Source of the DNA: Komagataeibacter xylinus NBRC 15237
Lineage (GTDB): Bacteria > Pseudomonadota > Alphaproteobacteria > Acetobacterales > Acetobacteraceae
Reading direction: 5' to 3'
NCBI RefSeq assembly: GCF_001571345.1
Contig: NZ_BCTP01000001.1
Span: 1-64,000 of the forward strand
Length of the DNA stretch: 64,000 nucleotides
The notes under the pieces were generated by a model, which was not told the origin of the DNA, searched no databases, and worked only from the letters and a program-made list of their open reading frames with translations. Position numbers and translations under genes: made by a program. Positions 1 to 64,000 of this stretch are shown here, piece by piece. Positions within the stretch are counted from its first letter, which is position 1; each line of letters opens with the position of its first letter.

Positions 1-536
1 GGCTGCCGCTTGCCCGACAGCACGCCACAGGCCAGCAGCAGCCCGCCAGCCAGCAGCACGGCACCGGCCTGTTCCTGCCGCGCGCCCCACCCGGCCTGCA
101 GCACGAACAGCCCGCCCTGTGCCATGACCAGCCCCCCCAGCCCCACGCGCAGCGCGGCCCAGTCGCCCTGCCTGCCCAAAACGAGATGCAGGCCCAGCCC
201 CAGCCCGATGAACATGACCAGCAGGTCGCACCGCCCGCATGCCATGGCCAGCGTCGCATTGGCTGACAGGATGAAAGGCTCAGGCCCCGCCATGCGCCCT
301 TCTGCCCGCGCCGTAGCCTCGGGCATGAAAACGCGCACGCACAATGCCAGCGCCGGGCAGAGCAGCATCAGCGCCTGCGCCATGGGGTGAACAGACTGGC
401 AGCCCACGGCGCACAGCCCCAGGAGCAGCACGGCCAGCAGGCCCCGCAAGGGCCTTGGCCCACCGGTGGCCAGCAGGGCCATGACCGCCAGCACCATCCA
501 GCCCACCACCAGGCTGATGAAAAGCGCTGGAGGCAT
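1..536 (-). CDS. Hydrogenase-4 component F-like / NuoN-type antiporter subunit, 3' part outside window
   Basis: The frame opens at an ATG that overlaps the stop of the preceding gene (ATGA overlap) and stays open to the window edge, so only about 178 N-terminal residues are visible. The product begins MPPALFISLVVGWMVLAVMA and is almost wholly hydrophobic, with several membrane spans separated by short Arg/Gly/Pro loops. Its place after B-, C- and E-type subunits suggests a HyfF-like (NuoN/NuoL family) proton-translocating subunit. The visible part holds no diagnostic motif, so the family call rests mainly on gene order. The window does not show whether hydrogenase catalytic subunits follow. 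Confidence 0.6.
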   Translation of the reverse strand, partial: MPPALFISLVVGWMVLAVMALLATGGPRPLRGLLAVLLLGLCAVGCQSVHPMAQALMLLCPALALCVRVFMPEATARAEGRMAGPEPFILSANATLAMACGRCDLLVMFIGLGLGLHLVLGRQGDWAALRVGLGGLVMAQGGLFVLQAGWGARQEQAGAVLLAGGLLLACGVLSGKRQ

Positions 537-1081
537 CATGGCGCCGCCCCGCCAGAGCGGCGCGCGCGCAGCAGCATGAGGTTCAGGGCGGCGACCGCAA
601 CGAGTGTTTCCGCCATGACCTGCGGGTTATTGGCAAGCCCCGCCAGCAGCATGACGCCATCGAGCCCGCAGGCCAGCCCCGCGCACAGGGCGGCCGCCGC
701 CCGCGCAATGCACGCGCCCCACACGCCACACAGAATGGCGGATAATCCGGCCAGCCCCATAAGTCGTGCCGTCATGCCGCCGGGCATGCCCGGCACGATC
801 ACCTGCGCCAGCACCGCAACACAGACAAGCCCACCGGCAAGGCGCAGGCCACTGCGCTCACGCGGGCCTGCCTGCCCGTACAGCATCTGCAGACCCAGCA
901 GCCCGACCAACCCTGCCTGCGCCACCGCCAGCAGGCACGACAGCCCCACACTGCCCTGCGCCCATTGCCACAGCCACACGCATGCCGCAGCGAGGCCCGC
1001 ATGCCAGGCAAGCCCGATGCCCCGCCCCCCGGAGCCCGAAAGCGACACGATCACCATCATGCCCAGCAACAGCACCAGCAT
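536..1081 (-). CDS. Hydrogenase-4 component E-like membrane protein
   Basis: A 181-residue all-membrane protein. HyfE subunits are small NuoK-like membrane proteins of hydrogenase-4 type complexes, and the length fits. I chose the ATG at 1081, which gives MLVLLLGMMVIVSLSG as a first membrane segment. It lies only two bases after the stop of the C-type gene. The open frame extends further upstream to 1279, but that extension would overlap the neighbour deeply and is not hydrophobic. The stop overlaps the next start (ATGA), so all four genes are probably translated as one coupled operon. The function in this organism is unknown. Confidence 0.65.
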   Translation of the reverse strand: MLVLLLGMMVIVSLSGSGGRGIGLAWHAGLAAACVWLWQWAQGSVGLSCLLAVAQAGLVGLLGLQMLYGQAGPRERSGLRLAGGLVCVAVLAQVIVPGMPGGMTARLMGLAGLSAILCGVWGACIARAAAALCAGLACGLDGVMLLAGLANNPQVMAETLVAVAALNLMLLRARRSGGAAP

Positions 1082-1083
1082 GT

Positions 1084-2052
1084 TCAATCCGCTCCCCGGC
1101 CCGCGAACAGCAGCACCCCGGCCATCAGCGCGCATAACAGGGCCAGCCCCGCCCGCCAGCCCGCATGCTGCCTGCCTGCAGAGACCACGAACACCCGCAG
1201 CCCCGCCACACACCCGCATGCCAGCAGCATATGCGCAGCCCAAAGCCCCATCGCCCCCAGCAACGATACGCCCCGCCATGAGCGGGCCACGAGATCGGGT
1301 TCCACGATCCCTTCTGGCCAGACCAGATCACGCGCCACCATCATCCACACCACTGCCAGCAGGTCACGCGCATACAGCGCCACCGCGCGGTCGGGGCCTG
1401 CAAGATCCTCCAGCATGGTGGCAAACAGGCGTAACGCCGCGCCATCGCTTTCCTCCACCCCCGCCAGCACCAGTGCGGCCGCCACCAGCGCCAGCGGCAC
1501 GCGCACCACGTTCATATCCGCCACATGCGCCTGCCGCACCAGCCCCGCCAGCGTGCCATCGGGCAGGCACAGCCCCAGCACCACGCACACCAGCAGCAGC
1601 ACGGGCTGGATCATGATGCCCATGCACGCCGCCTTCAGCCCCGCATGGCCGGGCCGGGCCAGCCCTGCCGCAAGCGCCGTGACCACAAGGGCCAGAAACG
1701 CCATCTCCAGCAGTCCGCCCACGATCAGCAGGTCCGACAGGTCGCTGCCGGGCAGGCCGATGCAAAATGACGGCACCAGCCCTGCCCCGGCCAGGCCTGC
1801 GGCAAGCCCCAGCCAGGGGGCCACCGCCGTAACCTGCGCCCCCGCCGCCGAACGCACCCCCGCCTGCCGCCAGGCATGGCGCAGCACGCGCCAGTGCGCC
1901 AGCGGATCAGGCAGGCGGCGCCCGCCCTGCATGCAGGTCGCCATCCAGCGCAGCAGGGCAATCCAGACCGGCGCCATCAGCGCAACCAGCGCCATGTGCC
2001 AGCCCGCCAACAACAGCGCCTGCATGCGTGCCGCAAGGAACGGTGCCACCAT
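1084..2052 (-). CDS. HyfC/HycD-like (NuoH-family) membrane subunit
   Basis: The product has about 322 residues, the usual size for formate-hydrogenlyase subunit 4/HyfC proteins, the NuoH-like membrane anchors that join the hydrogenase arm to the antiporter subunits. It is highly hydrophobic with about eight membrane spans. Acidic loop segments such as LEDLAGPDRAVALYARDLL and LVWPEGIVEPDLVARS fit the NuoH-family cytoplasmic loops. I prefer the ATG at 2052, two bases after the upstream stop and preceded by AGGGATAGGG. ATGs at 2067 and 2139 are alternatives. The protein is a member of the four-gene membrane operon; no catalytic subunit is visible. Confidence 0.7.
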   Translation of the reverse strand: MVAPFLAARMQALLLAGWHMALVALMAPVWIALLRWMATCMQGGRRLPDPLAHWRVLRHAWRQAGVRSAAGAQVTAVAPWLGLAAGLAGAGLVPSFCIGLPGSDLSDLLIVGGLLEMAFLALVVTALAAGLARPGHAGLKAACMGIMIQPVLLLVCVVLGLCLPDGTLAGLVRQAHVADMNVVRVPLALVAAALVLAGVEESDGAALRLFATMLEDLAGPDRAVALYARDLLAVVWMMVARDLVWPEGIVEPDLVARSWRGVSLLGAMGLWAAHMLLACGCVAGLRVFVVSAGRQHAGWRAGLALLCALMAGVLLFAGRGAD

Positions 2053-2054
2053 CC

Positions 2055-3845
2055 CTATCCCTGCCATGCAATGAACATGAGCGCCCCCACGCAGGCCGCC
2101 ACCAGCGCCACCGGCCCCGGCACCCGCCGCCCGTGCCATGCGCCTGCCACCCGGCCCGCGCCAGCCCGCGCGAGCCTGCGTGCCAGCCGCAGGCCAAGGG
2201 CATAAGCGCGCATGGCATGCCGCCGCGTTGCTCCCGCCACGGCCATATCGAGCAGCATGCGCGCGGGGTTGCCCGGCCCGACCTGCGTGAGCGGATCACC
2301 AAACACCATCCACGGTGGCACCACGGGCGCACCCTGCTGCCACCCCGCTACCTGCCGCGTAGGCGTGCGGCAGGCCAGCCGCCGCACGACCGCCACCACT
2401 GCCCCCGCCAGGGCTACAAACAGGCACAGGCGGGCCGGATGCAGGACAGCACTCCCATCGGGCGATGTCAGGGCAACCGCCGCAAGGTCCGGCCATGTGC
2501 CAGCCGCCTGCGGGGCAGCACCCTGCATCAACGCCAGCCAGCAACCGGGCCAGATGGAAACCAGCATGACCGGCAGCCCCGCCGCCAGCACACCCCATTG
2601 CGCGCGCACGGGCGGGTCAGCCGCCCCCGCGCCACGCGGCGTGCGCGGCCTGCCGCACAGCATGACGGCCACAATGCGCACAAGGGCAAGCAGGCGCACC
2701 GCCCAGCCCACGCCCAGCACGGCCAGTGCCCCCAGCAGCGGCACCTCGCCCGCCAGCCCGGCCGCATGCGGCATGGAGGCCAGCAGGCGCAGCAGCATCC
2801 AGATAATGGAAAACCCCAGCAGCGGCGGCAGCCCGCTTTCGGCCAGCAGCGCCAGCGCAAACAGCGCGGAGAGGCGCGGCATGAGCACCCCCAGCCCACC
2901 CAGCCTGCCCAGCGACAGCGCACCGGCTTCGCGCTCCATTACATCAAGCGCCCGGGCGGCCAGCATGCCAGCGAGCAGCAGCCCCGCCACCAGCAGGTAG
3001 GTGCGCTGGGCACAACTGGCCATGCCCGGCAGGTCATCGGCCCGCGCCAGCAGCATGAGGCCCGCGAGCATGATGATGATGGCCCCCGTGCCCCCTGCCA
3101 GCCCGGTCAGGACCCGGCGCGCATCAGGCGCGCGCAGCGCCCGCCACGAGGCGGTCATGTAAAACAGGCACCCCGCCACGATCAGCGTGCCGCCCCAGCG
3201 CATGTCGGCCACCGCCGTGCCCGCGGGCAGGCGCGCCCACAGGCTCATGGCGGCAATCATCGCGGCGATATCGGCCATGTGGAAAGGCCGCAGGCCACGC
3301 GGGGCCACCCGCAGCGAAAGCGAAAGCCCCAGCAGCCCCCCCGTGCCCACCGCGCACAGCCCCGGCAGCAGCCACCCCGCCTGCGTGGGAAAGACGCAGC
3401 CCGCCGCCAGCAAAAGCAGGGCGATGTGCTCCGGCCCGTGGCGTGGCGCATCGCCGCGCGCCAGCAGCGCCCAGCCTGCCCCCATGCAGGCCAGAACCGG
3501 AGCGCCCGCAACCGCAACCGCTGCCGCCACACAGGCCGCAAGGTCGCGCAGGCTACGGGCAGCCGCGCCCACAAGGCCGAGCGGCAGCAGCAGGGCCAGG
3601 TCGGGCCGCGCGGCAAAAACGCCGGGCCATGCCACCATCCCGCCGGGCAGCCTGCCCCCCGCAAGTGCCAAACCCTGCAGCAGGCTTACCCCCAGCCAGC
3701 AGGCGACAAGCATGGGCCGCATCCGGGCCGCCTGCCCCGGCACGCAGGCCAGCAGGGCCGTGAGCAATGCTGCCGCAAGCAGGGCCGCAAGCACGATGAC
3801 AGGAATGATGACAGCCCTCCCGCATGCGCCCGGGCAACCGGGCAT
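2055..3845 (-). CDS. Hydrogenase-4 component B-like (NuoL/HyfB family) antiporter subunit, divergent
   Basis: About 596 residues with more than a dozen hydrophobic segments. A late segment reads LGRLGGLGVLMPRLSALFAL and then LAESGLPPLLGFSI, which closely matches the HyfB/HycC/NuoL pattern (LGGL..MP....F....A..GLPPL.GF). In the family a His-Ala-x-x-Lys-(Ser/Ala)-Leu-Leu-Phe helix normally lies just before this. Here the corresponding stretch reads ASCAQRTYLLVAGLLLAGML, so the conserved His and Lys seem to be gone. I start at 3845, with GGAG upstream and a first membrane segment at once; the frame is open to 4007. This is the first gene of the operon. Confidence 0.75.
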   Translation of the reverse strand: MPGCPGACGRAVIIPVIVLAALLAAALLTALLACVPGQAARMRPMLVACWLGVSLLQGLALAGGRLPGGMVAWPGVFAARPDLALLLPLGLVGAAARSLRDLAACVAAAVAVAGAPVLACMGAGWALLARGDAPRHGPEHIALLLLAAGCVFPTQAGWLLPGLCAVGTGGLLGLSLSLRVAPRGLRPFHMADIAAMIAAMSLWARLPAGTAVADMRWGGTLIVAGCLFYMTASWRALRAPDARRVLTGLAGGTGAIIIMLAGLMLLARADDLPGMASCAQRTYLLVAGLLLAGMLAARALDVMEREAGALSLGRLGGLGVLMPRLSALFALALLAESGLPPLLGFSIIWMLLRLLASMPHAAGLAGEVPLLGALAVLGVGWAVRLLALVRIVAVMLCGRPRTPRGAGAADPPVRAQWGVLAAGLPVMLVSIWPGCWLALMQGAAPQAAGTWPDLAAVALTSPDGSAVLHPARLCLFVALAGAVVAVVRRLACRTPTRQVAGWQQGAPVVPPWMVFGDPLTQVGPGNPARMLLDMAVAGATRRHAMRAYALGLRLARRLARAGAGRVAGAWHGRRVPGPVALVAACVGALMFIAWQG

Positions 3846-4045
3846 GTCATGGCCCGCTCCATTGGGTGTTACGGTGCCGATGGCTTCATCAATCCGCGCC
3901 ATATCCGCGCACGTCAAGATGGGGCCGCTCGCACTCCGGGCCGCGTGCCACGGTGGGGGCCTGATCCGGCAGCAGCGCATGACGGATAACCGCGCGGCGC
4001 GCCCCATATGCCGACCCAGGCCTGCAAGTAAATTACATTAAAACC

Positions 4046-4100
4046 TGTGCATAAAAATCTGCACATCAAATATTGTCGGCTTTCAGAAATATGTTACATT
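4046..4100 (+). promoter_or_regulatory. Candidate promoter and dyad upstream of the AT-rich ORF
   Basis: An inverted repeat TGTGCA-N8-TGCACA (4046-4065) is followed by a possible -35 TTGTCG (4073-4078) and, after 16 bases, a possible -10 TACATT (4095-4100), about 19 bases before the ATG at 4119. The base composition changes sharply here from GC-rich to AT-rich. This is a pattern match only, and the -35 is poor. Confidence 0.3.
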
Positions 4101-4118
4101 TAAGTATCAAAAACCATA

Positions 4119-4436
4119 ATGTCTGGTTTGTACGAAAATGACAGCGTCGTAAAATCAGTATCCGATGGTAACAAGTGTAATGTACGCAATCCGCCAAACG
4201 GTAAGGAACATGGCGATATCTGCTTTTATATGAGATTTGTAGTCAAGAAACCAAAACATAACCCTGATGAAGAAGCAGTAGACTCATTGAGCGAGTGCCT
4301 GACAGACGAGAAGCTTTTTGAAGATCATATAGACAGCATAGAATCTCAGTTAAATCAGGCAGAAGAAAAAAATACACAGGCGCCAGAAATACAAAGTCAA
4401 AGCTGTAATTTTATAAGTAAAACATCAGGGCCATAG
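4119..4436 (+). CDS. Hypothetical protein in an AT-rich island
   Basis: A 105-residue hydrophilic, acidic product (MSGLYENDSVVKSVSDGNKC...) with no signal peptide or membrane segment. Residues about 48-88 are rich in Glu, Asp and Gln and could form a helix. Five cysteines are scattered without a metal-binding spacing. Codon use is strongly AT-biased, unlike every neighbour, which points to recent acquisition or to a spurious frame in AT-rich DNA. No clear Shine-Dalgarno sequence lies before the ATG. I recognise no family. A weak promoter candidate lies upstream and a good terminator lies downstream at 4630. Confidence 0.45.
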   Translation: MSGLYENDSVVKSVSDGNKCNVRNPPNGKEHGDICFYMRFVVKKPKHNPDEEAVDSLSECLTDEKLFEDHIDSIESQLNQAEEKNTQAPEIQSQSCNFISKTSGP

Positions 4437-4454
4437 GGACACGACAGGCCACCC

Positions 4455-4574
4455 ATGCCGCTGCGCCTGCTCGCCCTGTCCGCCCTGTCCGCCTGCGCTG
4501 ACGACACACTCACACCCGAACAGCTCAAGCAGGATGACGAAAAGAAATGGAAGGTTGTGAAACCGAGAAACTGA
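4455..4574 (+). CDS. Small lipoprotein candidate (39 aa)
   Basis: A 39-codon frame starts MPLRLLALSALSACADD and ends WKVVKPRN before TGA. The first 14 residues look like a short lipoprotein signal with an LSAC lipobox, after which Cys14 would be lipidated; the rest is a charged tail of about 25 residues. A terminator lies 55 bases downstream on the same strand. The start has no obvious Shine-Dalgarno sequence, and the very short signal region makes the call tentative. GC content returns to the chromosomal level here, so the gene need not belong with the AT-rich ORF upstream. Confidence 0.45.
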   Translation: MPLRLLALSALSACADDTLTPEQLKQDDEKKWKVVKPRN

Positions 4575-4629
4575 ACACCCGCATCCCGCCCGCGCGGGCG
4601 GGCGGGGTCATAAATGGAAGCTGCCGGGT

Positions 4630-4663
4630 GCCGCCTTTGATTGAAATCAAGGCGGCATTTTTT
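4630..4663 (+). terminator. Rho-independent terminator
   Basis: A stem of GCCGCCTTTGATT against AATCAAGGCGGC (one bulged T, tiny loop) is followed by ATTTTTT on the plus strand. It ends the transcript of the small lipoprotein candidate and meets the convergent aldo/keto reductase gene. Confidence 0.8.
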
Positions 4664-4686
4664 ATTAAGACAGACCGCAAGGCCCG

Positions 4687-5538
4687 TCAGATCATGGCCA
4701 GCGGTTCCTTGCGGCGCGGCGGGGCGATGGCGGCGTCGATCTCGGCCAGGTCATCGCGCGTCAGGGTAATTTCGGTTGCTGCAAAGTTTTCGTGCTGGTG
4801 CTTCGGGCTGCCTGCCTTGGGTATGGCGAGCACGTTCTCCTGCCGCAGCACCCAGGCCAGCGCGATCTGGGCGGGCGAGGCCGGGCCGAGCGTAGTCTTG
4901 TGCCGGGCCGCCACCCGCGCGAGCACCGGCGCGCGCAGCAGGTCGCCGCCCTGCCCCAGTGGCGAATAGGCCATGGTCACGATGCCCGCTTCATGGTCAC
5001 GCGCCAAAAGGTCGAATTCCGCGCCACGGTAGTCGAGGCTGTACAACACCTGATTGGCGGCACACGGCGTGGTGGCGGTGATGCGCTCCACCTCGCGCAT
5101 GCCGTCAGTATCGAAATTGGACACGCCCCAACTCCGGATCAGGTCTGCTTCAACCAGATCATCAAAGCCTGCAATGGTCTCTTCCAGCGGTTCGCTGCCC
5201 TCCCAGTGCAGCAGGTAGAGGTCGAGATATTCGGTGCCGAGCCGTTTGAGCGAGGCCTCGCACGCGCGGCGCACGCCCTTGCGCGATGCGTTTGAGGGCA
5301 GCACCTTGCTGACCAGGAACACATCATCACGCCGCCCGCGTATTGCCTCGCCCACCAGTTTTTCCGATCGGCCGGAGCCATACATCTCGGCGGTGTCGAC
5401 CACGCGGATACCGGCCTCAAGCCCTGCATGGATGCTTTTTATTTCATCCGCGCGGCGACTGTCGCTGTCCCCCATGTTCCAGGTGCCCATGCCAAGGGCC
5501 GGGACAATGGTGCCGTTGGGGAAAGTGACCGTTTTCAT
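4687..5538 (-). CDS. Aldo/keto reductase
   Basis: An NAD(P)H-dependent oxidoreductase of the AKR TIM-barrel family that interconverts carbonyls and alcohols; the substrate cannot be told from sequence. Counted from the ATG at 5538, the catalytic tetrad is present: Asp48 in GIRVVDTAEMYGSGRSE, Tyr53, Lys78 (FLVSK) and His111 (LYLLHW). The cofactor-binding region is seen near the C terminus in AIPKAGSPKHQHENF. Length is 283 residues, normal for bacterial YeaE-like AKRs. A TTG two codons upstream is possible, but ATG 5538 has AGGCAGG in front. The gene stands alone between a convergent terminator and holC. Confidence 0.93.
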   Translation of the reverse strand: MKTVTFPNGTIVPALGMGTWNMGDSDSRRADEIKSIHAGLEAGIRVVDTAEMYGSGRSEKLVGEAIRGRRDDVFLVSKVLPSNASRKGVRRACEASLKRLGTEYLDLYLLHWEGSEPLEETIAGFDDLVEADLIRSWGVSNFDTDGMREVERITATTPCAANQVLYSLDYRGAEFDLLARDHEAGIVTMAYSPLGQGGDLLRAPVLARVAARHKTTLGPASPAQIALAWVLRQENVLAIPKAGSPKHQHENFAATEITLTRDDLAEIDAAIAPPRRKEPLAMI

Positions 5539-5590
5539 ACGCAACCTGCCTTTCGTCCATGCCGCGCGGGCCTGCCCCGCGCGCTGGTGC

Positions 5591-6037
5591 CTATTTGCGA
5601 CGCGCCCAGCCTTTTGGCTGCTGTTGCCAGTAGCTCAGTTCATGCCCGGCCTCGCGCCACGCCACCCAACGGGCGCGGGCGCTTGCCACGGCGGCCTCGT
5701 CATGGCCATCGAACAGGTCGAACACCCGCTCGAAGGGGGAAAGATCGGGCATCTCCACCCCATCGAGCAGGAAGGCGAAGGTCGCGCCATTGGGCACGTC
5801 CTCGCCCTCCGTCAGCCAGATGGGCTGCCATTGGCCATGCCCCATGGCTTTGGTGCCGTGGGGCAGCCACAGCGGGTCGGCGGAACGCCATAGCCCGTCA
5901 TCGAGTTCAGTCACCCGCTCGGCCGTGCCACAGCGGATGACCGCGCGTTTGCTGGCCGCAAGCGTGCGGCCAAGCAGCGCGGGCAGTACTTCCACCGCCT
6001 TGGAACGCGTCAGGTGATAGAAGCCGATCTGCGCCAT
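5591..6037 (-). CDS. holC: DNA polymerase III chi subunit
   Basis: HolC is the chi subunit of the replicative clamp-loader assembly and contacts single-strand binding protein. The product (148 aa) begins MAQIGFYHLTRSKAVEVLP and contains the family features of an aromatic-rich N-terminal strand, a WLPHGTKAMGHG segment, PIWLTEGEDVPNGA, and a conserved late region LFDGHDEAAVASARARW. Start ATG 6037 is preceded by AGGGAACTCC; the frame extends upstream to 6067 without added homology. It lies 42 bases downstream of pepA on the same strand. The pepA-holC pairing is common in proteobacteria and suggests co-transcription. Confidence 0.9.
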   Translation of the reverse strand: MAQIGFYHLTRSKAVEVLPALLGRTLAASKRAVIRCGTAERVTELDDGLWRSADPLWLPHGTKAMGHGQWQPIWLTEGEDVPNGATFAFLLDGVEMPDLSPFERVFDLFDGHDEAAVASARARWVAWREAGHELSYWQQQPKGWARRK

Positions 6038-6079
6038 GGAGTTCCCTGTCCTGCCCTGTCCTGCCACGCGGGGCAGGCA

Positions 6080-7549
6080 TTACCCCTCGTAATGCGTGCT
6101 GACCAGACGGTCGAGCAGGCGCACGCCAAAGCCGGTCGCACCCTTGGGCGCGTGCGACGTGGCGCGGGGGGAAAACACCGTGCCCGCGATGTCGAGATGC
6201 GCCCATGGCACCTCATTGACAAAGCATTCAAGGAATTTGGCTCCCGTGATCGACCCGCCGGGGCGGCCGCCAATGTTCTTGAGGTCGGCAATGTCCGAGC
6301 GCAGCAGTTCAAGGTAGGCGGCATCGAGCGGCATGCGCCACAGCTTCTCGCCCGTCGCCTCGCCCGTGCCGGACAGGTGGCCCGCCAGTTCATCATTGTT
6401 CGAGAACAGGCCCGCGCGTTCCACGCCAAGGCTGACCACGATCGCGCCGGTGAGGGTTGCAAGGTTGACCATGAAGCGCGGCTTGAAGCGGTCCTGCGTG
6501 TACCACAGCACATCGGCCAGCACGAGGCGGCCTTCGGCATCGGTGTTGAGCACTTCCACCGTCTGGCCCGCCGCCGTGCGCACCACGTCACCGGGGCGCT
6601 GGGCGTTGCCGGACAGCATGTTCTCAACAAGACCCACCACGCCCACGGCGTTGACCCTGGCCTTGCGCCCGGCCAGGGCCGCCATGGTGCCAACCACGGC
6701 GGCGGCACCGCCCATGTCGGTTTTCATCTCGTCCATGCCGGCGGCGGGCTTGATCGAGATGCCGCCGGAATCAAACGTGACACCCTTGCCCACGAAGGCC
6801 ACCGGGGCTTCGCCTTGCGTGCCGCCATTCCAGCGCATGATGACCGTACGCGGGGGCGCATCGCTGCCCTGGGCCACGCCAAGCAGCGCGCCAAAGCCCA
6901 GCTTGTGCATGGCGTCGCGGTCGAGCACCTCCACTTCCACGCCAAGGTCGCGCAGGGCGAGGATGCGCTGCTCGAATTCGGGCGGACGCAGCATGTTGGC
7001 GGGCTCGGATACGAGGTCACGGCACAGGAACACGCCCCGCGCCACCGCCAGCAGCGGCTGCCATGCCGCCTGCGCCGCCGCCGGGTCGGCTGCCAGCACG
7101 CTTACCGTTGCCAGCTTGCCCGCCTCGCCCTTGCGCGGGGTGGTGCGATACGAATCGAAGCGGTAGCTGCCCAGCACGGCGCCAAGTGCTGCATGGGCGG
7201 CAAAACCGGGCGTAAGGCTGTCGGCCACGATCGTGCCCTGCTCGCCGCCCTGCGCCACGGCGCGTGCGGCGGCAACGCCCGCGCGTTCGACCTGCGTTGC
7301 GCACAGGCTGTCCATCGCACCCAGCCCGACAAGAATCACGCGGTCATAGCCTGCGCCGGGTGCCAGCACCACGCAGGTCTTGGCCAGCTCGAAGCCAAAG
7401 CGGGCGGCACGGGCCGCACGGGCCAGCGCCCCGCCGGTGGCCGCATCGACCTGGGCAAACAGGCCAGCGGGTGCCGTGCCAGAGGGCGCAAGGATGGCGA
7501 TCGTGCCGCCGGCAGGCGCCGTGGCATCGGAAAAGGCAATATCGAGCAT
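6080..7549 (-). CDS. pepA: Leucyl aminopeptidase (M17)
   Basis: A cytosolic metallo-aminopeptidase that removes N-terminal residues from peptides; in some bacteria PepA also binds DNA. The C-terminal catalytic domain shows the M17 metal-ligand blocks FVGKGVTFDSGGISIKP, then KTDMGGAAAV, and the signature NTDAEGRLVLAD. The N-terminal half is the usual M17 regulatory domain. From ATG 7549 (MLDIAFSDATAP) the length is 489 residues, close to the family norm of about 500; the frame is open further upstream to 7717 but that segment has no family match. holC follows. The gene is divergent from cysQ across a 151-base gap. Confidence 0.95.
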   Translation of the reverse strand: MLDIAFSDATAPAGGTIAILAPSGTAPAGLFAQVDAATGGALARAARAARFGFELAKTCVVLAPGAGYDRVILVGLGAMDSLCATQVERAGVAAARAVAQGGEQGTIVADSLTPGFAAHAALGAVLGSYRFDSYRTTPRKGEAGKLATVSVLAADPAAAQAAWQPLLAVARGVFLCRDLVSEPANMLRPPEFEQRILALRDLGVEVEVLDRDAMHKLGFGALLGVAQGSDAPPRTVIMRWNGGTQGEAPVAFVGKGVTFDSGGISIKPAAGMDEMKTDMGGAAAVVGTMAALAGRKARVNAVGVVGLVENMLSGNAQRPGDVVRTAAGQTVEVLNTDAEGRLVLADVLWYTQDRFKPRFMVNLATLTGAIVVSLGVERAGLFSNNDELAGHLSGTGEATGEKLWRMPLDAAYLELLRSDIADLKNIGGRPGGSITGAKFLECFVNEVPWAHLDIAGTVFSPRATSHAPKGATGFGVRLLDRLVSTHYEG

Positions 7550-7700
7550 GGGGGTCACGGGGCTCCGCTTTGACAAAGGGTGGATGAACGGCGCGAAACC
7601 CTGCCCCCACATGCGTGAAAGGACCGGTTTTTCGCCGCCGGGCGCCATCAGGGCCGATAAAGGCATGACGGCGCGGCACGAGTAAGCTAATGCGAACAGC

Positions 7701-8486
7701 ATGAATACGCCATCCATGCCAGCTTATGAGGACAGATTCCTTCTGGATCTGGCCCTGCGCCTTGCCGATGAAGCAGCCGACCTGATCCACGCCATCCGCG
7801 CGCGCGGCTTCGCCACTACGGTCAAGACCGACAGTTCCCCCGTAACCGAGGCCGACCACGCGGCGGAGGCGCATATTCTCAAGGGCCTGCGCGCCCATGC
7901 GCCCGCCATCCCCGTCGTGGCGGAGGAGGAAATGGCCGCGGGCATCCGCATTGATCCCGGCAGCGAGTTCTGGCTGGTTGACCCGCTTGACGGCACGCGG
8001 GAATTTGCCGCGGGCCGCGATGATTTTACCGTCAATATCGGCCTGATCCGCCATAACCGCCCGGTGCTTGGCGCCGTGGCCCTGCCCGCCTACCACCAGC
8101 TTTATGGCGCGGGTGCGGGACGCGGGGCCTTCCGCATTGATGCGCAGGGCGAGCAGGCGATCCATGTCCGCAAGCCCCCGGCGGAGGGGCTGACCGTGCT
8201 GGCCTCGCGCCATTATGCCGATGATCCGCGGCTCAAGGAATTCCTGGGCGGCCATCCCGTTGCCCATCTGGGCAATATCGGCTCGGCGGCCAAGTTCATC
8301 CGCGTGGCGGAAGGGCTGGCCGATCTCTACCCCCGCCTCGGCACCACCATGGAGTGGGACACCGCCGCCCCGCAGGCCGTGGTCGAGGCCGCCGGTGGCG
8401 CCATCCTCACGCCCGATGGCAAGCCACTGGCCTATGGCAAGCCGGAGTGGCGCAACCCGCACTTCGTGTGCCGTGGGGCGCGGTAG
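7701..8486 (+). CDS. cysQ: 3'(2'),5'-bisphosphate nucleotidase / inositol-monophosphatase family
   Basis: CysQ hydrolyses 3'-phosphoadenosine 5'-phosphate, the by-product of sulfate assimilation. The 261-aa product has the Li-sensitive phosphatase motifs: the acidic pair AEEEMA, the metal-binding WLVDPLDGTREFAAGRDDFT, and the late WDTAAPQAVVEAAGG motif. The TREF variant after DPLDGT is typical of CysQ rather than SuhB. ATG 7701 is used; a second ATG lies five codons in. The Sua5 gene follows after 12 bases, so the two are likely co-transcribed. A specificity for inositol phosphates or histidinol phosphate is a remote alternative. Confidence 0.9.
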   Translation: MNTPSMPAYEDRFLLDLALRLADEAADLIHAIRARGFATTVKTDSSPVTEADHAAEAHILKGLRAHAPAIPVVAEEEMAAGIRIDPGSEFWLVDPLDGTREFAAGRDDFTVNIGLIRHNRPVLGAVALPAYHQLYGAGAGRGAFRIDAQGEQAIHVRKPPAEGLTVLASRHYADDPRLKEFLGGHPVAHLGNIGSAAKFIRVAEGLADLYPRLGTTMEWDTAAPQAVVEAAGGAILTPDGKPLAYGKPEWRNPHFVCRGAR

Positions 8487-8498
8487 GCAGGCGCCCCC

Positions 8499-9476
8499 AT
8501 GCAAACCCGCCTGCTCCCTGACACCCCCGCCGGGATAGAGACCGCAAGCACGATTTTACGCGCAGGCGGCCTTGTGGCCTTTGGCACCGAGACGGTCTAT
8601 GGCCTCGGCGCGGATGCGGGCAATGACCGGGCGGTCGCTGCCATTTACACGGCCAAGGGCAGGCCGGGGCGCAACCCGCTCATCAGCCACTTCGCCAGCG
8701 CTGAGGCCGCCTTCGCGCAGGTCGCGGCAACGGAGCTGGCCCGCGCGCTGGCCGCGCGGTTCTGGCCTGGCCCGCTGACCATGGTGCTGCCCCAGAGCCC
8801 TGGCTGCGGCATTTCATCCATCGCCACGGCGGGGCTAAGCACCGCCGCCGTGCGGGTACCCGCGGGGGCCACCACGCTGGCGTTGCTGCGGGCATGTGGC
8901 TTTCCCGTCGTGGCCCCCTCGGCCAATCCCTCGGGCAGGGTCAGCCCTTCGGATGCGCAGCATGTCATGGCGGGGCTTGCGGGCCGGATTGACGCGGTGC
9001 TCGATTGCGGCCCCTGCCCCGTGGGCGTGGAAAGCACGATCATCGACCTCACAGGCCCCGTGCCCGTGCTGCTGCGCCCCGGCGGCATCACGCTCGAAGC
9101 GCTGGAGGAAGCCTGCGGCATGCCCGTAGCCCTGCCAGACACGGCCAGCAATGACGCCCGCCCTTCCGCCCCCGGCCAGCTTTCATCGCATTACGCGCCC
9201 GGCCTGCCCGTGCGGCTTGACGCAACCGGCGTGGGCGCGGATGAGGCGCTGCTGGCCTTTGGCGCGCCGCTTGCGGGCAGCCCGCTTGTGTGGAACCTGA
9301 GCGAAAGCGGTGATTTGCACGAAGCGGCAGCGCGCCTCTTCGCGGGGCTGCGGTTTCTTGATATGGAGGGGCAGCGCCGGGGGCTGGCCGGGATTGCCGT
9401 GCAGCCCGTGCCCCGGCATGCGCTGGGGCGGGCCATCCGCGACCGGCTGACCCGTGCGGCCTGTCCGCGTTCGTAA
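8499..9476 (+). CDS. L-threonylcarbamoyladenylate synthase (Sua5/TsaC)
   Basis: Makes threonylcarbamoyl-AMP from threonine, bicarbonate and ATP for the t6A37 modification of ANN-decoding tRNAs. The N-terminal YrdC-type domain is clear: GGLVAFGTETVYGLGADA, the substrate-binding KGRPGRNPLISH, FWPGPLTMVLP, and SANPSGRVSPS. At 325 residues the protein is longer than TsaC (about 190), and it has a C-terminal Sua5 domain after the SPGQLSSHYAP-like linker (APGQLSSHYAPGLPVR). It is therefore the Sua5 type. It lies 12 bases after cysQ. Confidence 0.93.
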   Translation: MQTRLLPDTPAGIETASTILRAGGLVAFGTETVYGLGADAGNDRAVAAIYTAKGRPGRNPLISHFASAEAAFAQVAATELARALAARFWPGPLTMVLPQSPGCGISSIATAGLSTAAVRVPAGATTLALLRACGFPVVAPSANPSGRVSPSDAQHVMAGLAGRIDAVLDCGPCPVGVESTIIDLTGPVPVLLRPGGITLEALEEACGMPVALPDTASNDARPSAPGQLSSHYAPGLPVRLDATGVGADEALLAFGAPLAGSPLVWNLSESGDLHEAAARLFAGLRFLDMEGQRRGLAGIAVQPVPRHALGRAIRDRLTRAACPRS

Positions 9477-9514
9477 TGACTTCAACCGCATGATCCGACC
9501 CTGGTGCAGCTGAC

Positions 9515-10168
9515 ATGAGCGATACACAGACAATCGACCCCAGGGAACTGAGAATCCTTTCGGATATTCTCGCCCTTGTGCTGGATGAAAACGCTGGCCA
9601 GTCGGAAACAGCGCTGGCGGCCATCCGCGCGCGCGCGGGCAAGAACCAGGTCACGGGCGGCGCGCTCAAGAACCTGTTCACGGCAATCGCGCCCAACCCG
9701 CCGCCCAAGGCAGCCCCCAAGCCCCGCGCCCCGCGCGCCACCAAGGCCAGCGCCGCCGCCAAGAAAGAGATCGAGGAGTCGCACGCCCGCATTGCCGAGA
9801 TGGCGGAAAGCATCCGCACGCTCGATGCGACGCTGCGCGACACGCGGGTTGAACTGCGCACCTCCCTGGCCCGCAACGATGCCCTGACCGCCGAACTGCG
9901 CCAGACCCAGCAGGCCCGTGCCGAGACGCAGGCCGCCCTCTCGGCCGCGCAGAACACCGCCCGCCCGGCCGGCCGCCGCTCATCGGGCCTGATCGTGGCC
10001 GCCGCCGTGGGCGCGCTGACCGGCTTCGCGCTGACCGAGGCCTTTCACCTGCTGGCCCAGCCCAGCCCGGCGCAGGCCAGCGCCACCTACCCGCCGGTGC
10101 GCCACCATGGGCAGGCATGGCTCGTGCCCTCCTCCTTCCCCTCCCATACAGGACACATGCTGTCATGA
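9515..10168 (+). CDS. Hypothetical coiled-coil protein with C-terminal membrane segment
   Basis: A 217-residue product. Residues 1-58 form a mixed helical region (MSDTQTIDPRELRILSDILA). A Pro/Ala/Lys-rich linker follows (PPPKAAPKPRAPRATKAS), then a heptad-like helix at about 80-145 rich in Arg, Glu, Gln and Leu, then one hydrophobic span near 155-175 (SSGLIVAAAVGALTGFALTEAF), and a short tail. It looks like a single-pass inner-membrane protein with a cytoplasmic coiled coil. I recognise no family. Its stop overlaps the start of the FAD oxidase by four bases (ATGA), so the two are translationally coupled. Confidence 0.75.
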   Translation: MSDTQTIDPRELRILSDILALVLDENAGQSETALAAIRARAGKNQVTGGALKNLFTAIAPNPPPKAAPKPRAPRATKASAAAKKEIEESHARIAEMAESIRTLDATLRDTRVELRTSLARNDALTAELRQTQQARAETQAALSAAQNTARPAGRRSSGLIVAAAVGALTGFALTEAFHLLAQPSPAQASATYPPVRHHGQAWLVPSSFPSHTGHMLS

Positions 10169-11622
10169 CCGTATCCCCCTCGCCCGCGCAGGCGGCCCCT
10201 GACCTGATCGCGCGCTTTACCGATCTGCTCGGCCCGGTTGGCGTGCTGGTGGATGCGACGGACACCGCCAGTTTCTGCACCGACTGGCGCGACCTGTACC
10301 ATGGCCGCGCGCTGGCCGTGCTCCGGCCCGCCAATACGGCGGAACTCGCCGCCATCGTGCGCCTGTGCAACGAGCATGACGTGCCCATGGTGCCCCAGGG
10401 CGGCAATACCAGCATGGTCGGCGGCGCCACACCCGACGGGAGCGGGCGCGAGGTGGTGATCTGCCTGACGCGCATGAACCGCGTGCGCGCCATCGACCCC
10501 GCCGACCTGACCATGGAGGTCGAGGCGGGCGTGACGCTGAAGGCAGCACAGGACGCAGCACGTGAGGCGGGCTTCATGCTGCCGCTTTCCATCTCATCGG
10601 AAGGGTCGGCCCAGATGGGCGGCGTGCTGGCCACCAATGCGGGCGGCAACAACACGCTGCGCTATGGCAATGCGCGTGAACTCACGCTGGGCGTCGAGGC
10701 GGTCATGCCCGATGGCAGCGTGTTCCATGGCCTGCGCCGCCTGCGCAAGGACAATACCGGCTACGCGCTGCGCCAGTTGCTCATCGGCTCGGAAGGTACG
10801 CTGGGCATCATCACCACCGCCATCATCCAGCTTCACCCGCAGCCGCGCGCCATCGAGGCCGCCCTGTGCGCGGTGGACGACGCCGATGCGGCGCTGAAGC
10901 TGCTCGGCCTGCTGCGCGCGCGCGACCCGGCGCTGGTGCAGGCGTTCGAGTTCATGTCCGGCACCGGCATGGATCTCGTGACCAGCCTGATCGCAGGCAC
11001 CACCGTGCCGCTTGGCGAGCGCGCGCCCGCCTATGTGCTGGTTGAACTCGCCACCCCCCGCCCCGATGCCGACCTGCGTGAATACACCGAGGAAGTGCTG
11101 GGCGAGGCCCTTGAGGAAGGCATCATCACCGATGCCGTGATTGCCGAGAGCGAAGGCCAGCGCGCGGGCCTGTGGAAGCTGCGCGAGGAACATGCCGAGG
11201 CCCAGCGCCGCGCGGGGGCGAGCGTGAAGAACGACGTATCGGTGCCGGTCACGCACGTGCCGGAACTGATCCGCCGCGCAACAGCGGCGTGCGCGGCGCT
11301 GATACCGGGCATCCGCCCCGCCCCGTTCGGCCACATGGGCGATGGCAACATCCACTTCAACCTTGTCCAGCCCGAGGGCATGGACCCCGCCGCCTTCCTG
11401 GCGCGCAGCCATGACATCATGGATACGGTAGCCGGTATCGTGAAGGATCTTGATGGCTCGTTCTCGGCCGAGCATGGGGTGGGCCAGCTCAAGCCCTACA
11501 TGATGCCCGCCTGGCGCGGCGGCGCGGAGCTTGCGGCCATGCGCCACATCAAGGCCGCCCTCGACCCCAAAGACCTCATGAACCCCGGCAAGGTCCTGCC
11601 GCCCGCCCAGCCGGGCGCGTGA
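10165..11622 (+). CDS. FAD-linked 2-hydroxyacid dehydrogenase (GlcD / D-lactate / D-2-hydroxyglutarate dehydrogenase type)
   Basis: A flavoprotein of the VAO/PCMH superfamily that oxidises a D-2-hydroxyacid. The N-terminal FAD-binding domain shows VPMVPQGGNTSMVGGATPDG, GVLATNAGGNN and LLIGSEGTLGIITTA. The C-terminal FAD-oxidase domain shows FGHMGDGNIHFNL, the EHGVGQLK motif and the closing LDPKDLMNPGKVLPP. From ATG 10165 there are 485 residues. The substrate is uncertain: D-lactate, glycolate and D-2-hydroxyglutarate enzymes share these motifs. No iron-sulfur partner gene (glcE, glcF) is next to it, which favours a single-subunit D-lactate or D-2-hydroxyglutarate dehydrogenase. In acetic acid bacteria such enzymes feed electrons to quinone. 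Confidence 0.88.
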   Translation: MTVSPSPAQAAPDLIARFTDLLGPVGVLVDATDTASFCTDWRDLYHGRALAVLRPANTAELAAIVRLCNEHDVPMVPQGGNTSMVGGATPDGSGREVVICLTRMNRVRAIDPADLTMEVEAGVTLKAAQDAAREAGFMLPLSISSEGSAQMGGVLATNAGGNNTLRYGNARELTLGVEAVMPDGSVFHGLRRLRKDNTGYALRQLLIGSEGTLGIITTAIIQLHPQPRAIEAALCAVDDADAALKLLGLLRARDPALVQAFEFMSGTGMDLVTSLIAGTTVPLGERAPAYVLVELATPRPDADLREYTEEVLGEALEEGIITDAVIAESEGQRAGLWKLREEHAEAQRRAGASVKNDVSVPVTHVPELIRRATAACAALIPGIRPAPFGHMGDGNIHFNLVQPEGMDPAAFLARSHDIMDTVAGIVKDLDGSFSAEHGVGQLKPYMMPAWRGGAELAAMRHIKAALDPKDLMNPGKVLPPAQPGA

Positions 11623-11722
11623 GCCCACGCCCCGCCGTGCTGCGCGTAACAGACTGTTCCAGCCCCTCATCCGGGCGGGGTTCACCCCTTTTGCCCCGGC
11701 GGGAACAGGGGTAGACAGGGGC

Positions 11723-12889
11723 ATGCCCGCCCTCCGCCCTGGTCCCGACCGCCTCGCGCCGCGCCTGTCGATTCTGGATCGCTACATGCTGCGCCAGCTC
11801 CTGCTGGCGCTGGCAGCGAGCACGGGCGCACTGGCAATCCTGATCTGGTTGACCCAGTCACTGCATTTCGTCTCGCTGGTGGTGGGGCGCGGGCTGTCGC
11901 TGCGCGTGTTCCTGGAACTGACCGGCCTGCTCATCCCGTCCTTCGTGGCGGTGATCCTGCCCATCACCACCTTTGTCGTGGTGCAGTTCATCTACCAGCG
12001 CTTCGGCACCGACCGCGAACTGACCGTGATGCAGGCCGCTGGCCTTTCGCCCTTCATGATGGCCCGGCCGGGGCTGATGTGCGCGGCCATTGCCACGGGC
12101 GCGTGCCTGCTGCTCAATGTGTGGGTGGTGCCGGTCTCGTACCATGCCTTCAGGCAGTACGAATTCCAGATCCGCAACCGCATGGCCGCCTTCCTGATCC
12201 AGGATGGCGTGTTTACGCAGGTATCGGACAGCATGACGGTCTATATCCGCACGCGCGACAAGGATGGCACGCTGCATGGCATCATGGTGGAAGATGACCG
12301 CACGCCGGGCGCCGAGGCCACCATCCTGGCCGAGGAAGGCAACCTCGTGATTGTGGGCGACCAGCCGCGCGTGGTGCTGTTCAACGGCTCACGGCAGGAA
12401 ATCGATGCCCATACCGGCCGGCTGAACGTACTGACCTTTGCGCGCAACACCATCGACCTGTCCAGCCCGCACGGCAACCACAGCCGCCAGCCCGATGCCA
12501 ATGAGCTGCCCATAGCCCAGTTGCTGCACCCGGACATGCACCTCTATTCCCGCCGTGATGAGAGCAAGATGGTCATCGAGGCATGGCGCAGGCTCAGCAC
12601 GCCGTTCTGCGCCTTCTCGTTCGCCATGATCGGGCTGCTTGGCGCGATGGGCGGCAATTATTCCCGCCAGGCCAGCATCATCCGCCCGGTGCTGGCCATA
12701 CTTGGCGTGGTGGCCGTGCAGGCGCTCACGCTCGCGGTGCAGAACCTTGCCTCACGCAACCTGCAGCTCATGCCGCTGATGTGGATCTGCACGCTCACCC
12801 CCGGCCTGATCTGTGCCGCAATCCTGTTCTGGCCCGAAATCCGCACCGAGCGCGAAAAGCCCGCCCCGGCGGGCAGGCCCCGCCCATGA
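11723..12889 (+). CDS. lptF: LPS export ABC transporter permease LptF
   Basis: One of the two inner-membrane permeases of the LptB2FG complex, which extracts lipopolysaccharide from the inner membrane. The 388-aa product has the LptF/LptG layout. Three N-terminal membrane spans (about residues 20-130) are followed by a periplasmic beta-jellyroll domain (MTVYIRTRDKDGTLHGIMVED, then AEEGNLVIVGDQPRVVLFNG) and three C-terminal spans. It begins LSILDRYMLRQLL, as LptF proteins do. The stop overlaps the lptG start (ATGA). This is the first gene of an lptF-lptG-lptD-surA-rsmA run, a tightly packed envelope-assembly operon. Confidence 0.94.
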   Translation: MPALRPGPDRLAPRLSILDRYMLRQLLLALAASTGALAILIWLTQSLHFVSLVVGRGLSLRVFLELTGLLIPSFVAVILPITTFVVVQFIYQRFGTDRELTVMQAAGLSPFMMARPGLMCAAIATGACLLLNVWVVPVSYHAFRQYEFQIRNRMAAFLIQDGVFTQVSDSMTVYIRTRDKDGTLHGIMVEDDRTPGAEATILAEEGNLVIVGDQPRVVLFNGSRQEIDAHTGRLNVLTFARNTIDLSSPHGNHSRQPDANELPIAQLLHPDMHLYSRRDESKMVIEAWRRLSTPFCAFSFAMIGLLGAMGGNYSRQASIIRPVLAILGVVAVQALTLAVQNLASRNLQLMPLMWICTLTPGLICAAILFWPEIRTEREKPAPAGRPRP

Positions 12890-14001
12890 ACATGGCCCTG
12901 ACGCTCTCGCTCTACATCGCGCGGCAGTTCACCTATGCCACGCTGGCCGTGATCGCCTTCCTGACCGGGCTGATCACGATGTTCGACTTCATCGACCTGC
13001 TGCGACGGGTCTCGACGCGCCCAAACGTGCCGACATCGCTGGTCAGCGAGATCGCGTTCCTGCACATTCCCTTCGCCTGCCTCGAGATCCTGCCCTTTGG
13101 CGTGCTGCTTGGCGGCATCATCTGCTTCTGGCGGCTTGCCCGCACGTCGGAGCTGGTGGTGGCGCGGGCGGCGGGCATCTCGGCATGGCAGTTCCTGGCA
13201 GGCCCGGTCATCTGCGCCGTGCTGGTCGGCACGGTGGCCACGACCGCCATCTCGCCGCTTTCCTCCGTCATGTACCGCCGCGCGGAAGCGCTCGACCGGC
13301 AGTACCTGCGCGACAATAACGGCAAGACGCTCAACATGACCGGCGGCACGCTGTGGCTGCGCCAGAGCGATAACGGGCTGGTCAGCCACGGCACGGCCAT
13401 CATCCATGCCCGCCGGGTCAGGCTCAGTGGCGGCATGCTGCATGTGGGGGGGATCACCGTCTTCCGCATGGGGCCTGATGATGACCTGATCACCCGCATC
13501 GAGGCCGAGAACGGCTATCTGGGCAAGGGGCGGTGGATCCTGACCACGGCCCGCCTGCTCCGCCCCGACGAGATGCCCGAGGGAGCGGGCGAGATCACGC
13601 TCCCCGCCGACCTGACCCTGGCCGGGGTGGAGGAAAGCTTCGCCTCGCCCGATACGCTGTCGGTCTGGGCGCTGCCGGGCTTTATCCGCCAGCTCAGGCG
13701 CTCGGGTTTTTCGACCATCCGCCACCGGCTGCATTTCCAGACCCTGCTCACGCTGCCGGTGCTGTCGGGCACCATGGCGCTGGTCGCCGCCGGTTTTTCC
13801 ATGCGGCCCGCGCGGCGCGGCGGCGTGGTGCGCATGATCAGCTTTGGCGTGGCCGCCGGTTTCGCGCTGTTCGCCATCTCCAAGATCGCGGCGCAGTTTG
13901 GTGAAACGGGAACACTGCCGCCCCTTCTGGCCGCATGGGCGCCCACCGTGGCCGGGCTTTGTCTTGCAGTCACGCTACTTCTTCATCTAGAGGACGGTTA
14001 A
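12886..14001 (+). CDS. lptG: LPS export ABC transporter permease LptG
   Basis: Partner permease of LptF. I start at ATG 12886, which overlaps the lptF stop by four bases and gives MNMALTLSLYIARQFTYATL; the frame is open to 12583 but that extension is antisense-like noise inside lptF. The 371-aa protein has the expected three N-terminal spans, a periplasmic domain (KTLNMTGGTLWLRQSDNG, then GITVFRMGPDDDLITRIEAE), and three C-terminal spans ending at LLLHLEDG. Its TAA stop shares one base with the lptD start. LptB, LptA and LptC are not in the window. Confidence 0.94.
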   Translation: MNMALTLSLYIARQFTYATLAVIAFLTGLITMFDFIDLLRRVSTRPNVPTSLVSEIAFLHIPFACLEILPFGVLLGGIICFWRLARTSELVVARAAGISAWQFLAGPVICAVLVGTVATTAISPLSSVMYRRAEALDRQYLRDNNGKTLNMTGGTLWLRQSDNGLVSHGTAIIHARRVRLSGGMLHVGGITVFRMGPDDDLITRIEAENGYLGKGRWILTTARLLRPDEMPEGAGEITLPADLTLAGVEESFASPDTLSVWALPGFIRQLRRSGFSTIRHRLHFQTLLTLPVLSGTMALVAAGFSMRPARRGGVVRMISFGVAAGFALFAISKIAAQFGETGTLPPLLAAWAPTVAGLCLAVTLLLHLEDG

Positions 14002-16379
14002 TGTCCCGTCCCGTTCCTTCCCCGCGCGCGCCGTCACCGCTACGGCCCCCCGTCGCCATGCGGCGGTTTTCGCGCGGGCTGCTGCTTGCGGCCACCACGC
14101 TGGGCGGACTCATGTTTGGAACGGATGCGCGGGCGGACGCGCCGGTGCGCGCCATGCCCATCCATGCACCCAAGAGCCAGCCCGAGGCCCCGGCCTCGTT
14201 TTCCGGCACGGTCTCGAATACCGACCCGATGACCTTCCAGGCCGACCACGTGGCCTATGACAGCAAGAACGGCATCGCCACATGGACCGGCAACGTGCAG
14301 CTGTGGCAGAATGACCAGATCATGCGCGCCGACAGGGTCGTATACGACCGCAACACCGGCGTTGCCGCGGCGCGGGGCAACGTGGCCCTTGTCGAGCCTG
14401 ACGGCACCGTGCTGTTTACCGAATATGCCGAGCTGAGCAACGGCATGCGCGATGGCATCATGACGCGCATGTACGCCCAGATGTATGACAACGCCCGCCT
14501 TGCCGCCAACGGCCTGCGGCGCACCAACAGCAAGGTCAATGACCTGACGCGCGTGGTCTATACCGCCTGCGAGATCTGTGCGCGCCACCCCGAGCGCGCG
14601 CCGTTCTGGCAGTTCCGCTCCTTTGACGCAACGCATGACCTGCAGCACAAGCGGCTGGAATTCCGCGATGTGTTCTTTGATTTCTTTGGCGTGCCGGTTT
14701 TCTACCTGCCCGCCTTCTCCATGACCGACCCGTCCGTGCGGCGGCAGAGCGGGTTCCTCACCCCTGGCTTCACCCCACATGACCGCTACCTCGGCACCTA
14801 TGTCACCATCCCGTATTACTGGGTAATCGACCGCTTCTCGGACCTGACGGCAACCGGGCTGTTCGCCACGCGCACCGACCCGGAACTCCTGATGAGTTTC
14901 CGCAAGTACTTCAATAACGCGCGCCTCTTCGTCAATGGCAACATCGCCTATGACACCCACCATGACAGCACCTACGTCAACACGTTCGGCAATACGGTGG
15001 ACAGCTCGAACAACCACGGCATCCAGGGCTATATCTCGGCCAAGGGAGTGGTGAACATCAACAAGACCTGGCGCGCGGGCGGCAATATCCAGTGGGCCAG
15101 TTCACCCAACTACATGCGTGACTACCGTGTCAGTGGTTATGGCCAGGACACGCTCAATTCCAACCTCTACCTGGAAGGCTTTGCCACCGGCTCGTATTCG
15201 CGCATCGATGCCGAGGGCTATCAGGGCATGAACCAGGGCATCATCAACAACAAGGACCTGCCCTGGGTCCTGCCGCGCTACACCTACAGCTATTTTGGCC
15301 AGCCCGATGCGCTGGGCGGCCGTTTTGCGCTCGATACGACGGATTTCTATGTCTATCGCCAGAATGGCACATCCGACCAGCGCGGCCAGCTCTCGCTCAA
15401 CTGGGATCGCCCCTTCCACAATTCGCTGGGGCAGATCTGGAACCTGACGCTGCATGTCGAATCCGCCGTCCATCGCGCGACCGACCTCAACGCCCAGCCC
15501 AATTTCGGCCGCACCGCGCGCGCGCAGGTGCAGGGCCAGGTGGAACCCACCGTGGCGCTGAAAATGAACTGGCCCTTCCTGCGCAGCTTCAACCACAATA
15601 CCGGCACCCAGATCCTCGAGCCGATCGTGCAGTTCATCGCCGCCCCCAACACCGGCAACAGCGCCTCGCGCAACATCCCCAACGAGGACAGCCTGACCTA
15701 CGAGTTCACCGATTCCACGCTGTTCGCAATCAACCGCTACGCGGGCACCGACCGGCTTGATGGCGGCCTGCGCGCCAATGTGGGGCTGCACAATAACTGG
15801 ACATGGAACGGCCACCAGATCGACGTGCTGATCGGCGAGAGCTTCCAGGAGCATATCGACCACAACCGCATCCCCTATTCGGGGCTGAACCATCACCTGT
15901 CGGATGTGGTGATGGGCACGCACATGGTGCCCAACCAGTATTTCGATTTTGACGGCAAGATGCGGCTTGACCCCTATGCGGGCAAGGTGGACTTTGGCGA
16001 TGCGCTGGGCAGCGCGGGATTCCGCCATTTTCGCGTAACGGGTGGCTACCTGTTCGAGCCGGTGACGCCGTATTACTATTACGCCCAGCGCTCATACGCC
16101 TCGGCCCCACCGGCCATTTACTACAAGCCGGTCAGCGAACTGACGCTTGGCGCCGCCTCCAACTGGGATAACTGGCACATCGCCGCCTATCTGCGCCGCA
16201 GCCTGTCGCGCAAGGAAAGCGTGGCGGTGGGTGGCGATGCGGGCTACCAGAATGACTGCTTCGGGCTCGATGTCATGTATCTCAAGCAGTACACCACGAT
16301 TGGTGGCCAACAGAGCAATTCGACCGTAATGTTCTCCCTTACGTTCAAAACCATCGGCACGTTTGGTATAAATGGCTGA
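14001..16379 (+). CDS. lptD: LPS-assembly protein LptD
   Basis: Outer-membrane beta-barrel that inserts LPS into the outer leaflet with LptE. The 792-aa product has an N-terminal export signal (FSRGLLLAATTLGGLMFGTDARA) and an OstA/LptA-like periplasmic domain at about 75-190 (MTFQADHVAYDSKNGIATWT, GNVQLWQND, MRADRVVYDRNTG). The C-terminal barrel is rich in aromatic strands. A cysteine pair CEIC follows the OstA domain and a late cysteine occurs in NDCFGLDVMY, which matches the disulfide pattern that matures LptD. The start overlaps lptG by one base and the end overlaps surA by eight. Next to surA, a chaperone for barrel proteins, the context is classical. Confidence 0.95.
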   Translation: MSRPVPSPRAPSPLRPPVAMRRFSRGLLLAATTLGGLMFGTDARADAPVRAMPIHAPKSQPEAPASFSGTVSNTDPMTFQADHVAYDSKNGIATWTGNVQLWQNDQIMRADRVVYDRNTGVAAARGNVALVEPDGTVLFTEYAELSNGMRDGIMTRMYAQMYDNARLAANGLRRTNSKVNDLTRVVYTACEICARHPERAPFWQFRSFDATHDLQHKRLEFRDVFFDFFGVPVFYLPAFSMTDPSVRRQSGFLTPGFTPHDRYLGTYVTIPYYWVIDRFSDLTATGLFATRTDPELLMSFRKYFNNARLFVNGNIAYDTHHDSTYVNTFGNTVDSSNNHGIQGYISAKGVVNINKTWRAGGNIQWASSPNYMRDYRVSGYGQDTLNSNLYLEGFATGSYSRIDAEGYQGMNQGIINNKDLPWVLPRYTYSYFGQPDALGGRFALDTTDFYVYRQNGTSDQRGQLSLNWDRPFHNSLGQIWNLTLHVESAVHRATDLNAQPNFGRTARAQVQGQVEPTVALKMNWPFLRSFNHNTGTQILEPIVQFIAAPNTGNSASRNIPNEDSLTYEFTDSTLFAINRYAGTDRLDGGLRANVGLHNNWTWNGHQIDVLIGESFQEHIDHNRIPYSGLNHHLSDVVMGTHMVPNQYFDFDGKMRLDPYAGKVDFGDALGSAGFRHFRVTGGYLFEPVTPYYYYAQRSYASAPPAIYYKPVSELTLGAASNWDNWHIAAYLRRSLSRKESVAVGGDAGYQNDCFGLDVMYLKQYTTIGGQQSNSTVMFSLTFKTIGTFGING

Positions 16380-17781
16380 CCTGATGCGCGAAAGACCGAG
16401 CCGGATGTTCCTCTTCCCTGCCCCCCTTGGCACAGCCTTCCCCCCTGCACCGTGCAGCCGTGGCCCGCGCCGCATGCTGGCTACGGCCCTGCTGGCCTGC
16501 GTGGCGCTGGTGGGGCACCAGCCCGTGGCCAATGCCCGCAGCGCCCATGCCATTGCCGAGCAGGCCCAGGCGGCGGAAGACCAGGACTCCATTGTCGCCA
16601 CCGTCAATGGCGCGGTGCTGACCAAGCGCGACATCGACACGCGGGGGCGGCTTTTTGCGCTCTCCTCGGGGCTGGATGTAAGCGACGACGTGATGCAGCG
16701 CCTGCGCCCGCAGATCGTGCGCCAGCTGATCGATGAAAAGCTGCGCATGCAGGAAATGCTTGATCGCCACATCAACGTGCCCATCCAGCAGATCGCGGGG
16801 GCCATTTCCGGCATCGAGCAGCGCAATGGCATGCCCGAGAACGCCCTGCGCAACAAGCTGGCGGAAGATGGCGTGTCGCTTACCACGCTGATTGACCAGA
16901 TCCGCGTGCAGCTTGGCTGGTCGCAGGTGTTGCGGCAGGAAACGGCGGAACACGGGCGCATCACCGCAGCCGAGATCGAGCAGCGCATGGCGGCGCTCAA
17001 GCGCGAGGACGGCAAGCCGGAATACATGATCAGCGAGATCTTCATTCCCGTCGAGGATCAGCGCCACCCCGAAGGCGAGCTGAAATTCACCGAAACCATC
17101 ATTCAGGAACTGCGCGAGGGCGCGCCCTTCCCCATTGTCGCGGCCCAGTTCTCGCAGGGGCAGAGCGCGCTTGACGGCGGCATGATGGGCTGGACGCAGG
17201 AAGACGGGCTTGACCCGCAGGTGGTGTCCGTAGCCCGCCAGATGCCCGATGGCGCCATTTCCAACCCCATCCGGGTGGCGGGTGGTTACGTGATCGCCAC
17301 CATTGCCGAGCGCCGCACGGTGGGCCACCAGATGGTGACCGTGCTGTCCATCCGGCAGACCTTCTTCCCCTTCGATGCGCCACTTGACCCCGAGAACCCG
17401 ACGGACCAGCAGAAGCAGACGCTCGATGCCGCCAATGCCTTTTCCGCCAGCGCCAAAAACTGCGACCAGATGGAAGCGCAGAACAAGAAAAACGGCGAAA
17501 AGCACCCGTCTGACCCCGGCGACCTGATGCTGAACCACCTCAACCCGCAGATGCACGAAGTGCTCGAGCCGCTCCCGCCCGGCAAGCCCAGCCATCCGCT
17601 GGTTTCGGTAGATGGCATTCTGGTGCTGATGATCTGCTCGCGTGAAGAACGCAACATCGCCATCCAGACACCCAGCCAGATTGCCGACCACCTGCTGAGC
17701 GAGCGCGTGGAACAGACCTCACGCCAGCTCAACCGCGACCTGCAGCGCCGCGCGATCATCGACATGCGCTCCAAGACCTGA
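16372..17781 (+). CDS. surA: Periplasmic chaperone / peptidyl-prolyl isomerase SurA
   Basis: Periplasmic chaperone for outer-membrane proteins such as LptD. The 469-aa product has a signal region (RRMLATALLACVALVGHQPVANA) and the SurA N-terminal chaperone domain (DSIVATVNGAVLTKRDIDTR, then QIVRQLIDEKLRMQEM). One parvulin-type domain begins at YMISEIFIPVEDQRHPEGEL and includes FSQGQSALDGGMMGWTQ. The second half is degenerate, so probably only one active isomerase domain remains. The ATG at 16372 overlaps the lptD stop; ATG 16384 and ATG 16405 are alternatives. rsmA follows after eight bases. pdxA, which separates surA and rsmA in E. coli, is absent. Confidence 0.92.
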   Translation: MADLMRERPSRMFLFPAPLGTAFPPAPCSRGPRRMLATALLACVALVGHQPVANARSAHAIAEQAQAAEDQDSIVATVNGAVLTKRDIDTRGRLFALSSGLDVSDDVMQRLRPQIVRQLIDEKLRMQEMLDRHINVPIQQIAGAISGIEQRNGMPENALRNKLAEDGVSLTTLIDQIRVQLGWSQVLRQETAEHGRITAAEIEQRMAALKREDGKPEYMISEIFIPVEDQRHPEGELKFTETIIQELREGAPFPIVAAQFSQGQSALDGGMMGWTQEDGLDPQVVSVARQMPDGAISNPIRVAGGYVIATIAERRTVGHQMVTVLSIRQTFFPFDAPLDPENPTDQQKQTLDAANAFSASAKNCDQMEAQNKKNGEKHPSDPGDLMLNHLNPQMHEVLEPLPPGKPSHPLVSVDGILVLMICSREERNIAIQTPSQIADHLLSERVEQTSRQLNRDLQRRAIIDMRSKT

Positions 17782-17789
17782 GTGCCGTC

Positions 17790-18641
17790 ATGACCATGCC
17801 ACAACGCTCCCACGGGCTTGAGCCGCTGCGTGACACCATTGCGCGGCATGGGCTGGATGCACGCAAGGCGCTTGGGCAGCACTTCCTGCTTGATCCGGGC
17901 ATTACGGCACGGATCGCGGCCCTGGCGGGCGACCTTGCGGGGCAGCATGTGGTCGAAGTCGGCCCCGGCCCCGGCGGCCTGACCCGCGCGCTACTCGACA
18001 CGGAGGCGGCCGGCATCATTGCCGTCGAGGTCGATCCACGCGCGGTGGCGGTCATTACCGAGCTTGCGGCACACGCGCCGGAGCGGTTGCAGATCATCGA
18101 GGCGGATGCCATGCGCCGGGATCTTGCAACCCTGTGCCCCGCCCCGCGCCAGATCATTGCCAACCTGCCCTACAATGTGGGTACACCGCTGCTCGTAGGC
18201 TGGCTGCGACAGGCCCATGCATGGTCGCGCCTCACGCTCATGTTCCAGCAGGAAGTAGCCGAACGCATCTGCGCTGCCCCCGGCTCCGACCATTATGGCC
18301 GGCTGGGCGTGCTGGCGCAGTGGACATGCCGGTGCGGGGTCATGATGCATATTCCCCCCGGCGCCTTCTCGCCGCCGCCCAAGGTCCATTCCGCCGTGGT
18401 AGGGCTGGTCCCGCATGCGGAGCAGCCCGATCCCGCCCTGTTCCGCGCCATGGAGCAGGTTACGGCCGCAGCCTTCGGGCAGCGGCGCAAGATGCTGCGC
18501 GGGGCACTGAAGTCGATTGGCGGCGAAGCCCTTCTGGCCGAAGCGGGAATTGAGGGCAGCCGCCGGGCGGAAACGCTCGAGATCGCGGATTTCGACCGCC
18601 TCGCCCGCCTGCATGCCCGCCGCAGCGCCGCCGTAACCTGA
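17790..18641 (+). CDS. rsmA: 16S rRNA (adenine1518-N6/adenine1519-N6)-dimethyltransferase
   Basis: KsgA/RsmA dimethylates two adjacent adenines in helix 45 of 16S rRNA late in 30S assembly. The 283-aa product shows the N-terminal RKALGQHFLLD motif, the SAM-binding HVVEVGPGPGGLTRALLD, the acidic VEVDPRAVAV, the catalytic NLPYNVGTPLL motif, and the C-terminal helical domain (AFGQRRKMLRGALKS). It begins ATGACCATG at 17790, eight bases after surA, and ends the lpt-surA-rsmA run. A cloverleaf-like repeat begins five bases after its stop and probably ends the transcript. Confidence 0.96.
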   Translation: MTMPQRSHGLEPLRDTIARHGLDARKALGQHFLLDPGITARIAALAGDLAGQHVVEVGPGPGGLTRALLDTEAAGIIAVEVDPRAVAVITELAAHAPERLQIIEADAMRRDLATLCPAPRQIIANLPYNVGTPLLVGWLRQAHAWSRLTLMFQQEVAERICAAPGSDHYGRLGVLAQWTCRCGVMMHIPPGAFSPPPKVHSAVVGLVPHAEQPDPALFRAMEQVTAAAFGQRRKMLRGALKSIGGEALLAEAGIEGSRRAETLEIADFDRLARLHARRSAAVT

Positions 18642-18645
18642 AGAG

Positions 18646-18730
18646 ATAAAAGTTTTTGGTGAAGCTTTTTTCAAAAAGCTTCAAAAGAACGCCGCCTTTT
18701 TGAAAAAAGGCGGCACCCAAAAACTTTTAT
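18646..18730. repeat. Cloverleaf-like intergenic repeat, copy A
   Basis: An 85-base element. The outer arms ATAAAAGTTTTTGG and CCCAAAAACTTTTAT pair with each other. Inside are two perfect hairpins: GAAGCTTTTT with AAAAAGCTTC, and GCCGCCTTTTT with AAAAAGGCGGC, each with a two-base loop. It lies between the convergent rsmA and cfa genes, five bases from the rsmA stop, and probably terminates transcription in both directions. This is the best-formed of six copies in the window. Confidence 0.9.
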
Positions 18731-18752
18731 TCTTTATCTATTATTTCCCTGC

Positions 18753-19976
18753 TTATGCCGCACTTTCCACCCGCTGCCCCCGCGCCATCATGTAATCACG
18801 CGCCAGCGGCAGGGCATCGATTTCACGCGAGAGCGTGAGCTGGAAGTTCATGTGCCCCTGCACGCGAAACGCCAGTTCCGACACCACCAGATAGAACTCG
18901 AACATGCGGCAGAAACGCTCGTCATACAGCCGGGCGATCTGCGCGCGCCGCGCATTGAAGCGGGTGCGCCAGTGGGCAATGGTGCGGGCGTAATGCAGGC
19001 GCCATATCTCGCAATCAGCCAGCCACAGCCCGGCATGCTCAACCGCCCCCACCACCTCGCTCACGGCGGGGGAATAGCCACCGGGAAAGATGTAGCGGTC
19101 AATCCACGGGTTGGTCACGCCCGGCCCTTCCCTGCGGCCGATGGCGTGCAGCACCATCACGCCATCAGGCCGGAGCACGCGGCGCATGGTGGCAAAAAAG
19201 GCAGGGTAATGCGCCACCCCCACATGCTCGAACATGCCGACTGAAATGATCCGGTCATACTGCCGGGCAACAGCGCGGTAATCGAGCAGCTCGAAGCGCA
19301 GCCTGCCCTCCAGCCCGGCTGCATGCGCCCGGCCCCGGGCAATGTGCAACTGCTCGCGCGAGAGCGTGATGCCGGTGACATACGCGCCGTAATCACGCGC
19401 CAGCGTCAGCCCCAGGCCACCCCAGCCACAGCCTACATCCAGCACGCTCATGCCGGGGCGGTGCAGGTGCAGCTTGGCGGCGAGATGATGCTTCTTGGCG
19501 GCCTGCGCCTCGGCCAGCGTTTCGTGCCCGGTGGGGAAGTAGCCGCAGGAATACTGCATGTCCTCATCAAGGAAATGCCGGTACAGCTTGCTGTCCAGGT
19601 CATAATGGTGGGCGACATTGCGCCGGGCGCGGCCCCGGGTGTTATTTTGCAGCCATGACCGCGCCATGAAGCGCAGGGTGGAGAACACGCGCTCTCCCGC
19701 CGGGCTGCGCTCCATCACGTTGCGCATGAGCACATGCATCAGCTCATACAGCGTGCAACCCACGGGGTATAACGTGCCCGCCATGTAGGCCTCACCCACC
19801 TTCAGCGCGGGGTCGAGCAGCAGGGCACGCGCGGTCGCCGTATCGGCAAGGCGCATGGCAGCCTGCGGGCCGGGCCTGCCTGCGTAGCTGCGCCGGTCTC
19901 CATCAGGGTAATAGACCTCGAGCCGGCCTGATGTAATGAAATGGGCGAAAGCCCGGTCCAGCAGTACAGGCGCCAT
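18753..19976 (-). CDS. cfa: Cyclopropane-fatty-acyl-phospholipid synthase
   Basis: Transfers a methylene group from SAM to double bonds of membrane phospholipid acyl chains, a stress adaptation to acid or ethanol. The 407-aa product has the CFA layout: an N-terminal lipid-binding domain; the entry to the catalytic domain NVAHHYDLDSKLYRHFLDED with MQYSCGYF; the SAM motif MSVLDVGCGWGGLGLTLA; ISVGMFEHVG with the catalytic Glu; and HAIGRREGP and DRYIFPGGY. The length fits E. coli Cfa (382). It is a single gene on the minus strand, convergent with rsmA and upstream of the rplI terminator. Confidence 0.95.
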   Translation of the reverse strand: MAPVLLDRAFAHFITSGRLEVYYPDGDRRSYAGRPGPQAAMRLADTATARALLLDPALKVGEAYMAGTLYPVGCTLYELMHVLMRNVMERSPAGERVFSTLRFMARSWLQNNTRGRARRNVAHHYDLDSKLYRHFLDEDMQYSCGYFPTGHETLAEAQAAKKHHLAAKLHLHRPGMSVLDVGCGWGGLGLTLARDYGAYVTGITLSREQLHIARGRAHAAGLEGRLRFELLDYRAVARQYDRIISVGMFEHVGVAHYPAFFATMRRVLRPDGVMVLHAIGRREGPGVTNPWIDRYIFPGGYSPAVSEVVGAVEHAGLWLADCEIWRLHYARTIAHWRTRFNARRAQIARLYDERFCRMFEFYLVVSELAFRVQGHMNFQLTLSREIDALPLARDYMMARGQRVESAA

Positions 19977-20018
19977 CGGTCTTCTCCCCGCATGCCTTTT
20001 GCTGCAACCCGAACGGCA

Positions 20019-20050
20019 AAAGCCCGGAAGAGTTTCCTCTTCCGGGCTTT
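20019..20050 (-). terminator. Terminator of the rpsF-rpsR-rplI operon
   Basis: On the minus strand a perfect 14-bp stem, AAAGCCCGGAAGAG with CTCTTCCGGGCTTT, is closed by a GAAA tetraloop and ends in a short run of T. It begins 46 bases after the rplI stop. Confidence 0.85.
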
Positions 20051-20096
20051 CACAACCAGTCCAGTCCCCCGCGAAGCGGGCGACGGATCAGGTCAG

Positions 20097-20687
20097 TCAG
20101 ACAGCCGGGGTTTCCTCGATGGCGGTCTCTTCCGAAACTTCGCCCTCGGTTACCACGCCTTCGTCAGCCAGTGTGGGTTCGTCGTCGATATCAACGCCGA
20201 TTTCCTCGCCACGGGCCTGACGCTCTGCTTCTTCCTCAGAGCGGGCAACGTTCACGGTCACCTGCATGGACACTTCCGGGTGCAGGGCAACGCTGACGTC
20301 ATACAGGCCAAGCTGCTTGATCGGCTCGGGCAGGATCACCTGGTTGCGGGTGATGGTCAGGCCGGCCTTGGTCGCCGCTTCAGCGATGTCGCGGGTCGTG
20401 ACCGAACCATACAGGCTGCCGCTGTCGCCTGCCTGACGGATCAGGATGACCGACAGGCCGTGCATGCGCTCGGAAAGGCGCTCGGCCTCCTCGCGGTTCT
20501 TGAGGTTCTGGGCCTCAAGCTGCACGCGCTCACGCTCGAAGCGCTCGCGGTTATGCGCGTTGGCGCGGATCGCCTTGCCCTGGGGCAGCAGGAAGTTACG
20601 GGCATAGCCCGGCTTCACCGTGACGATCTCGCCCATCTGGCCCAGCTTCTCGACGCGCTGGAGCAGGATGAGTTCTACTGCGGACAT
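20097..20687 (-). CDS. rplI: 50S ribosomal protein L9
   Basis: L9 binds 23S rRNA near the L1 stalk. The product begins [20 protein letters not shown] and continues [18 protein letters not shown], the L9 N-terminal signature. A long connecting helix follows, and then a C-terminal domain ([14 protein letters not shown]). At 196 residues it exceeds the usual 150. The extra tail from about residue 155 is strongly acidic ([20 protein letters not shown] onward) and is not part of the canonical fold. It is the last gene of rpsF-rpsR-rplI and has a strong terminator. Confidence 0.96.
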
Positions 20688-20700
20688 GATTCTGCCTCCC

Positions 20701-20976
20701 TCAGCTTACAATGTAGGGCAGCAAAGCCAGGAAACGCGCACGCTTGATGGCCTGGGCCAGTTCACGCTGCTTCTTGGCGGAGACTGCCGTGATGCGGCTG
20801 GGAACGATCTTGCCACGCTCGGACAGGAAGCGGCTCAGCAGGCGCACGTCCTTGTAGTCGATCTTCGGCGCGTTGGGGCCGGAGAACGGGCAGGACTTGC
20901 GGCGACGGTAGAACGGACGGCGCGCGCCAACCGCAACGCGGCGGGCGGCGGGGTTGATCTCGGTGGTTTCAGACAT
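20701..20976 (-). CDS. rpsR: 30S ribosomal protein S18
   Basis: A 91-aa small-subunit protein. The family core is plain: [15 protein letters not shown], the helix [20 protein letters not shown], then [20 protein letters not shown] and [10 protein letters not shown]. The Cys in CPFSG is the conserved S18 cysteine. S18 forms a heterodimer with S6, whose gene lies six bases upstream; L9 follows after 13 bases. This is the standard bacterial operon. Confidence 0.97.
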
Positions 20977-20982
20977 CAGCTC

Positions 20983-21468
20983 TTACTCCGCTTCGGCGCT
21001 GGCAGTGGCGTTGGCGCGCTGCTGTTCTTCACGCTCGTTACGGGCGCGGAACTCCTCGCGGTCATCGAAATTGCGGCGCGTGCCACGACCGCTCTCGAAA
21101 CGGCCGGTGGGCTTGGGCCCACGGAAGCCACGCTCACGCTCGTCACCCTTGCGCGACAGGATGACCGAGGGAGCCTCGTCGATCTCGTCGATGCGCAGGG
21201 TCAGGACGCGCAGGATATCTTCGTTCAGGCCGAGCTGGCGCTCGATTTCCTTGACCGCGGCAGAAGGCGCATCAAGGCCGAGGAGCATGTAATGGCCCTT
21301 GCGGTTCTTCTTGATACGGTAAGCCAGCGTGCGCAGGCCCCAGTATTCGCGCTTCTTGATGGAGCCGGATTCGGCTTCCAGATAGGTGGCGATGCCATCA
21401 GCAATGGCTTCGACCTGCTGCTGCGACACGTCATTACGTGCAATCAGCACGGTTTCATACAACGGCAT
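20983..21468 (-). CDS. rpsF: 30S ribosomal protein S6
   Basis: First gene of the rpsF-rpsR-rplI operon, with AGGGAG just before the ATG. The ferredoxin-like S6 core spans residues 1-100 (MPLYETVLIARNDVSQQQVE, WGLRTLAYRIKKNRKGHY, LRVLTLRIDEI). A charged tail follows to residue 161, rich in Arg, Glu and Gly (RGFRGPKPTGRFESGRGTRR). C-terminal extensions of S6 are common in alphaproteobacteria. No internal promoter or zasA-type gene separates the three cistrons. Confidence 0.97.
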   Translation of the reverse strand: MPLYETVLIARNDVSQQQVEAIADGIATYLEAESGSIKKREYWGLRTLAYRIKKNRKGHYMLLGLDAPSAAVKEIERQLGLNEDILRVLTLRIDEIDEAPSVILSRKGDERERGFRGPKPTGRFESGRGTRRNFDDREEFRARNEREEQQRANATASAEAE

Positions 21469-21580
21469 TGGAACTCCCTTCGGATCGCTTCAACCCCCGC
21501 ATGGACGGACACGGTCCGCCATGTTGCCCATAGGGCACGGGTATAGCCGGGGGCGATGCCACGCACCCGGCAGGGAAGGA

Positions 21581-21602
21581 GCGGGTTGAAACACAAACCC
21601 GC
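21581..21602. terminator. Weak hairpin after the hypothetical gene at 21628
   Basis: A 7-bp stem, GCGGGTT with AACCCGC, with an 8-base loop lies 26 bases beyond the stop of the minus-strand gene and upstream of rpsF. It has no T run, so it may be a Rho-assisted or incidental hairpin. Confidence 0.3.
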
Positions 21603-21627
21603 CCCACACACAAGGAAAAAGTACGGT

Positions 21628-22182
21628 TTACTTCGGATCTTTCGGCGCCAGCCACATGAAGACCGGCTCGGGCGAGACCAGTTGCGGCTCGTCATGGCGG
21701 AACCCCGTAACCGACTTGACCACCGCAAGCGGCACATCAAGCATCGGGCTACTGCCCTGCACCGTGCCCTGATCCATCATGGCGCGGGTGGCGGCAAAGG
21801 CCGCCTTGTGCAGCGCGGGCACGGCGGGCGGCGCCTCGCCACGTATCTCGAGCGCAAGCATCTCTCCCCCGCGCCCGTCATGCACCACGCTCCAGCGTTC
21901 CTCGCCCGCCTCATAGCCCTGGGCCTGGCTGACGGGGTCGACGCTCCCAACATCGCATGTGACCAGCCTGCCCTCGCGCACCAGGGTCTTGCGGTCATAT
22001 TCGGCCAGAAGCCCGCTGTCGTTATCGACGCGGATGACAAACCACCCGTTGGGCAGGTCGGCTATGGCATAAGGCGCCTCACCAGCCGGGTCCGGCGTGC
22101 CGGTGTCACGCAGGCCAAGCGCATCGATCAGGGCAGCCCGATCAACGCCGTGGAATTTGTAATAGGATACGTCGAACTCCAT
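21628..22182 (-). CDS. Conserved-looking hypothetical protein
   Basis: A 184-residue soluble acidic product starting MEFDVSYYKFHGVDRAALID. It has no signal peptide, membrane span or metal motif. The central part alternates strands and turns (GWFVIRVDNDSGLLAEYDRK, RWSVVHDGRGGEMLALEIRG), and the C-terminal part is Pro-rich (SPEPVFMWLAPKDPK). Codon use matches the genome, so it is probably real. I recognise no family. It has its own small upstream gap and lies between rpsF and the GNAT gene, with no clear functional link to either. Confidence 0.75.
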   Translation of the reverse strand: MEFDVSYYKFHGVDRAALIDALGLRDTGTPDPAGEAPYAIADLPNGWFVIRVDNDSGLLAEYDRKTLVREGRLVTCDVGSVDPVSQAQGYEAGEERWSVVHDGRGGEMLALEIRGEAPPAVPALHKAAFAATRAMMDQGTVQGSSPMLDVPLAVVKSVTGFRHDEPQLVSPEPVFMWLAPKDPK

Positions 22183-22275
22183 TTCCCTCTCTCCAATTAT
22201 GGGACAGGAGGGAAATGGTAACGGTTTCGTGTTATAACAATATCTGAGATACTATTTTTATGCGCATGCCTGCAT

Positions 22276-22867
22276 TCAGGCCAGCCGCAGCCGCGCGGGC
22301 GGCACAAGGCCGAGCGCATGCGGGATGGTCCAGACCTCATGCAGGGTGCGCACCTTGCGAAAGCCCGCCCGCAGGTAATTGGGCAGGGCACGCGGATGAT
22401 CGGCCGAGCAGGTATTGACCCTGAGCACGGCAGGCCGCAGCCCCCAGGCCCGCGCCACCATGTTGTGCAGGAAGGCCTGCCCCACCCCACGCCCGATCCA
22501 TGCGGGCAGCAGGCCGAAATAGGCGATGTTCACGTCCGGCGCGTAGCGGCTGTCGAGTTCGCAGAAACCGGCAGGCTCGCTGCCATCATAAAGCACATGC
22601 ACGGCAATGCCGGGGCCACAGAGCAGGCGGGCAAGCTCGGCATCGGGCATGACGCGGCGCAGCCACCAGCAATAATCCTGCCCGACCGCATCATACAGGG
22701 CGCGGTACCAGGCCACGCCGGGGCGGAAGGTCTGGTGGATGCTGTAGCCCGGCGGCAGCGCCGGGGGGATTCCCGGTGGCGGACGGTCCATGCACAGGAA
22801 CGTCACATCCACCCCGATCCGTGTTCCGCCCCCCTCCGGCGCGTTGCGGCCGGGGGCATATGGAACC

Positions 22868-22881
<14 letters not shown>
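22276..22881 (-). CDS. GNAT-family N-acetyltransferase
   Basis: The 201-aa product has the GNAT fold. The acetyl-CoA pyrophosphate loop is seen in [19 protein letters not shown] (Q/RxxGxG/A pattern), preceded by the beta-4 strand [11 protein letters not shown] and followed by [23 protein letters not shown], a typical motif-B end. The acceptor substrate is unknown. The start at 22881 overlaps the rpoD end by 14 bases on the same strand, so translation may be coupled to rpoD. Confidence 0.85.
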
Positions 22882-24847
<1,966 letters not shown>

Positions 24848-25067
24848 GCCCGATCAATCCCTACCCAGCAAATCCGTTTACAAGCGTGCGCCCAAACCGG
24901 CCCGCGCACAGGGGCCGCGCCCTTTGTCCTGCCCCCTTCATGCTCCGGGACAGGATACGGCCAATCATACCGTTTTCATCTGCATTTGTCTGGTGCAGGT
25001 GGTCGATAACATGGTCGAAGTCAAGGGCACGCGCCCCCCATTTCATTCAATCGGCCCATTTTCCGCC

Positions 25068-26861
25068 TCATTCCTCCTCCTCATCGCCGCCGCGGCGCAG
25101 GGCGTCGAGGGCCAGCAGGCGGGTGCGCAGGCTGTTCCATTGCGCTTCATCGGGCGTGCCCGCGCACAGGCGCTCGGTGTCGGCGCGCAGTTCGGCGGCG
25201 AAGCGCTCCACGTCAAGCAGCCCGTAGAAATGCCACCACTCCTGCACGGGGTCGGTGTCAAACAGGTCGGCATCCGCGGCCTGGCCCCGCCGCCCGCGCG
25301 TGGCATCCACGCGCTGGCGCACATCGGCAAGGCCCGCTTCGGCCAGCCGGGACGCGAGTTCATCCGCATCGGGCAGTTCGCCATTGCGGTCATACAGGTC
25401 GAGCAGTTCCTCGCGCAGGGCGGCGAGGTCGGGGGGCAGCGCAAGGCTGCAATAGGCGTCCTGCACCGCGTCAAGCACGCTGGGCTGCTCAAGCAGGATG
25501 GCGCTGAGAATGCACTGGCGCTGCAGGTCGGCGGCCATGGGGGCGACCGGAGCCGTGGCCACAGGCACCCGTTTCGCGCCGCCGCGCCCATCGCGGCGAA
25601 AGGTCTGGAAAAAGCTGTCGAGCAGGGTCGAGCGATATTCGGCGGCCAGCGTCTTGTCAGGGATGAGGGCCGCCACCGCCACGAGCCTGCGCCGCAGGGC
25701 CGCGCGCTGCTCGGGGCCGGGGTCGCGCACGCCCTCGCTCATCAGCCCGAACAGGACCTGCCCCATCGGGCGCGCGCCCTCGATCATGGTGGCCATGGCG
25801 GCGCTGCCATGGCGGCGCACGAGGCTGTCGGGGTCTTCACCTTCGGGCAGGGTGCAAAAGCGCAGCGTGCGCTCGACATTGAGCAGCGGCAGCGCGGTCT
25901 CCGCCGCCTTCACCGCCGCGCGCTGGCCCGCGCCATCGCCATCAAAGCACAGCACGGGGGCGGGCGCGACCAGCCACAGCGCCTCGAGCTGCTCGGTGGT
26001 GAGCGCCGTGCCCAGCGGGGCGACCGCGCCATGAAAGCCTGCCTGATGCAGCGCGATCACATCCATGTAGCCTTCAACCACCAGCAGCTCGGCCCCTGCC
26101 CCGCTGCCACGCACGCCCTCGCGCGCGCGGTCGAGGCCGAACAGCACCCGGCGCTTGGAGAAGATCGCGGTCTCCGGCCCGTTGAGGTATTTGGGCTGGC
26201 CATCGCCCAGAATGCGCCCGCCAAACGAGACCAGCCGCCCGCGCCGGTCACGGATGGGAAAGGTCACGCGGTTGAAGAACAGTTCGCGCTGGGGCGCGCC
26301 ATTTTCATCGGCGCGCATCACCCCCGCATCACGCAGCATGGCGGGTGTTATGTCGAGCCTGGCCATTTCGGCCACCAGTTCGCCCCGCCCGGCGCCCGAC
26401 CAGCCCAGGCCGAAGGCGGTTATGGTGTCATCGCTCAGGCCACGGCCCCGCAGGTAGGCCAGCCCCTCGCGCCCTTCGGGTTCATGCAGGCGGCGCTGCC
26501 ATGACTGCTGCACGGCCTCGAGCACATCGCCAAGGGTGCGGGCCTGCTCGGCACGTTCGCGCTGCACCGGGTCGGGCTTTGGCATGTCCATGCCCGCCGC
26601 CGTGGCCAGTTCCTCCACCGCCTCGGGGAAGGAGCGGCCCTCGCTCTGCATGACAAACGTAATGACGTCGCCATGCGCCTGACAGCCAAAGCAGTGGTAG
26701 TGGTCGTCATAGACGTAGAACGATGGCGTCTTTTCCCCGTGGAAGGGGCAGCACGCCTTCCAGTGCTTCCCCGAGCGCACCAGCTTGGTGCGCCGCCCGA
26801 TGACGGGGGCGATGGGCGTGCGGGCACGCAGTTCGTCAAGGAATGCGGGGTCAAGCGCCAT
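25068..26861 (-). CDS. dnaG: DNA primase
   Basis: Synthesises RNA primers at the replication fork. Length is 597 aa. The N-terminal CHC2 zinc ribbon is complete (CCPFHGEKTPSFYVYDDHYH then CFGC), and the TOPRIM domain contains LLVVEGYMDVIALHQAG and LCFDGDGAGQRAAVKAAE with its Glu and Asp metal ligands. The catalytic entry domain and a divergent C-terminal helicase-interaction domain follow. It lies 22 bases after yqeY. The 220 bases between dnaG and rpoD hold no gene and presumably an rpoD promoter, but I could not pick a convincing -35/-10 pair. Confidence 0.97.
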   Translation of the reverse strand: MALDPAFLDELRARTPIAPVIGRRTKLVRSGKHWKACCPFHGEKTPSFYVYDDHYHCFGCQAHGDVITFVMQSEGRSFPEAVEELATAAGMDMPKPDPVQRERAEQARTLGDVLEAVQQSWQRRLHEPEGREGLAYLRGRGLSDDTITAFGLGWSGAGRGELVAEMARLDITPAMLRDAGVMRADENGAPQRELFFNRVTFPIRDRRGRLVSFGGRILGDGQPKYLNGPETAIFSKRRVLFGLDRAREGVRGSGAGAELLVVEGYMDVIALHQAGFHGAVAPLGTALTTEQLEALWLVAPAPVLCFDGDGAGQRAAVKAAETALPLLNVERTLRFCTLPEGEDPDSLVRRHGSAAMATMIEGARPMGQVLFGLMSEGVRDPGPEQRAALRRRLVAVAALIPDKTLAAEYRSTLLDSFFQTFRRDGRGGAKRVPVATAPVAPMAADLQRQCILSAILLEQPSVLDAVQDAYCSLALPPDLAALREELLDLYDRNGELPDADELASRLAEAGLADVRQRVDATRGRRGQAADADLFDTDPVQEWWHFYGLLDVERFAAELRADTERLCAGTPDEAQWNSLRTRLLALDALRRGGDEEEE

Positions 26862-26883
26862 CGTTACATGGACTCCGGCGTGA

Positions 26884-27342
26884 TCAGGCCGAAAGCCGCG
26901 CGCGCACGACCGCCGATGCGCTGGCCGGGTTCAGTGCTGCGCCAAACTGCTCCTTGAGTGCTGCCATGACCTTGCCCATGTCCTTCATGGAGGTGGCATC
27001 GGTGCGCTCGATCGCTTCGCGCACGGCCGCCTCGATAGTGGCGTCATCCAGATCGGGGGGCAGGTAGTCGCGGATGATCGCGATCTCGGCCTCTTCCTTT
27101 TCGGCCAGTTCGGGGCGGCCGCCCTTGAGGTACATCGCCGCCGATTCCGTGCGGGACTTGATCATGCCACGCAGCATGGAAATCACTGCCTCATCGCTCA
27201 CCTGGTCCTCGCCCTTGGCGCGGCCTGCGATATCGACATCCTTCAGCTTTGCCGTAATCATGCGGATGGCGCCGACCTTTTCGCTCTGACCAGCCTTCAT
27301 GGCGGTTTTCAGGTCATCCATGAAACGTGCGCGCAGGGACAT
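26884..27342 (-). CDS. GatB/YqeY domain protein
   Basis: A 152-aa protein made entirely of the YqeY domain, the helical tRNA-interacting module also found at the GatB C terminus. Recognisable segments are MSLRARFMDDLKTAMKAGQS, KSRTESAAMYLKGGRPELAE, EEAEIAIIRDYLPPDLDD, and the closing GKVMAALKEQFGAALNPASA. Its exact function is unknown; it is often found beside dnaG and rpoD. ATG 27342 has GAGGAG eight bases upstream and is preferred to the longer open frame to 27447. It is divergent from carA across the dyad-rich region. Confidence 0.9.
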   Translation of the reverse strand: MSLRARFMDDLKTAMKAGQSEKVGAIRMITAKLKDVDIAGRAKGEDQVSDEAVISMLRGMIKSRTESAAMYLKGGRPELAEKEEAEIAIIRDYLPPDLDDATIEAAVREAIERTDATSMKDMGKVMAALKEQFGAALNPASASAVVRARLSA

Positions 27343-27392
27343 GCTGTCAACTCCTCTGCCCGGCGGGAGGGCACGATGCCCCCTTGCATGCC

Positions 27393-27458
27393 GGGAATAA
27401 TTTTCCCAATGTCTCGGTATAAGGGTATGTGGGAATTTTCTTCCCAATTACCAGAGAC
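27393..27458 (+). promoter_or_regulatory. Paired dyads between yqeY and HTH-carA
   Basis: Two copies of GGGAA-N5-TTCCC followed by CAAT occur at 27393-27407 and 27431-27445, 38 bases apart. The second sits inside a larger imperfect inverted repeat, GTCTCGGTA (27411-27419) and TACCAGAGAC (27449-27458). A possible -10 TATAAG (27418-27423) lies between the two dyads; no strong -35 is visible. The arrangement looks like an operator overlapping the carAB promoter. The obvious candidate ligand is the HTH domain fused to CarA just downstream, but this is inference. Confidence 0.55.
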
Positions 27459-27494
27459 GCTGTTAGGCAATACTCCCGGAAGGGACATCATCCA

Positions 27495-28892
27495 ATGCCG
27501 ATGACGATAGAAAACATTATCGAACGCCTTGGCGGGGCCGAACAGGCCGCGAAGCTGGCTGGCGTCAGCACCGAGGCCATTCGCAAATGGCGGCAGGCCC
27601 GCGCCATTCCGCCCAAGCACTGGACCACCGTGCTGCGCGCCACCGGCCTGTCACTGTCCGACCTGCAACCCGCTACAGAATCCGACCGACCGGAGCCCCC
27701 GATGAGCACGTCAAACCCGATCGCACCGGCCGACAGGCCCAAAGCTGCGACAGCCGCCCTGATCCTGGCCGATGGCACCATCCTGTGGGGGCGCGGATTC
27801 GGCGCGTACAGCACAGAGCGCGCGCTGGGCGAGATCTGCTTTTCCACCGGCATGACCGGCTACCAGGAAACGCTGACCGACCCCTCCTTTGCAGGCCAGA
27901 TCATCACCTTCACCTTCCCCCATATCGGCAATACCGGCACCACGCCGGAGGATGATGAAGCCACCGCCATCAACGCCCGCGCGCTGGTGGTGAAGGAAGA
28001 CCTGACCGCGCCCGCCAACTGGCGCGCGACCGAATCGCTCGATGCATGGCTCAAGGCGCAGAACGTGCCGGGCATCTGTGGCATCGACACCCGCGCCATC
28101 ACGCGCCGCATCCGCGAAGGTGGCCCACAGACGGCCATCGTGGCCTACCCCGCCGATGGCCAGTTCGACATCGCGGCCCTGCAGGCGCAAGCCCGTGCGT
28201 GGCCGGGGCTGGAGGGCATGGATCTGGCGCGTGAAGTGACCTGCGCCAGGCCTTACGCGTGGAGCGAGGGCGTGTGGCAGTGGCCGCATGGCACCGCCCC
28301 CCTGCCCGCCAAGCGCCGCAAGGTGGTGGCCGTTGATTATGGCGCCAAGCGCAACATCCTGCGCTGCCTGGCCTCGGCTGGCTGCGACGTGACCGTGGTG
28401 CCCGCCACCGCCACGGCGGAGGAAATCCTCGCCCTCGACCCCGCAGGCGTGTTCCTGTCCAACGGGCCGGGCGACCCGGCGGCGACCGCCAGCTATGCCG
28501 TGCCTGCCATCAAAGGCGTGCTCGAGGCGGGCAAGCCGCTCTTTGGCATCTGCCTTGGCCACCAGCTCCTGGCCCTTGCGCTGGGTGCGAAAACCTACAA
28601 GCTGACGCGTGGCCACCGGGGTGCGAACCAGCCGGTGAAAGACCTTGAAACCGGCAAGGTGGAGATCACCAGCCAGAACCACGGCTTCGCGGTGGATGAC
28701 AAGTCGCTGCCCGCTGACGTGCGCGCCACCCATACCAGCCTGTTTGATGGCTCGAACGAGGGCATCGCCACCAGCCGCTACCCGGCGTTCTCGGTGCAGT
28801 ACCACCCCGAGGCCAGCCCCGGCCCGTCAGACAGCCACTACCTGTTCCGCCGTTTTGTCGACCTGATCGACACCACAACCAAGACCGCGTGA
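27495..28892 (+). CDS. carA: Carbamoyl-phosphate synthase small subunit with N-terminal HTH domain
   Basis: CarA supplies ammonia from glutamine to CarB for arginine and pyrimidine synthesis. From ATG 27495 (GGAAGGGA upstream) the product has 465 residues. Residues 1-60 form a Cro-like helix-turn-helix ([20 protein letters not shown], then [16 protein letters not shown]) not present in classical CarA. Residue 70 on ([12 protein letters not shown]) is CarA proper: [33 protein letters not shown], the nucleophile in [22 protein letters not shown] and [14 protein letters not shown] recall NCBI naming a related module carph-isopro, because it occurs fused to CarA and isopropylmalate isomerase. An internal start at 27702 could make an HTH-free form. 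Confidence 0.95.
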
Positions 28893-28905
28893 AAGCCGAC
28901 CCGAC

Positions 28906-32160
<3,255 letters not shown>

Positions 32161-32217
32161 GCGCATCGCCACGACGCGGGCGGTCTGCTGGTCCCTGGGC
32201 TGGCAGGCTGCCCGCGT

Positions 32218-32274
32218 CGTATTACAGGCAATACGCCCGGACACAGCAACCAACCGTCAGTTGCGGAAACTGAC
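32218..32274 (+). other. Two consecutive hairpins in the carB-greA gap
   Basis: CGTATT-N6-AATACG (32218-32235) and GTCAGTT-GCGGA-AACTGAC (32256-32274) lie upstream of the greA ribosome-binding site. Neither is followed by a T run, so they are not simple terminators. They could protect the carAB mRNA end or regulate greA. Confidence 0.4.
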
Positions 32275-32294
32275 CTTCACCTCGGGGACAAACC

Positions 32295-32768
32295 TTGCAG
32301 AAATTTCCGATGACAGCCCCCGGGCTCGAACGGCTTGAAGACGAACTGCGCAAGCTCAAGAGTGAAGAACGCCCCGCGATCATACGCGCCATTGCCGAAG
32401 CGCGGAGCCACGGCGACCTTTCGGAAAACGCGGAATACCATGCAGCCCGCGAGCGCCAGTCCTTTACCGAGGGCCGCATTCAGGAACTTGAGGAAATCGT
32501 CTCCTCCGTCGAGGTGATCGACCCGGCCTCGCTCTCGGGCGACCAGGTCAAATTCGGCGCGCGCGTGAAGCTGGTGGATGAGGAAACCGACAGGGAAGCC
32601 ACCTACCAGATCGTGGGCGTGTACGAGGCCGACATCAAGCAGGGGCTTTTGTCCATCTCTTCCCCGCTGGCCAAGTCGCTGATTGGCAAGAGCGTGGGCG
32701 ACAGCGTGTCCGTGCCCGCCCCCGGCGGCGACCGGACCTACGAAATCCTGGAAGTTACCTACGGCTAG
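32295..32768 (+). CDS. greA: Transcription elongation factor GreA
   Basis: GreA rescues backtracked RNA polymerase by stimulating transcript cleavage. The 157-aa product has the N-terminal coiled coil with the acidic tip in ARSHGDLSENAEYHAARERQ and the C-terminal FKBP-like domain (SPLAKSLIGKSVGDSVSVPA). I chose the TTG at 32295 because it yields MQKFPMTAPGLERLEDEL, the usual GreA N terminus, and has GGGGA seven bases upstream. ATG 32310 would remove the first conserved residues. It follows carB by 134 bases and precedes ilvA by 11. Confidence 0.95.
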   Translation: MQKFPMTAPGLERLEDELRKLKSEERPAIIRAIAEARSHGDLSENAEYHAARERQSFTEGRIQELEEIVSSVEVIDPASLSGDQVKFGARVKLVDEETDREATYQIVGVYEADIKQGLLSISSPLAKSLIGKSVGDSVSVPAPGGDRTYEILEVTYG

Positions 32769-32779
32769 GCCATAAACCC

Positions 32780-33976
32780 GTGATCACGCTTGAAGACATC
32801 ACCGCCGCCGCAAAGCGGATAAAGGGGCGCGTACTCCACACGCCCACCATACCGTGCCAGACCCTCTCGCGCGCGACCGGCGCGGATATCGTGCTCAAGC
32901 TCGATAACCTGCAGGCGGTGGGCTCGTTCAAGGAGCGCGGGGCAGCCAACAAGCTCGCCCTGCTCACCCCACGCGAGCGCGAGCGCGGCGTGATTACCGT
33001 ATCAGCGGGCAACCATGCCCAGGGCGTGGCCCGCCATGCTTCCCTGCTCGGTATTGACGCGGTCATTGTCATGCCGCGCTTCACGCCCGCCGCCAAGGTC
33101 ACGCGCACGGCGGCGTGGGGGGCAACCGTGGTGCTTGAAGGCGATAACTTCGCCGAGGCCACGGCGCATGCCAACATGCTGTGCCAGCGCGAGGGGCGGG
33201 TATTCGTCCACCCTTATGACGACCCCGAGGTCATGGCCGGACAGGGCACGTTCGCACTCGAACTGTTCGAGGATGCTGGCCCGCTTGACACCTTCGTCTG
33301 CCCCATTGGCGGTGGCGGCCTGCTCTCGGGCTGTGCCGTGGCCGGGCGCGCACTCCAGCCGGGCATGGACATTATTGGCGTGCAGGTGGAGAACTTCTCC
33401 TCGCTCGCGGGCTTCCCCGGTGATGAGGTGATGCCGCCGGGTGGCGCCACCATTGCCGAGGGCATTGCGGTGCTGCAGATCGGTCGCCAGCCGCTCGAGG
33501 TCATTCGTGAACTCGTATCAAGCGTGCTGGTCGTGCCCGAAAGTGCGATCGAGACCGCCATCACCATGCTGGCCGAAGGGGCCAAGCAGGTGAGCGAGGG
33601 CGCAGGGGCCACGGCCCTTGCCGCCGTGCTGACCTACCCCGAACTGTTCCGGGGCAAGCGCGTGGCGCTGCCCATTACGGGTGGCAATATCGACAGCCGC
33701 ATCCTGGCCAATACCCTGCTGCGCTCGCTGCTGCGCGACGGGCGGCTTTTGTGCCTGAAAATGGAAATACCCGACCGCCCCGGCGTGCTGGCCGATATTT
33801 CGCGCAAGATTGGCGATGAAGGTGGCAACATCATCGAGGTCTCGCACCAGCGCCTGTTCACCACGCCCAGCGTGCAGGCCGCCGAACTTGAGATCATGAT
33901 CGAGGCCCGCGACCCCGAGCATGCCCGCGCACTCGAGGCCGAGCTGGCCAAGGCCTATATCGTGCGGCGGGCCTGA
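32780..33976 (+). CDS. ilvA: Threonine ammonia-lyase with ACT domain
   Basis: PLP enzyme that deaminates threonine to 2-oxobutyrate, the first step to isoleucine. The PLP lysine is in LDNLQAVGSFKERGAANKLA, the phosphate-binding loop is PIGGGGLLSG, and the asparagine loop is VSAGNHAQGVA. Residues about 325-398 form one ACT regulatory domain (MEIPDRPGVLADISRKIGDE). At 398 aa with a single ACT it is the shorter IlvA/TdcB-like type. The start is GTG 32780, with no obvious Shine-Dalgarno sequence. Repeat copy B follows 22 bases after the stop. Catabolic use cannot be excluded. Confidence 0.92.
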   Translation: MITLEDITAAAKRIKGRVLHTPTIPCQTLSRATGADIVLKLDNLQAVGSFKERGAANKLALLTPRERERGVITVSAGNHAQGVARHASLLGIDAVIVMPRFTPAAKVTRTAAWGATVVLEGDNFAEATAHANMLCQREGRVFVHPYDDPEVMAGQGTFALELFEDAGPLDTFVCPIGGGGLLSGCAVAGRALQPGMDIIGVQVENFSSLAGFPGDEVMPPGGATIAEGIAVLQIGRQPLEVIRELVSSVLVVPESAIETAITMLAEGAKQVSEGAGATALAAVLTYPELFRGKRVALPITGGNIDSRILANTLLRSLLRDGRLLCLKMEIPDRPGVLADISRKIGDEGGNIIEVSHQRLFTTPSVQAAELEIMIEARDPEHARALEAELAKAYIVRRA

Positions 33977-33998
33977 CGCGGGCGCCCAAAAACAGAGG

Positions 33999-34082
33999 AT
34001 AAAAGTTTTTGGTGAAGCTTTTTTCAAAAAGCTTCGAAGAACGTCGCCTTTTTGAAAAAAGGCGGCACCCAAAAACTTTTAT
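33999..34082. repeat. Cloverleaf-like intergenic repeat, copy B
   Basis: An 84-base copy between convergent ilvA and upp. It has the outer arms ATAAAAGTTTTTGG and CCCAAAAACTTTTAT, the perfect GAAGCTTTTT/AAAAAGCTTC hairpin, and the GC hairpin with GTCGCC opposite GGCGGC. That last change gives a G-U wobble if transcribed from the plus strand. It begins 22 bases after the ilvA stop. Confidence 0.9.
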
Positions 34083-34154
34083 CAATGGGTTGTTTTAAAA
34101 CGGTTTCTTAAAATCACAGACCTGCGGGGCAGCATATAGCCGCCCCGTGGTGTT

Positions 34155-34814
34155 TTATTTCGTGCCGAACAGCCGGTCGCCCGCATCGCCAAGACCGGGG
34201 CGGATATAGCCGTGCTCATCAAGCCCGCGATCAATGGCGCAGGTCACGATCCGCACATCGGGGTGTGCGCGGCGCAGGCAGGCCACCCCTTCGGGCGAGG
34301 CGAGCAGACACACGAACACCATCCTGTTGCACCCGGCCTGCTTCAGCCGGTCAATGGCCGCCACGGCGCTGTGGCCGGTGGCCAGCATGGGATCAACCAC
34401 AAGGCAGATACGGTTGCCGACATCATCGGGCAGCTTGAGGTAATACTCGACCGGCTCCAGCGTTTCGGGGTCGCGATACAGCCCCACATGGCCAATACGC
34501 GCCGAGGGCACAAGGTCGAGCAGCCCGTCAAGAATGCCATTGCCCGCGCGCAGGATGGAAACGAGGCACAGCTTCTTGCCCGCCAGCCGCCGGGCTTCCA
34601 TGCGCTCCAGCGGGGTGTCGATTTCCACCGGCTCGAGCGGCAGGTCGCGCATCGCCTCATAGCCAAGCAGCATGCTGAGTTCACGCGCAAGCTGGCGAAA
34701 CGCGCTGGTCGCGGTCTGGCGTTCGCGCATCAGCGTCAGTTTGTGCTGCACCAGCGGGTGATCGACAACAACAACACCCGCATCATGCGGGGTGGCAGGC
34801 TCGGTCATCTTCAT
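34155..34814 (-). CDS. upp: Uracil phosphoribosyltransferase
   Basis: Salvages uracil to UMP using PRPP. Length is 219 aa. The PRPP-binding loop is [20 protein letters not shown]; the uracil-binding end has [20 protein letters not shown] and RLFGTK. The type I PRTase N-terminal part ([20 protein letters not shown], then [20 protein letters not shown]) is intact. It starts [11 protein letters not shown] at 34814, and ATG 34808 is equally possible. Degenerate repeat copy C lies just upstream and copy B beyond the 3' end. Confidence 0.96.
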
Positions 34815-34830
34815 TCCTTCTAAGGGTCAT

Positions 34831-34890
34831 GAAAGTTTTCGGGTGCGGCCTTCTTCAAAGCTTCTTGAAAAAAGCTTCACCAAAAACGTT
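34831..34890. repeat. Cloverleaf-like intergenic repeat, copy C (degenerate)
   Basis: A shortened copy of about 60 bases between the msrB stop and the upp start, both on the minus strand. The arms GAAAGTTTTCGGGTG and CACCAAAAACGTT and a CTTCTTGAAAAAAGCTTC half are recognisable, but about 25 bases spanning the GC hairpin and linker are lost. Confidence 0.75.
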
Positions 34891-34905
34891 CTCCCGGTGC
34901 CCGCT

Positions 34906-35304
34906 TCAGCCAGCACCATCACGCGGCACGAATGTCAGGGCCAGCCCGTTCATGCAATAGCGCAGGCCGGTGGGTGGCGGCCCATCGGGAAAGACATGGC
35001 CCAGATGCCCCTGGCAGTGCGCGCAGTGCACCTCCGTGCGGGTCATGCCGTGGCTGGTATCGGTGGTGGTGCCCACCGCGCCGGGAATGGCATCGAAAAA
35101 CGACGGCCAGCCGCTGCCGCTTTCATATTTCGTGCCGGAATAGAACAGTGGCGCGCCACAGCCCGCGCAACGATATTCCCCGGCACGCTTTTCGTTATTC
35201 AGCGGGCTGGAGCCGGGGCGCTCGGTGCCGTGTTCGCGCAATATGCGCAACTGCTCGGGGCTCAGGCAGCCGCATGCGGCCCCCTTGCTTGCGGGATCAG
35301 ACAT
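34906..35304 (-). CDS. msrB: Peptide-methionine (R)-S-oxide reductase
   Basis: Reduces the R-epimer of methionine sulfoxide in proteins. The 132-aa product has the zinc-binding pairs CAGC and CAHC, the core [37 protein letters not shown], and the catalytic cysteine in [12 protein letters not shown]. There is no export signal, so it acts in the cytoplasm. It is a single gene, divergent from gpmI with 92 bases between them, and its stop lies 15 bases from repeat copy C. Confidence 0.96.
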
Positions 35305-35396
35305 GGCTGCTTCCTTCCTTGGCTACAGAGACATTTGACGCTGAACGCTTTTAGGGCATCATGCCACACAAAATAAAACAGGGAGAAAATAACCCC

Positions 35397-36953
35397 ATGA
35401 ACGACCATGAATCGATGAACACCCCGCCCCGCCCCGTCATGCTGGTGGTGCTTGATGGATTCGGCTGGCGCGAGGATGAAGCCAACAACGCGGTCAGGGC
35501 CGCCCGTACCCCCGCTTTTGATCAGTTATGGGCAACCGGCCCCCGCGCCTTCCTCAAGACGTGTGGCGAGGATGTAGGCCTGCCGCGCGGGCAGATGGGC
35601 AATTCCGAGGTGGGTCACCTCAATATCGGCGCGGGCCGCGTGGTCATGCAGGAACTGCCGCGCATCACCACGGGCCTGGCCGATGGCACGGTGGCGAACA
35701 GCGACGTGATGCGTGATTTCATCGCCGCGCTGAAAAAAACCGGCGGCACCTGCCACCTCATGGGCCTTGTCTCGCCCGGCGGCGTGCATGCCCACCAGGA
35801 CCATGCGGTAGCCCTTGCCCGCATCGTGCGCGCGGCAGGCGTGCCGGTAACCATGCACATCTTTACCGATGGCCGCGACACCGCCCCGCAATCCGGGCAC
35901 GGCTATGTGTGCAAACTGCTCTCGGCCCTGCCCGAGGGCACGCGCATCGGCACGGTGTCGGGCCGCTATTACGCCATGGACCGCGACCGCCGATGGGACC
36001 GGGTGGAAAAGACCTACAACGCCATCGTGGCCGGTGAAGGCCCGCATGCGGGCGATGCGCTCGATGTGCTCGACAAGGCGTATGAGGCGGGCACCACCGA
36101 TGAGTTCATCATTCCCACCGTCATTGGCGAATATGGCGGCATGCGCGATGGCGATGGGGTGCTGAGCTTCAACTTCCGCGCCGACCGCATCCGCCAGTTG
36201 CTCGATGCGCTGCTTGAACCCGGCTTCGAGGGCTTTGCGCGCATGAAGCTGGTCAACCTTGCTGCCGTAACCGGCATGACCCGCTACAGCGACCGGCTGG
36301 CCGAGCTGATGACCGTGCTCTTCCCGCCCGAGGCGCTGCATGACCTGCTGGGCGATGTGGTGAGTGCGGCAGGGCTGAAGCAGCTGCGCATGGCCGAGAC
36401 CGAAAAATACCCGCATGTGACCTACTTCCTCAATGGCGGGCGCGAGGCGCAGCTTGCGGGCGAGGACCGGATCATGGTGCCCTCCCCCAAGGTCGCGACC
36501 TATGACCTCCAGCCCGAAATGTCGGCCCCCGAACTGACCGACCGCGCTGTCGAGGCGATCGGCAGCGGCAAATATGACCTGATCGTGCTCAACTTCGCCA
36601 ATGCCGACATGGTGGGCCATACCGGCGTGCTCGCCGCCGCCATCAAGGCGGTCGAGGCGGTCGATACCGGGCTGGGCCGCATTGCCAAAGCCATCGAACA
36701 CGCAGGCGGCGCATTGCTGGTCACCGCCGATCACGGTAATGCGGAAACCATGTTCGACCCCGAAACCAACGGCCCCCACACCGCGCATACACTCAACGTG
36801 GTGCCCGTGGTGCTGGCCGGTGGGCCGCAGGGCATGGGACTGCATGATGGCCGCCTGGCCGATCTGGCGCCCACGCTGCTGCAACTCATGCACCTGCCCC
36901 AGCCCGCCGCCATGACCGGGCACTCATTGCTGGACGGGTCCACGCCATCCTGA
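35397..36953 (+). CDS. gpmI: 2,3-bisphosphoglycerate-independent phosphoglycerate mutase
   Basis: Glycolytic interconversion of 3- and 2-phosphoglycerate with two Mn ions. At 518 residues from ATG 35397 (GGGAG upstream) it has the alkaline-phosphatase-like blocks VMLVVLDGFGWREDEANNAV, the phosphoserine region GQMGNSEVGHLNIGAGRVV, FTDGRDTAPQSG, FNFRADRIRQL, NFANADMVGHTG and VTADHGNAETM. Its TGA overlaps the proposed unusual start of the EnvC-like gene. gpmI next to an EnvC-like M23 gene and ctpA is a widespread proteobacterial order. Confidence 0.96.
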   Translation: MNDHESMNTPPRPVMLVVLDGFGWREDEANNAVRAARTPAFDQLWATGPRAFLKTCGEDVGLPRGQMGNSEVGHLNIGAGRVVMQELPRITTGLADGTVANSDVMRDFIAALKKTGGTCHLMGLVSPGGVHAHQDHAVALARIVRAAGVPVTMHIFTDGRDTAPQSGHGYVCKLLSALPEGTRIGTVSGRYYAMDRDRRWDRVEKTYNAIVAGEGPHAGDALDVLDKAYEAGTTDEFIIPTVIGEYGGMRDGDGVLSFNFRADRIRQLLDALLEPGFEGFARMKLVNLAAVTGMTRYSDRLAELMTVLFPPEALHDLLGDVVSAAGLKQLRMAETEKYPHVTYFLNGGREAQLAGEDRIMVPSPKVATYDLQPEMSAPELTDRAVEAIGSGKYDLIVLNFANADMVGHTGVLAAAIKAVEAVDTGLGRIAKAIEHAGGALLVTADHGNAETMFDPETNGPHTAHTLNVVPVVLAGGPQGMGLHDGRLADLAPTLLQLMHLPQPAAMTGHSLLDGSTPS

Positions 36954-38317
36954 CACCACGCCTGCATGCCACAGCCCGCTGGCCTGGCCGCCTGGCCAGC
37001 GGGTTCCTGCTTTTATGCGCAACACACGCACCTGCCGGGGCTGCCGCCACCCATGCGGGGGGTGGCACACCCCACGCCCGCGCGGGCCATGCCACGCACG
37101 CAACACCCCATGCCCCCACGGCCAGCGAGCAGCGCATCCGCGAACAGCTTGAGGCCGCGCGCAGCGCGCATGAAAACCTGCTGGCACGCGAGCAGCAGCA
37201 GGCCCACGACCTCGAGGCCCGCCGCAAGGAGCAGCAGGCGGCCCGCGAGCAGGCCCGTGCGGATGCTGAAAAAGCGGCCACCCTGTCCGCCGCCACGGTG
37301 GACGCCACGGCCCGGCTGCAACAGACCGAGCAGCAGGCCGCCGATATCGATACCCGCATGACCAACCTGCATGCCGAGCAGGCAGCACTGCGCCAGCAGC
37401 TTGCGGCCCAGGTCGCCCGCCTTGCTCCCCTGCTGCCACTCGCCGAGCGCCTGTCGCTCTACCCCGCCGATACATTGCTGGCCGTGCCGCTGCCTGCCGA
37501 CCGCGCCGTAACCGGCCTGCTGGTGGTGCATGGCATGATGACCGACATCGCCCGGCAGGCCCGCGCCATACATGACCGGCGCGCCCGCCTGCTCGCCCTT
37601 GATGATGAACTCGGCCGCCAGCAGCAGCAGATGCGTCAGGTCGTAACCCAGCGCGAAAGCCAGCGCGATGCGGTCAACCGCGCGGCCCACGCCGCCCTTG
37701 AGGCGCAGCAGCGCTCGAATGCCGCAGCCCTCACCGCCACCCAGGCGGTGGAAGACGCCGCCCGCCGCGCCTCGAGCGTGCAGGATGCCATCGCCCGCAT
37801 CGAGGAAACCGAGGAACAGGCCGAAAAAAACCTCGAGCAGGCCGCCCGCGCCGCCGAGCGCGCGCATAACATGCAGGCCGCCACCGCGGCCCGGCGCCAG
37901 GCGCATGAAATGGCCGATGGCGCAGGCCCCGGCATCAGCACCACCAATGCCAGCGCGGGCGCGCCCGTGGCGGGCACGGTACTGACCGCCTGGGGCCACA
38001 CGACCGAAAGCGGGCCTGCCACCGGCATCACCTACGCGCCACCTTCACGCGCAAGCGTACGCGCGCCATGCACGGGGCGCATTGATTTTGCCGGGCCGTT
38101 CCGTACCTATGGTCAGATGATGATCCTTGACTGTGGCAAGCATTACCGCTTCGTGCTCGCGGGACTTGGCGAGATCGCGGTCGCCGCGGGCCAGCAGGTC
38201 AGCCGCGGGGCGGCGGTAGGCCAGATGCCGCAATGGAGCGGCGGCGGCTCAAGGCCGACCCTGTTCGTGCAACTGCGCCACGGGGGGAGCACGGTCAACC
38301 CCGCGCCATACCTGTAA
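36950..38317 (+). CDS. EnvC-like murein hydrolase activator (M23 domain), unusual start
   Basis: A periplasmic coiled-coil protein with a C-terminal LytM/M23 domain that activates amidases at division. From about 37110 it reads as a long coiled coil (SEQRIREQLEAARSAHENLL, then EARRKEQQAAREQARADAEK). The M23-like end is at ARASVRAPCTGRIDFAGPFR, MMILDCGKHYRFVLAGLGEI and the final LRHGGSTVNPAPYL. The HxH/HxxxD zinc ligands are largely replaced, as in EnvC. The coding frame extends upstream of the first GTG (37298) with a good signal segment (LASGFLLLCATHAPAGAAA) but has no ATG, GTG or TTG. A CTG at 36950 overlapping the gpmI TGA is the best start candidate. Confidence 0.85.
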   Translation: MTPRLHATARWPGRLASGFLLLCATHAPAGAAATHAGGGTPHARAGHATHATPHAPTASEQRIREQLEAARSAHENLLAREQQQAHDLEARRKEQQAAREQARADAEKAATLSAATVDATARLQQTEQQAADIDTRMTNLHAEQAALRQQLAAQVARLAPLLPLAERLSLYPADTLLAVPLPADRAVTGLLVVHGMMTDIARQARAIHDRRARLLALDDELGRQQQQMRQVVTQRESQRDAVNRAAHAALEAQQRSNAAALTATQAVEDAARRASSVQDAIARIEETEEQAEKNLEQAARAAERAHNMQAATAARRQAHEMADGAGPGISTTNASAGAPVAGTVLTAWGHTTESGPATGITYAPPSRASVRAPCTGRIDFAGPFRTYGQMMILDCGKHYRFVLAGLGEIAVAAGQQVSRGAAVGQMPQWSGGGSRPTLFVQLRHGGSTVNPAPYL

Positions 38318-38464
38318 TGGCGCGCAAGGCGGTTTTATCCCTACGCGGGTTCGGTATATGCTACCGACCCGTGACGGATGGGCAAGACCACGTTACAACG
38401 CAACGCGAAGATTACGTGCAGGCCTGCCGGAGCATGGCGGCGGGCACCCAGGAGACAACGACGC

Positions 38465-40036
38465 ATGAAATTCCGTAATGGCCTGCTGATCGGTTGCGCC
38501 TTTCTTGCAGGGATCGTGGTGGCCCCGCAGGTTGCCCACTATTCAGCCAGCAGGTGGGGCGGCTTCGCCCCCATGGCCCATGCGGCGGATGCGGTCTCGA
38601 AGGATGACAATTCCCCCCAGGAAATCGAACAGCTCATGTTCCTGTTCGGTTACGTGCTGGAGAAAGTGAAGGCCAATTACGTCGAGCCGGTCTCGACGCG
38701 CGACCTCATCACCAACGCGCTCAACGGCATGCTGAGCGGGCTCGACCCGCACTCCTCCTACATGACCGAGAAGCAGTTCTCTGACCTGCAGGTCCAGACC
38801 AAGGGCTCATTTGGCGGCCTCGGCCTTGAAGTGCAGGGCGAGGACGGGCATGTGCGCGTGGTCTCCCCCATTGATGACACGCCCGCGGCCCGCGCAGGCA
38901 TCAAGCCCGGTGACTTCATCGTGGCGATCGATGGCAAGAACATTGATGGCCAGCCGCTCGATCAGGTCGTGACCCGCATGCGCGGCAAGCCCGATACGCG
39001 CATCACCCTGACCCTGATCCGCGAAAAGACGCCCAAGCCCATCATCGTCACCCTCACGCGCGCCATCATTCCGCTGCAGGTCATCAAGTCCGCGCTGTAT
39101 GACAATGTCGGTTATATCCGAATCGCGCAGTTCAACGAGGAAACGCAGTCCGGCCTGATGGCGGCCTACAAGAAACTGCAGGCCCAGACCCATAACAGGA
39201 TGGCGGGCCTGATCATCGACCTGCGCTCCGACCCCGGCGGGCTGCTGACACAGGCGATCGATGTGGGCTCTGACTTCGTCCGCAGTGGCGAGATCGTCTC
39301 CACCCGCGCCCGCCACCCGCAGGACAGCCAGCGCTGGGATGCGCATAATACCGACATTACCGGCGGCCTGCCCATTGTCGTGCTGATCAATGGCGGCTCG
39401 GCCTCGGCCAGTGAAATCGTGGCCGGTGCGCTACAGGACCACCAGCGCGCCGTGCTGCTGGGCGAGAAGACCTTTGGCAAGGGCTCGGTGCAGACCATCC
39501 TGCCCATTCCCGGCGAGGGCGCGATCCGCCTGACCACGGCACGCTACTACACGCCATCGGGCCGTTCCATCCAGGGCCTGGGCATCGTGCCCGACATTCC
39601 CGTGCGCGAGGCGCATGATGATAGCGGCTACAGCATTCACGAGGCCGATCTCGCGCATATCATCAAGAACCGGGGCGGCAATACGGCCCAGCCGCCCACG
39701 CGCACCGACCTGCCCGCCATAGCCAGGGCCATCCCGGCCCAGCCGCCTGCCAACTGGCCCGAATTCGACCCGACCAAGCCCACGACCGACTTCCAGCTTC
39801 AGGAAGGGCTGCGCGTCGTGCGCTCCATGGCCGGGCTGCCGGTACCGCCCGAGCCGCCCGCGCCCCCGGCTGGCAAGGCGCCTGCCACCGCTGCTGCCCC
39901 GTCGCCTGCGGCCCCCACCACCACGCCGGATGCAACGCCGCCCGCAACCCCTACCCCTGCGCCCGCACCGGCGGAAAAGCAGGCCCCCCCGGCCCCGGCA
40001 ACGCCCGCGGTTCCCGCCGCACCGGCTCACCCCTGA
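38465..40036 (+). CDS. ctpA: Carboxyl-terminal processing protease (S41)
   Basis: Periplasmic serine protease that trims envelope proteins from their C termini. ATG 38465 follows AGGAGA. The N-terminal signal is KFRNGLLIGCAFLAGIVVA, then the S41 N-terminal domain (NALNGMLSGLDPHSSYMTEK), a PDZ domain (VVSPIDDTPAARAGIKPGDF), and the catalytic core with Ser in NGGSASASEIVAGALQD and Lys in LLGEKTFGKGSVQT. The 523-aa protein ends in a Pro/Ala-rich tail of about 90 residues, low complexity and probably disordered. The neighbours EnvC and RppH fit the conserved gpmI-envC-ctpA-rppH order. Confidence 0.95.
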   Translation: MKFRNGLLIGCAFLAGIVVAPQVAHYSASRWGGFAPMAHAADAVSKDDNSPQEIEQLMFLFGYVLEKVKANYVEPVSTRDLITNALNGMLSGLDPHSSYMTEKQFSDLQVQTKGSFGGLGLEVQGEDGHVRVVSPIDDTPAARAGIKPGDFIVAIDGKNIDGQPLDQVVTRMRGKPDTRITLTLIREKTPKPIIVTLTRAIIPLQVIKSALYDNVGYIRIAQFNEETQSGLMAAYKKLQAQTHNRMAGLIIDLRSDPGGLLTQAIDVGSDFVRSGEIVSTRARHPQDSQRWDAHNTDITGGLPIVVLINGGSASASEIVAGALQDHQRAVLLGEKTFGKGSVQTILPIPGEGAIRLTTARYYTPSGRSIQGLGIVPDIPVREAHDDSGYSIHEADLAHIIKNRGGNTAQPPTRTDLPAIARAIPAQPPANWPEFDPTKPTTDFQLQEGLRVVRSMAGLPVPPEPPAPPAGKAPATAAAPSPAAPTTTPDATPPATPTPAPAPAEKQAPPAPATPAVPAAPAHP

Positions 40037-40038
40037 TC

Positions 40039-40560
40039 GTGCCGGAAGACCAGCCTTTGACCAGCAAGACCACCCTGCCCTATCGCCCCAATGTGGGCGC
40101 GCTCGTGTTCAACCCGCGCGGGCAGGTGCTTGTCGCCCGCCGCACCGACATGCCGGGCGCGGGCGGCCCACCGGATGAAGGCGTGTGGCAGTGTCCGCAG
40201 GGCGGCATTGATGAAGGCGAAACCCCGCAGGTTGCCGTATTGCGCGAACTGCATGAGGAAATCGGCACCGACAGGGCCGAGATCCTCGCCGCCTACCCCG
40301 AATGGCTCAGCTACGACCTGCCCGCCCACCTGATTGGCAAGGCGCTTGGCGGCCGCTACCGGGGGCAGACGCAGCAATGGTTCGCCCTGCGCTTTACCGG
40401 GCAGGACGGGGACATACGGCTGGATACCCACCAGCCCGCCGAATTCGATTTATGGAAGTGGGTGGAACTCGCGCAGTTGCCCCACCTCAATGTCGGCATA
40501 AAAAAAGATATTTACACGAAGCTTGCCGCCTATTTCGCGCCTTACGCCACCGCGAGCTGA
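40039..40560 (+). CDS. rppH: RNA 5'-pyrophosphohydrolase
   Basis: Nudix hydrolase that removes pyrophosphate from mRNA 5' ends to trigger decay. Length is 173 aa. It begins near LPYRPNVGALVFNPRGQVLV, has the full Nudix box GGIDEGETPQVAVLRELHEE-IG, and carries the RppH-type YRGQTQQWFALRFTGQD and EFDLWKWVELAQLP segments. The start is GTG 40039, two bases after the ctpA stop, so it is translated with ctpA. It overlaps the convergent Nudix gene by 19 bases at the 3' end. Confidence 0.95.
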   Translation: MPEDQPLTSKTTLPYRPNVGALVFNPRGQVLVARRTDMPGAGGPPDEGVWQCPQGGIDEGETPQVAVLRELHEEIGTDRAEILAAYPEWLSYDLPAHLIGKALGGRYRGQTQQWFALRFTGQDGDIRLDTHQPAEFDLWKWVELAQLPHLNVGIKKDIYTKLAAYFAPYATAS

Positions 40561-40961
40561 GGCATGAGGCCCGCGTGGGCCAGGGCAGTCCACGTTTTGC
40601 CACTGAGCAGCGGCGCGAGGCACAATCTGGCTGCATCAGCGGCTGTAATCCAGCGCAGTTCCGCAATTTCAGCAGCAATAGCGGGCGTGCCTTCAAGCCG
40701 CCCGGTCCAGATGCGGGCCTGCACGGTATAGCCCGGCTCATTGGCGGCAGGCGCTGAAAAATCACCTGCCAGTTCCGCCCCCACCGTGAGGGCGCAGCCC
40801 AGTTCCTCATCAATTTCACGCCGTAGCGCCTGCTCCGGGCTTTCACCCGCCTCCGGCTTGCCGCCGGGCAGCATGAAGGCCGTGGTGCCACGCTTGCGCA
40901 CGACCAGCAGGCGCTCGTGTTCAATTACTGCCGCACAGACAACCCGGATTATGCCTGTCAT
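40542..40961 (-). CDS. Nudix hydrolase (MutT-like)
   Basis: A 139-aa protein with an intact Nudix box, GGKPEAGESPEQALRREIDE-ELG. A strand-rich N terminus (RVVCAAVIEHERLLVVRKRG) comes before it, and EIAELRWITAADAARLCLAP after it. The substrate, probably a nucleoside di- or triphosphate, cannot be told. The ATG at about 40961 is preferred, because the longer open frame runs into repeat copy D. It converges on rppH with a 19-base overlap of coding sequence. Confidence 0.88.
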   Translation of the reverse strand: MTGIIRVVCAAVIEHERLLVVRKRGTTAFMLPGGKPEAGESPEQALRREIDEELGCALTVGAELAGDFSAPAANEPGYTVQARIWTGRLEGTPAIAAEIAELRWITAADAARLCLAPLLSGKTWTALAHAGLMPQLAVA

Positions 40962-40983
40962 GATCCCTCTCACGCACAAACTG

Positions 40984-41068
40984 ACAAAAGTTTTTGGGTG
41001 CTGCCTCTTTTCAAAGAGGCAGCGTCCTTCGAAGCTTTTTGAAAAAAGCTTCGCCAAAAAACTTTTAT
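40984..41068. repeat. Cloverleaf-like intergenic repeat, copy D (covarying stem)
   Basis: An 85-base copy in inverse orientation to copy A, three bases beyond the emrB stop and just upstream of the Nudix start. The outer arms are AAAAGTTTTTGGG and CCAAAAAACTTTT. Its GC hairpin is GCTGCCTCTTT with AAAGAGGCAGC, against GCCGCCTTTTT/AAAAAGGCGGC in copy A, so two base pairs are changed on both sides. The second hairpin is GAAGCTTTTT with AAAAAGCTTC. It probably ends the emrAB transcript. Confidence 0.9.
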
Positions 41069-41071
41069 ATA

Positions 41072-42646
41072 TTACTTGTCCCCACCCTTGAGCGGCGACA
41101 TGAGGAAGCAGAATGGCACGACCAGCATGCACCCGATACCGAGGATCATGAAGACCTCGTTATAGGCCAGGATCGCAACCTGACGCTGGAACTCCTTGTA
41201 CAGCCGCCCCATCGCCACGTTATTGAGCGCGCCCTGCGCGTAGCCACGCATCACCGCAACACCCCGGCTCTGGGCCAGGTATTCGTTGAAGGGCTGATGG
41301 TAGGGCGTCATCCAGTGCACCATCTGGTTCTGGTGCGCCTGGCGCAGTTCCGTCACCATGGCCGTAGCGCCTGAAATGCTGAGTGATCCCAGCACGTTAC
41401 GCGCCATGCTGAACAGCGCCGAGCCATCGGCGTTCAGGCTGCGGGGCAAGGTGGCGTAGGTAATGGTCGAGATCGGCACGAACAGGAAGGCCATCGTGCC
41501 CGTCTGGCTCATGCGGAACAGCACCAGATGGCGGAAATCAAGGTCAGGCACCAGTTGCGCCGACCAGATCATGGATACGCCCATGAGGAAGAAGCCCAGC
41601 GCGATGATATAGCGCAACTGCACATACTTCATCGCAATGCCCACCAGCGGGATCAGCATGATCACCACAATGCCGCCGGGCGAGAGGATCAGCCCCGATA
41701 GTGTTGCGGTATAGCCCATGATCTGCTGCGAGAACTGCGGCACGATAATGGCCGAGGAATAGAGCAGCGTCCCCACCGCCCCCATCAGCCCGGTGCCCAC
41801 GGCAAAGTTGCGGTCCTTGAACACCCGCAGGTCCACCGCCGGGTTCTTGGCCCGCAACAGCCAGATGATGGCGCCGCCTATGCCAAGGAAGGCGAGGATG
41901 GCCATGGTGACGATAATGCGCGAGCCGAACCAGTCCTCGTCCTCACCACGGTCAACCGCCACTTCAAGGCAGCCAAAGCCGATGGTGATCAGCCCGATGC
42001 CCACGAAGTCAAGCGGTGCGTTCTGCTTGCGCGCCCATGGCGGGTCGTCGATCATGATCGAGACGGCGATGGTGGCCAGGATGCCCACCGGCACGTTGAT
42101 GAAGAACACCCACCGCCACGAGTAGTTATCCGTAATCCACCCGCCAAGCGACGGGCCGAGCACGGGGGCCACCACGGTGGCGATCGCCGTCAGGCCAAAG
42201 GCCGCGGCGCGTTTGGCGGGCGGGAAGGTGTCAAGAATGATGGATTGCTGGTTGGGCTGGAGCCCACCACCAAAAAAGCCCTGCATCAGGCGGAAGATGA
42301 TCAGTTCGGGCAGGCTCGTCGCGATGCCGCACAGGAACGACGAGAGCGAGAACATGGCAATGCAGATGAGGAAGTAACGCTTGCGCCCGAACAGCTTGCC
42401 CAGCCAGCCCGATATGGTGAGCACGATGCCGTTGGCCACCAGATAGGAGGTGAGCGTCCAGGTCGCATCATCATAGGTTGAGGACAGGCTGCCCGCGATA
42501 TGCGGCAGCGCCACGTTGACGATGGTGGTGTCGAGAATTTCCATGAAGGCGGCCACCGTCACAACCACGGCGATCAGCCATGGGTTGTGCTTCGGTTTCC
42601 AGCCCGCGCCATCCGCCGGGGCCGCAGGCGCTGCCTGCGCGCTCAT
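41072..42646 (-). CDS. emrB: DHA2-family MFS drug efflux permease (EmrB type)
   Basis: A 14-span proton-driven exporter that works with EmrA across the periplasm. The 524-aa product begins its first span at WLIAVVVTVAAFMEILDTTI and has the DHA2 motifs LPHIAGSLSSTYDDATW, GWLGKLFGRKRYF (motif A) and RLMQGFFGGGLQPNQQSIIL, plus the motif-C segment VAPVLGPSLGGWITDNYSWR. Its start overlaps the emrA stop (ATGA), showing coupling. Substrates are typically hydrophobic drugs, uncouplers or fatty acids. Repeat copy D follows directly. Confidence 0.93.
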   Translation of the reverse strand: MSAQAAPAAPADGAGWKPKHNPWLIAVVVTVAAFMEILDTTIVNVALPHIAGSLSSTYDDATWTLTSYLVANGIVLTISGWLGKLFGRKRYFLICIAMFSLSSFLCGIATSLPELIIFRLMQGFFGGGLQPNQQSIILDTFPPAKRAAAFGLTAIATVVAPVLGPSLGGWITDNYSWRWVFFINVPVGILATIAVSIMIDDPPWARKQNAPLDFVGIGLITIGFGCLEVAVDRGEDEDWFGSRIIVTMAILAFLGIGGAIIWLLRAKNPAVDLRVFKDRNFAVGTGLMGAVGTLLYSSAIIVPQFSQQIMGYTATLSGLILSPGGIVVIMLIPLVGIAMKYVQLRYIIALGFFLMGVSMIWSAQLVPDLDFRHLVLFRMSQTGTMAFLFVPISTITYATLPRSLNADGSALFSMARNVLGSLSISGATAMVTELRQAHQNQMVHWMTPYHQPFNEYLAQSRGVAVMRGYAQGALNNVAMGRLYKEFQRQVAILAYNEVFMILGIGCMLVVPFCFLMSPLKGGDK

Positions 42647-43731
42647 TCCGTATGGACCGTAGGTTCAACCGACAGCCCGATGGAAAGCGGCAGATCGGCG
42701 CGCAGCCCCTCGTCGATCAGGATCTTGACCGGCACGCGCTGCACGATCTTCACGTAGTTGCCCGTGGCGTTCTCCGGCGGGAAGGCGCTGAAGGTTGCGC
42801 CCGTGCCAAGCTGCAGCGAGTCAATATGGCCCCTGAGCTTGAGGAACGGGTAGGCATCAATGGCGATATCCACCTTCTGGCCGGGGCGCATGTGGGTGAG
42901 CTGCGTTTCCTTGTAGTTGGCCACGACCCAGATTTCGGGCTCGACCACGGACACAACCGTCTGGCCTGCGGTGACATACGTGCCACGCTCGATGTTGCGC
43001 TGCGAGATCCAGCCATCATGGGGCGCGCGGATGGTGGTCCATTCCACGTTCAGTTCCGCCTCACGCAGCTTCGCCTCGGCCTGGTTCAGGGTAGCCTGCT
43101 GCTCGCTCACGCGGGCCTCGGTGCTGGCAATGTTGGGGATGACAGGCAGCGCGGTTTCAAGGTTGCCCTGCGCTTCAAGCACCTGCGCCTTGGCCGCGTT
43201 CAGCGCCGCAGTGGCGTAATCGATGTTCTGCTGCGATGTCGCCTCGCGCGTTACGCCATGCTGGCGGCGGTAATCGGTCTCGGCCCTGAACTCCTGCGCC
43301 TGCGCCTGCTGCAACTGCCCTTGGGCGACCATGAGGTGACCGGGGAAGTTCTTTTTGGCCACTTCGGACAGCAGGGTATAATTCTGCACCTGCGCGCGCG
43401 CGATATCGACGGCAGCCGCCGCCTGGTCACGCTGTGCGCGCCAGTTGCGGTCATCGATACGGGCAATGACATCACCCTGATGGACGAACTGGTTGTCATT
43501 CACCAGCAGTTCGGTCACGTAGCCGGACACATGGGGGGCCACCGCCACGGCACGGCCGGCGGTGAAGGCATCATCGGTTTCCACCTCGTTGCGGTGCAGG
43601 AACCAGTAAAGTACGCCCAGCACCACGACCGCCACGACAATACCGATCAGGATCAGCTTGCGGCGCGGCGATACTTCCTTTTTCTTTTTATCCTGTCCGT
43701 CTTCAGGTGCGTTGCCTTCGTCCGCGGCCAT
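42643..43731 (-). CDS. emrA: EmrA/HlyD-type membrane fusion protein
   Basis: Periplasmic adaptor for the EmrB pump. The 362-aa product has a Lys-rich cytoplasmic start, one membrane anchor (LILIGIVVAVVVLGVLYWFL), a biotinyl-lipoyl-like half (VAVAPHVSGYVTELLVNDNQ, then FVHQGDVIARID), a coiled-coil hairpin (IARAQVQNYTLLSEVAKKNF onward), and the returning half TTIRAPHDGWISQRNIERGT. GAGGAAAG precedes the ATG at 43731. A TetR-type palindrome lies 53 bases upstream. No outer-membrane partner gene is adjacent. Confidence 0.93.
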   Translation of the reverse strand: MAADEGNAPEDGQDKKKKEVSPRRKLILIGIVVAVVVLGVLYWFLHRNEVETDDAFTAGRAVAVAPHVSGYVTELLVNDNQFVHQGDVIARIDDRNWRAQRDQAAAAVDIARAQVQNYTLLSEVAKKNFPGHLMVAQGQLQQAQAQEFRAETDYRRQHGVTREATSQQNIDYATAALNAAKAQVLEAQGNLETALPVIPNIASTEARVSEQQATLNQAEAKLREAELNVEWTTIRAPHDGWISQRNIERGTYVTAGQTVVSVVEPEIWVVANYKETQLTHMRPGQKVDIAIDAYPFLKLRGHIDSLQLGTGATFSAFPPENATGNYVKIVQRVPVKILIDEGLRADLPLSIGLSVEPTVHTE

Positions 43732-43783
43732 CTGCTTTCCTCATCATCACTTGATTGCAGCCCCTGATCCTGTCATCTCGCGC

Positions 43784-43806
43784 ATTGACCGAACGGGTCG
43801 GTCAAT
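43784..43806. promoter_or_regulatory. TetR-type operator upstream of emrAB
   Basis: A 23-base inverted repeat: ATTGACCGA, five bases, TCGGTCAAT. The arms are perfect 9-mers. Such palindromes upstream of emrAB-like operons are usually bound by TetR-family repressors. None is encoded nearby in the window. Confidence 0.7.
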
Positions 43807-43873
43807 CCATTGCACGAAGCTTGCCACACTTCAACCGCCAACCCCGGCTCAAGTGCACATTCGCCCGGCCAGG

Positions 43874-45658
43874 TCAGAGCGTGAAGGCCTGATTGCGCAC
43901 CATGCGGGCGTACAGGCCATCATGTTCCATCAGGGCATCATGCGTGCCGCATTCCACCGCCTGCCCCTGCGCAATCACCACCACCAGATCCGCCGAGCGC
44001 ACGGTGGAAAGCCGATGCGCCACCACAATGGTCGTGCGCCCGTGGCGCAGATGCGTCAGGGCCTGCTGCACGATGGCCTCGCTCTCGCTATCAAGCGCGC
44101 TTGTCGCCTCATCAAGCAAAAGCACGCGCGGGTTACGCAGCAGGGCGCGGGCCAGCGCCACGCGCTGCCGCTGCCCGCCAGAAAGGCGCTGCCCGCCGGG
44201 GCCAACCACCGTGGCATAGCCCTGTGGCAGCGCCGAGATAAACGTATCGGCGGCGGCGGCGCGAGCGGCTTCGTGCACCTGTTCATCGCTGGCCCTGGGG
44301 TTGCCCATGCGGATGTTGTCGATGACCGGCAGGTCGAACAGGAGCGTATCCTGGCTGACATAGGCAATGGCATCGCGCAGGTCGGACAGGATAAGGCGGC
44401 GCAGGTCCACGCCATCAAGCGTGATGCGCCCGCCGGTGACATCATGCAGGCGCGGAATAAGGGAAAGCGCCGTGGACTTGCCGGCCCCCGATGGGCCGAC
44501 AAGGGCCACGGTCAGGCCCGGCTCGGCCACAAAATCCAGTCCGGTCAGCCCCATGCGCCCGTCGGGGTATCGAAAGGCCACCTGCTCGAAGCACAGGTTG
44601 CCACCACCTGCGGGCAGGCTGATGGCATCGGGCGCCTGGGCCACGGCCACGGGCTCGTCAATCACGTCAAATACGCGCTGCAGGCCACCAAGCCCTTCCT
44701 GCAGGGCGATGTTGAGCGTGCCGAGCGCGCGCAGCGGGCGGGCGGCCAGCAGCAGGGCGGCCACAAAGCCGGAAAAATCGCCCAGCGTGGCGCCGCCCTG
44801 CGTGGCCCGCCAGCCCGCAAAGCCCAGCACGGCAGCCACCGCGATGCCACCGAGCACCTCAAGCATCGGGTCCACCCGCGCGCGCCCGTGCGCAATGCGC
44901 AGCAGGCGGTCATGCAGGATGTCGAGCACGCGGGCGGCGCGGCTTTCCTCCTCGGCTTCAAGGCGATAGACGCGGATGGTGCGCGACTGGCCAAAACTTT
45001 CGGCCAGCATGGCGCTGGTCTCGCCAATCTGTTCATGCACGCCGCCGGATTCCCGCCGCAGCCGCTTGCCCAGGCGGCGCACCGGCAGGGCGGCGATGGG
45101 GTAGAGCACGGCAGCGATCAGGCTGAGTTCCCAGTCCATGTACAGCATGGAGGCGATCAACCCCACCACGGTCACGGCATCGCCCAGCGCATTGGTGGCG
45201 CGGATCATGGCCTCGCGAATCGAGACGGCATCGGTGGTGAAGCGGGCCGCGATCTGGGCGGGGGCCTCGGTTTCGATGCGCGAGATATCGGCATTGACCA
45301 GATGGTGGAACATGCGCCCCTGCAGGCCACGGATCACCAGCAGCACCAGCGACTGCACCGCAATCGACTGCCCGTACTGCGAGATGGCCTTGGCCACCGT
45401 AATCACCACCACCAGAATGGGTACCTGGTACAGGATGCGCGGGTCATGATCGGCAAACATGTCGAGCGCGCGCTGGATCACCAGCGGGTAGAGCGCGCTG
45501 AATATGGCCATGAGCGCCGTCAGCACCATGACCGCCATGATACGCAGCTTGTGGCGGGCCAGTTCATCGCGCCACAGCCGCCGCATGAGGCGACGTGACG
45601 ACACCAGTGCATCAGGCGCCGCCGCACGATCCGGCGCGGTCATTTTTATTGCGTTCAT
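43874..45658 (-). CDS. ABC exporter, fused permease-ATPase (MsbA/MDR-like)
   Basis: A half-transporter: six N-terminal membrane spans (LRIMAVMVLTALMAIFSALY and following) fused to one nucleotide-binding domain. The ATPase has Walker A in LVGPSGAGKSTALSL, the signature LSGGQRQRVALARALLRNP, Walker B VLLLDEATSALD and the His switch in VVAHRLSTV. It is about 594 residues from ATG 45658; 45643 is an alternative start and the open frame reaches 45706. The closest types are lipid A/multidrug exporters, but the substrate is unknown. It stands alone between emrA and cca, with its promoter in the 59-base gap or inside cca. Confidence 0.9.
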   Translation of the reverse strand: MNAIKMTAPDRAAAPDALVSSRRLMRRLWRDELARHKLRIMAVMVLTALMAIFSALYPLVIQRALDMFADHDPRILYQVPILVVVITVAKAISQYGQSIAVQSLVLLVIRGLQGRMFHHLVNADISRIETEAPAQIAARFTTDAVSIREAMIRATNALGDAVTVVGLIASMLYMDWELSLIAAVLYPIAALPVRRLGKRLRRESGGVHEQIGETSAMLAESFGQSRTIRVYRLEAEEESRAARVLDILHDRLLRIAHGRARVDPMLEVLGGIAVAAVLGFAGWRATQGGATLGDFSGFVAALLLAARPLRALGTLNIALQEGLGGLQRVFDVIDEPVAVAQAPDAISLPAGGGNLCFEQVAFRYPDGRMGLTGLDFVAEPGLTVALVGPSGAGKSTALSLIPRLHDVTGGRITLDGVDLRRLILSDLRDAIAYVSQDTLLFDLPVIDNIRMGNPRASDEQVHEAARAAAADTFISALPQGYATVVGPGGQRLSGGQRQRVALARALLRNPRVLLLDEATSALDSESEAIVQQALTHLRHGRTTIVVAHRLSTVRSADLVVVIAQGQAVECGTHDALMEHDGLYARMVRNQAFTL

Positions 45659-45717
45659 CAATCGGCCTATAGCCGCAAGCCAGCGCAAAACAAAGCGCCG
45701 CGACATGCGGTTACAAA

Positions 45718-46938
45718 TTATGTGGCGCGCGCAACGCCTTCAGCCAGCACGGCGCGCAGGCGCGTGATGCAGGCGGCATGGTCCGGCGCGCAGCCCTTTT
45801 CCAGCCACCACTGCCGCACCTGCCCCAGCACCTGCCCCACCATGGCACCGGGCGGGCAGCCGGCATTCATGACATCGCCGCCATTGAGCGGGAAAACCGG
45901 CGGCGGCGTGCGCACAAGCTGGTCGCGCAGGCCCTCCCACCCCGCATCGGGGCGCCCCAGCGCATCAGCCTGCCGCAGCCATGCGCGCCAGATCAGGTCG
46001 CGCGGGTCATGGTCAGCCAGCAGGCGCAGGATGTCGGGACCATCAAGGCCGGGGCAGGGCACCGGCTCACCGCGCGTGCGGGCCAGCGCGCCACCCTCCG
46101 CGCGTGACAGTTTGAGCCGCCGCGCCACCGCGCGTTCGTCGCCCGCCACCAGGGCTGCCAGACGCAGCACCGGCGCATCCGGCGCACCACAGGCCAGCAG
46201 GCGCTCGAGGCGGGGGATGCTGCTGCCTTCGGGCAGGACATGGGCCAGCACGCCGCAATCATGCATCTGCCACAGCGTGCGCGTAACCTCGGGGCCGGTC
46301 AGGATGCGCCGCAGCTCCGACCAGATCCGCTCGACCGAGAGACGGTCGATCAGGGCGGCGAGAGCCGTTATGGCGTCGATCGCCTGCGGGTCAGGCCTGC
46401 CGCTGCCATACCGGGCCTGAAAGCGGAAAAACCTCAGGATCCGCAGCGCATCCTCGGTAATGCGCAGGCGGGCATCGCCCACAAAACGCACCCTTCCCGC
46501 CGCCAGGTCAGCCTGGCCGCCAAAATAATCATGCACCACGCCCGCGCTGTCGCATGACATGGCGTTGATGGTGAAGTCGCGCCGTGCCGCATCCTCGCGC
46601 CAGTCCTGCGTCCAGGCCACGGTGGCGTGGCGGCCATCGGTTTCCTCATCGCGCCGCAGGGTCGTGATCTCGAAGGGACGCCGGTCGATGACGGCGGTCA
46701 CCGTGCCATGCGCAAGGCCCGTGGGCACCACCTTCATGCCCGCGGCCTTCAGCTTCGCCATCACCGCATCGGGGGCCTCGGCGCAGGCCAGGTCGATATC
46801 AGCGACCGCCTGCCCGCGCAGCAGGTCGCGCACGGCGCCCCCCACCAGCCTTGCATCGGGGAGGATGGTCCAGATCCGGCCAAGCTGTTCCAGCACGCCG
46901 GGCATGCCGTGGGCCAGCGTGGCAAGTGGGCTGGTCAC
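45718..46938 (-). CDS. cca: CCA tRNA nucleotidyltransferase
   Basis: Adds or repairs the 3' CCA of tRNAs without a template. The class II nucleotidyltransferase head shows the flap LVGGAVRDLLRGQAVADIDLA with its DxD pair, RRDFTINAMSCDSAG, and the base-selecting ITEDALRILRFFRFQARYG. The C-terminal body is helical and no HD domain motif is evident. GTG 46938 is the probable start because it overlaps the stop of the DUF1285 gene (GTGA); the frame stays open to 46986. The 406-aa length is normal for alphaproteobacteria, where the DUF1285-cca pairing recurs. Confidence 0.93.
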   Translation of the reverse strand: MTSPLATLAHGMPGVLEQLGRIWTILPDARLVGGAVRDLLRGQAVADIDLACAEAPDAVMAKLKAAGMKVVPTGLAHGTVTAVIDRRPFEITTLRRDEETDGRHATVAWTQDWREDAARRDFTINAMSCDSAGVVHDYFGGQADLAAGRVRFVGDARLRITEDALRILRFFRFQARYGSGRPDPQAIDAITALAALIDRLSVERIWSELRRILTGPEVTRTLWQMHDCGVLAHVLPEGSSIPRLERLLACGAPDAPVLRLAALVAGDERAVARRLKLSRAEGGALARTRGEPVPCPGLDGPDILRLLADHDPRDLIWRAWLRQADALGRPDAGWEGLRDQLVRTPPPVFPLNGGDVMNAGCPPGAMVGQVLGQVRQWWLEKGCAPDHAACITRLRAVLAEGVARAT

Positions 46939-47504
46939 GATGCCGCCTCCATGGCGGAAAGCGGGAAGAACACATTCTGGCTCCACACGCCAAGGCAGGG
47001 CACGCCCTGGCAGTGCCCCTCCACCGCAAGGGCGGCGAGTTCGTAATAGACCGGGCGGGCGATGCGGGCCTCGATGGGTAGCGCGCCATCACCGTCGCGC
47101 ACATGCAGGTAGGGCACCGGGCCGGTGCCGCAGCCTTCGCACGGCACGTTCCAGTCACATCGAATCGGGTGGTCAGGCCCTGCGCAGATCACCTGATCGA
47201 CATTGGTGCGAAACGAGAGCACCTGCCCCCGCCCGCAGCCATGCCATTCAAGGTGATTGGCCACGAAGGGGGCGTCCTCCACCTCGATCGTGCCCTGCTC
47301 CACCGGGGTCTGGAGCCTGAAGCCACCCAGGGCGTCGCGCCGCAGGGTGGAGGCGAACAGGCAGACCATCGGCTTGCGGCGGATGGGGGAGCCACGGTAC
47401 AGCCACGTTCCGTCGCGCCTGATCACGAACGGCAGCGCGCCGCATGTTCCGCCCTGCCCCGGCGCGCGGGCGGGCGGGTTCTGTCCTGTCTCGAAATCGT
47501 CCAT
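46935..47504 (-). CDS. DUF1285 family protein
   Basis: A 189-aa soluble protein starting MDDFETGQNPP. The family features are the early PFVIRRDGTWLYRGSPIRRK, CLFASTLRRDALGGFRLQTP, VEDAPFVANHLEWHG and a late PVYYELAALAVEG. The function is unknown; a PilZ-like two-domain fold is known for one member. ATG 47504 is chosen over a TTG one codon upstream. The stop overlaps the GTG of cca by four bases, suggesting coupled expression and perhaps a link to RNA metabolism. Confidence 0.85.
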   Translation of the reverse strand: MDDFETGQNPPARAPGQGGTCGALPFVIRRDGTWLYRGSPIRRKPMVCLFASTLRRDALGGFRLQTPVEQGTIEVEDAPFVANHLEWHGCGRGQVLSFRTNVDQVICAGPDHPIRCDWNVPCEGCGTGPVPYLHVRDGDGALPIEARIARPVYYELAALAVEGHCQGVPCLGVWSQNVFFPLSAMEAAS

Positions 47505-47598
47505 CAATTGCGTTAACCCGACACTATGGAAGCTGCTGGACTTGATATAGGGATCAACACTGCCTTGATGAAACCCCCGGACCTGTCAGACTGTTGGA

Positions 47599-48651
<1,053 letters not shown>

Positions 48652-48653
48652 CA

Positions 48654-49655
48654 TTGGCCGTCCTTCCCTCCTTCCTGTCGCGGCTGATCCCCAATGCCGC
48701 CCGCGCGCCCGGCGCGTCACGCCCGGCGCCGGAGCCTGCGGGGGCCGGGTTCGCACCGCGCAACGCCATTACCGCCACCGCGCTGGCCGATGACCTGGCC
48801 AGCAGGCTGCCCGCCCTGCTCGTTGCCGCCGAGCGCCTTGCCCGCGCCACAGGCCAGGGCCGCCATGCGCGCCGCAGGGCAGGCCAGGGAGACGAGTTCT
48901 GGCAATACCGCCCCGCAACGCAGGGCGAGGCGGCCAGCGCCATTGACTGGCGGCAATCGGCGCGGGGCGACCGGGCTTTCGTACGCGAGCGCGAAGCCCA
49001 GACTCCCTACACCATCTGCATCTGGTGCGATAATAGCGCCTCCATGCGCTGGCATTCCGCCCCTGGCCTGCCGCCCAAGGCCGAGCGGGCCTTCGTGCTG
49101 GCGCTGGCCAGTGCGGCCATGCTGCTTGGGCAGGGCGAGCAGATCCGCCTGCTGGCCACCAACCCCACAACCCCGCCGCTGCGCCTGCACGGCCATCGCG
49201 CGCTTGAGCAGATGGCCCATGCCCTGCTTGCCGCCCTGCGCCATGCGCCCGATGCGCCGGACCTGCCGCTGACCACCGCCATCCCCGCCCGCAGCCGCGT
49301 GCTGCTGTTTGGCGACGGGCTGTACCCACCCGGACAGCTTGAAACCTTCCTGCACCAGCTTGCCACATGCCAGGCCACCGCCACGCTGGTGGAAACAATA
49401 GACCCGGCGGAGACCACCCTGCCCTATACCGGCCCAACCCGTTTCACCGCCGTGGAGGAGGACGCAGGCAGCCTGCTTTATGGCAGCCCCACGCTGCAAC
49501 AGGATTATGCCGTGATCTGGCAACGCCACCAGGCGCGGCTTCGCACGCTGTGCATGGCGGCGGGCAGCCCGCCCGTTGTGCATATGACCGACCAGCCGCC
49601 GCTTGACGCCCTGATGGCATTGCACACCCTGCTCGGGGCGGGAGGGCGGCCATGA
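48654..49655 (+). CDS. DUF58 domain protein
   Basis: A 333-aa protein usually paired with MoxR ATPases. The DUF58 core is seen at GDEFWQYRPATQGEAASAID (the usual G-x-E-F-x-x-x-R-x-Y pattern modified), WRQSARGDRAFVREREAQTP and the VWA-like strand YTICIWCDNSASMRWHSAPG, with a DxSxS-type start. It begins TTG at 48654, two bases after the moxR stop, and overlaps the next gene by four bases. The role is inferred from family context: a metal-ion-dependent-adhesion-type partner acted on by the ATPase. Confidence 0.88.
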   Translation: MAVLPSFLSRLIPNAARAPGASRPAPEPAGAGFAPRNAITATALADDLASRLPALLVAAERLARATGQGRHARRRAGQGDEFWQYRPATQGEAASAIDWRQSARGDRAFVREREAQTPYTICIWCDNSASMRWHSAPGLPPKAERAFVLALASAAMLLGQGEQIRLLATNPTTPPLRLHGHRALEQMAHALLAALRHAPDAPDLPLTTAIPARSRVLLFGDGLYPPGQLETFLHQLATCQATATLVETIDPAETTLPYTGPTRFTAVEEDAGSLLYGSPTLQQDYAVIWQRHQARLRTLCMAAGSPPVVHMTDQPPLDALMALHTLLGAGGRP

Positions 49656-52399
49656 TTCTGCTCGCCCCGTGGATGCTGCTCGGCCTGCTGGCCCTGCCCG
49701 CCGTGTGGTGGCTGCTGCATGCCCGCCCGCCCGCGCCGCGCACGCAGTCCTTCCCGCCCATGCGGCTGCTTGCAACGCTTGCCGCCCCACCCCCTGATGC
49801 GACCTCCGCCCCGCTGTGGCGCGTCCTGCTGCGCTGCCTGGCCATGCTGGGGCTGGTTCTGGGGCTGGCGCAGCCGGTCTTTCCACGCGGGCAGGGCGGC
49901 CTGCCCGATGCCGACTGCCTGATCGTGCTCGATAACGGCTGGGCTGCGGCGAACACATGGTCGCAGCGCGTCCACGCACTCGATGGCCTGCTCGACCATC
50001 TTGCCCGCACGGGCCACACCGCGCGCCTGCTGCTCACCGCCCGCAACGACGCACTCGACCCGATCACGGTCCAGCCCGCCCTGCAGGCCGACCTGCTGCG
50101 CAGCCAGATCGACCCGATGCTACCGCGCGCCTGGCCCACCGACCGCCTTGCAGCCACCCATGCGCTCACAACCCTTGCGGGCCAGGGCTGGCGCGGGCCG
50201 GTCATCTACATTGCCGACGGACTGGCCACGCAGGGCGACACGGGGTTTGCCGCAGCGCTTGCCGCCATTGGCTCCGTGCATGACATGCAGGTGCCGCAAT
50301 CCGACATCATGCTGCTCGCCCCGCCCGCCAGCGGGCAGGGCAGCCTGGCCACGCAGCTGCGCACGGTGCCGCGCGACCATCCGCGCACCGGCCAGCTCCG
50401 CCTTGAAACCGCAACCGGCGGCACGCTCGGCCTGCTGCCGGTCAACCTGCCCGCGGGCGCCGACCATGCCGATCTCGCCCCCGACATGCCCGCCGAACTG
50501 CGCAATAAGGTCGATCACCTCGCCCTTGAGGGCATGACCGGGCCTGCGGGCATCCGCCTGCTTGACGAGCGCGAGCGCCAGCGCCCGGTGGGGCTGATCG
50601 CAACCGGCAGTTCCGACACGCCGCTGATGGGCAGCCTGTTCTACCTGCGCCGCGCGCTGCAACCCGCCGCCGAACTGCGCGAGGGCAACCTTGATACGCT
50701 GCTCGCCCGCCCGCTTTCGGTCATCATCGCGCCCGATGGTACATTGGGCAGCCCCGAAAGCCGCAAGAAAGTCGCGGCATGGGTGCGCGCAGGCGGCACG
50801 CTGATCCGCTTTGCCGGCCCGCTGCTCATTCAGGGAGCAGATACTACGGATGGCGGTGGCGATACGCCCCAGCCGCAGGCCGACCCACTCCTGCCCGTGC
50901 CGCTCATGGCGGGCGCGCGCGAACTGGGGGGCGCCATGTCATGGAGCAAGCCGGAACATCTGGCCCCCTTTCCCGCCACATCCCCATTCCATGATCTCGA
51001 CATCCCCGCCGATGTCACGGTCTCGCGGCAGGTACTGGCCCAGCCTTCCACCGATCTGGACAGCCATAGCTGGGCACGGCTCGATGATGGCACGCCGCTT
51101 GTCACCCACGCCGCACTCGGCGCAGGGCAGGTGGTGCTGTTCCATGTAACCAGCACGGCGGAATGGTCGAACCTGCCGCTTTCGGGGCTGTTCGTGGGCA
51201 TGCTCCAGCACCTGATCGACCAGGCCTCGGGCATTGAAACGCCCGCCGGCACCACCCTGCTGGCCCCCTACATGGCGCTTGATGGCGATGGCACGCTGGT
51301 CTCGCCGCCCGCGGGCGCGCAGGCGCTGCGGGCCGATGCGTTTGGCCACACCGCCCCCAGCCCGGAACACCCGCCGGGCCTGTATGGCCCGCGCAACAGC
51401 CGCCGCGCGCTCAATGTAGGCGATGACCCGGCAGCCCTTGCGGCCCAGCCCGCCATCGGCACCGTGTCCGACCTGCGCGGGCAGGTGGCCGACCTGTCCA
51501 TCGGGCCGATGCTGCTCGTGCTGGCCACCGTGCTGCTCCTGGCCGACGGGCTGGTCAGCATCGTGCAACGCGGGCGGCAATGGCGTGGGCACGGGCTTGC
51601 GGCGCTGGCACTGTGCTGCGGCATGGGCATGGCGGGCGCCCACGCGCAGGCGGCTGACATACCGCCCGACGTGCCGCGTGCAGCCCTTGAAACCCGGCTG
51701 GCCTATATCGTAACCGATCACCCCGAGATCGATGATGTATCGAAAGAGGGGCTTCAGGGCCTGTCAGACTACGTCAATGCCCGCACCTCCGCCATGCTGG
51801 GCCACCCCGATGGCGTGACGCCGGAGCGTGATGACCTGTCCTATTACCCGCTCATCTACTGGCCGGTCACACCCGATGCCCCCTCCAGCCCGGCCCGCAC
51901 GGCAGCACTCAACACCTATATGCGCCATGGCGGCATCCTGCTGATCGACACGCAGGGCCAGGACCCGGCCACGGCACCCGAAAATGCCAGCAGCTACACC
52001 GGCACGGCGCCCGGCACGGCCGCAGCGCTGAAGCGCATGACGGCAGGGCTGGACATTCCCCCGCTCACCCGGCTCGACAGCCACCATGTGCTCTCGCACA
52101 CCTTCTACCTGTTGCATGATTTTCCCGGGCGGTACGATGGCATGCCCGTATGGGTGGCGCAGGAGGGCGACAGCACCAATGACGGGGTGAGCCCGGTCAT
52201 CATCGGCAGCAATGACTGGGCGCATGCCTGGGCGGTTGATGCAACGGGCAACACGCCCTACGCCCCCGTGCCCGACGGGGCGGAACAGCGCGTCACGGCC
52301 TACCGTTTTGGCGTGAATGCCGTGATCTATGCCCTGACCGGCAACTACAAGGCGGACCAGGTGCATGTGCCTGCGCTGCTCAAACGGCTTGGGGAGTAA
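49652..52399 (+). CDS. DUF4159 protein with BatA-like N terminus
   Basis: A 915-aa membrane protein. Residues 1-75 carry two spans of the BatA N-terminal type (MILLAPWMLLGLLALPAVWW, then VLLRCLAMLGLVLGLAQPVF). A long periplasmic or cytoplasmic VWA/GATase-like body follows, with CLIVLDNGWAAANTW. Two further spans lie near 620-660 (IGPMLLVLATVLLLADGLVS, LAALALCCGMGMAGAHAQ). A C-terminal DUF4159 domain contains DYVNARTSAMLGHPDG, YYPLIYWPVT and MRHGGILLIDTQG. The family has no known activity. It overlaps DUF58 by four bases and is followed by the VWA gene after five. Confidence 0.88.
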   Translation: MILLAPWMLLGLLALPAVWWLLHARPPAPRTQSFPPMRLLATLAAPPPDATSAPLWRVLLRCLAMLGLVLGLAQPVFPRGQGGLPDADCLIVLDNGWAAANTWSQRVHALDGLLDHLARTGHTARLLLTARNDALDPITVQPALQADLLRSQIDPMLPRAWPTDRLAATHALTTLAGQGWRGPVIYIADGLATQGDTGFAAALAAIGSVHDMQVPQSDIMLLAPPASGQGSLATQLRTVPRDHPRTGQLRLETATGGTLGLLPVNLPAGADHADLAPDMPAELRNKVDHLALEGMTGPAGIRLLDERERQRPVGLIATGSSDTPLMGSLFYLRRALQPAAELREGNLDTLLARPLSVIIAPDGTLGSPESRKKVAAWVRAGGTLIRFAGPLLIQGADTTDGGGDTPQPQADPLLPVPLMAGARELGGAMSWSKPEHLAPFPATSPFHDLDIPADVTVSRQVLAQPSTDLDSHSWARLDDGTPLVTHAALGAGQVVLFHVTSTAEWSNLPLSGLFVGMLQHLIDQASGIETPAGTTLLAPYMALDGDGTLVSPPAGAQALRADAFGHTAPSPEHPPGLYGPRNSRRALNVGDDPAALAAQPAIGTVSDLRGQVADLSIGPMLLVLATVLLLADGLVSIVQRGRQWRGHGLAALALCCGMGMAGAHAQAADIPPDVPRAALETRLAYIVTDHPEIDDVSKEGLQGLSDYVNARTSAMLGHPDGVTPERDDLSYYPLIYWPVTPDAPSSPARTAALNTYMRHGGILLIDTQGQDPATAPENASSYTGTAPGTAAALKRMTAGLDIPPLTRLDSHHVLSHTFYLLHDFPGRYDGMPVWVAQEGDSTNDGVSPVIIGSNDWAHAWAVDATGNTPYAPVPDGAEQRVTAYRFGVNAVIYALTGNYKADQVHVPALLKRLGE

Positions 52400-52404
52400 G
52401 CGGC

Positions 52405-54540
52405 ATGCCTGACCTGTCGCGTCACATGATGGCGCTCAGCCCGCTTGTGCCGTCGTGGTGCATCAACCTGCTGCTGGCCGCCTGCGCAGCCCTTGCCCTG
52501 TGGGGCCTGGCCCGCCGGGTGCGCGGCAGCGTGTGGCGGCTGCTGGCCGGGCTGGGTGTTGCCCTGTGGCTGTACAACCCCCAGCGCATTACCGAGACAT
52601 GGCACCCCCTGCCGGAAACGGCACTTGTGGTAGTGGACCAGTCGGCCTCGATGAACGAACGCAACCGGGGCGAGATGGCGCGCAATGCGGCAGCGAGCGT
52701 GCAGGCCGCCATGAACCGCGTGCCCGGCCTCGTGCCACGCATCGTGACCGTGCGCGAGGCACAGCATGGCGGCACGCGGCTGTTTGCGGCATTGCAGCAG
52801 GCGGCGGCTGACATTCCCCCTTCCCGCCTGGCGGGCGCGGTGCTGATTACCGATGGCGAGGACCATGACGTGCCCGCCGCCGTGCCCGACACGCTCAACC
52901 CCGATGATGGCCACGGCCACCGCACCCGCCTGCCGCTGCACGTGCTGCTGACCGGCAGGGGCGAGGAAACCGACCGCCACCTGCGCGTGCTCCAGGCCCC
53001 GCCCTTTGCCATCGTGGGCAAGGACGTGACCATTCGCGTGCAGATCGACGACCAGGGCGCGCCCGCCCAGCCGGGATCTGCCACGCAGCTCACGCTCACG
53101 CAGGGCAATGGCGCGACCTTTACCCGCCCCGTGAAGATTGGCGAGCCGCAGGACATTACCCTGCCCGTCACCCATCCGGGCGAGATGCTCATTGGCCTGT
53201 CAGCGCCCGAACTGCCCGGCGAGGTCTCGACGCGCAACAACCATGATGTCATCCGCATCAACGGCGTGCGCGACCGGCTGCGCGTGCTGCTGGTGTCCGG
53301 CACGCCCAACCAGGGCGAGCGCGTGTGGCGGCGACTGCTCAAGGCCGATCCTTCGGTGGACCTCGTGCACTTCACCATCCTGCGGCCACCCGACCGTGAT
53401 GATGGCACGCCGCTTTCCGACCTGGCGCTGATCGCCTTCCCCGTCAATGAACTGTTCCAGCAGAAGGTGGGGCAGTTCGACCTCATCATTCTCGACGGGT
53501 TTGAAAACCGTGGCATCCTGCCCGAGGCCTATCTGCGCAACATCGTCAACCACATCCGTGAAGGCGGCGGGCTGCTGCTGATTGGCGGCCCGGAATTCCT
53601 CACCCCCGGTTCGCTGCAGGATACGCCGCTGGCCGATATCCTGCCCGCGCATGTGACCACGGCCGATGGCATGGCCATCCAGCGCTTCAAACCCGACCTG
53701 ACCGAGACCGGCATGCGCCACCCGGTCACCTCCGGCCTGCCGGGCACGCCTGAGCATGCGGGGAGCAAGCCGGGCTGGGGGCCGTGGTATCGCAGCCTGC
53801 GCAGCGATTCCGCCCGGGGTGAGGTGCTGATGACGGGCCCCGACCACCAGCCCCTGCTGGTGCTCGACCATGCGGACAAGGGGCGCGTGGCCTTCCTGAT
53901 GTCCGACCAGGCCTGGCTGTGGTCGCATGGCGAGGGGGGCGGCGGCCCGCAATCCGAACTGCTGCGCCGCATCTCGCACTGGCTGATGAAGGAGCCGGAG
54001 CTGGAGGAAAACCAGCTTGAGGCCAGCATTGCGGCTGGGCAGATGACCATCACCCGTCGCTCGGTCACCACCGGGCCTGCGCCGGTGGTGCATGTCACGG
54101 CGCCCGATGGCACCAGCCAGCAGGTCACACTCGACCCCGCGGGCAATACCGGCCTCGCCCGCGCCCGCCTGCCCGCGACACAGGACGGCATATGGACCGT
54201 GCGTGATGATGCCGGGCATGAAGCCTTCGCCGCCCCGCGCGCGGAAGACCCGCTGGAGTTTGCCGACCTGCGGGCCACGGCTTCCGTGCTTGGCCCCATG
54301 GCGGCCGCGACCGGCGGCGGCGTGCACTGGCTTGGCGCGGATGCGCAGGCTCCATCCCTGCCGGAGATGGCGATGGCGGACGGGAGCCACGCTTCATCGG
54401 CCAGCTGCTTCGCCTTCCCTGCCCGCAATGCCCACAGCGTGTCGGGGCAGCAGGCCAGTGCCGTGCTCCCGGCCTGGGCCATGGGGCTGTTCGTGCTGCT
54501 GATGGTGTTCATGGCATGGTGGCGGGAAAGCCGCCCCTGA
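52405..54540 (+). CDS. VWA / GATase1-like membrane protein
   Basis: A 711-aa protein, last of the MoxR cluster. Two N-terminal spans (INLLLAACAALALWGLARRV, RLLAGLGVALWLYN) are followed by a VWA-type MIDAS (ALVVVDQSASMNERNRGEMA) with a matching VLITDGEDHD. A type-1 glutamine-amidotransferase-like region is seen at FDLIILDGFENRGILPEAYL and GGGLLLIGGPEFLTPGSL, without the catalytic Cys-His pair. A C-terminal span follows (AMGLFVLLMVFMAWW). It is probably the membrane scaffold acted on by MoxR. Repeat copy E follows 36 bases after the stop. Confidence 0.86.
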   Translation: MPDLSRHMMALSPLVPSWCINLLLAACAALALWGLARRVRGSVWRLLAGLGVALWLYNPQRITETWHPLPETALVVVDQSASMNERNRGEMARNAAASVQAAMNRVPGLVPRIVTVREAQHGGTRLFAALQQAAADIPPSRLAGAVLITDGEDHDVPAAVPDTLNPDDGHGHRTRLPLHVLLTGRGEETDRHLRVLQAPPFAIVGKDVTIRVQIDDQGAPAQPGSATQLTLTQGNGATFTRPVKIGEPQDITLPVTHPGEMLIGLSAPELPGEVSTRNNHDVIRINGVRDRLRVLLVSGTPNQGERVWRRLLKADPSVDLVHFTILRPPDRDDGTPLSDLALIAFPVNELFQQKVGQFDLIILDGFENRGILPEAYLRNIVNHIREGGGLLLIGGPEFLTPGSLQDTPLADILPAHVTTADGMAIQRFKPDLTETGMRHPVTSGLPGTPEHAGSKPGWGPWYRSLRSDSARGEVLMTGPDHQPLLVLDHADKGRVAFLMSDQAWLWSHGEGGGGPQSELLRRISHWLMKEPELEENQLEASIAAGQMTITRRSVTTGPAPVVHVTAPDGTSQQVTLDPAGNTGLARARLPATQDGIWTVRDDAGHEAFAAPRAEDPLEFADLRATASVLGPMAAATGGGVHWLGADAQAPSLPEMAMADGSHASSASCFAFPARNAHSVSGQQASAVLPAWAMGLFVLLMVFMAWWRESRP

Positions 54541-54575
54541 AGGCAGCGCTTTCGGCCAAGAAACTGACAAAAAAC

Positions 54576-54640
54576 AATAAAAGTTTGTGAATGCCGCCTT
54601 TTTTCAAAAAAGGCGACATTCTGGCCCAGGCTTCATCCAC
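54576..54640. repeat. Cloverleaf-like intergenic repeat, copy E (degenerate)
   Basis: About 65 bases with one outer arm (AATAAAAGTTTGTG) and the GC hairpin GCCGCCTTTTTT/AAAAAAGGCGAC. The second half has decayed. It lies 36 bases after the VWA gene, in a 267-base gap that otherwise shows no gene before the ankyrin gene at 54808. Confidence 0.7.
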
Positions 54641-54807
54641 GACATATTCAGGGTTGCGCAATGGTGAGCAGGCTGGCTTTTGTGGCCGCCGTGGCGGGAA
54701 AGTGGATTAATCGTCGCATCAACCATCATTTTGCGGTAATCAGCAGAACCGGCAGGCGGCGTAGGGCTGTTGCGCGGCTGGCTGAACGCTCACTCTCGGG
54801 ACAGGAC

Positions 54808-55404
54808 ATGATTTCCAGATCCGGTATATATCTTCTTGTCGCCGCCCTGTTCGCGGGCCTTCCTGCCGTGTGCATGCCGCTGCATGTGGCCCATGCGCAG
54901 GATGCCGAAGACCCTGAAGCCGAGGCCGAAGCCGCTGACGCCGCCAAGAAGGCCGAGGCCCGCCGCGCGGCCAAGGCGGCGGCACCGCCAGCCGCCCTGC
55001 CCGGCGCTGAATCGCGCGAGGAAGAGCACGGCCACGCCAATTCCGACATGAACCCGACCAATGCGCTGTTCGATGCCATCAACCGTGGCAGCCTTGGCGC
55101 GGCGAAGGAAGCCCTGAACCGCGGCGCTGACATGACGGCCCAGAACCAGCTTGGCCAGACGCCGCTCGACATGGCGATCGACCTGAACCGTAACGACATC
55201 ACCTTCCTGCTGCTGTCGATGCGCACCTTCTCGGATGCGGACCCGCATTTCGCCTCCAACAACCTTGAAAGCGGCGAGGACGACACCCCGCCGCTCACCA
55301 TGCCCAGGCATGCCTCGACCACCGCCTCGCCCGACCGGCGCTATGACGCATCAGGCGGCCATGCCGACCCGTCGATCGGGTTCCTCGGCTTTGGCGGCAG
55401 CTAG
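54808..55404 (+). CDS. Exported ankyrin-repeat protein
   Basis: A 198-aa product. A signal peptide covers residues 1-30 (RSGIYLLVAALFAGLPAVCM, cleaved near HAQD). A helix rich in Glu, Ala and Lys spans about 31-70. One to two ankyrin repeats lie at about 88-140 (NALFDAINRGSLGAAKEALN, RGADMTAQNQLGQTPLDMAI), and a Gly-rich end follows (DPSIGFLGFGGS). ATG 54808 with GGGACAGG upstream is the start; the longer open frame to 54661 has no signal. It is probably a periplasmic binding module. It may be a fifth member of the MoxR cluster, but repeat E separates them. Confidence 0.85.
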   Translation: MISRSGIYLLVAALFAGLPAVCMPLHVAHAQDAEDPEAEAEAADAAKKAEARRAAKAAAPPAALPGAESREEEHGHANSDMNPTNALFDAINRGSLGAAKEALNRGADMTAQNQLGQTPLDMAIDLNRNDITFLLLSMRTFSDADPHFASNNLESGEDDTPPLTMPRHASTTASPDRRYDASGGHADPSIGFLGFGGS

Positions 55405-55462
55405 GCCGGTTACGGCGGCCTTTCTGAGAACCTGCCTGAAAACAAATCATTGATAAAAAATG

Positions 55463-55549
55463 ATAAAGGTTTTTGGGCGCTGCCTTTTTTTCAAAAAGGC
55501 GGCGTTCTTCGACGCTTTCTGAAAAAAGCTTCACCAAAAACGTCCTTAT
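55463..55549. repeat. Cloverleaf-like intergenic repeat, copy F
   Basis: An 87-base copy in the orientation of copy D, between the convergent ankyrin and methylase genes. The GC hairpin is GCTGCC opposite GGCGGC (one G-U type pair). The A/T hairpin has decayed on one side (GACGCTTTCT against AAAAAGCTTC). The outer arms ATAAAGGTTTTTGGG and CCAAAAACGTCCTTAT are imperfect. The remaining 83 bases to the methylase stop show nothing else. Confidence 0.85.
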
Positions 55550-55632
55550 GATTTCTGGATGTTGTTCAGGTTACCTTTTCAGGCAGTCCCTGAAGCTTCT
55601 GGAAATAAAAACGCCACCAGACCCTGCTTTGT

Positions 55633-56907
55633 TCAGGATACACCGTTCAGACAGGCCTCAAGGGTCGTGATCTCGTGCCAGATCTCATCGGCCGTGCGTT
55701 GTGGCGGGCGACGGGTATTGGTCAGCACGACGAATTCCAGCGTCATGGGGCGGGCGGAATAGCGCTGGCGGCTGACGCGGTAGCGCTTGTAGGGGCGGGT
55801 AAAGACCTGCACCGCGCCCCGCTCGCAATTGGCCCGCAGCATGTCCTTGAGCGCAATGAAGCCATCGGTGCTGTAGCTCGTGGCGATCCAGCGCGTATCG
55901 AGCACCGACAGGAGCTGTCGGTAGGCCGCAAGCGCCTGCCTGCGGTGGTTGTAGGGGCTACGCCGCTCGGTGCGCCAGTCCTGGCGTATGGCCGCCTTGT
56001 CGCGCCCGGTAATCTTGGGGGCAAGGGACGGGCTGTCCCACAGGGCAATGGTGTTGAGCACGTGGTAATTGGCGCCGTAGGGGTGCTGGTTGTAGGGCGG
56101 ATCGATATAGGCGATGGCCGCCTCCCCCACCTCTCCGGCCAGACTGGCGGCCAGAACGTGGGCATCCATGCGCAGCACCCTGTGCGCATGCCCGTTATCA
56201 ATAAACCGCGCCGGGCGTAGCGCAAGATCGGCGGCAATGCGGTACAGCGCCGTGCCCGTGCGCCCGCCCCAGCCGTGATGAAACCCCTTGAACAGCCCGC
56301 TGGTATTGCTGTTGTAGCTGGCGCTGTACAGCAGCGGGGCCAGCAGGCAGGCTTTCTGCCCTTCATCAAGCAGGCCGTCATGCTCCCACCGGGCAATCTG
56401 CGTGCGGATGGCATCGATGCGCATGCCGTTCTTGCGCATGTAAAACATCCGGTCGCGCGCGGTGTCATAATGCACGTCATCATCGGGGCACAGGTGGCGG
56501 GTGATCCAGCCCTCAAGCGGCGGCAGGGCGTTGAGTTCCGCCATGACCTGCCCGTAATCGCGCCTGCCATGAAAGACCGGCGCGCGCGACTGGGCCACAT
56601 AGCAGCGGTTGATCTGCTCGCTATAGGGCTCCCAGTCATTGCACAGCACGCGAAAGCCAAGCTGCTTGGCCAGCCTTGAAACCACGCCGGTGCCTGCAAA
56701 CAGGTCGATGAAATCGGTGTGCTGCGGCGCCTCGCCCGTGGCCGCGATGGCCTGCGCGATCAGGCCGAGCAGCTTGCGCTTGTTGCCGATATAGGGAATG
56801 AGCTGGCTGAACAGGTATTCCCCGGTCAGCAGCGCCGCATGGCGGGCCGGGCTCCATTCCATGCCGGTCAGGCCATGCGGTCCGTCAGGATCGGGGTGCC
56901 GGTTCAT
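55633..56907 (-). CDS. Orphan adenine-specific DNA methyltransferase (D12 class)
   Basis: A 424-aa N6-adenine methylase of the Dam/FokI-like (alpha) order. The N-terminal block LIPYIGNKRKLLGLIAQAIA and the SAM motif FIDLFAGTGVVSRLAKQLGF come first, and the catalytic motif YIDPPYNQHPYGANYHVLNT comes late. An inserted target-recognition region lies between them, at about residues 110-240. No restriction gene is adjacent. ATG 56907 (AGGCAGGG upstream) lies 22 bases after ccrM on the same strand, so it is probably the third gene of rnhB-ccrM-methylase. The recognition site is not predictable. Confidence 0.88.
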   Translation of the reverse strand: MNRHPDPDGPHGLTGMEWSPARHAALLTGEYLFSQLIPYIGNKRKLLGLIAQAIAATGEAPQHTDFIDLFAGTGVVSRLAKQLGFRVLCNDWEPYSEQINRCYVAQSRAPVFHGRRDYGQVMAELNALPPLEGWITRHLCPDDDVHYDTARDRMFYMRKNGMRIDAIRTQIARWEHDGLLDEGQKACLLAPLLYSASYNSNTSGLFKGFHHGWGGRTGTALYRIAADLALRPARFIDNGHAHRVLRMDAHVLAASLAGEVGEAAIAYIDPPYNQHPYGANYHVLNTIALWDSPSLAPKITGRDKAAIRQDWRTERRSPYNHRRQALAAYRQLLSVLDTRWIATSYSTDGFIALKDMLRANCERGAVQVFTRPYKRYRVSRQRYSARPMTLEFVVLTNTRRPPQRTADEIWHEITTLEACLNGVS

Positions 56908-56929
56908 GCCACCCTGCCTTGCCCCGCCA

Positions 56930-58033
56930 TCAGGACGCGACGGCTGCCTGCTCCGCCCGGATCTCGCTGCGCAGCGTATCGAGTTGCACCAGTTCGCCTT
57001 CGTGCTCGAAATACCAGAACGTCCAGCCATTGCACGAGGGCGCATTGGTCAGCGTCGCCCCCATCTTGTGGATGGAACCCCGGTGCCGCCCGCTGACCAG
57101 CGTGCCATCGGGCGAGACTGTGGCGCGCACGCGCTTCTGGCGGTCCATGAGCACGGTGCCCGCGGGCACCATCCCGCGCTCGACCAGCACGCCAAAGGGC
57201 ACGCGCGGGCTTTCACGCCGGGCGGGGGTGGTCAGCACGCTGTCGAGCGGCACGGGTTTTTCGCGCCGGGCGCGGCCAATCGCGGCCTCGGCATAATCGG
57301 GGTGGCGCTCGATGCCAATAAAGCGGCGGCGCAGCCTGCGCGCCATGGCCGTGGTGGTGCCGGTGCCGGTAAAGGGATCGAGCACCACGTCATCCACATT
57401 GGTCGAGGCCACGAGCACGCGATGCAGCAGGCTTTCGGGCTTCTGGGTGGGGTGCAGTTTCAGGCCGTGTTCGTTGCGCAGCCGCTCGCCGCCGGTGCAT
57501 AGCGGCAGGTACCAGTCCGAGCGCATCTGCACATCATCATTGAGCGCCTTCATGGCCTGGTAGTTGAAGCGGTAGCGGCTGTCCGGCCCGCGCGCCGCCC
57601 AGATCAGCGTTTCATGCGCATTGGTGAAGCGCCGCCCACGAAAGTTGGGCATGGGGTTGGACTTGCGCCAGATCACATCGTTCAGGATCCAGAACCCGAG
57701 ATCCTGCAGGATCGCGCCGATGCGGAAGATGTTGTGATACGAGCCGATGACCCAGATCGTGCCATCCTTGCGCAGCACGCGCCGCGCCTCGGTCAGCCAG
57801 GCGCGGGTGAATTCGTCATAGGCCCGCAGGTCGGCGAATTTGTCCCAGTCGTCATCCACGCCATCGACCACGCTGTCATCGGGGCGGCGCAACTCGCCCT
57901 TGAGCTGGAGGTTATATGGCGGATCGGCAAACACGCAGTCGATCGAGCCTGCGGGCAGGGTCTGCATCATCTCCACGCAGTCGCCGCGCAGCACCTGGTC
58001 AAGGGGCAATTCCATCATTACCGCACCGCTCAT
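56930..58033 (-). CDS. ccrM: CcrM-type adenine methyltransferase (GANTC)
   Basis: The cell-cycle-regulated methylase of alphaproteobacteria, which methylates the adenine of GANTC. The 367-aa product has the beta-class order: catalytic VFADPPYNLQLKGEL near residue 37, then NDVIWRKSNPMPNFRGRRFT, and the SAM motif VVLDPFTGTGTTTAMARRLR near residue 215. A CcrM-specific C-terminal domain ends in APSCNGWTFWYFEHEGELVQ. It lies seven bases after rnhB. Six GANTC sites cluster upstream of rnhB (58717-58841), suggesting control by its own methylation. Confidence 0.95.
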   Translation of the reverse strand: MSGAVMMELPLDQVLRGDCVEMMQTLPAGSIDCVFADPPYNLQLKGELRRPDDSVVDGVDDDWDKFADLRAYDEFTRAWLTEARRVLRKDGTIWVIGSYHNIFRIGAILQDLGFWILNDVIWRKSNPMPNFRGRRFTNAHETLIWAARGPDSRYRFNYQAMKALNDDVQMRSDWYLPLCTGGERLRNEHGLKLHPTQKPESLLHRVLVASTNVDDVVLDPFTGTGTTTAMARRLRRRFIGIERHPDYAEAAIGRARREKPVPLDSVLTTPARRESPRVPFGVLVERGMVPAGTVLMDRQKRVRATVSPDGTLVSGRHRGSIHKMGATLTNAPSCNGWTFWYFEHEGELVQLDTLRSEIRAEQAAVAS

Positions 58034-58040
58034 GAATTGT

Positions 58041-58694
58041 TCAGCATGATGGCTGCTCCGCGCTTGAATGTAAGGAAGAAGGACCGGAAGCCTGCATGAT
58101 GCGGCGCACCGTGCCGAATGCCGCCCGGTGATGGGGGCTGACGCCGTGAGCCATCAGCCCCGCGCGGTGGATGGGGGTGCCATAACCGGCATTGCGCTCC
58201 CAGCCATAGGCGGGCCAGCGCTGTGCCAGCCGCTCCATGGCCCGGTCGCGCACGACCTTGGCCACGACCGAAGCCGCGGCAATGGACAGGCTGATCGCAT
58301 CGCCACCCACGACGCATTGCGCCGGACACCCGAAATCGGGCGCGGCGTTACCATCGACCAGAACGAGTTCAGGCCATTGCGGCAGGCGGCCGACCGCACG
58401 CTGCATGGCGATCCATGAGGCGCGCAGGATGTTGTGCTGTTCGATTTCGGCCACGGAGGCCGCCCCCACCCCGATCAGGACATCGGGGGTCTGGTGCAGC
58501 GTATCGTAAAGCTGCTGCCGGACCTTTGGCCTGAGCTTTTTTGAGTCATCAAGCGTGTCAGCCAGATGGCCCGGCACGCCCGAGAGGAACATGACCGCCG
58601 CCGCCACGACCGGACCGGCCAGCGGGCCGCGACCGACTTCATCGACACCGGCGACCCGTCCCCCATGGGCGTGCTCAAGCGTGTAATCCGGCAT
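58041..58694 (-). CDS. rnhB: Ribonuclease HII
   Basis: Removes ribonucleotides from DNA and cleaves RNA/DNA hybrids. Length is 217 aa. The catalytic acidic residues are in [32 protein letters not shown], and [30 protein letters not shown] and [18 protein letters not shown] complete the family pattern. It starts ATG 58694. It is the first gene of the rnhB-ccrM-methylase run, an order also common elsewhere in alphaproteobacteria. Confidence 0.96.
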
Positions 58695-58714
58695 CCAGTC
58701 CTTCCCGTCATGGT

Positions 58715-58841
58715 GCGAATCGGGGGTTCAGGCCCGATTCGCATCAGATTCATGTTCTGGAAGGATGGAAACCATTTTTATGCACGGTTGTGCAAGATGC
58801 TGTGGACTCATCGAGTCCCTTAAAATGAAAAAAAACGACTC
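58715..58841 (-). promoter_or_regulatory. GANTC-rich control region of rnhB-ccrM
   Basis: Six GANTC sites occur at 58717, 58736, 58747, 58805, 58813 and 58837. The first two lie one in each arm of a perfect inverted repeat, GCGAATCGGG-N8-CCCGATTCGC (58715-58742). The fourth and fifth lie in GGACTC-ATC-GAGTCC (58804-58818). The region is 21 to 147 bases before the rnhB start and presumably contains its promoter. Confidence 0.7.
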
Positions 58842-58850
58842 GACCCGTGA

Positions 58851-59156
58851 TCAGCCCTTGCGGCGGGGGATAAAAATCAGTCCCATGATGGTGCCGAGCA
58901 CCGCCGCGATACCGAGGGAAAACAGCGGGCGTTCGCGCACGAAGGTCACGGCGCGCTCGAGCTTGCCTTCGCCTTCATCATACAGATCGGCAAATTCCTG
59001 CCGCGCCATGCCCGAAAGCTGGTCAATCTTGCCCTCGGCCTGCATTCCCACATTGCCCGTAAGGCCACCGGCGGCGTCCTTCAGGCGGCCAACGCCTTCA
59101 TCAACCATGCCTTCGGCCTTGGTCTCGATGTTTTTTGCCTTGTCTTCCGACATCAT
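58851..59156 (-). CDS. CsbD-like stress protein with C-terminal membrane anchor
   Basis: A 101-aa product. Residues about 10-50 match the CsbD general-stress pattern (EGMVDEGVGRLKDAAGGLTG, MQAEGKIDQLSG). Residues 70-101 form an ElaB/YqjD-like anchor (VRERPLFSLGIAAVLGTIMG then a basic end FIPRRKG). It therefore looks like a fusion of a CsbD-like helical part with a ribosome- or membrane-associated tail. ATG 59156 or 59153 may be used. It is expressed toward the GANTC region and is divergent from the MFS gene. Confidence 0.83.
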   Translation of the reverse strand: MMSEDKAKNIETKAEGMVDEGVGRLKDAAGGLTGNVGMQAEGKIDQLSGMARQEFADLYDEGEGKLERAVTFVRERPLFSLGIAAVLGTIMGLIFIPRRKG

Positions 59157-59240
59157 TCACACTCCGTAATATCGCTGTTTTGTAGCGTGGACCCATAACG
59201 CCACGATGGCGCTTGCAGTTCCGTACCCCTACTATCATGC

Positions 59241-60719
59241 ATGACGATGCCGCCCTTGACGACAGCCCGAACCGAACAGTCCGCGCCCGCCACCCCCATG
59301 CCTTCCCTTTCGCCCCGGCGCAAAAGGCTCATGGTGCTGATCGTGTCGAGCCTGATGATGATGGAACAGATCGATGGCACGGCGCTGACCACGGCGCTGC
59401 CTGCCATGGCAGCGGACTTCCATGTCGACATTCCCCAGACCAGCATCACGCTTACGGTCTACATGCTGGGGCTTGCGGCCCTGATCCCGGCCTCGGGCCG
59501 CATTGCCGAGCGGTTTGGCAACCGCGTCACGCTGCGCTGGGCCATCATCGTGTTCCTTGGCGGCTCGCTGCTTGGCGGGCTTGCGCCCAACCTGCCCGTG
59601 CTGGCGCTGGCACGGCTGGTGCAGGGGGTGGGCGGGGCGATGATGGTGCCGGTGGGCCGGCTCGTGATCCTGCAGAACGTGCCCAAGTCGGAGCTGATGT
59701 CGGTCATGGGGTGGGTCATGCTCACCGCCACCATCGGCCCCATGGCGGGCCCGGTGCTGGGTGGCGTGCTGACTTCTGCACTGTCATGGCGGTGGATCTT
59801 CTACATCAACATCCCGCTCGGGCTGCTGGCCATCGGGCTGATCGGGCGGTTCATTCCGCAGGGGCGCATGCGCCATCCCCCGCCGTTTGACCTCAAAGGC
59901 AACGTATGGTGCGCGCTGGCGCTGGCGGGGCTGATCTTCGGGCTGGAACTGCTGACCCATTCCGGCACGACCCGCATCGTGGCCTGTGCCCTGCTTGCCG
60001 CGGTGCCGGTGTGCAGCGTGGCGTATATCCGCCATGCCAGCCGGGTTGCCCACCCGCTGCTTGACCTGTCACTGCTGCGGGTGAGCACCTTCCGCATCTC
60101 GGTCGTTGCGGGCGCATGCACGCGCATCGCCACCGGGGGCATCATCTTTCTCCTGCCCTCCCTGCTCCAGACCCGCTTTGGCGCGAGCGCCGCGCAGAGC
60201 GGCCTGATCACCTTCATCGCCCCGCTGGGCGCGCTGGTCATGCGCTTTGGCGCCCCCGCGCTGTACCGCGCCCGGGGCTACCGTAGCGTCATGTGCGCAA
60301 GCAGCCTGGCCCTGCCTTTCGTGTGCCTGCTGCTGGCGCTGTACAACCCCGGCATGGGCATGGCCGTGCTGCTCGCACTGCTGGCCGTGCATGGCATGGG
60401 GCAGACTGCGGTCTATACGGGCTACAACACCATCGCCTATGCCGACATGCCGCCTGCGCGCATGGGGGCGGCAACGAGCCTGTATTCAACCGCCCAGCAG
60501 GTCATGCTCACGCTGGGCATATGCTTTGCGGCAGGCGTGCTGACCTCCGCGCGGCTGGTGCTCCCGCCATCGCTCCAGATGCACGACTACCGCCTGACCT
60601 TTATCCTGTGCGGCCTTGTCGCCACGATCGCGCTGCCCGTGCTGCTGCGGCTTTCGCCCAATGCCGGGGCCGCGGTGAGTGGTCATGACCACACCGCCGC
60701 ACAAAAGAACCGGTTATGA
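59241..60719 (+). CDS. DHA2-family MFS transporter
   Basis: A 492-aa, 14-span exporter. DHA2 motifs are visible: MMEQIDGTALTTALPAMAAD in span 1, SGRIAERFGNRVTLRW as motif A, LARLVQGVGGAMMVPVGRLV, and ATIGPMAGPVLGGVLTSALS as motif C followed by WRWIFYINIPLGLLAI. It is related to the EmrB-like protein at 41072 but distinct, and it has no adaptor gene beside it. The next gene is an RND adaptor 181 bases on; that gap shows no gene and no convincing promoter. Substrate unknown. Confidence 0.9.
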   Translation: MTMPPLTTARTEQSAPATPMPSLSPRRKRLMVLIVSSLMMMEQIDGTALTTALPAMAADFHVDIPQTSITLTVYMLGLAALIPASGRIAERFGNRVTLRWAIIVFLGGSLLGGLAPNLPVLALARLVQGVGGAMMVPVGRLVILQNVPKSELMSVMGWVMLTATIGPMAGPVLGGVLTSALSWRWIFYINIPLGLLAIGLIGRFIPQGRMRHPPPFDLKGNVWCALALAGLIFGLELLTHSGTTRIVACALLAAVPVCSVAYIRHASRVAHPLLDLSLLRVSTFRISVVAGACTRIATGGIIFLLPSLLQTRFGASAAQSGLITFIAPLGALVMRFGAPALYRARGYRSVMCASSLALPFVCLLLALYNPGMGMAVLLALLAVHGMGQTAVYTGYNTIAYADMPPARMGAATSLYSTAQQVMLTLGICFAAGVLTSARLVLPPSLQMHDYRLTFILCGLVATIALPVLLRLSPNAGAAVSGHDHTAAQKNRL

Positions 60720-60900
60720 AACACGGGAAGGTTTTGGCCCTTCCACCCACCGCGCAGGATGTTACATTCCCTAACTTATTCCATTCACGCGCCATGTTAA
60801 TACTGGGGCACTCCCCGGTTCGACCTTACGCTTTTTTCATAACGGCCCGGTTATTCACACTGGCCCCCATTCGACAGCAAGCAGGCAGAAACCCGACCGC

Positions 60901-62118
60901 ATGGATACAACGCCCCTCCCGCCCCGCGCCAGCGCCACCCCCACGCCCCCGACCGACCGACCGCGCCGTGGGCGGCGCGTGCTCTACCTGGCGGGCGGAG
61001 CGCTGGCGGTCGTCCTCGCGGTCGCTTTCCTGCGCCCTCATGCCAGCACCAACAGGAAGCACGCCACAAGCGGCGACCAGCCCGTGGCGGTCACCGCCGT
61101 AAGCAGGGGCGACATGCCCGTGGTGCTGACGGAGCTGGGCACGGTGGTGCCCATCACCAACGTCACGGTGCAGTCGCGCATTGATGGCTACCTGATGCAG
61201 GTGCTCTTTACCGAAGGGCAGCACGTGCACAAGGGCGACCTGCTGGCCCTGATCGACACCCGCCCCTATGAGGTGCTGCTGGCGCAGTACGAAGGCCAGC
61301 TCGCGCAGGACGTGGCCCAGCTCAGGGCCGCCCAGGTGGATAACGCGCGCTACCAGCGCCTGATCCAGCAGAACAGCGTTGCCGCCATGACGGCCAAGGA
61401 CCAGCAGTACAAGGTCGAGCAGCTCGAGGGCACGGTCAAGGCCGACCAGGCGCTTGTCGATAACGAGAAACTCCAGATCACCTACTGCCATATCATTGCC
61501 CCCGTTGACGGGCGCGTGGGCATCCGTGAAGTGGACATGGGCAACTACATCACCGCCGGCCAGACCAATGGCCTCGTGATCCTGACGCAGATGCAGCCGA
61601 TCTCGGTCATCTTCACCCTGCCCGAAAACGATATCGGCCCCGTGGCCACCCGCCTGCGCGAAGGCACGCCGCTCGAGGTCGATGCCTGGGACAGCGCCAA
61701 CCTCAACAAGATCGCGACCGGCCAGGCCAGCGTGCTCGACAGCCAGATCGATACCTCGACCGGCACGGTGCGCATGCGCGCGATCTTCCCCAACTCGCAG
61801 GAAGAACTGTTCCCCAACCAGTTCGTCAATGCCCGCATGCTGGTCAGCACCGACCATGATGCCCTGCTCGTGCCTACCAATGCCCTGCAAAATGGCCCCA
61901 ACGGCCAGTTCGTGTACGTCGTCAAGGCAGACAGCACGGTGGAGGTGCGCAACGTCAGGACCGGTCATGCCAACAACACCATGACCGTGGTGACGGACGG
62001 CGTGAAGGAAGGCGAACGCGTGGTGACCGATGGCGTGGACCACCTGCGTGATGGCGTGAAGGTCAGCATTCCCCAGGCCACCGACAGCGCCACTGCCCCG
62101 CAGAAGGGCAAGGAATAG
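60901..62118 (+). CDS. RND efflux periplasmic adaptor (MdtA-like)
   Basis: The 405-aa membrane-fusion protein has a short cytoplasmic end, an anchor (RRVLYLAGGALAVVLAVAFL), the lipoyl half VTVQSRIDGYLMQVLFTEGQ then HVHKGDLLALIDTRPYEVLL, a hairpin coiled coil, and HIIAPVDGRVGIREVDMGNY. The beta-barrel and membrane-proximal domains finish it (EELFPNQFVNARMLV, GERVVTDGVDHLRDGVKV). The segments resemble MdtA closely. The RND permease follows 63 bases on. No outer-membrane factor is visible before the window ends. Confidence 0.92.
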   Translation: MDTTPLPPRASATPTPPTDRPRRGRRVLYLAGGALAVVLAVAFLRPHASTNRKHATSGDQPVAVTAVSRGDMPVVLTELGTVVPITNVTVQSRIDGYLMQVLFTEGQHVHKGDLLALIDTRPYEVLLAQYEGQLAQDVAQLRAAQVDNARYQRLIQQNSVAAMTAKDQQYKVEQLEGTVKADQALVDNEKLQITYCHIIAPVDGRVGIREVDMGNYITAGQTNGLVILTQMQPISVIFTLPENDIGPVATRLREGTPLEVDAWDSANLNKIATGQASVLDSQIDTSTGTVRMRAIFPNSQEELFPNQFVNARMLVSTDHDALLVPTNALQNGPNGQFVYVVKADSTVEVRNVRTGHANNTMTVVTDGVKEGERVVTDGVDHLRDGVKVSIPQATDSATAPQKGKE

Positions 62119-62181
62119 GGTGCGCGCCCGCCTGCCCGCCTCCTTGCCTGACCTGCCCTGTGCGTTGCCGGAGATTGCCGC

Positions 62182-64000
62182 GTGAATCCCTCCCGCCTTT
62201 TCATACACCGTCCGGTCGCGACCACGCTGCTCATGCTGGCCATCCTGCTGGCGGGGCTGCTGGGCTATCACTTCCTGCCCGTATCGGCCCTGCCGGATGT
62301 GGAATACCCCACCATCACGGTGCAGACCTTCTACCCCGGCGCCAGCCCCGATGTGATGGCCACCTCCGTCACCGCCCCGCTTGAAACGCAGCTCGGCGAA
62401 ATGTCGGGGCTGGAGCAGATGACATCGCGCTCATCGGGTGGCTCATCGGTCATTACCCTGCGCTTTGGCCTGACCATGACCATGGACATTGCCGAGCAGG
62501 AAGTGCAGGCCGCGATCAACCAGGCCAATTCCCTGCTGCCCACCGACCTGCCCGCGCCGCCGGTCTATGCCAAGGTCAACCCCGCCGATACGCCGGTCGT
62601 GACCCTTGGCATCTCGTCGAAGACCATGCCGCTGACGGAGGTGGAGGATTACGTTGATACCCGCCTGGCCGAGAAGATCAGCCAGATCTCGGGCGTGGGG
62701 CTGGTGACGCTCTCGGGCGGCAACCGCAAGGCGCTGCGGGTGCGCGTGAACATCCCCAAGCTGACCTCGTTCGGCATCGATCTCGATACGCTGCGCACCA
62801 CCATCGGCAACGTGAACATCAACTCCCCCACCGGCACGTTCGATGGCCCCAAGCGCGCGACCACGCTGCGCATCGATGGCCAGATCACCGGGGTGCAGCA
62901 ACTGCTTGACCAGGTCATCGCCTACCAGAACAACGGCCCCGTGCGCATCCGCGACGTGGCCAGCGTGGTGATCGGCCCCGAGAACACCGAGCTTGCCGCC
63001 TGGGCCAACCGCACGCCAGCCCTGGTCATGAACGTGCAGCGCCAGCCGGGTGCGAACGTGATCGCGGTGGTGGACAACATCAAATACGCCCTGCCCCGCC
63101 TGCAGGAATCCCTGCCACCAGGCATCACCATCACGCCGCTCACCGACCGGACCACCACCATCCGCGCCTCGGTGGAGGATGTGGAGTTTGAACTGGGCCT
63201 GGCGCTGGTGCTGGTCGTGTGCGTGATCTTCGTGTTCCTGCGCAACGTGCCGGCCACGCTGATCCCCAGCCTGTCGGTGCCGCTGTCACTGGTGGGCACG
63301 CTGGCGGTGATGTACCTGTTCGGCTTCTCGCTCGACAACCTCTCGCTCATGTCGCTCACCATCGCCACGGGCTTCGTGGTGGATGACGCCATCGTCATGA
63401 TCGAGAACATCGCCCGCTACATCGAGATGGGCGATACCCGCATGGAAGCTGCGCTGAAGGGCGCGGGCGAGATCGGGTTCACCATCATCTCGCTCACCGT
63501 ATCGCTGATCGCGGTGCTGATCCCGCTGCTGTTCATGGGTGACGTGGTGGGCCGCCTGTTCCATGAATTCGCCATGACGCTGGCGGTCACGATCATCCTC
63601 TCCGCCGTGGTCTCGCTCACGCTGGTGCCCATGATGTGCGCCCGCCTGCTGCATGAGCACGACACCAAACATGCCGAACCGGCATGGTCGGCCGCCATCG
63701 AGCGCTGGACGGTCGCCACGATCGAGGGCTATGGCCGCGCGCTCGATGTGGTGCTGCGCCACCGCAGGCTGACACTGGGCGTGTTTGGCGCAACACTGAT
63801 GCTGACCGGCGTGCTGGCGGTGATCATTCCCAAGGGGTTCTTCCCCGTGCAGGATACGGGCGTGATCCAGGGCATATCGGTCATGGCGCAATCCACCTCG
63901 TTCAGCGCCATGAAGCGCCACCAGCAGGAACTTGCCGACCGCATCCTGCACGATGAGGACGTGGCCAGCCTGTCCTCCTTCGTGGGGGTGGACGGGCAGA
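62182..64000 (+). CDS. RND multidrug efflux permease (MdtB-like), partial
   Basis: The proton-driven inner-membrane pump of an RND tripartite exporter, cut at the window end after about 606 residues of an expected 1,030 or so. It begins GTG ([20 protein letters not shown]). The HAE1-family landmarks are in order: [20 protein letters not shown], then the pore-domain start; [39 protein letters not shown] with the proton-relay Asp pair (VVDDAIV); and [12 protein letters not shown]. In MdtABC systems a second permease gene follows, and here it would be downstream of the window. Confidence 0.94.

What the first reader, a model, noticed from the sequence alone, without database searches (positions are those of the whole stretch)
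18646..55549. Six copies of a cloverleaf-like intergenic element after stop codons
Copies at 18646, 33999, 34831, 40984, 54576 and 55463 share an outer AT-rich stem (ATAAAAGTTTTTGG) and two inner hairpins, one GAAGC/GCTTC and one GCCGCC/GGCGGC, in both orientations. Every copy starts within about 60 bases of a gene's stop codon and none is inside a gene. That points to a dispersed element that acts as a bidirectional terminator or mRNA 3' end. The mode of spread is unknown, since no target duplications or transposase are visible, and a non-autonomous mobile origin (MITE- or REP-like) is possible.
Basis: partly seen in the sequence, partly recalled or inferred. Interest (0 to 1): 0.72.

Follow-up and report, generated by a model that had tools for sequence, protein, structure and literature searches.

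The report
Cloverleaf element behind genes, partly transposon-borne
Vinegar bacteria carry many copies of a small cloverleaf-shaped DNA element that sits just behind genes, looks suited to ending transcription from either side, and has spread in part as the inside of a tiny transposon.

Summary
In detail: six homologous cloverleaf elements (four good, two decayed), each 4-58 nt from a stop codon, none inside a gene. A 464-kb sample of this Komagataeibacter genome holds 38 at 25 bits or more: 19 convergent, 17 tandem, 1 divergent, 1 unassigned, against 3.7/20.8/12.5 for random intergenic placement; 33 of 36 lie within 60 nt of a stop. Mode of spread: 11 of 38 keep an arm of a ~160-bp MITE with GAGACTGTTTGAAAA ends; 12 of 28 full-length copies have identical 3-nt flanks, 3.7 expected. 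One copy sits inside another cloverleaf. IS5-family elements with similar ends exist in the genus. No Y1 transposase was found. Other genera of the family carry the same junction with different inner stems, 25 of 26 beside stops. Most likely a bidirectional transcript-end module, partly MITE cargo. Termination is inferred; there are no RNA data. I found no description in the papers searched.

The parts
18645..18731 (+). Cloverleaf copy 1, intact, between convergent genes (rRNA adenine dimethylase, cyclopropane-type synthase); 4 nt after one stop, 22 nt from the other
   Evidence: gene names by Pfam
33998..34084 (+). Cloverleaf copy 2, intact, between convergent genes (PLP-dependent enzyme, uracil phosphoribosyltransferase); a separate canonical terminator lies behind it
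34085..34109 (+). Right arm of the MITE beside copy 2, with a diverged terminal repeat (4 mismatches of 16)
   Evidence: the orthologue in G214 has a better preserved end
34826..34894 (-). Cloverleaf copy 3, decayed (one inner hairpin lost), 12 nt behind the SelR/MsrB gene, tandem
40983..41073 (-). Cloverleaf copy 4, intact, 4 nt behind an MFS transporter gene, tandem before a NUDIX gene
54571..54651 (-). Cloverleaf copy 5, remnant (one hairpin and half of the outer stem), 36 nt after a stop, tandem
   Evidence: (25.8 bits)
55461..55548 (-). Cloverleaf copy 6, mutated, between convergent genes, 58 nt after a stop
55427..55590 (-). Full-length MITE around copy 6 with both terminal repeats (3 and 5 mismatches of 16); no matching target duplication left

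Best explanation
The six copies belong to a family of palindromic three-way-junction elements of Acetobacteraceae. In Komagataeibacter part of the family is, or was, the interior of a ~160-bp MITE with 15-bp terminal repeats and a 3-bp target duplication, mostly TNA, presumably moved in trans by an IS5-family (IS1031-type) transposase. Copies persist just after stop codons because the core marks transcript ends for genes on either side: transcribed from either direction it folds into a stable cloverleaf ending in about CUUUUAU, which either releases RNA polymerase or blocks 3' exonucleases after Rho-dependent release. Because TNA includes TAA and TGA, an insertion at a stop codon duplicates the stop and leaves the gene intact. 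Shown: homology, fold, covariation, placement, terminal repeats, target duplications, a nested insertion, presence/absence between species. Inferred: that an IS5-family transposase moves it, that arms are later lost, and that the core ends or protects transcripts.
For: Placement: 19 convergent, 17 tandem, 1 divergent; random placement gives 3.7/20.8/12.5; tandem copies lie a median 14 nt after the stop and 78 nt before the next start. Canonical terminators are rarer in convergent gaps with the element (5 of 20 against 8 of 11, p 0.021). The cloverleaf forms on both strands, and 30 of 33 pairs change on both sides across genera, 96.7% paired against 78.2% shuffled. In other genera 25 of 26 lie beside a stop. 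MITE: 24 exact terminal repeats in the own genome, 0 in the reversed control; 12 of 28 identical 3-nt flanks against 3.7 (maximum 11 in 10,000 shuffles); nested copy; 99.4% identical copies at different sites in two genera. Partners: IS5-family elements with GAGCCTGTTTGAAAA or GTGACTGTTTGAAAA ends in the genus.
Against: No RNA data. The element is not a textbook terminator: by my rule only 17 of 41 element-bearing gaps score inside the element; the T run is short. 27 of 38 cores show no recognisable arm. 5 of 20 convergent gaps with an element also have another terminator. Orthologous gaps can lack it, so it is dispensable. One full-length MITE, below the 25-bit cut, and one counted core lie in divergent gaps. 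Insertion exactly at stops is not clearly above chance (10 of 25 against 7.2, p 0.06). The 883-bp IS5 element's own flanks do not match (TAA, TTA). No transposase with these ends was shown in the window's own genome.
Confidence: 0.68

Rival explanations
1. A purely parasitic MITE family without function. Copies survive only where they do no harm; short gaps behind stop codons are such places and promoters are not. The hairpins serve transposition or are incidental.
For: MITE hallmarks; absence from many orthologous gaps; near absence from divergent gaps as expected from harm to promoters; stop-codon insertions are harmless.
Against: Cores without arms keep the fold; stems change on both sides within and between genera; tandem copies hug the upstream stop rather than only avoiding the promoter; fewer canonical terminators in convergent gaps with a copy; compact cores without these arms behind genes in other genera.
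Confidence: 0.2
2. Not a terminator but an mRNA 3'-end stabiliser: Rho ends transcription downstream and exonucleases trim back to the cloverleaf, as described for REP elements.
For: Very stable fold without a strong T run; position just behind the stop. That REPs shield mRNA from exonucleases is stated in PMC12306157 (passages seen).
Against: Preference for convergent gaps and the lower share of canonical terminators there suit termination at least as well. The two roles can coexist.
Confidence: 0.35
3. REP-type element moved by a RAYT (Y1) single-strand transposase.
For: Palindromic, intergenic, near 3' ends, many copies.
Against: No PF01797 match in the own genome, while the control rang in 5 of 14 named genomes; long copies carry paired terminal repeats and 3-bp duplications instead.
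Confidence: 0.03
4. A DNA-level element, for example a protein-binding or supercoil-absorbing cruciform between transcription units.
For: Near-perfect palindromes with T6/A6 tracts; both orientations used; orientation flips at orthologous sites.
Against: Placement right behind single stop codons in tandem gaps, in Komagataeibacter (17 copies) and other genera (22 of 26 tandem), is explained more simply by transcript ends.
Confidence: 0.08

Closest known systems
MITEs and insertion sequences of the IS5 family, IS1031 group (IS1031 was described in Acetobacter xylinum, now Komagataeibacter)
   Same: Terminal repeats, 3-bp duplication, size, IS5-family transposases with similar ends in the genus; a three-nucleotide insertion site is stated as common in the IS1031 group in PMC2516522 (passages seen)
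   Different: The interior is a conserved, covarying three-way junction; most sampled copies (27 of 38) show no arms
REP/BIME and other extragenic palindromic repeats
   Same: Many intergenic palindromic copies near gene 3' ends
   Different: No Y1/RAYT gene; longer, cloverleaf, with DDE-type MITE ends in part of the copies
Terminators built from DNA uptake sequences in Neisseria and Pasteurellaceae (PMC1852404, passages seen)
   Same: A repeated sequence used as hairpin at operon ends
   Different: Those are 9-11 nt repeats paired as inverted copies; here one 75-100 nt unit with its own junction, spread partly by transposition
MITEAba12 of Acinetobacter (PMC6382973, passages seen)
   Same: Short non-autonomous element with terminal repeats shared with a resident IS
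   Different: 113 bp, 9-bp duplication, and its authors found no predicted terminator

Membership tests
MITE (non-autonomous DDE transposon) | Short, no coding capacity, terminal inverted repeats at both ends | tested here: met
   28 distinct copies of 130-165 bp with GAGACTGTTTGAAAA-type repeats (up to 3 mismatches) at both ends among the sequences held; 24 exact single ends in the own genome, 0 reversed. Met for the long form; 27 of 38 sampled cores show no arm
MITE (non-autonomous DDE transposon) | Target-site duplication | tested here: met
   Identical 3-nt flanks in 12 of 28 against 3.7 shuffled; nested copy with TCA on both sides
MITE (non-autonomous DDE transposon) | Resident autonomous partner with the same ends | tested here: inconclusive
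   IS5-family elements with ends differing at 1 of 15 positions in G060 and G210; none shown in the window's own genome; mobilisation not testable here
IS5 family, IS1031 group (ends) | 3-bp TNA target duplication | tested here: met
   11 of the 12 identical flanks are TNA, one is TTG. The three-nucleotide site is from PMC2516522; TNA itself is recalled
REP / RAYT system | Y1 (RAYT) transposase in the genome | tested here: not met
   PF01797: 0 matches in the own genome
Intrinsic (Rho-independent) terminator | Stable G+C-rich hairpin directly followed by a T run | tested here: inconclusive
   Very stable fold, but the closing stem is A/T-rich with about four T; my rule was met inside the element in 17 of 41 gaps
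Intrinsic (Rho-independent) terminator | Transcripts end there without Rho | not testable with these tools
   No RNA data
Any Rfam family | Match at the gathering score | tested here: not met
   0 matches in the window

The most novel reading that the evidence does not exclude
Acetobacteraceae share an old bidirectional transcript-end module: a three-way junction with a conserved closing stem (AAAAGTTTTTTGG) and freely replaced inner hairpins. Each lineage re-amplifies its own version genome-wide. In Komagataeibacter and Novacetimonas it became cargo of an IS5-type MITE whose TNA target lets it land on stop codons without damaging the gene. Operon ends would then be set in part by a self-spreading element rather than by terminators evolved site by site.
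Probability: 0.4. Interest if true: 0.78.

Novelty: new variant of a known kind. Interest (0 to 1): 0.64.

Why it matters
If the inference holds, transcription units in these cellulose- and vinegar-making bacteria gain and lose their ends by insertion and deletion of a ready-made, direction-independent module. That is a natural case for asking how bacterial terminators arise and spread, and a compact bidirectional terminator candidate for engineering Komagataeibacter. The cross-genus covariation gives a test of whether selection acts on the folded RNA.

Tried and rejected
REP/RAYT origin: rejected. IS630 as partner, because an IS630 gene lies beside a copy on the N. hansenii plasmid: three DDE_3 loci of the own genome show neither the outer stem nor the MITE end. 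The outer stem itself as the terminal repeat of an IS: one candidate pair 1.6 kb apart among the sequences then held, but its arms belong to two separate cores (C4:89909 and 91502). Six IS5-family transposases on K. nataicola pKNA07 have other ends. Avoidance of G-U pairs as a sign of two-strand selection: not supported, 86 of 1077 pairs are G-U. Preferential targeting of stop codons: not established (10 of 25 against 7.2 expected, p 0.06); the 17 of 58 ends at distance 0 (90 non-duplicate ends in all, some of them spurious or from the larger transposons) are not corrected for available TNA sites. Literature: nothing on such an element in the listings (sequence strings); only open PubMed Central papers are held. 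No passage on a comparable element was found in PMC5756330, PMC4686929 or PMC6528568.

Rows dropped before counts: five weak matches of 18-20 bits in the 464-kb sample are left out of the 38; their contexts were tandem, tandem, divergent, convergent, convergent, and the divergent one (C3:17358-17492) is a real MITE. They are included. One of the 38 lacked a called right neighbour. In one search, 26 of the loci L094-L122 were used: L110 is the same place as L094, L101 was skipped, L116 was not looked at; these were best-scoring hits of their genomes, and genes were called with codon statistics of the window's genome. One search counts both strands of many loci as rows, on an alignment fitted to the model. 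Of the 28 full-length copies, 26 were aligned; 27 were listed, of which 25 had flanking genes.
Full report
CHECK OF THE OBSERVATION. They share an outer stem (ATAAAAGTTTTTGG / CCAAAAACTTTTAT) and two inner hairpins, GAAGCTTTTTTCAAAAAGCTTC and GCCGCCTTTTTGAAAAAAGGCGGC. The three intact copies fold as a cloverleaf on both strands, z -6.5 to -8.6 against dinucleotide shuffles. Two of the six (34826 and 54571) are decayed. Each lies 4-58 nt from a stop codon and none is in a gene. Rfam has no match in the window.

THE GENOME. The 22-mer of the first hairpin occurs 108 times in 3.62 Mb, evenly on both strands; its reversed control 0 times. A covariance model of four window copies matched all 150 candidates that were scored, of 1518. 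I then sampled 464 kb (window plus 400 kb of stretches) and found 38 loci at 25 bits or more, about 297 if extrapolated. The window is syntenic at 93% identity over 6.3 kb with a contig of Komagataeibacter melomenusus, so I take the genus to be Komagataeibacter.

PLACEMENT. With a codon-statistics gene caller of my own, 19 of 37 assigned copies lie between convergent genes, 17 between tandem and 1 between divergent genes; random placement in intergenic space gives 3.7, 20.8 and 12.5. Of gaps of at least 60 nt, 19 of 31 convergent, 17 of 140 tandem and 1 of 50 divergent ones hold a copy (convergent against divergent p 1.5e-9, tandem against divergent p 0.046). 33 of 36 copies are within 60 nt of a stop. 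Tandem copies lie a median 14 nt after the upstream stop and 78 nt before the next start, with orientation 9 to 8. A sixth-of-threshold caveat: one MITE below the cut lies in a divergent gap.

RELATION TO ORDINARY TERMINATORS. By a simple rule of mine (hairpin of -8 kcal/mol or better directly followed by a T run, matches of 18 bits or more masked), convergent gaps with the element have another terminator in 5 of 20 cases, those without in 8 of 11 (p 0.021). Tandem gaps: 0 of 19 and 18 of 121 (p 0.13). The element itself is not a textbook terminator: the T run is short and the closing stem A/T-rich, and the rule was met inside it in 17 of 41 element-bearing gaps. The data fit a transcript-end role but do not tell release from stabilisation.

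COMPARISON OF SPECIES. Orthologous gaps of the window were read in ten other genomes of the genus. In the five close ones (92-95% identity over the test stretch) most of the six gaps hold a copy, a truncated copy or a remnant; exceptions are gap 45 (window 55405-55632) in G212, gap 44 (54541-54660) in G135, and gap 28 (33977-34154) in G135, where other sequence stands. In the five more distant ones (81-82%) gaps 29 and 44, and gap 15 in the four that could be read, have no copy: the gaps are 14-33 nt or the genes overlap. But G208, G210 and G200 do carry copies or partial copies at gap 28 and gap 35, and G200 at gap 45; at gap 45 G210 and G203 hold another sequence. In a second region read in four close genomes copies are present, truncated, lost, or in opposite orientation at the same site: the gap at C2:3117 has one orientation in G000 and G206 and the other in G214, G212 and G135. 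In the window, the gap at 34809 is flipped in G206. Flips could be inversion across the outer stem or re-insertion.

MODE OF SPREAD. Alignments showed that some copies extend on both sides with shared sequence. The long form is about 160 bp and ends in GAGACTGTTTGAAAA repeats. This 15-mer has 24 exact places in the own genome, none reversed. Among sequences held, 28 distinct copies have both ends; 12 have identical 3-nt flanks against 3.7 when right flanks are shuffled, maximum 11 in 10,000; 11 of the 12 are TNA. One copy (G000 C35, ends at 18709 and 18870) sits inside another cloverleaf with TCA on both sides. A copy on a Novacetimonas hansenii plasmid and one on contig C2 of G135 are 99.4% identical over 162 bp at different sites, each with its own perfect duplication. 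In the 464-kb sample 11 of 38 cores keep at least one arm (up to 4 mismatches of 16); chance is 0.5% per arm window. In the window 55427-55590 is full length and the 33998 copy keeps the right arm.

PARTNER. No Y1/RAYT match is in the own genome. In G060 an 883-bp element has ends GAGCCTGTTTGAAAA and GAGCCTGTTTGGAAA around an IS5-family transposase (NF033580); its outer flanks are TAA and TTA, not identical. Two larger transposons in G060 (2.7 kb) and G210 (3.6 kb) have GTGACTGTTTGAAAAGT ends, identical 3-bp flanks (TGA, TTA) and IS5-family transposases. A K. saccharivorans plasmid carries a third pair of such ends around an IS5 gene, with flanks that do not match. PMC2516522 (passages seen) states that a three-nucleotide insertion site is common in the IS1031 group; PMC6528568 (passages seen) cites IS1031 from this genus. 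That the IS1031 target is TNA is recalled, not read.

STOP CODONS. TNA includes TAA and TGA. In 10 of 25 full-length copies with called neighbours the duplicated triplet is a neighbouring gene's own stop codon, so the gene is unharmed; a random choice among TNA sites of the same gaps predicts 7.2 (p 0.06). One case rests on NCBI annotation: on K. nataicola pKNA07 the aldo/keto reductase gene ends at 31770 of L183 and the MITE starts at 31771 with TAA on both sides. Four ends have a called gene running 12-18 nt into the MITE end. This shows how a mobile element can settle right behind genes; it does not prove targeting.

OTHER GENERA. In 200 genomes of the family 33 match at E <= 0.001, in 19 of 102 genera, the own one included. 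A sample drawn for the order gave 48 of 250 at E <= 1e-6, all genomes listed being of the same family. Of 385 drawn for the class only the own genome matches at E <= 1e-6 with strict filters. Eight genomes of seven other genera give 11-97 matches each, both strands counted. The loci read keep the outer stem AAAAGTTTTTTGG but have other inner stems, for example GTTCTTTTTTTCAAAAAAGAAC with CTCCCTTTTTGAAAAAAGGGAG. 25 of 26 examined, from seven genomes, lie next to a stop (-5 to 73 nt): 22 tandem, 3 convergent, 1 divergent. On an alignment fitted to the model 30 of 33 pairs show changes on both sides and 96.7% of cells pair against 78.2% in shuffles; slid controls reach a score of 0.118 at most against 0.458. 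Both strands of many loci are rows there, so it is a strong sign, not a count of events. A GAGACTG-type end with 3 mismatches was found in four of these loci; by position two lie within the core and one far away, but one (L103, genus g68) lies about 20 nt outside the core and may be a MITE arm. The genera are unnamed in the tool.

MECHANISM PROPOSED. Shown: a homologous, structured, dispersed element; its 3'-end placement; transposition of a long form with IS5-type hallmarks. Inferred: an IS5-family transposase moves the long form; arms are lost by deletion; cores are kept because they end or protect transcripts from both sides. Whether the core is older than the MITE (my preference, since other genera have cores mostly without these arms) or was born in it is open.

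NOVELTY. The parts are known kinds: MITEs, REP-like 3' palindromes, repeated sequences used as terminators. The combination, a three-way-junction core with family-wide covariation that is MITE cargo in one branch, was not found in the papers searched. I file it as a new variant of a known kind.

Noticed in passing
G000 C2:12148-12244 and C2:84929-85030 (L011, L015); also G203 and G210 stretches: A second dispersed palindromic repeat of about 102 bp (AGCATATCCAGTTTGAATGG ... CAGTGGAATTGCTCTA), also in 3' gaps; at window gap 45 it stands in G203 and G210 where others have the cloverleaf.
   Followed up: partly
G213 orthologue of window 33977-34154 (L059): An IS-like insertion of about 1.1 kb interrupts the inner hairpin of the cloverleaf copy.
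   Followed up: no
L216 (G210 C2:67002-70628) and L217 (G060 C1:1468535-1471238): Transposons of 3.6 and 2.7 kb with GTGACTGTTTGAAAAGT ends carry passenger reading frames beside IS5-family transposases.
   Followed up: partly
genera g55 and g31: Several genomes of two other genera hold only 1-12 listed matches (one holds 17, the listing cap), yet of nearly Komagataeibacter-type score (E down to 1e-27), which could be recent horizontal arrival.
   Followed up: no
L001 1945-2030 and 7241-7326: A viral (probably prophage) contig of IMG/VR carries two copies.
   Followed up: no
window gap at C2:3117 (L011) and window 34809-34905: Copies at the same site are read in opposite orientation in different species, as if flipped across the outer stem.
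   Followed up: partly
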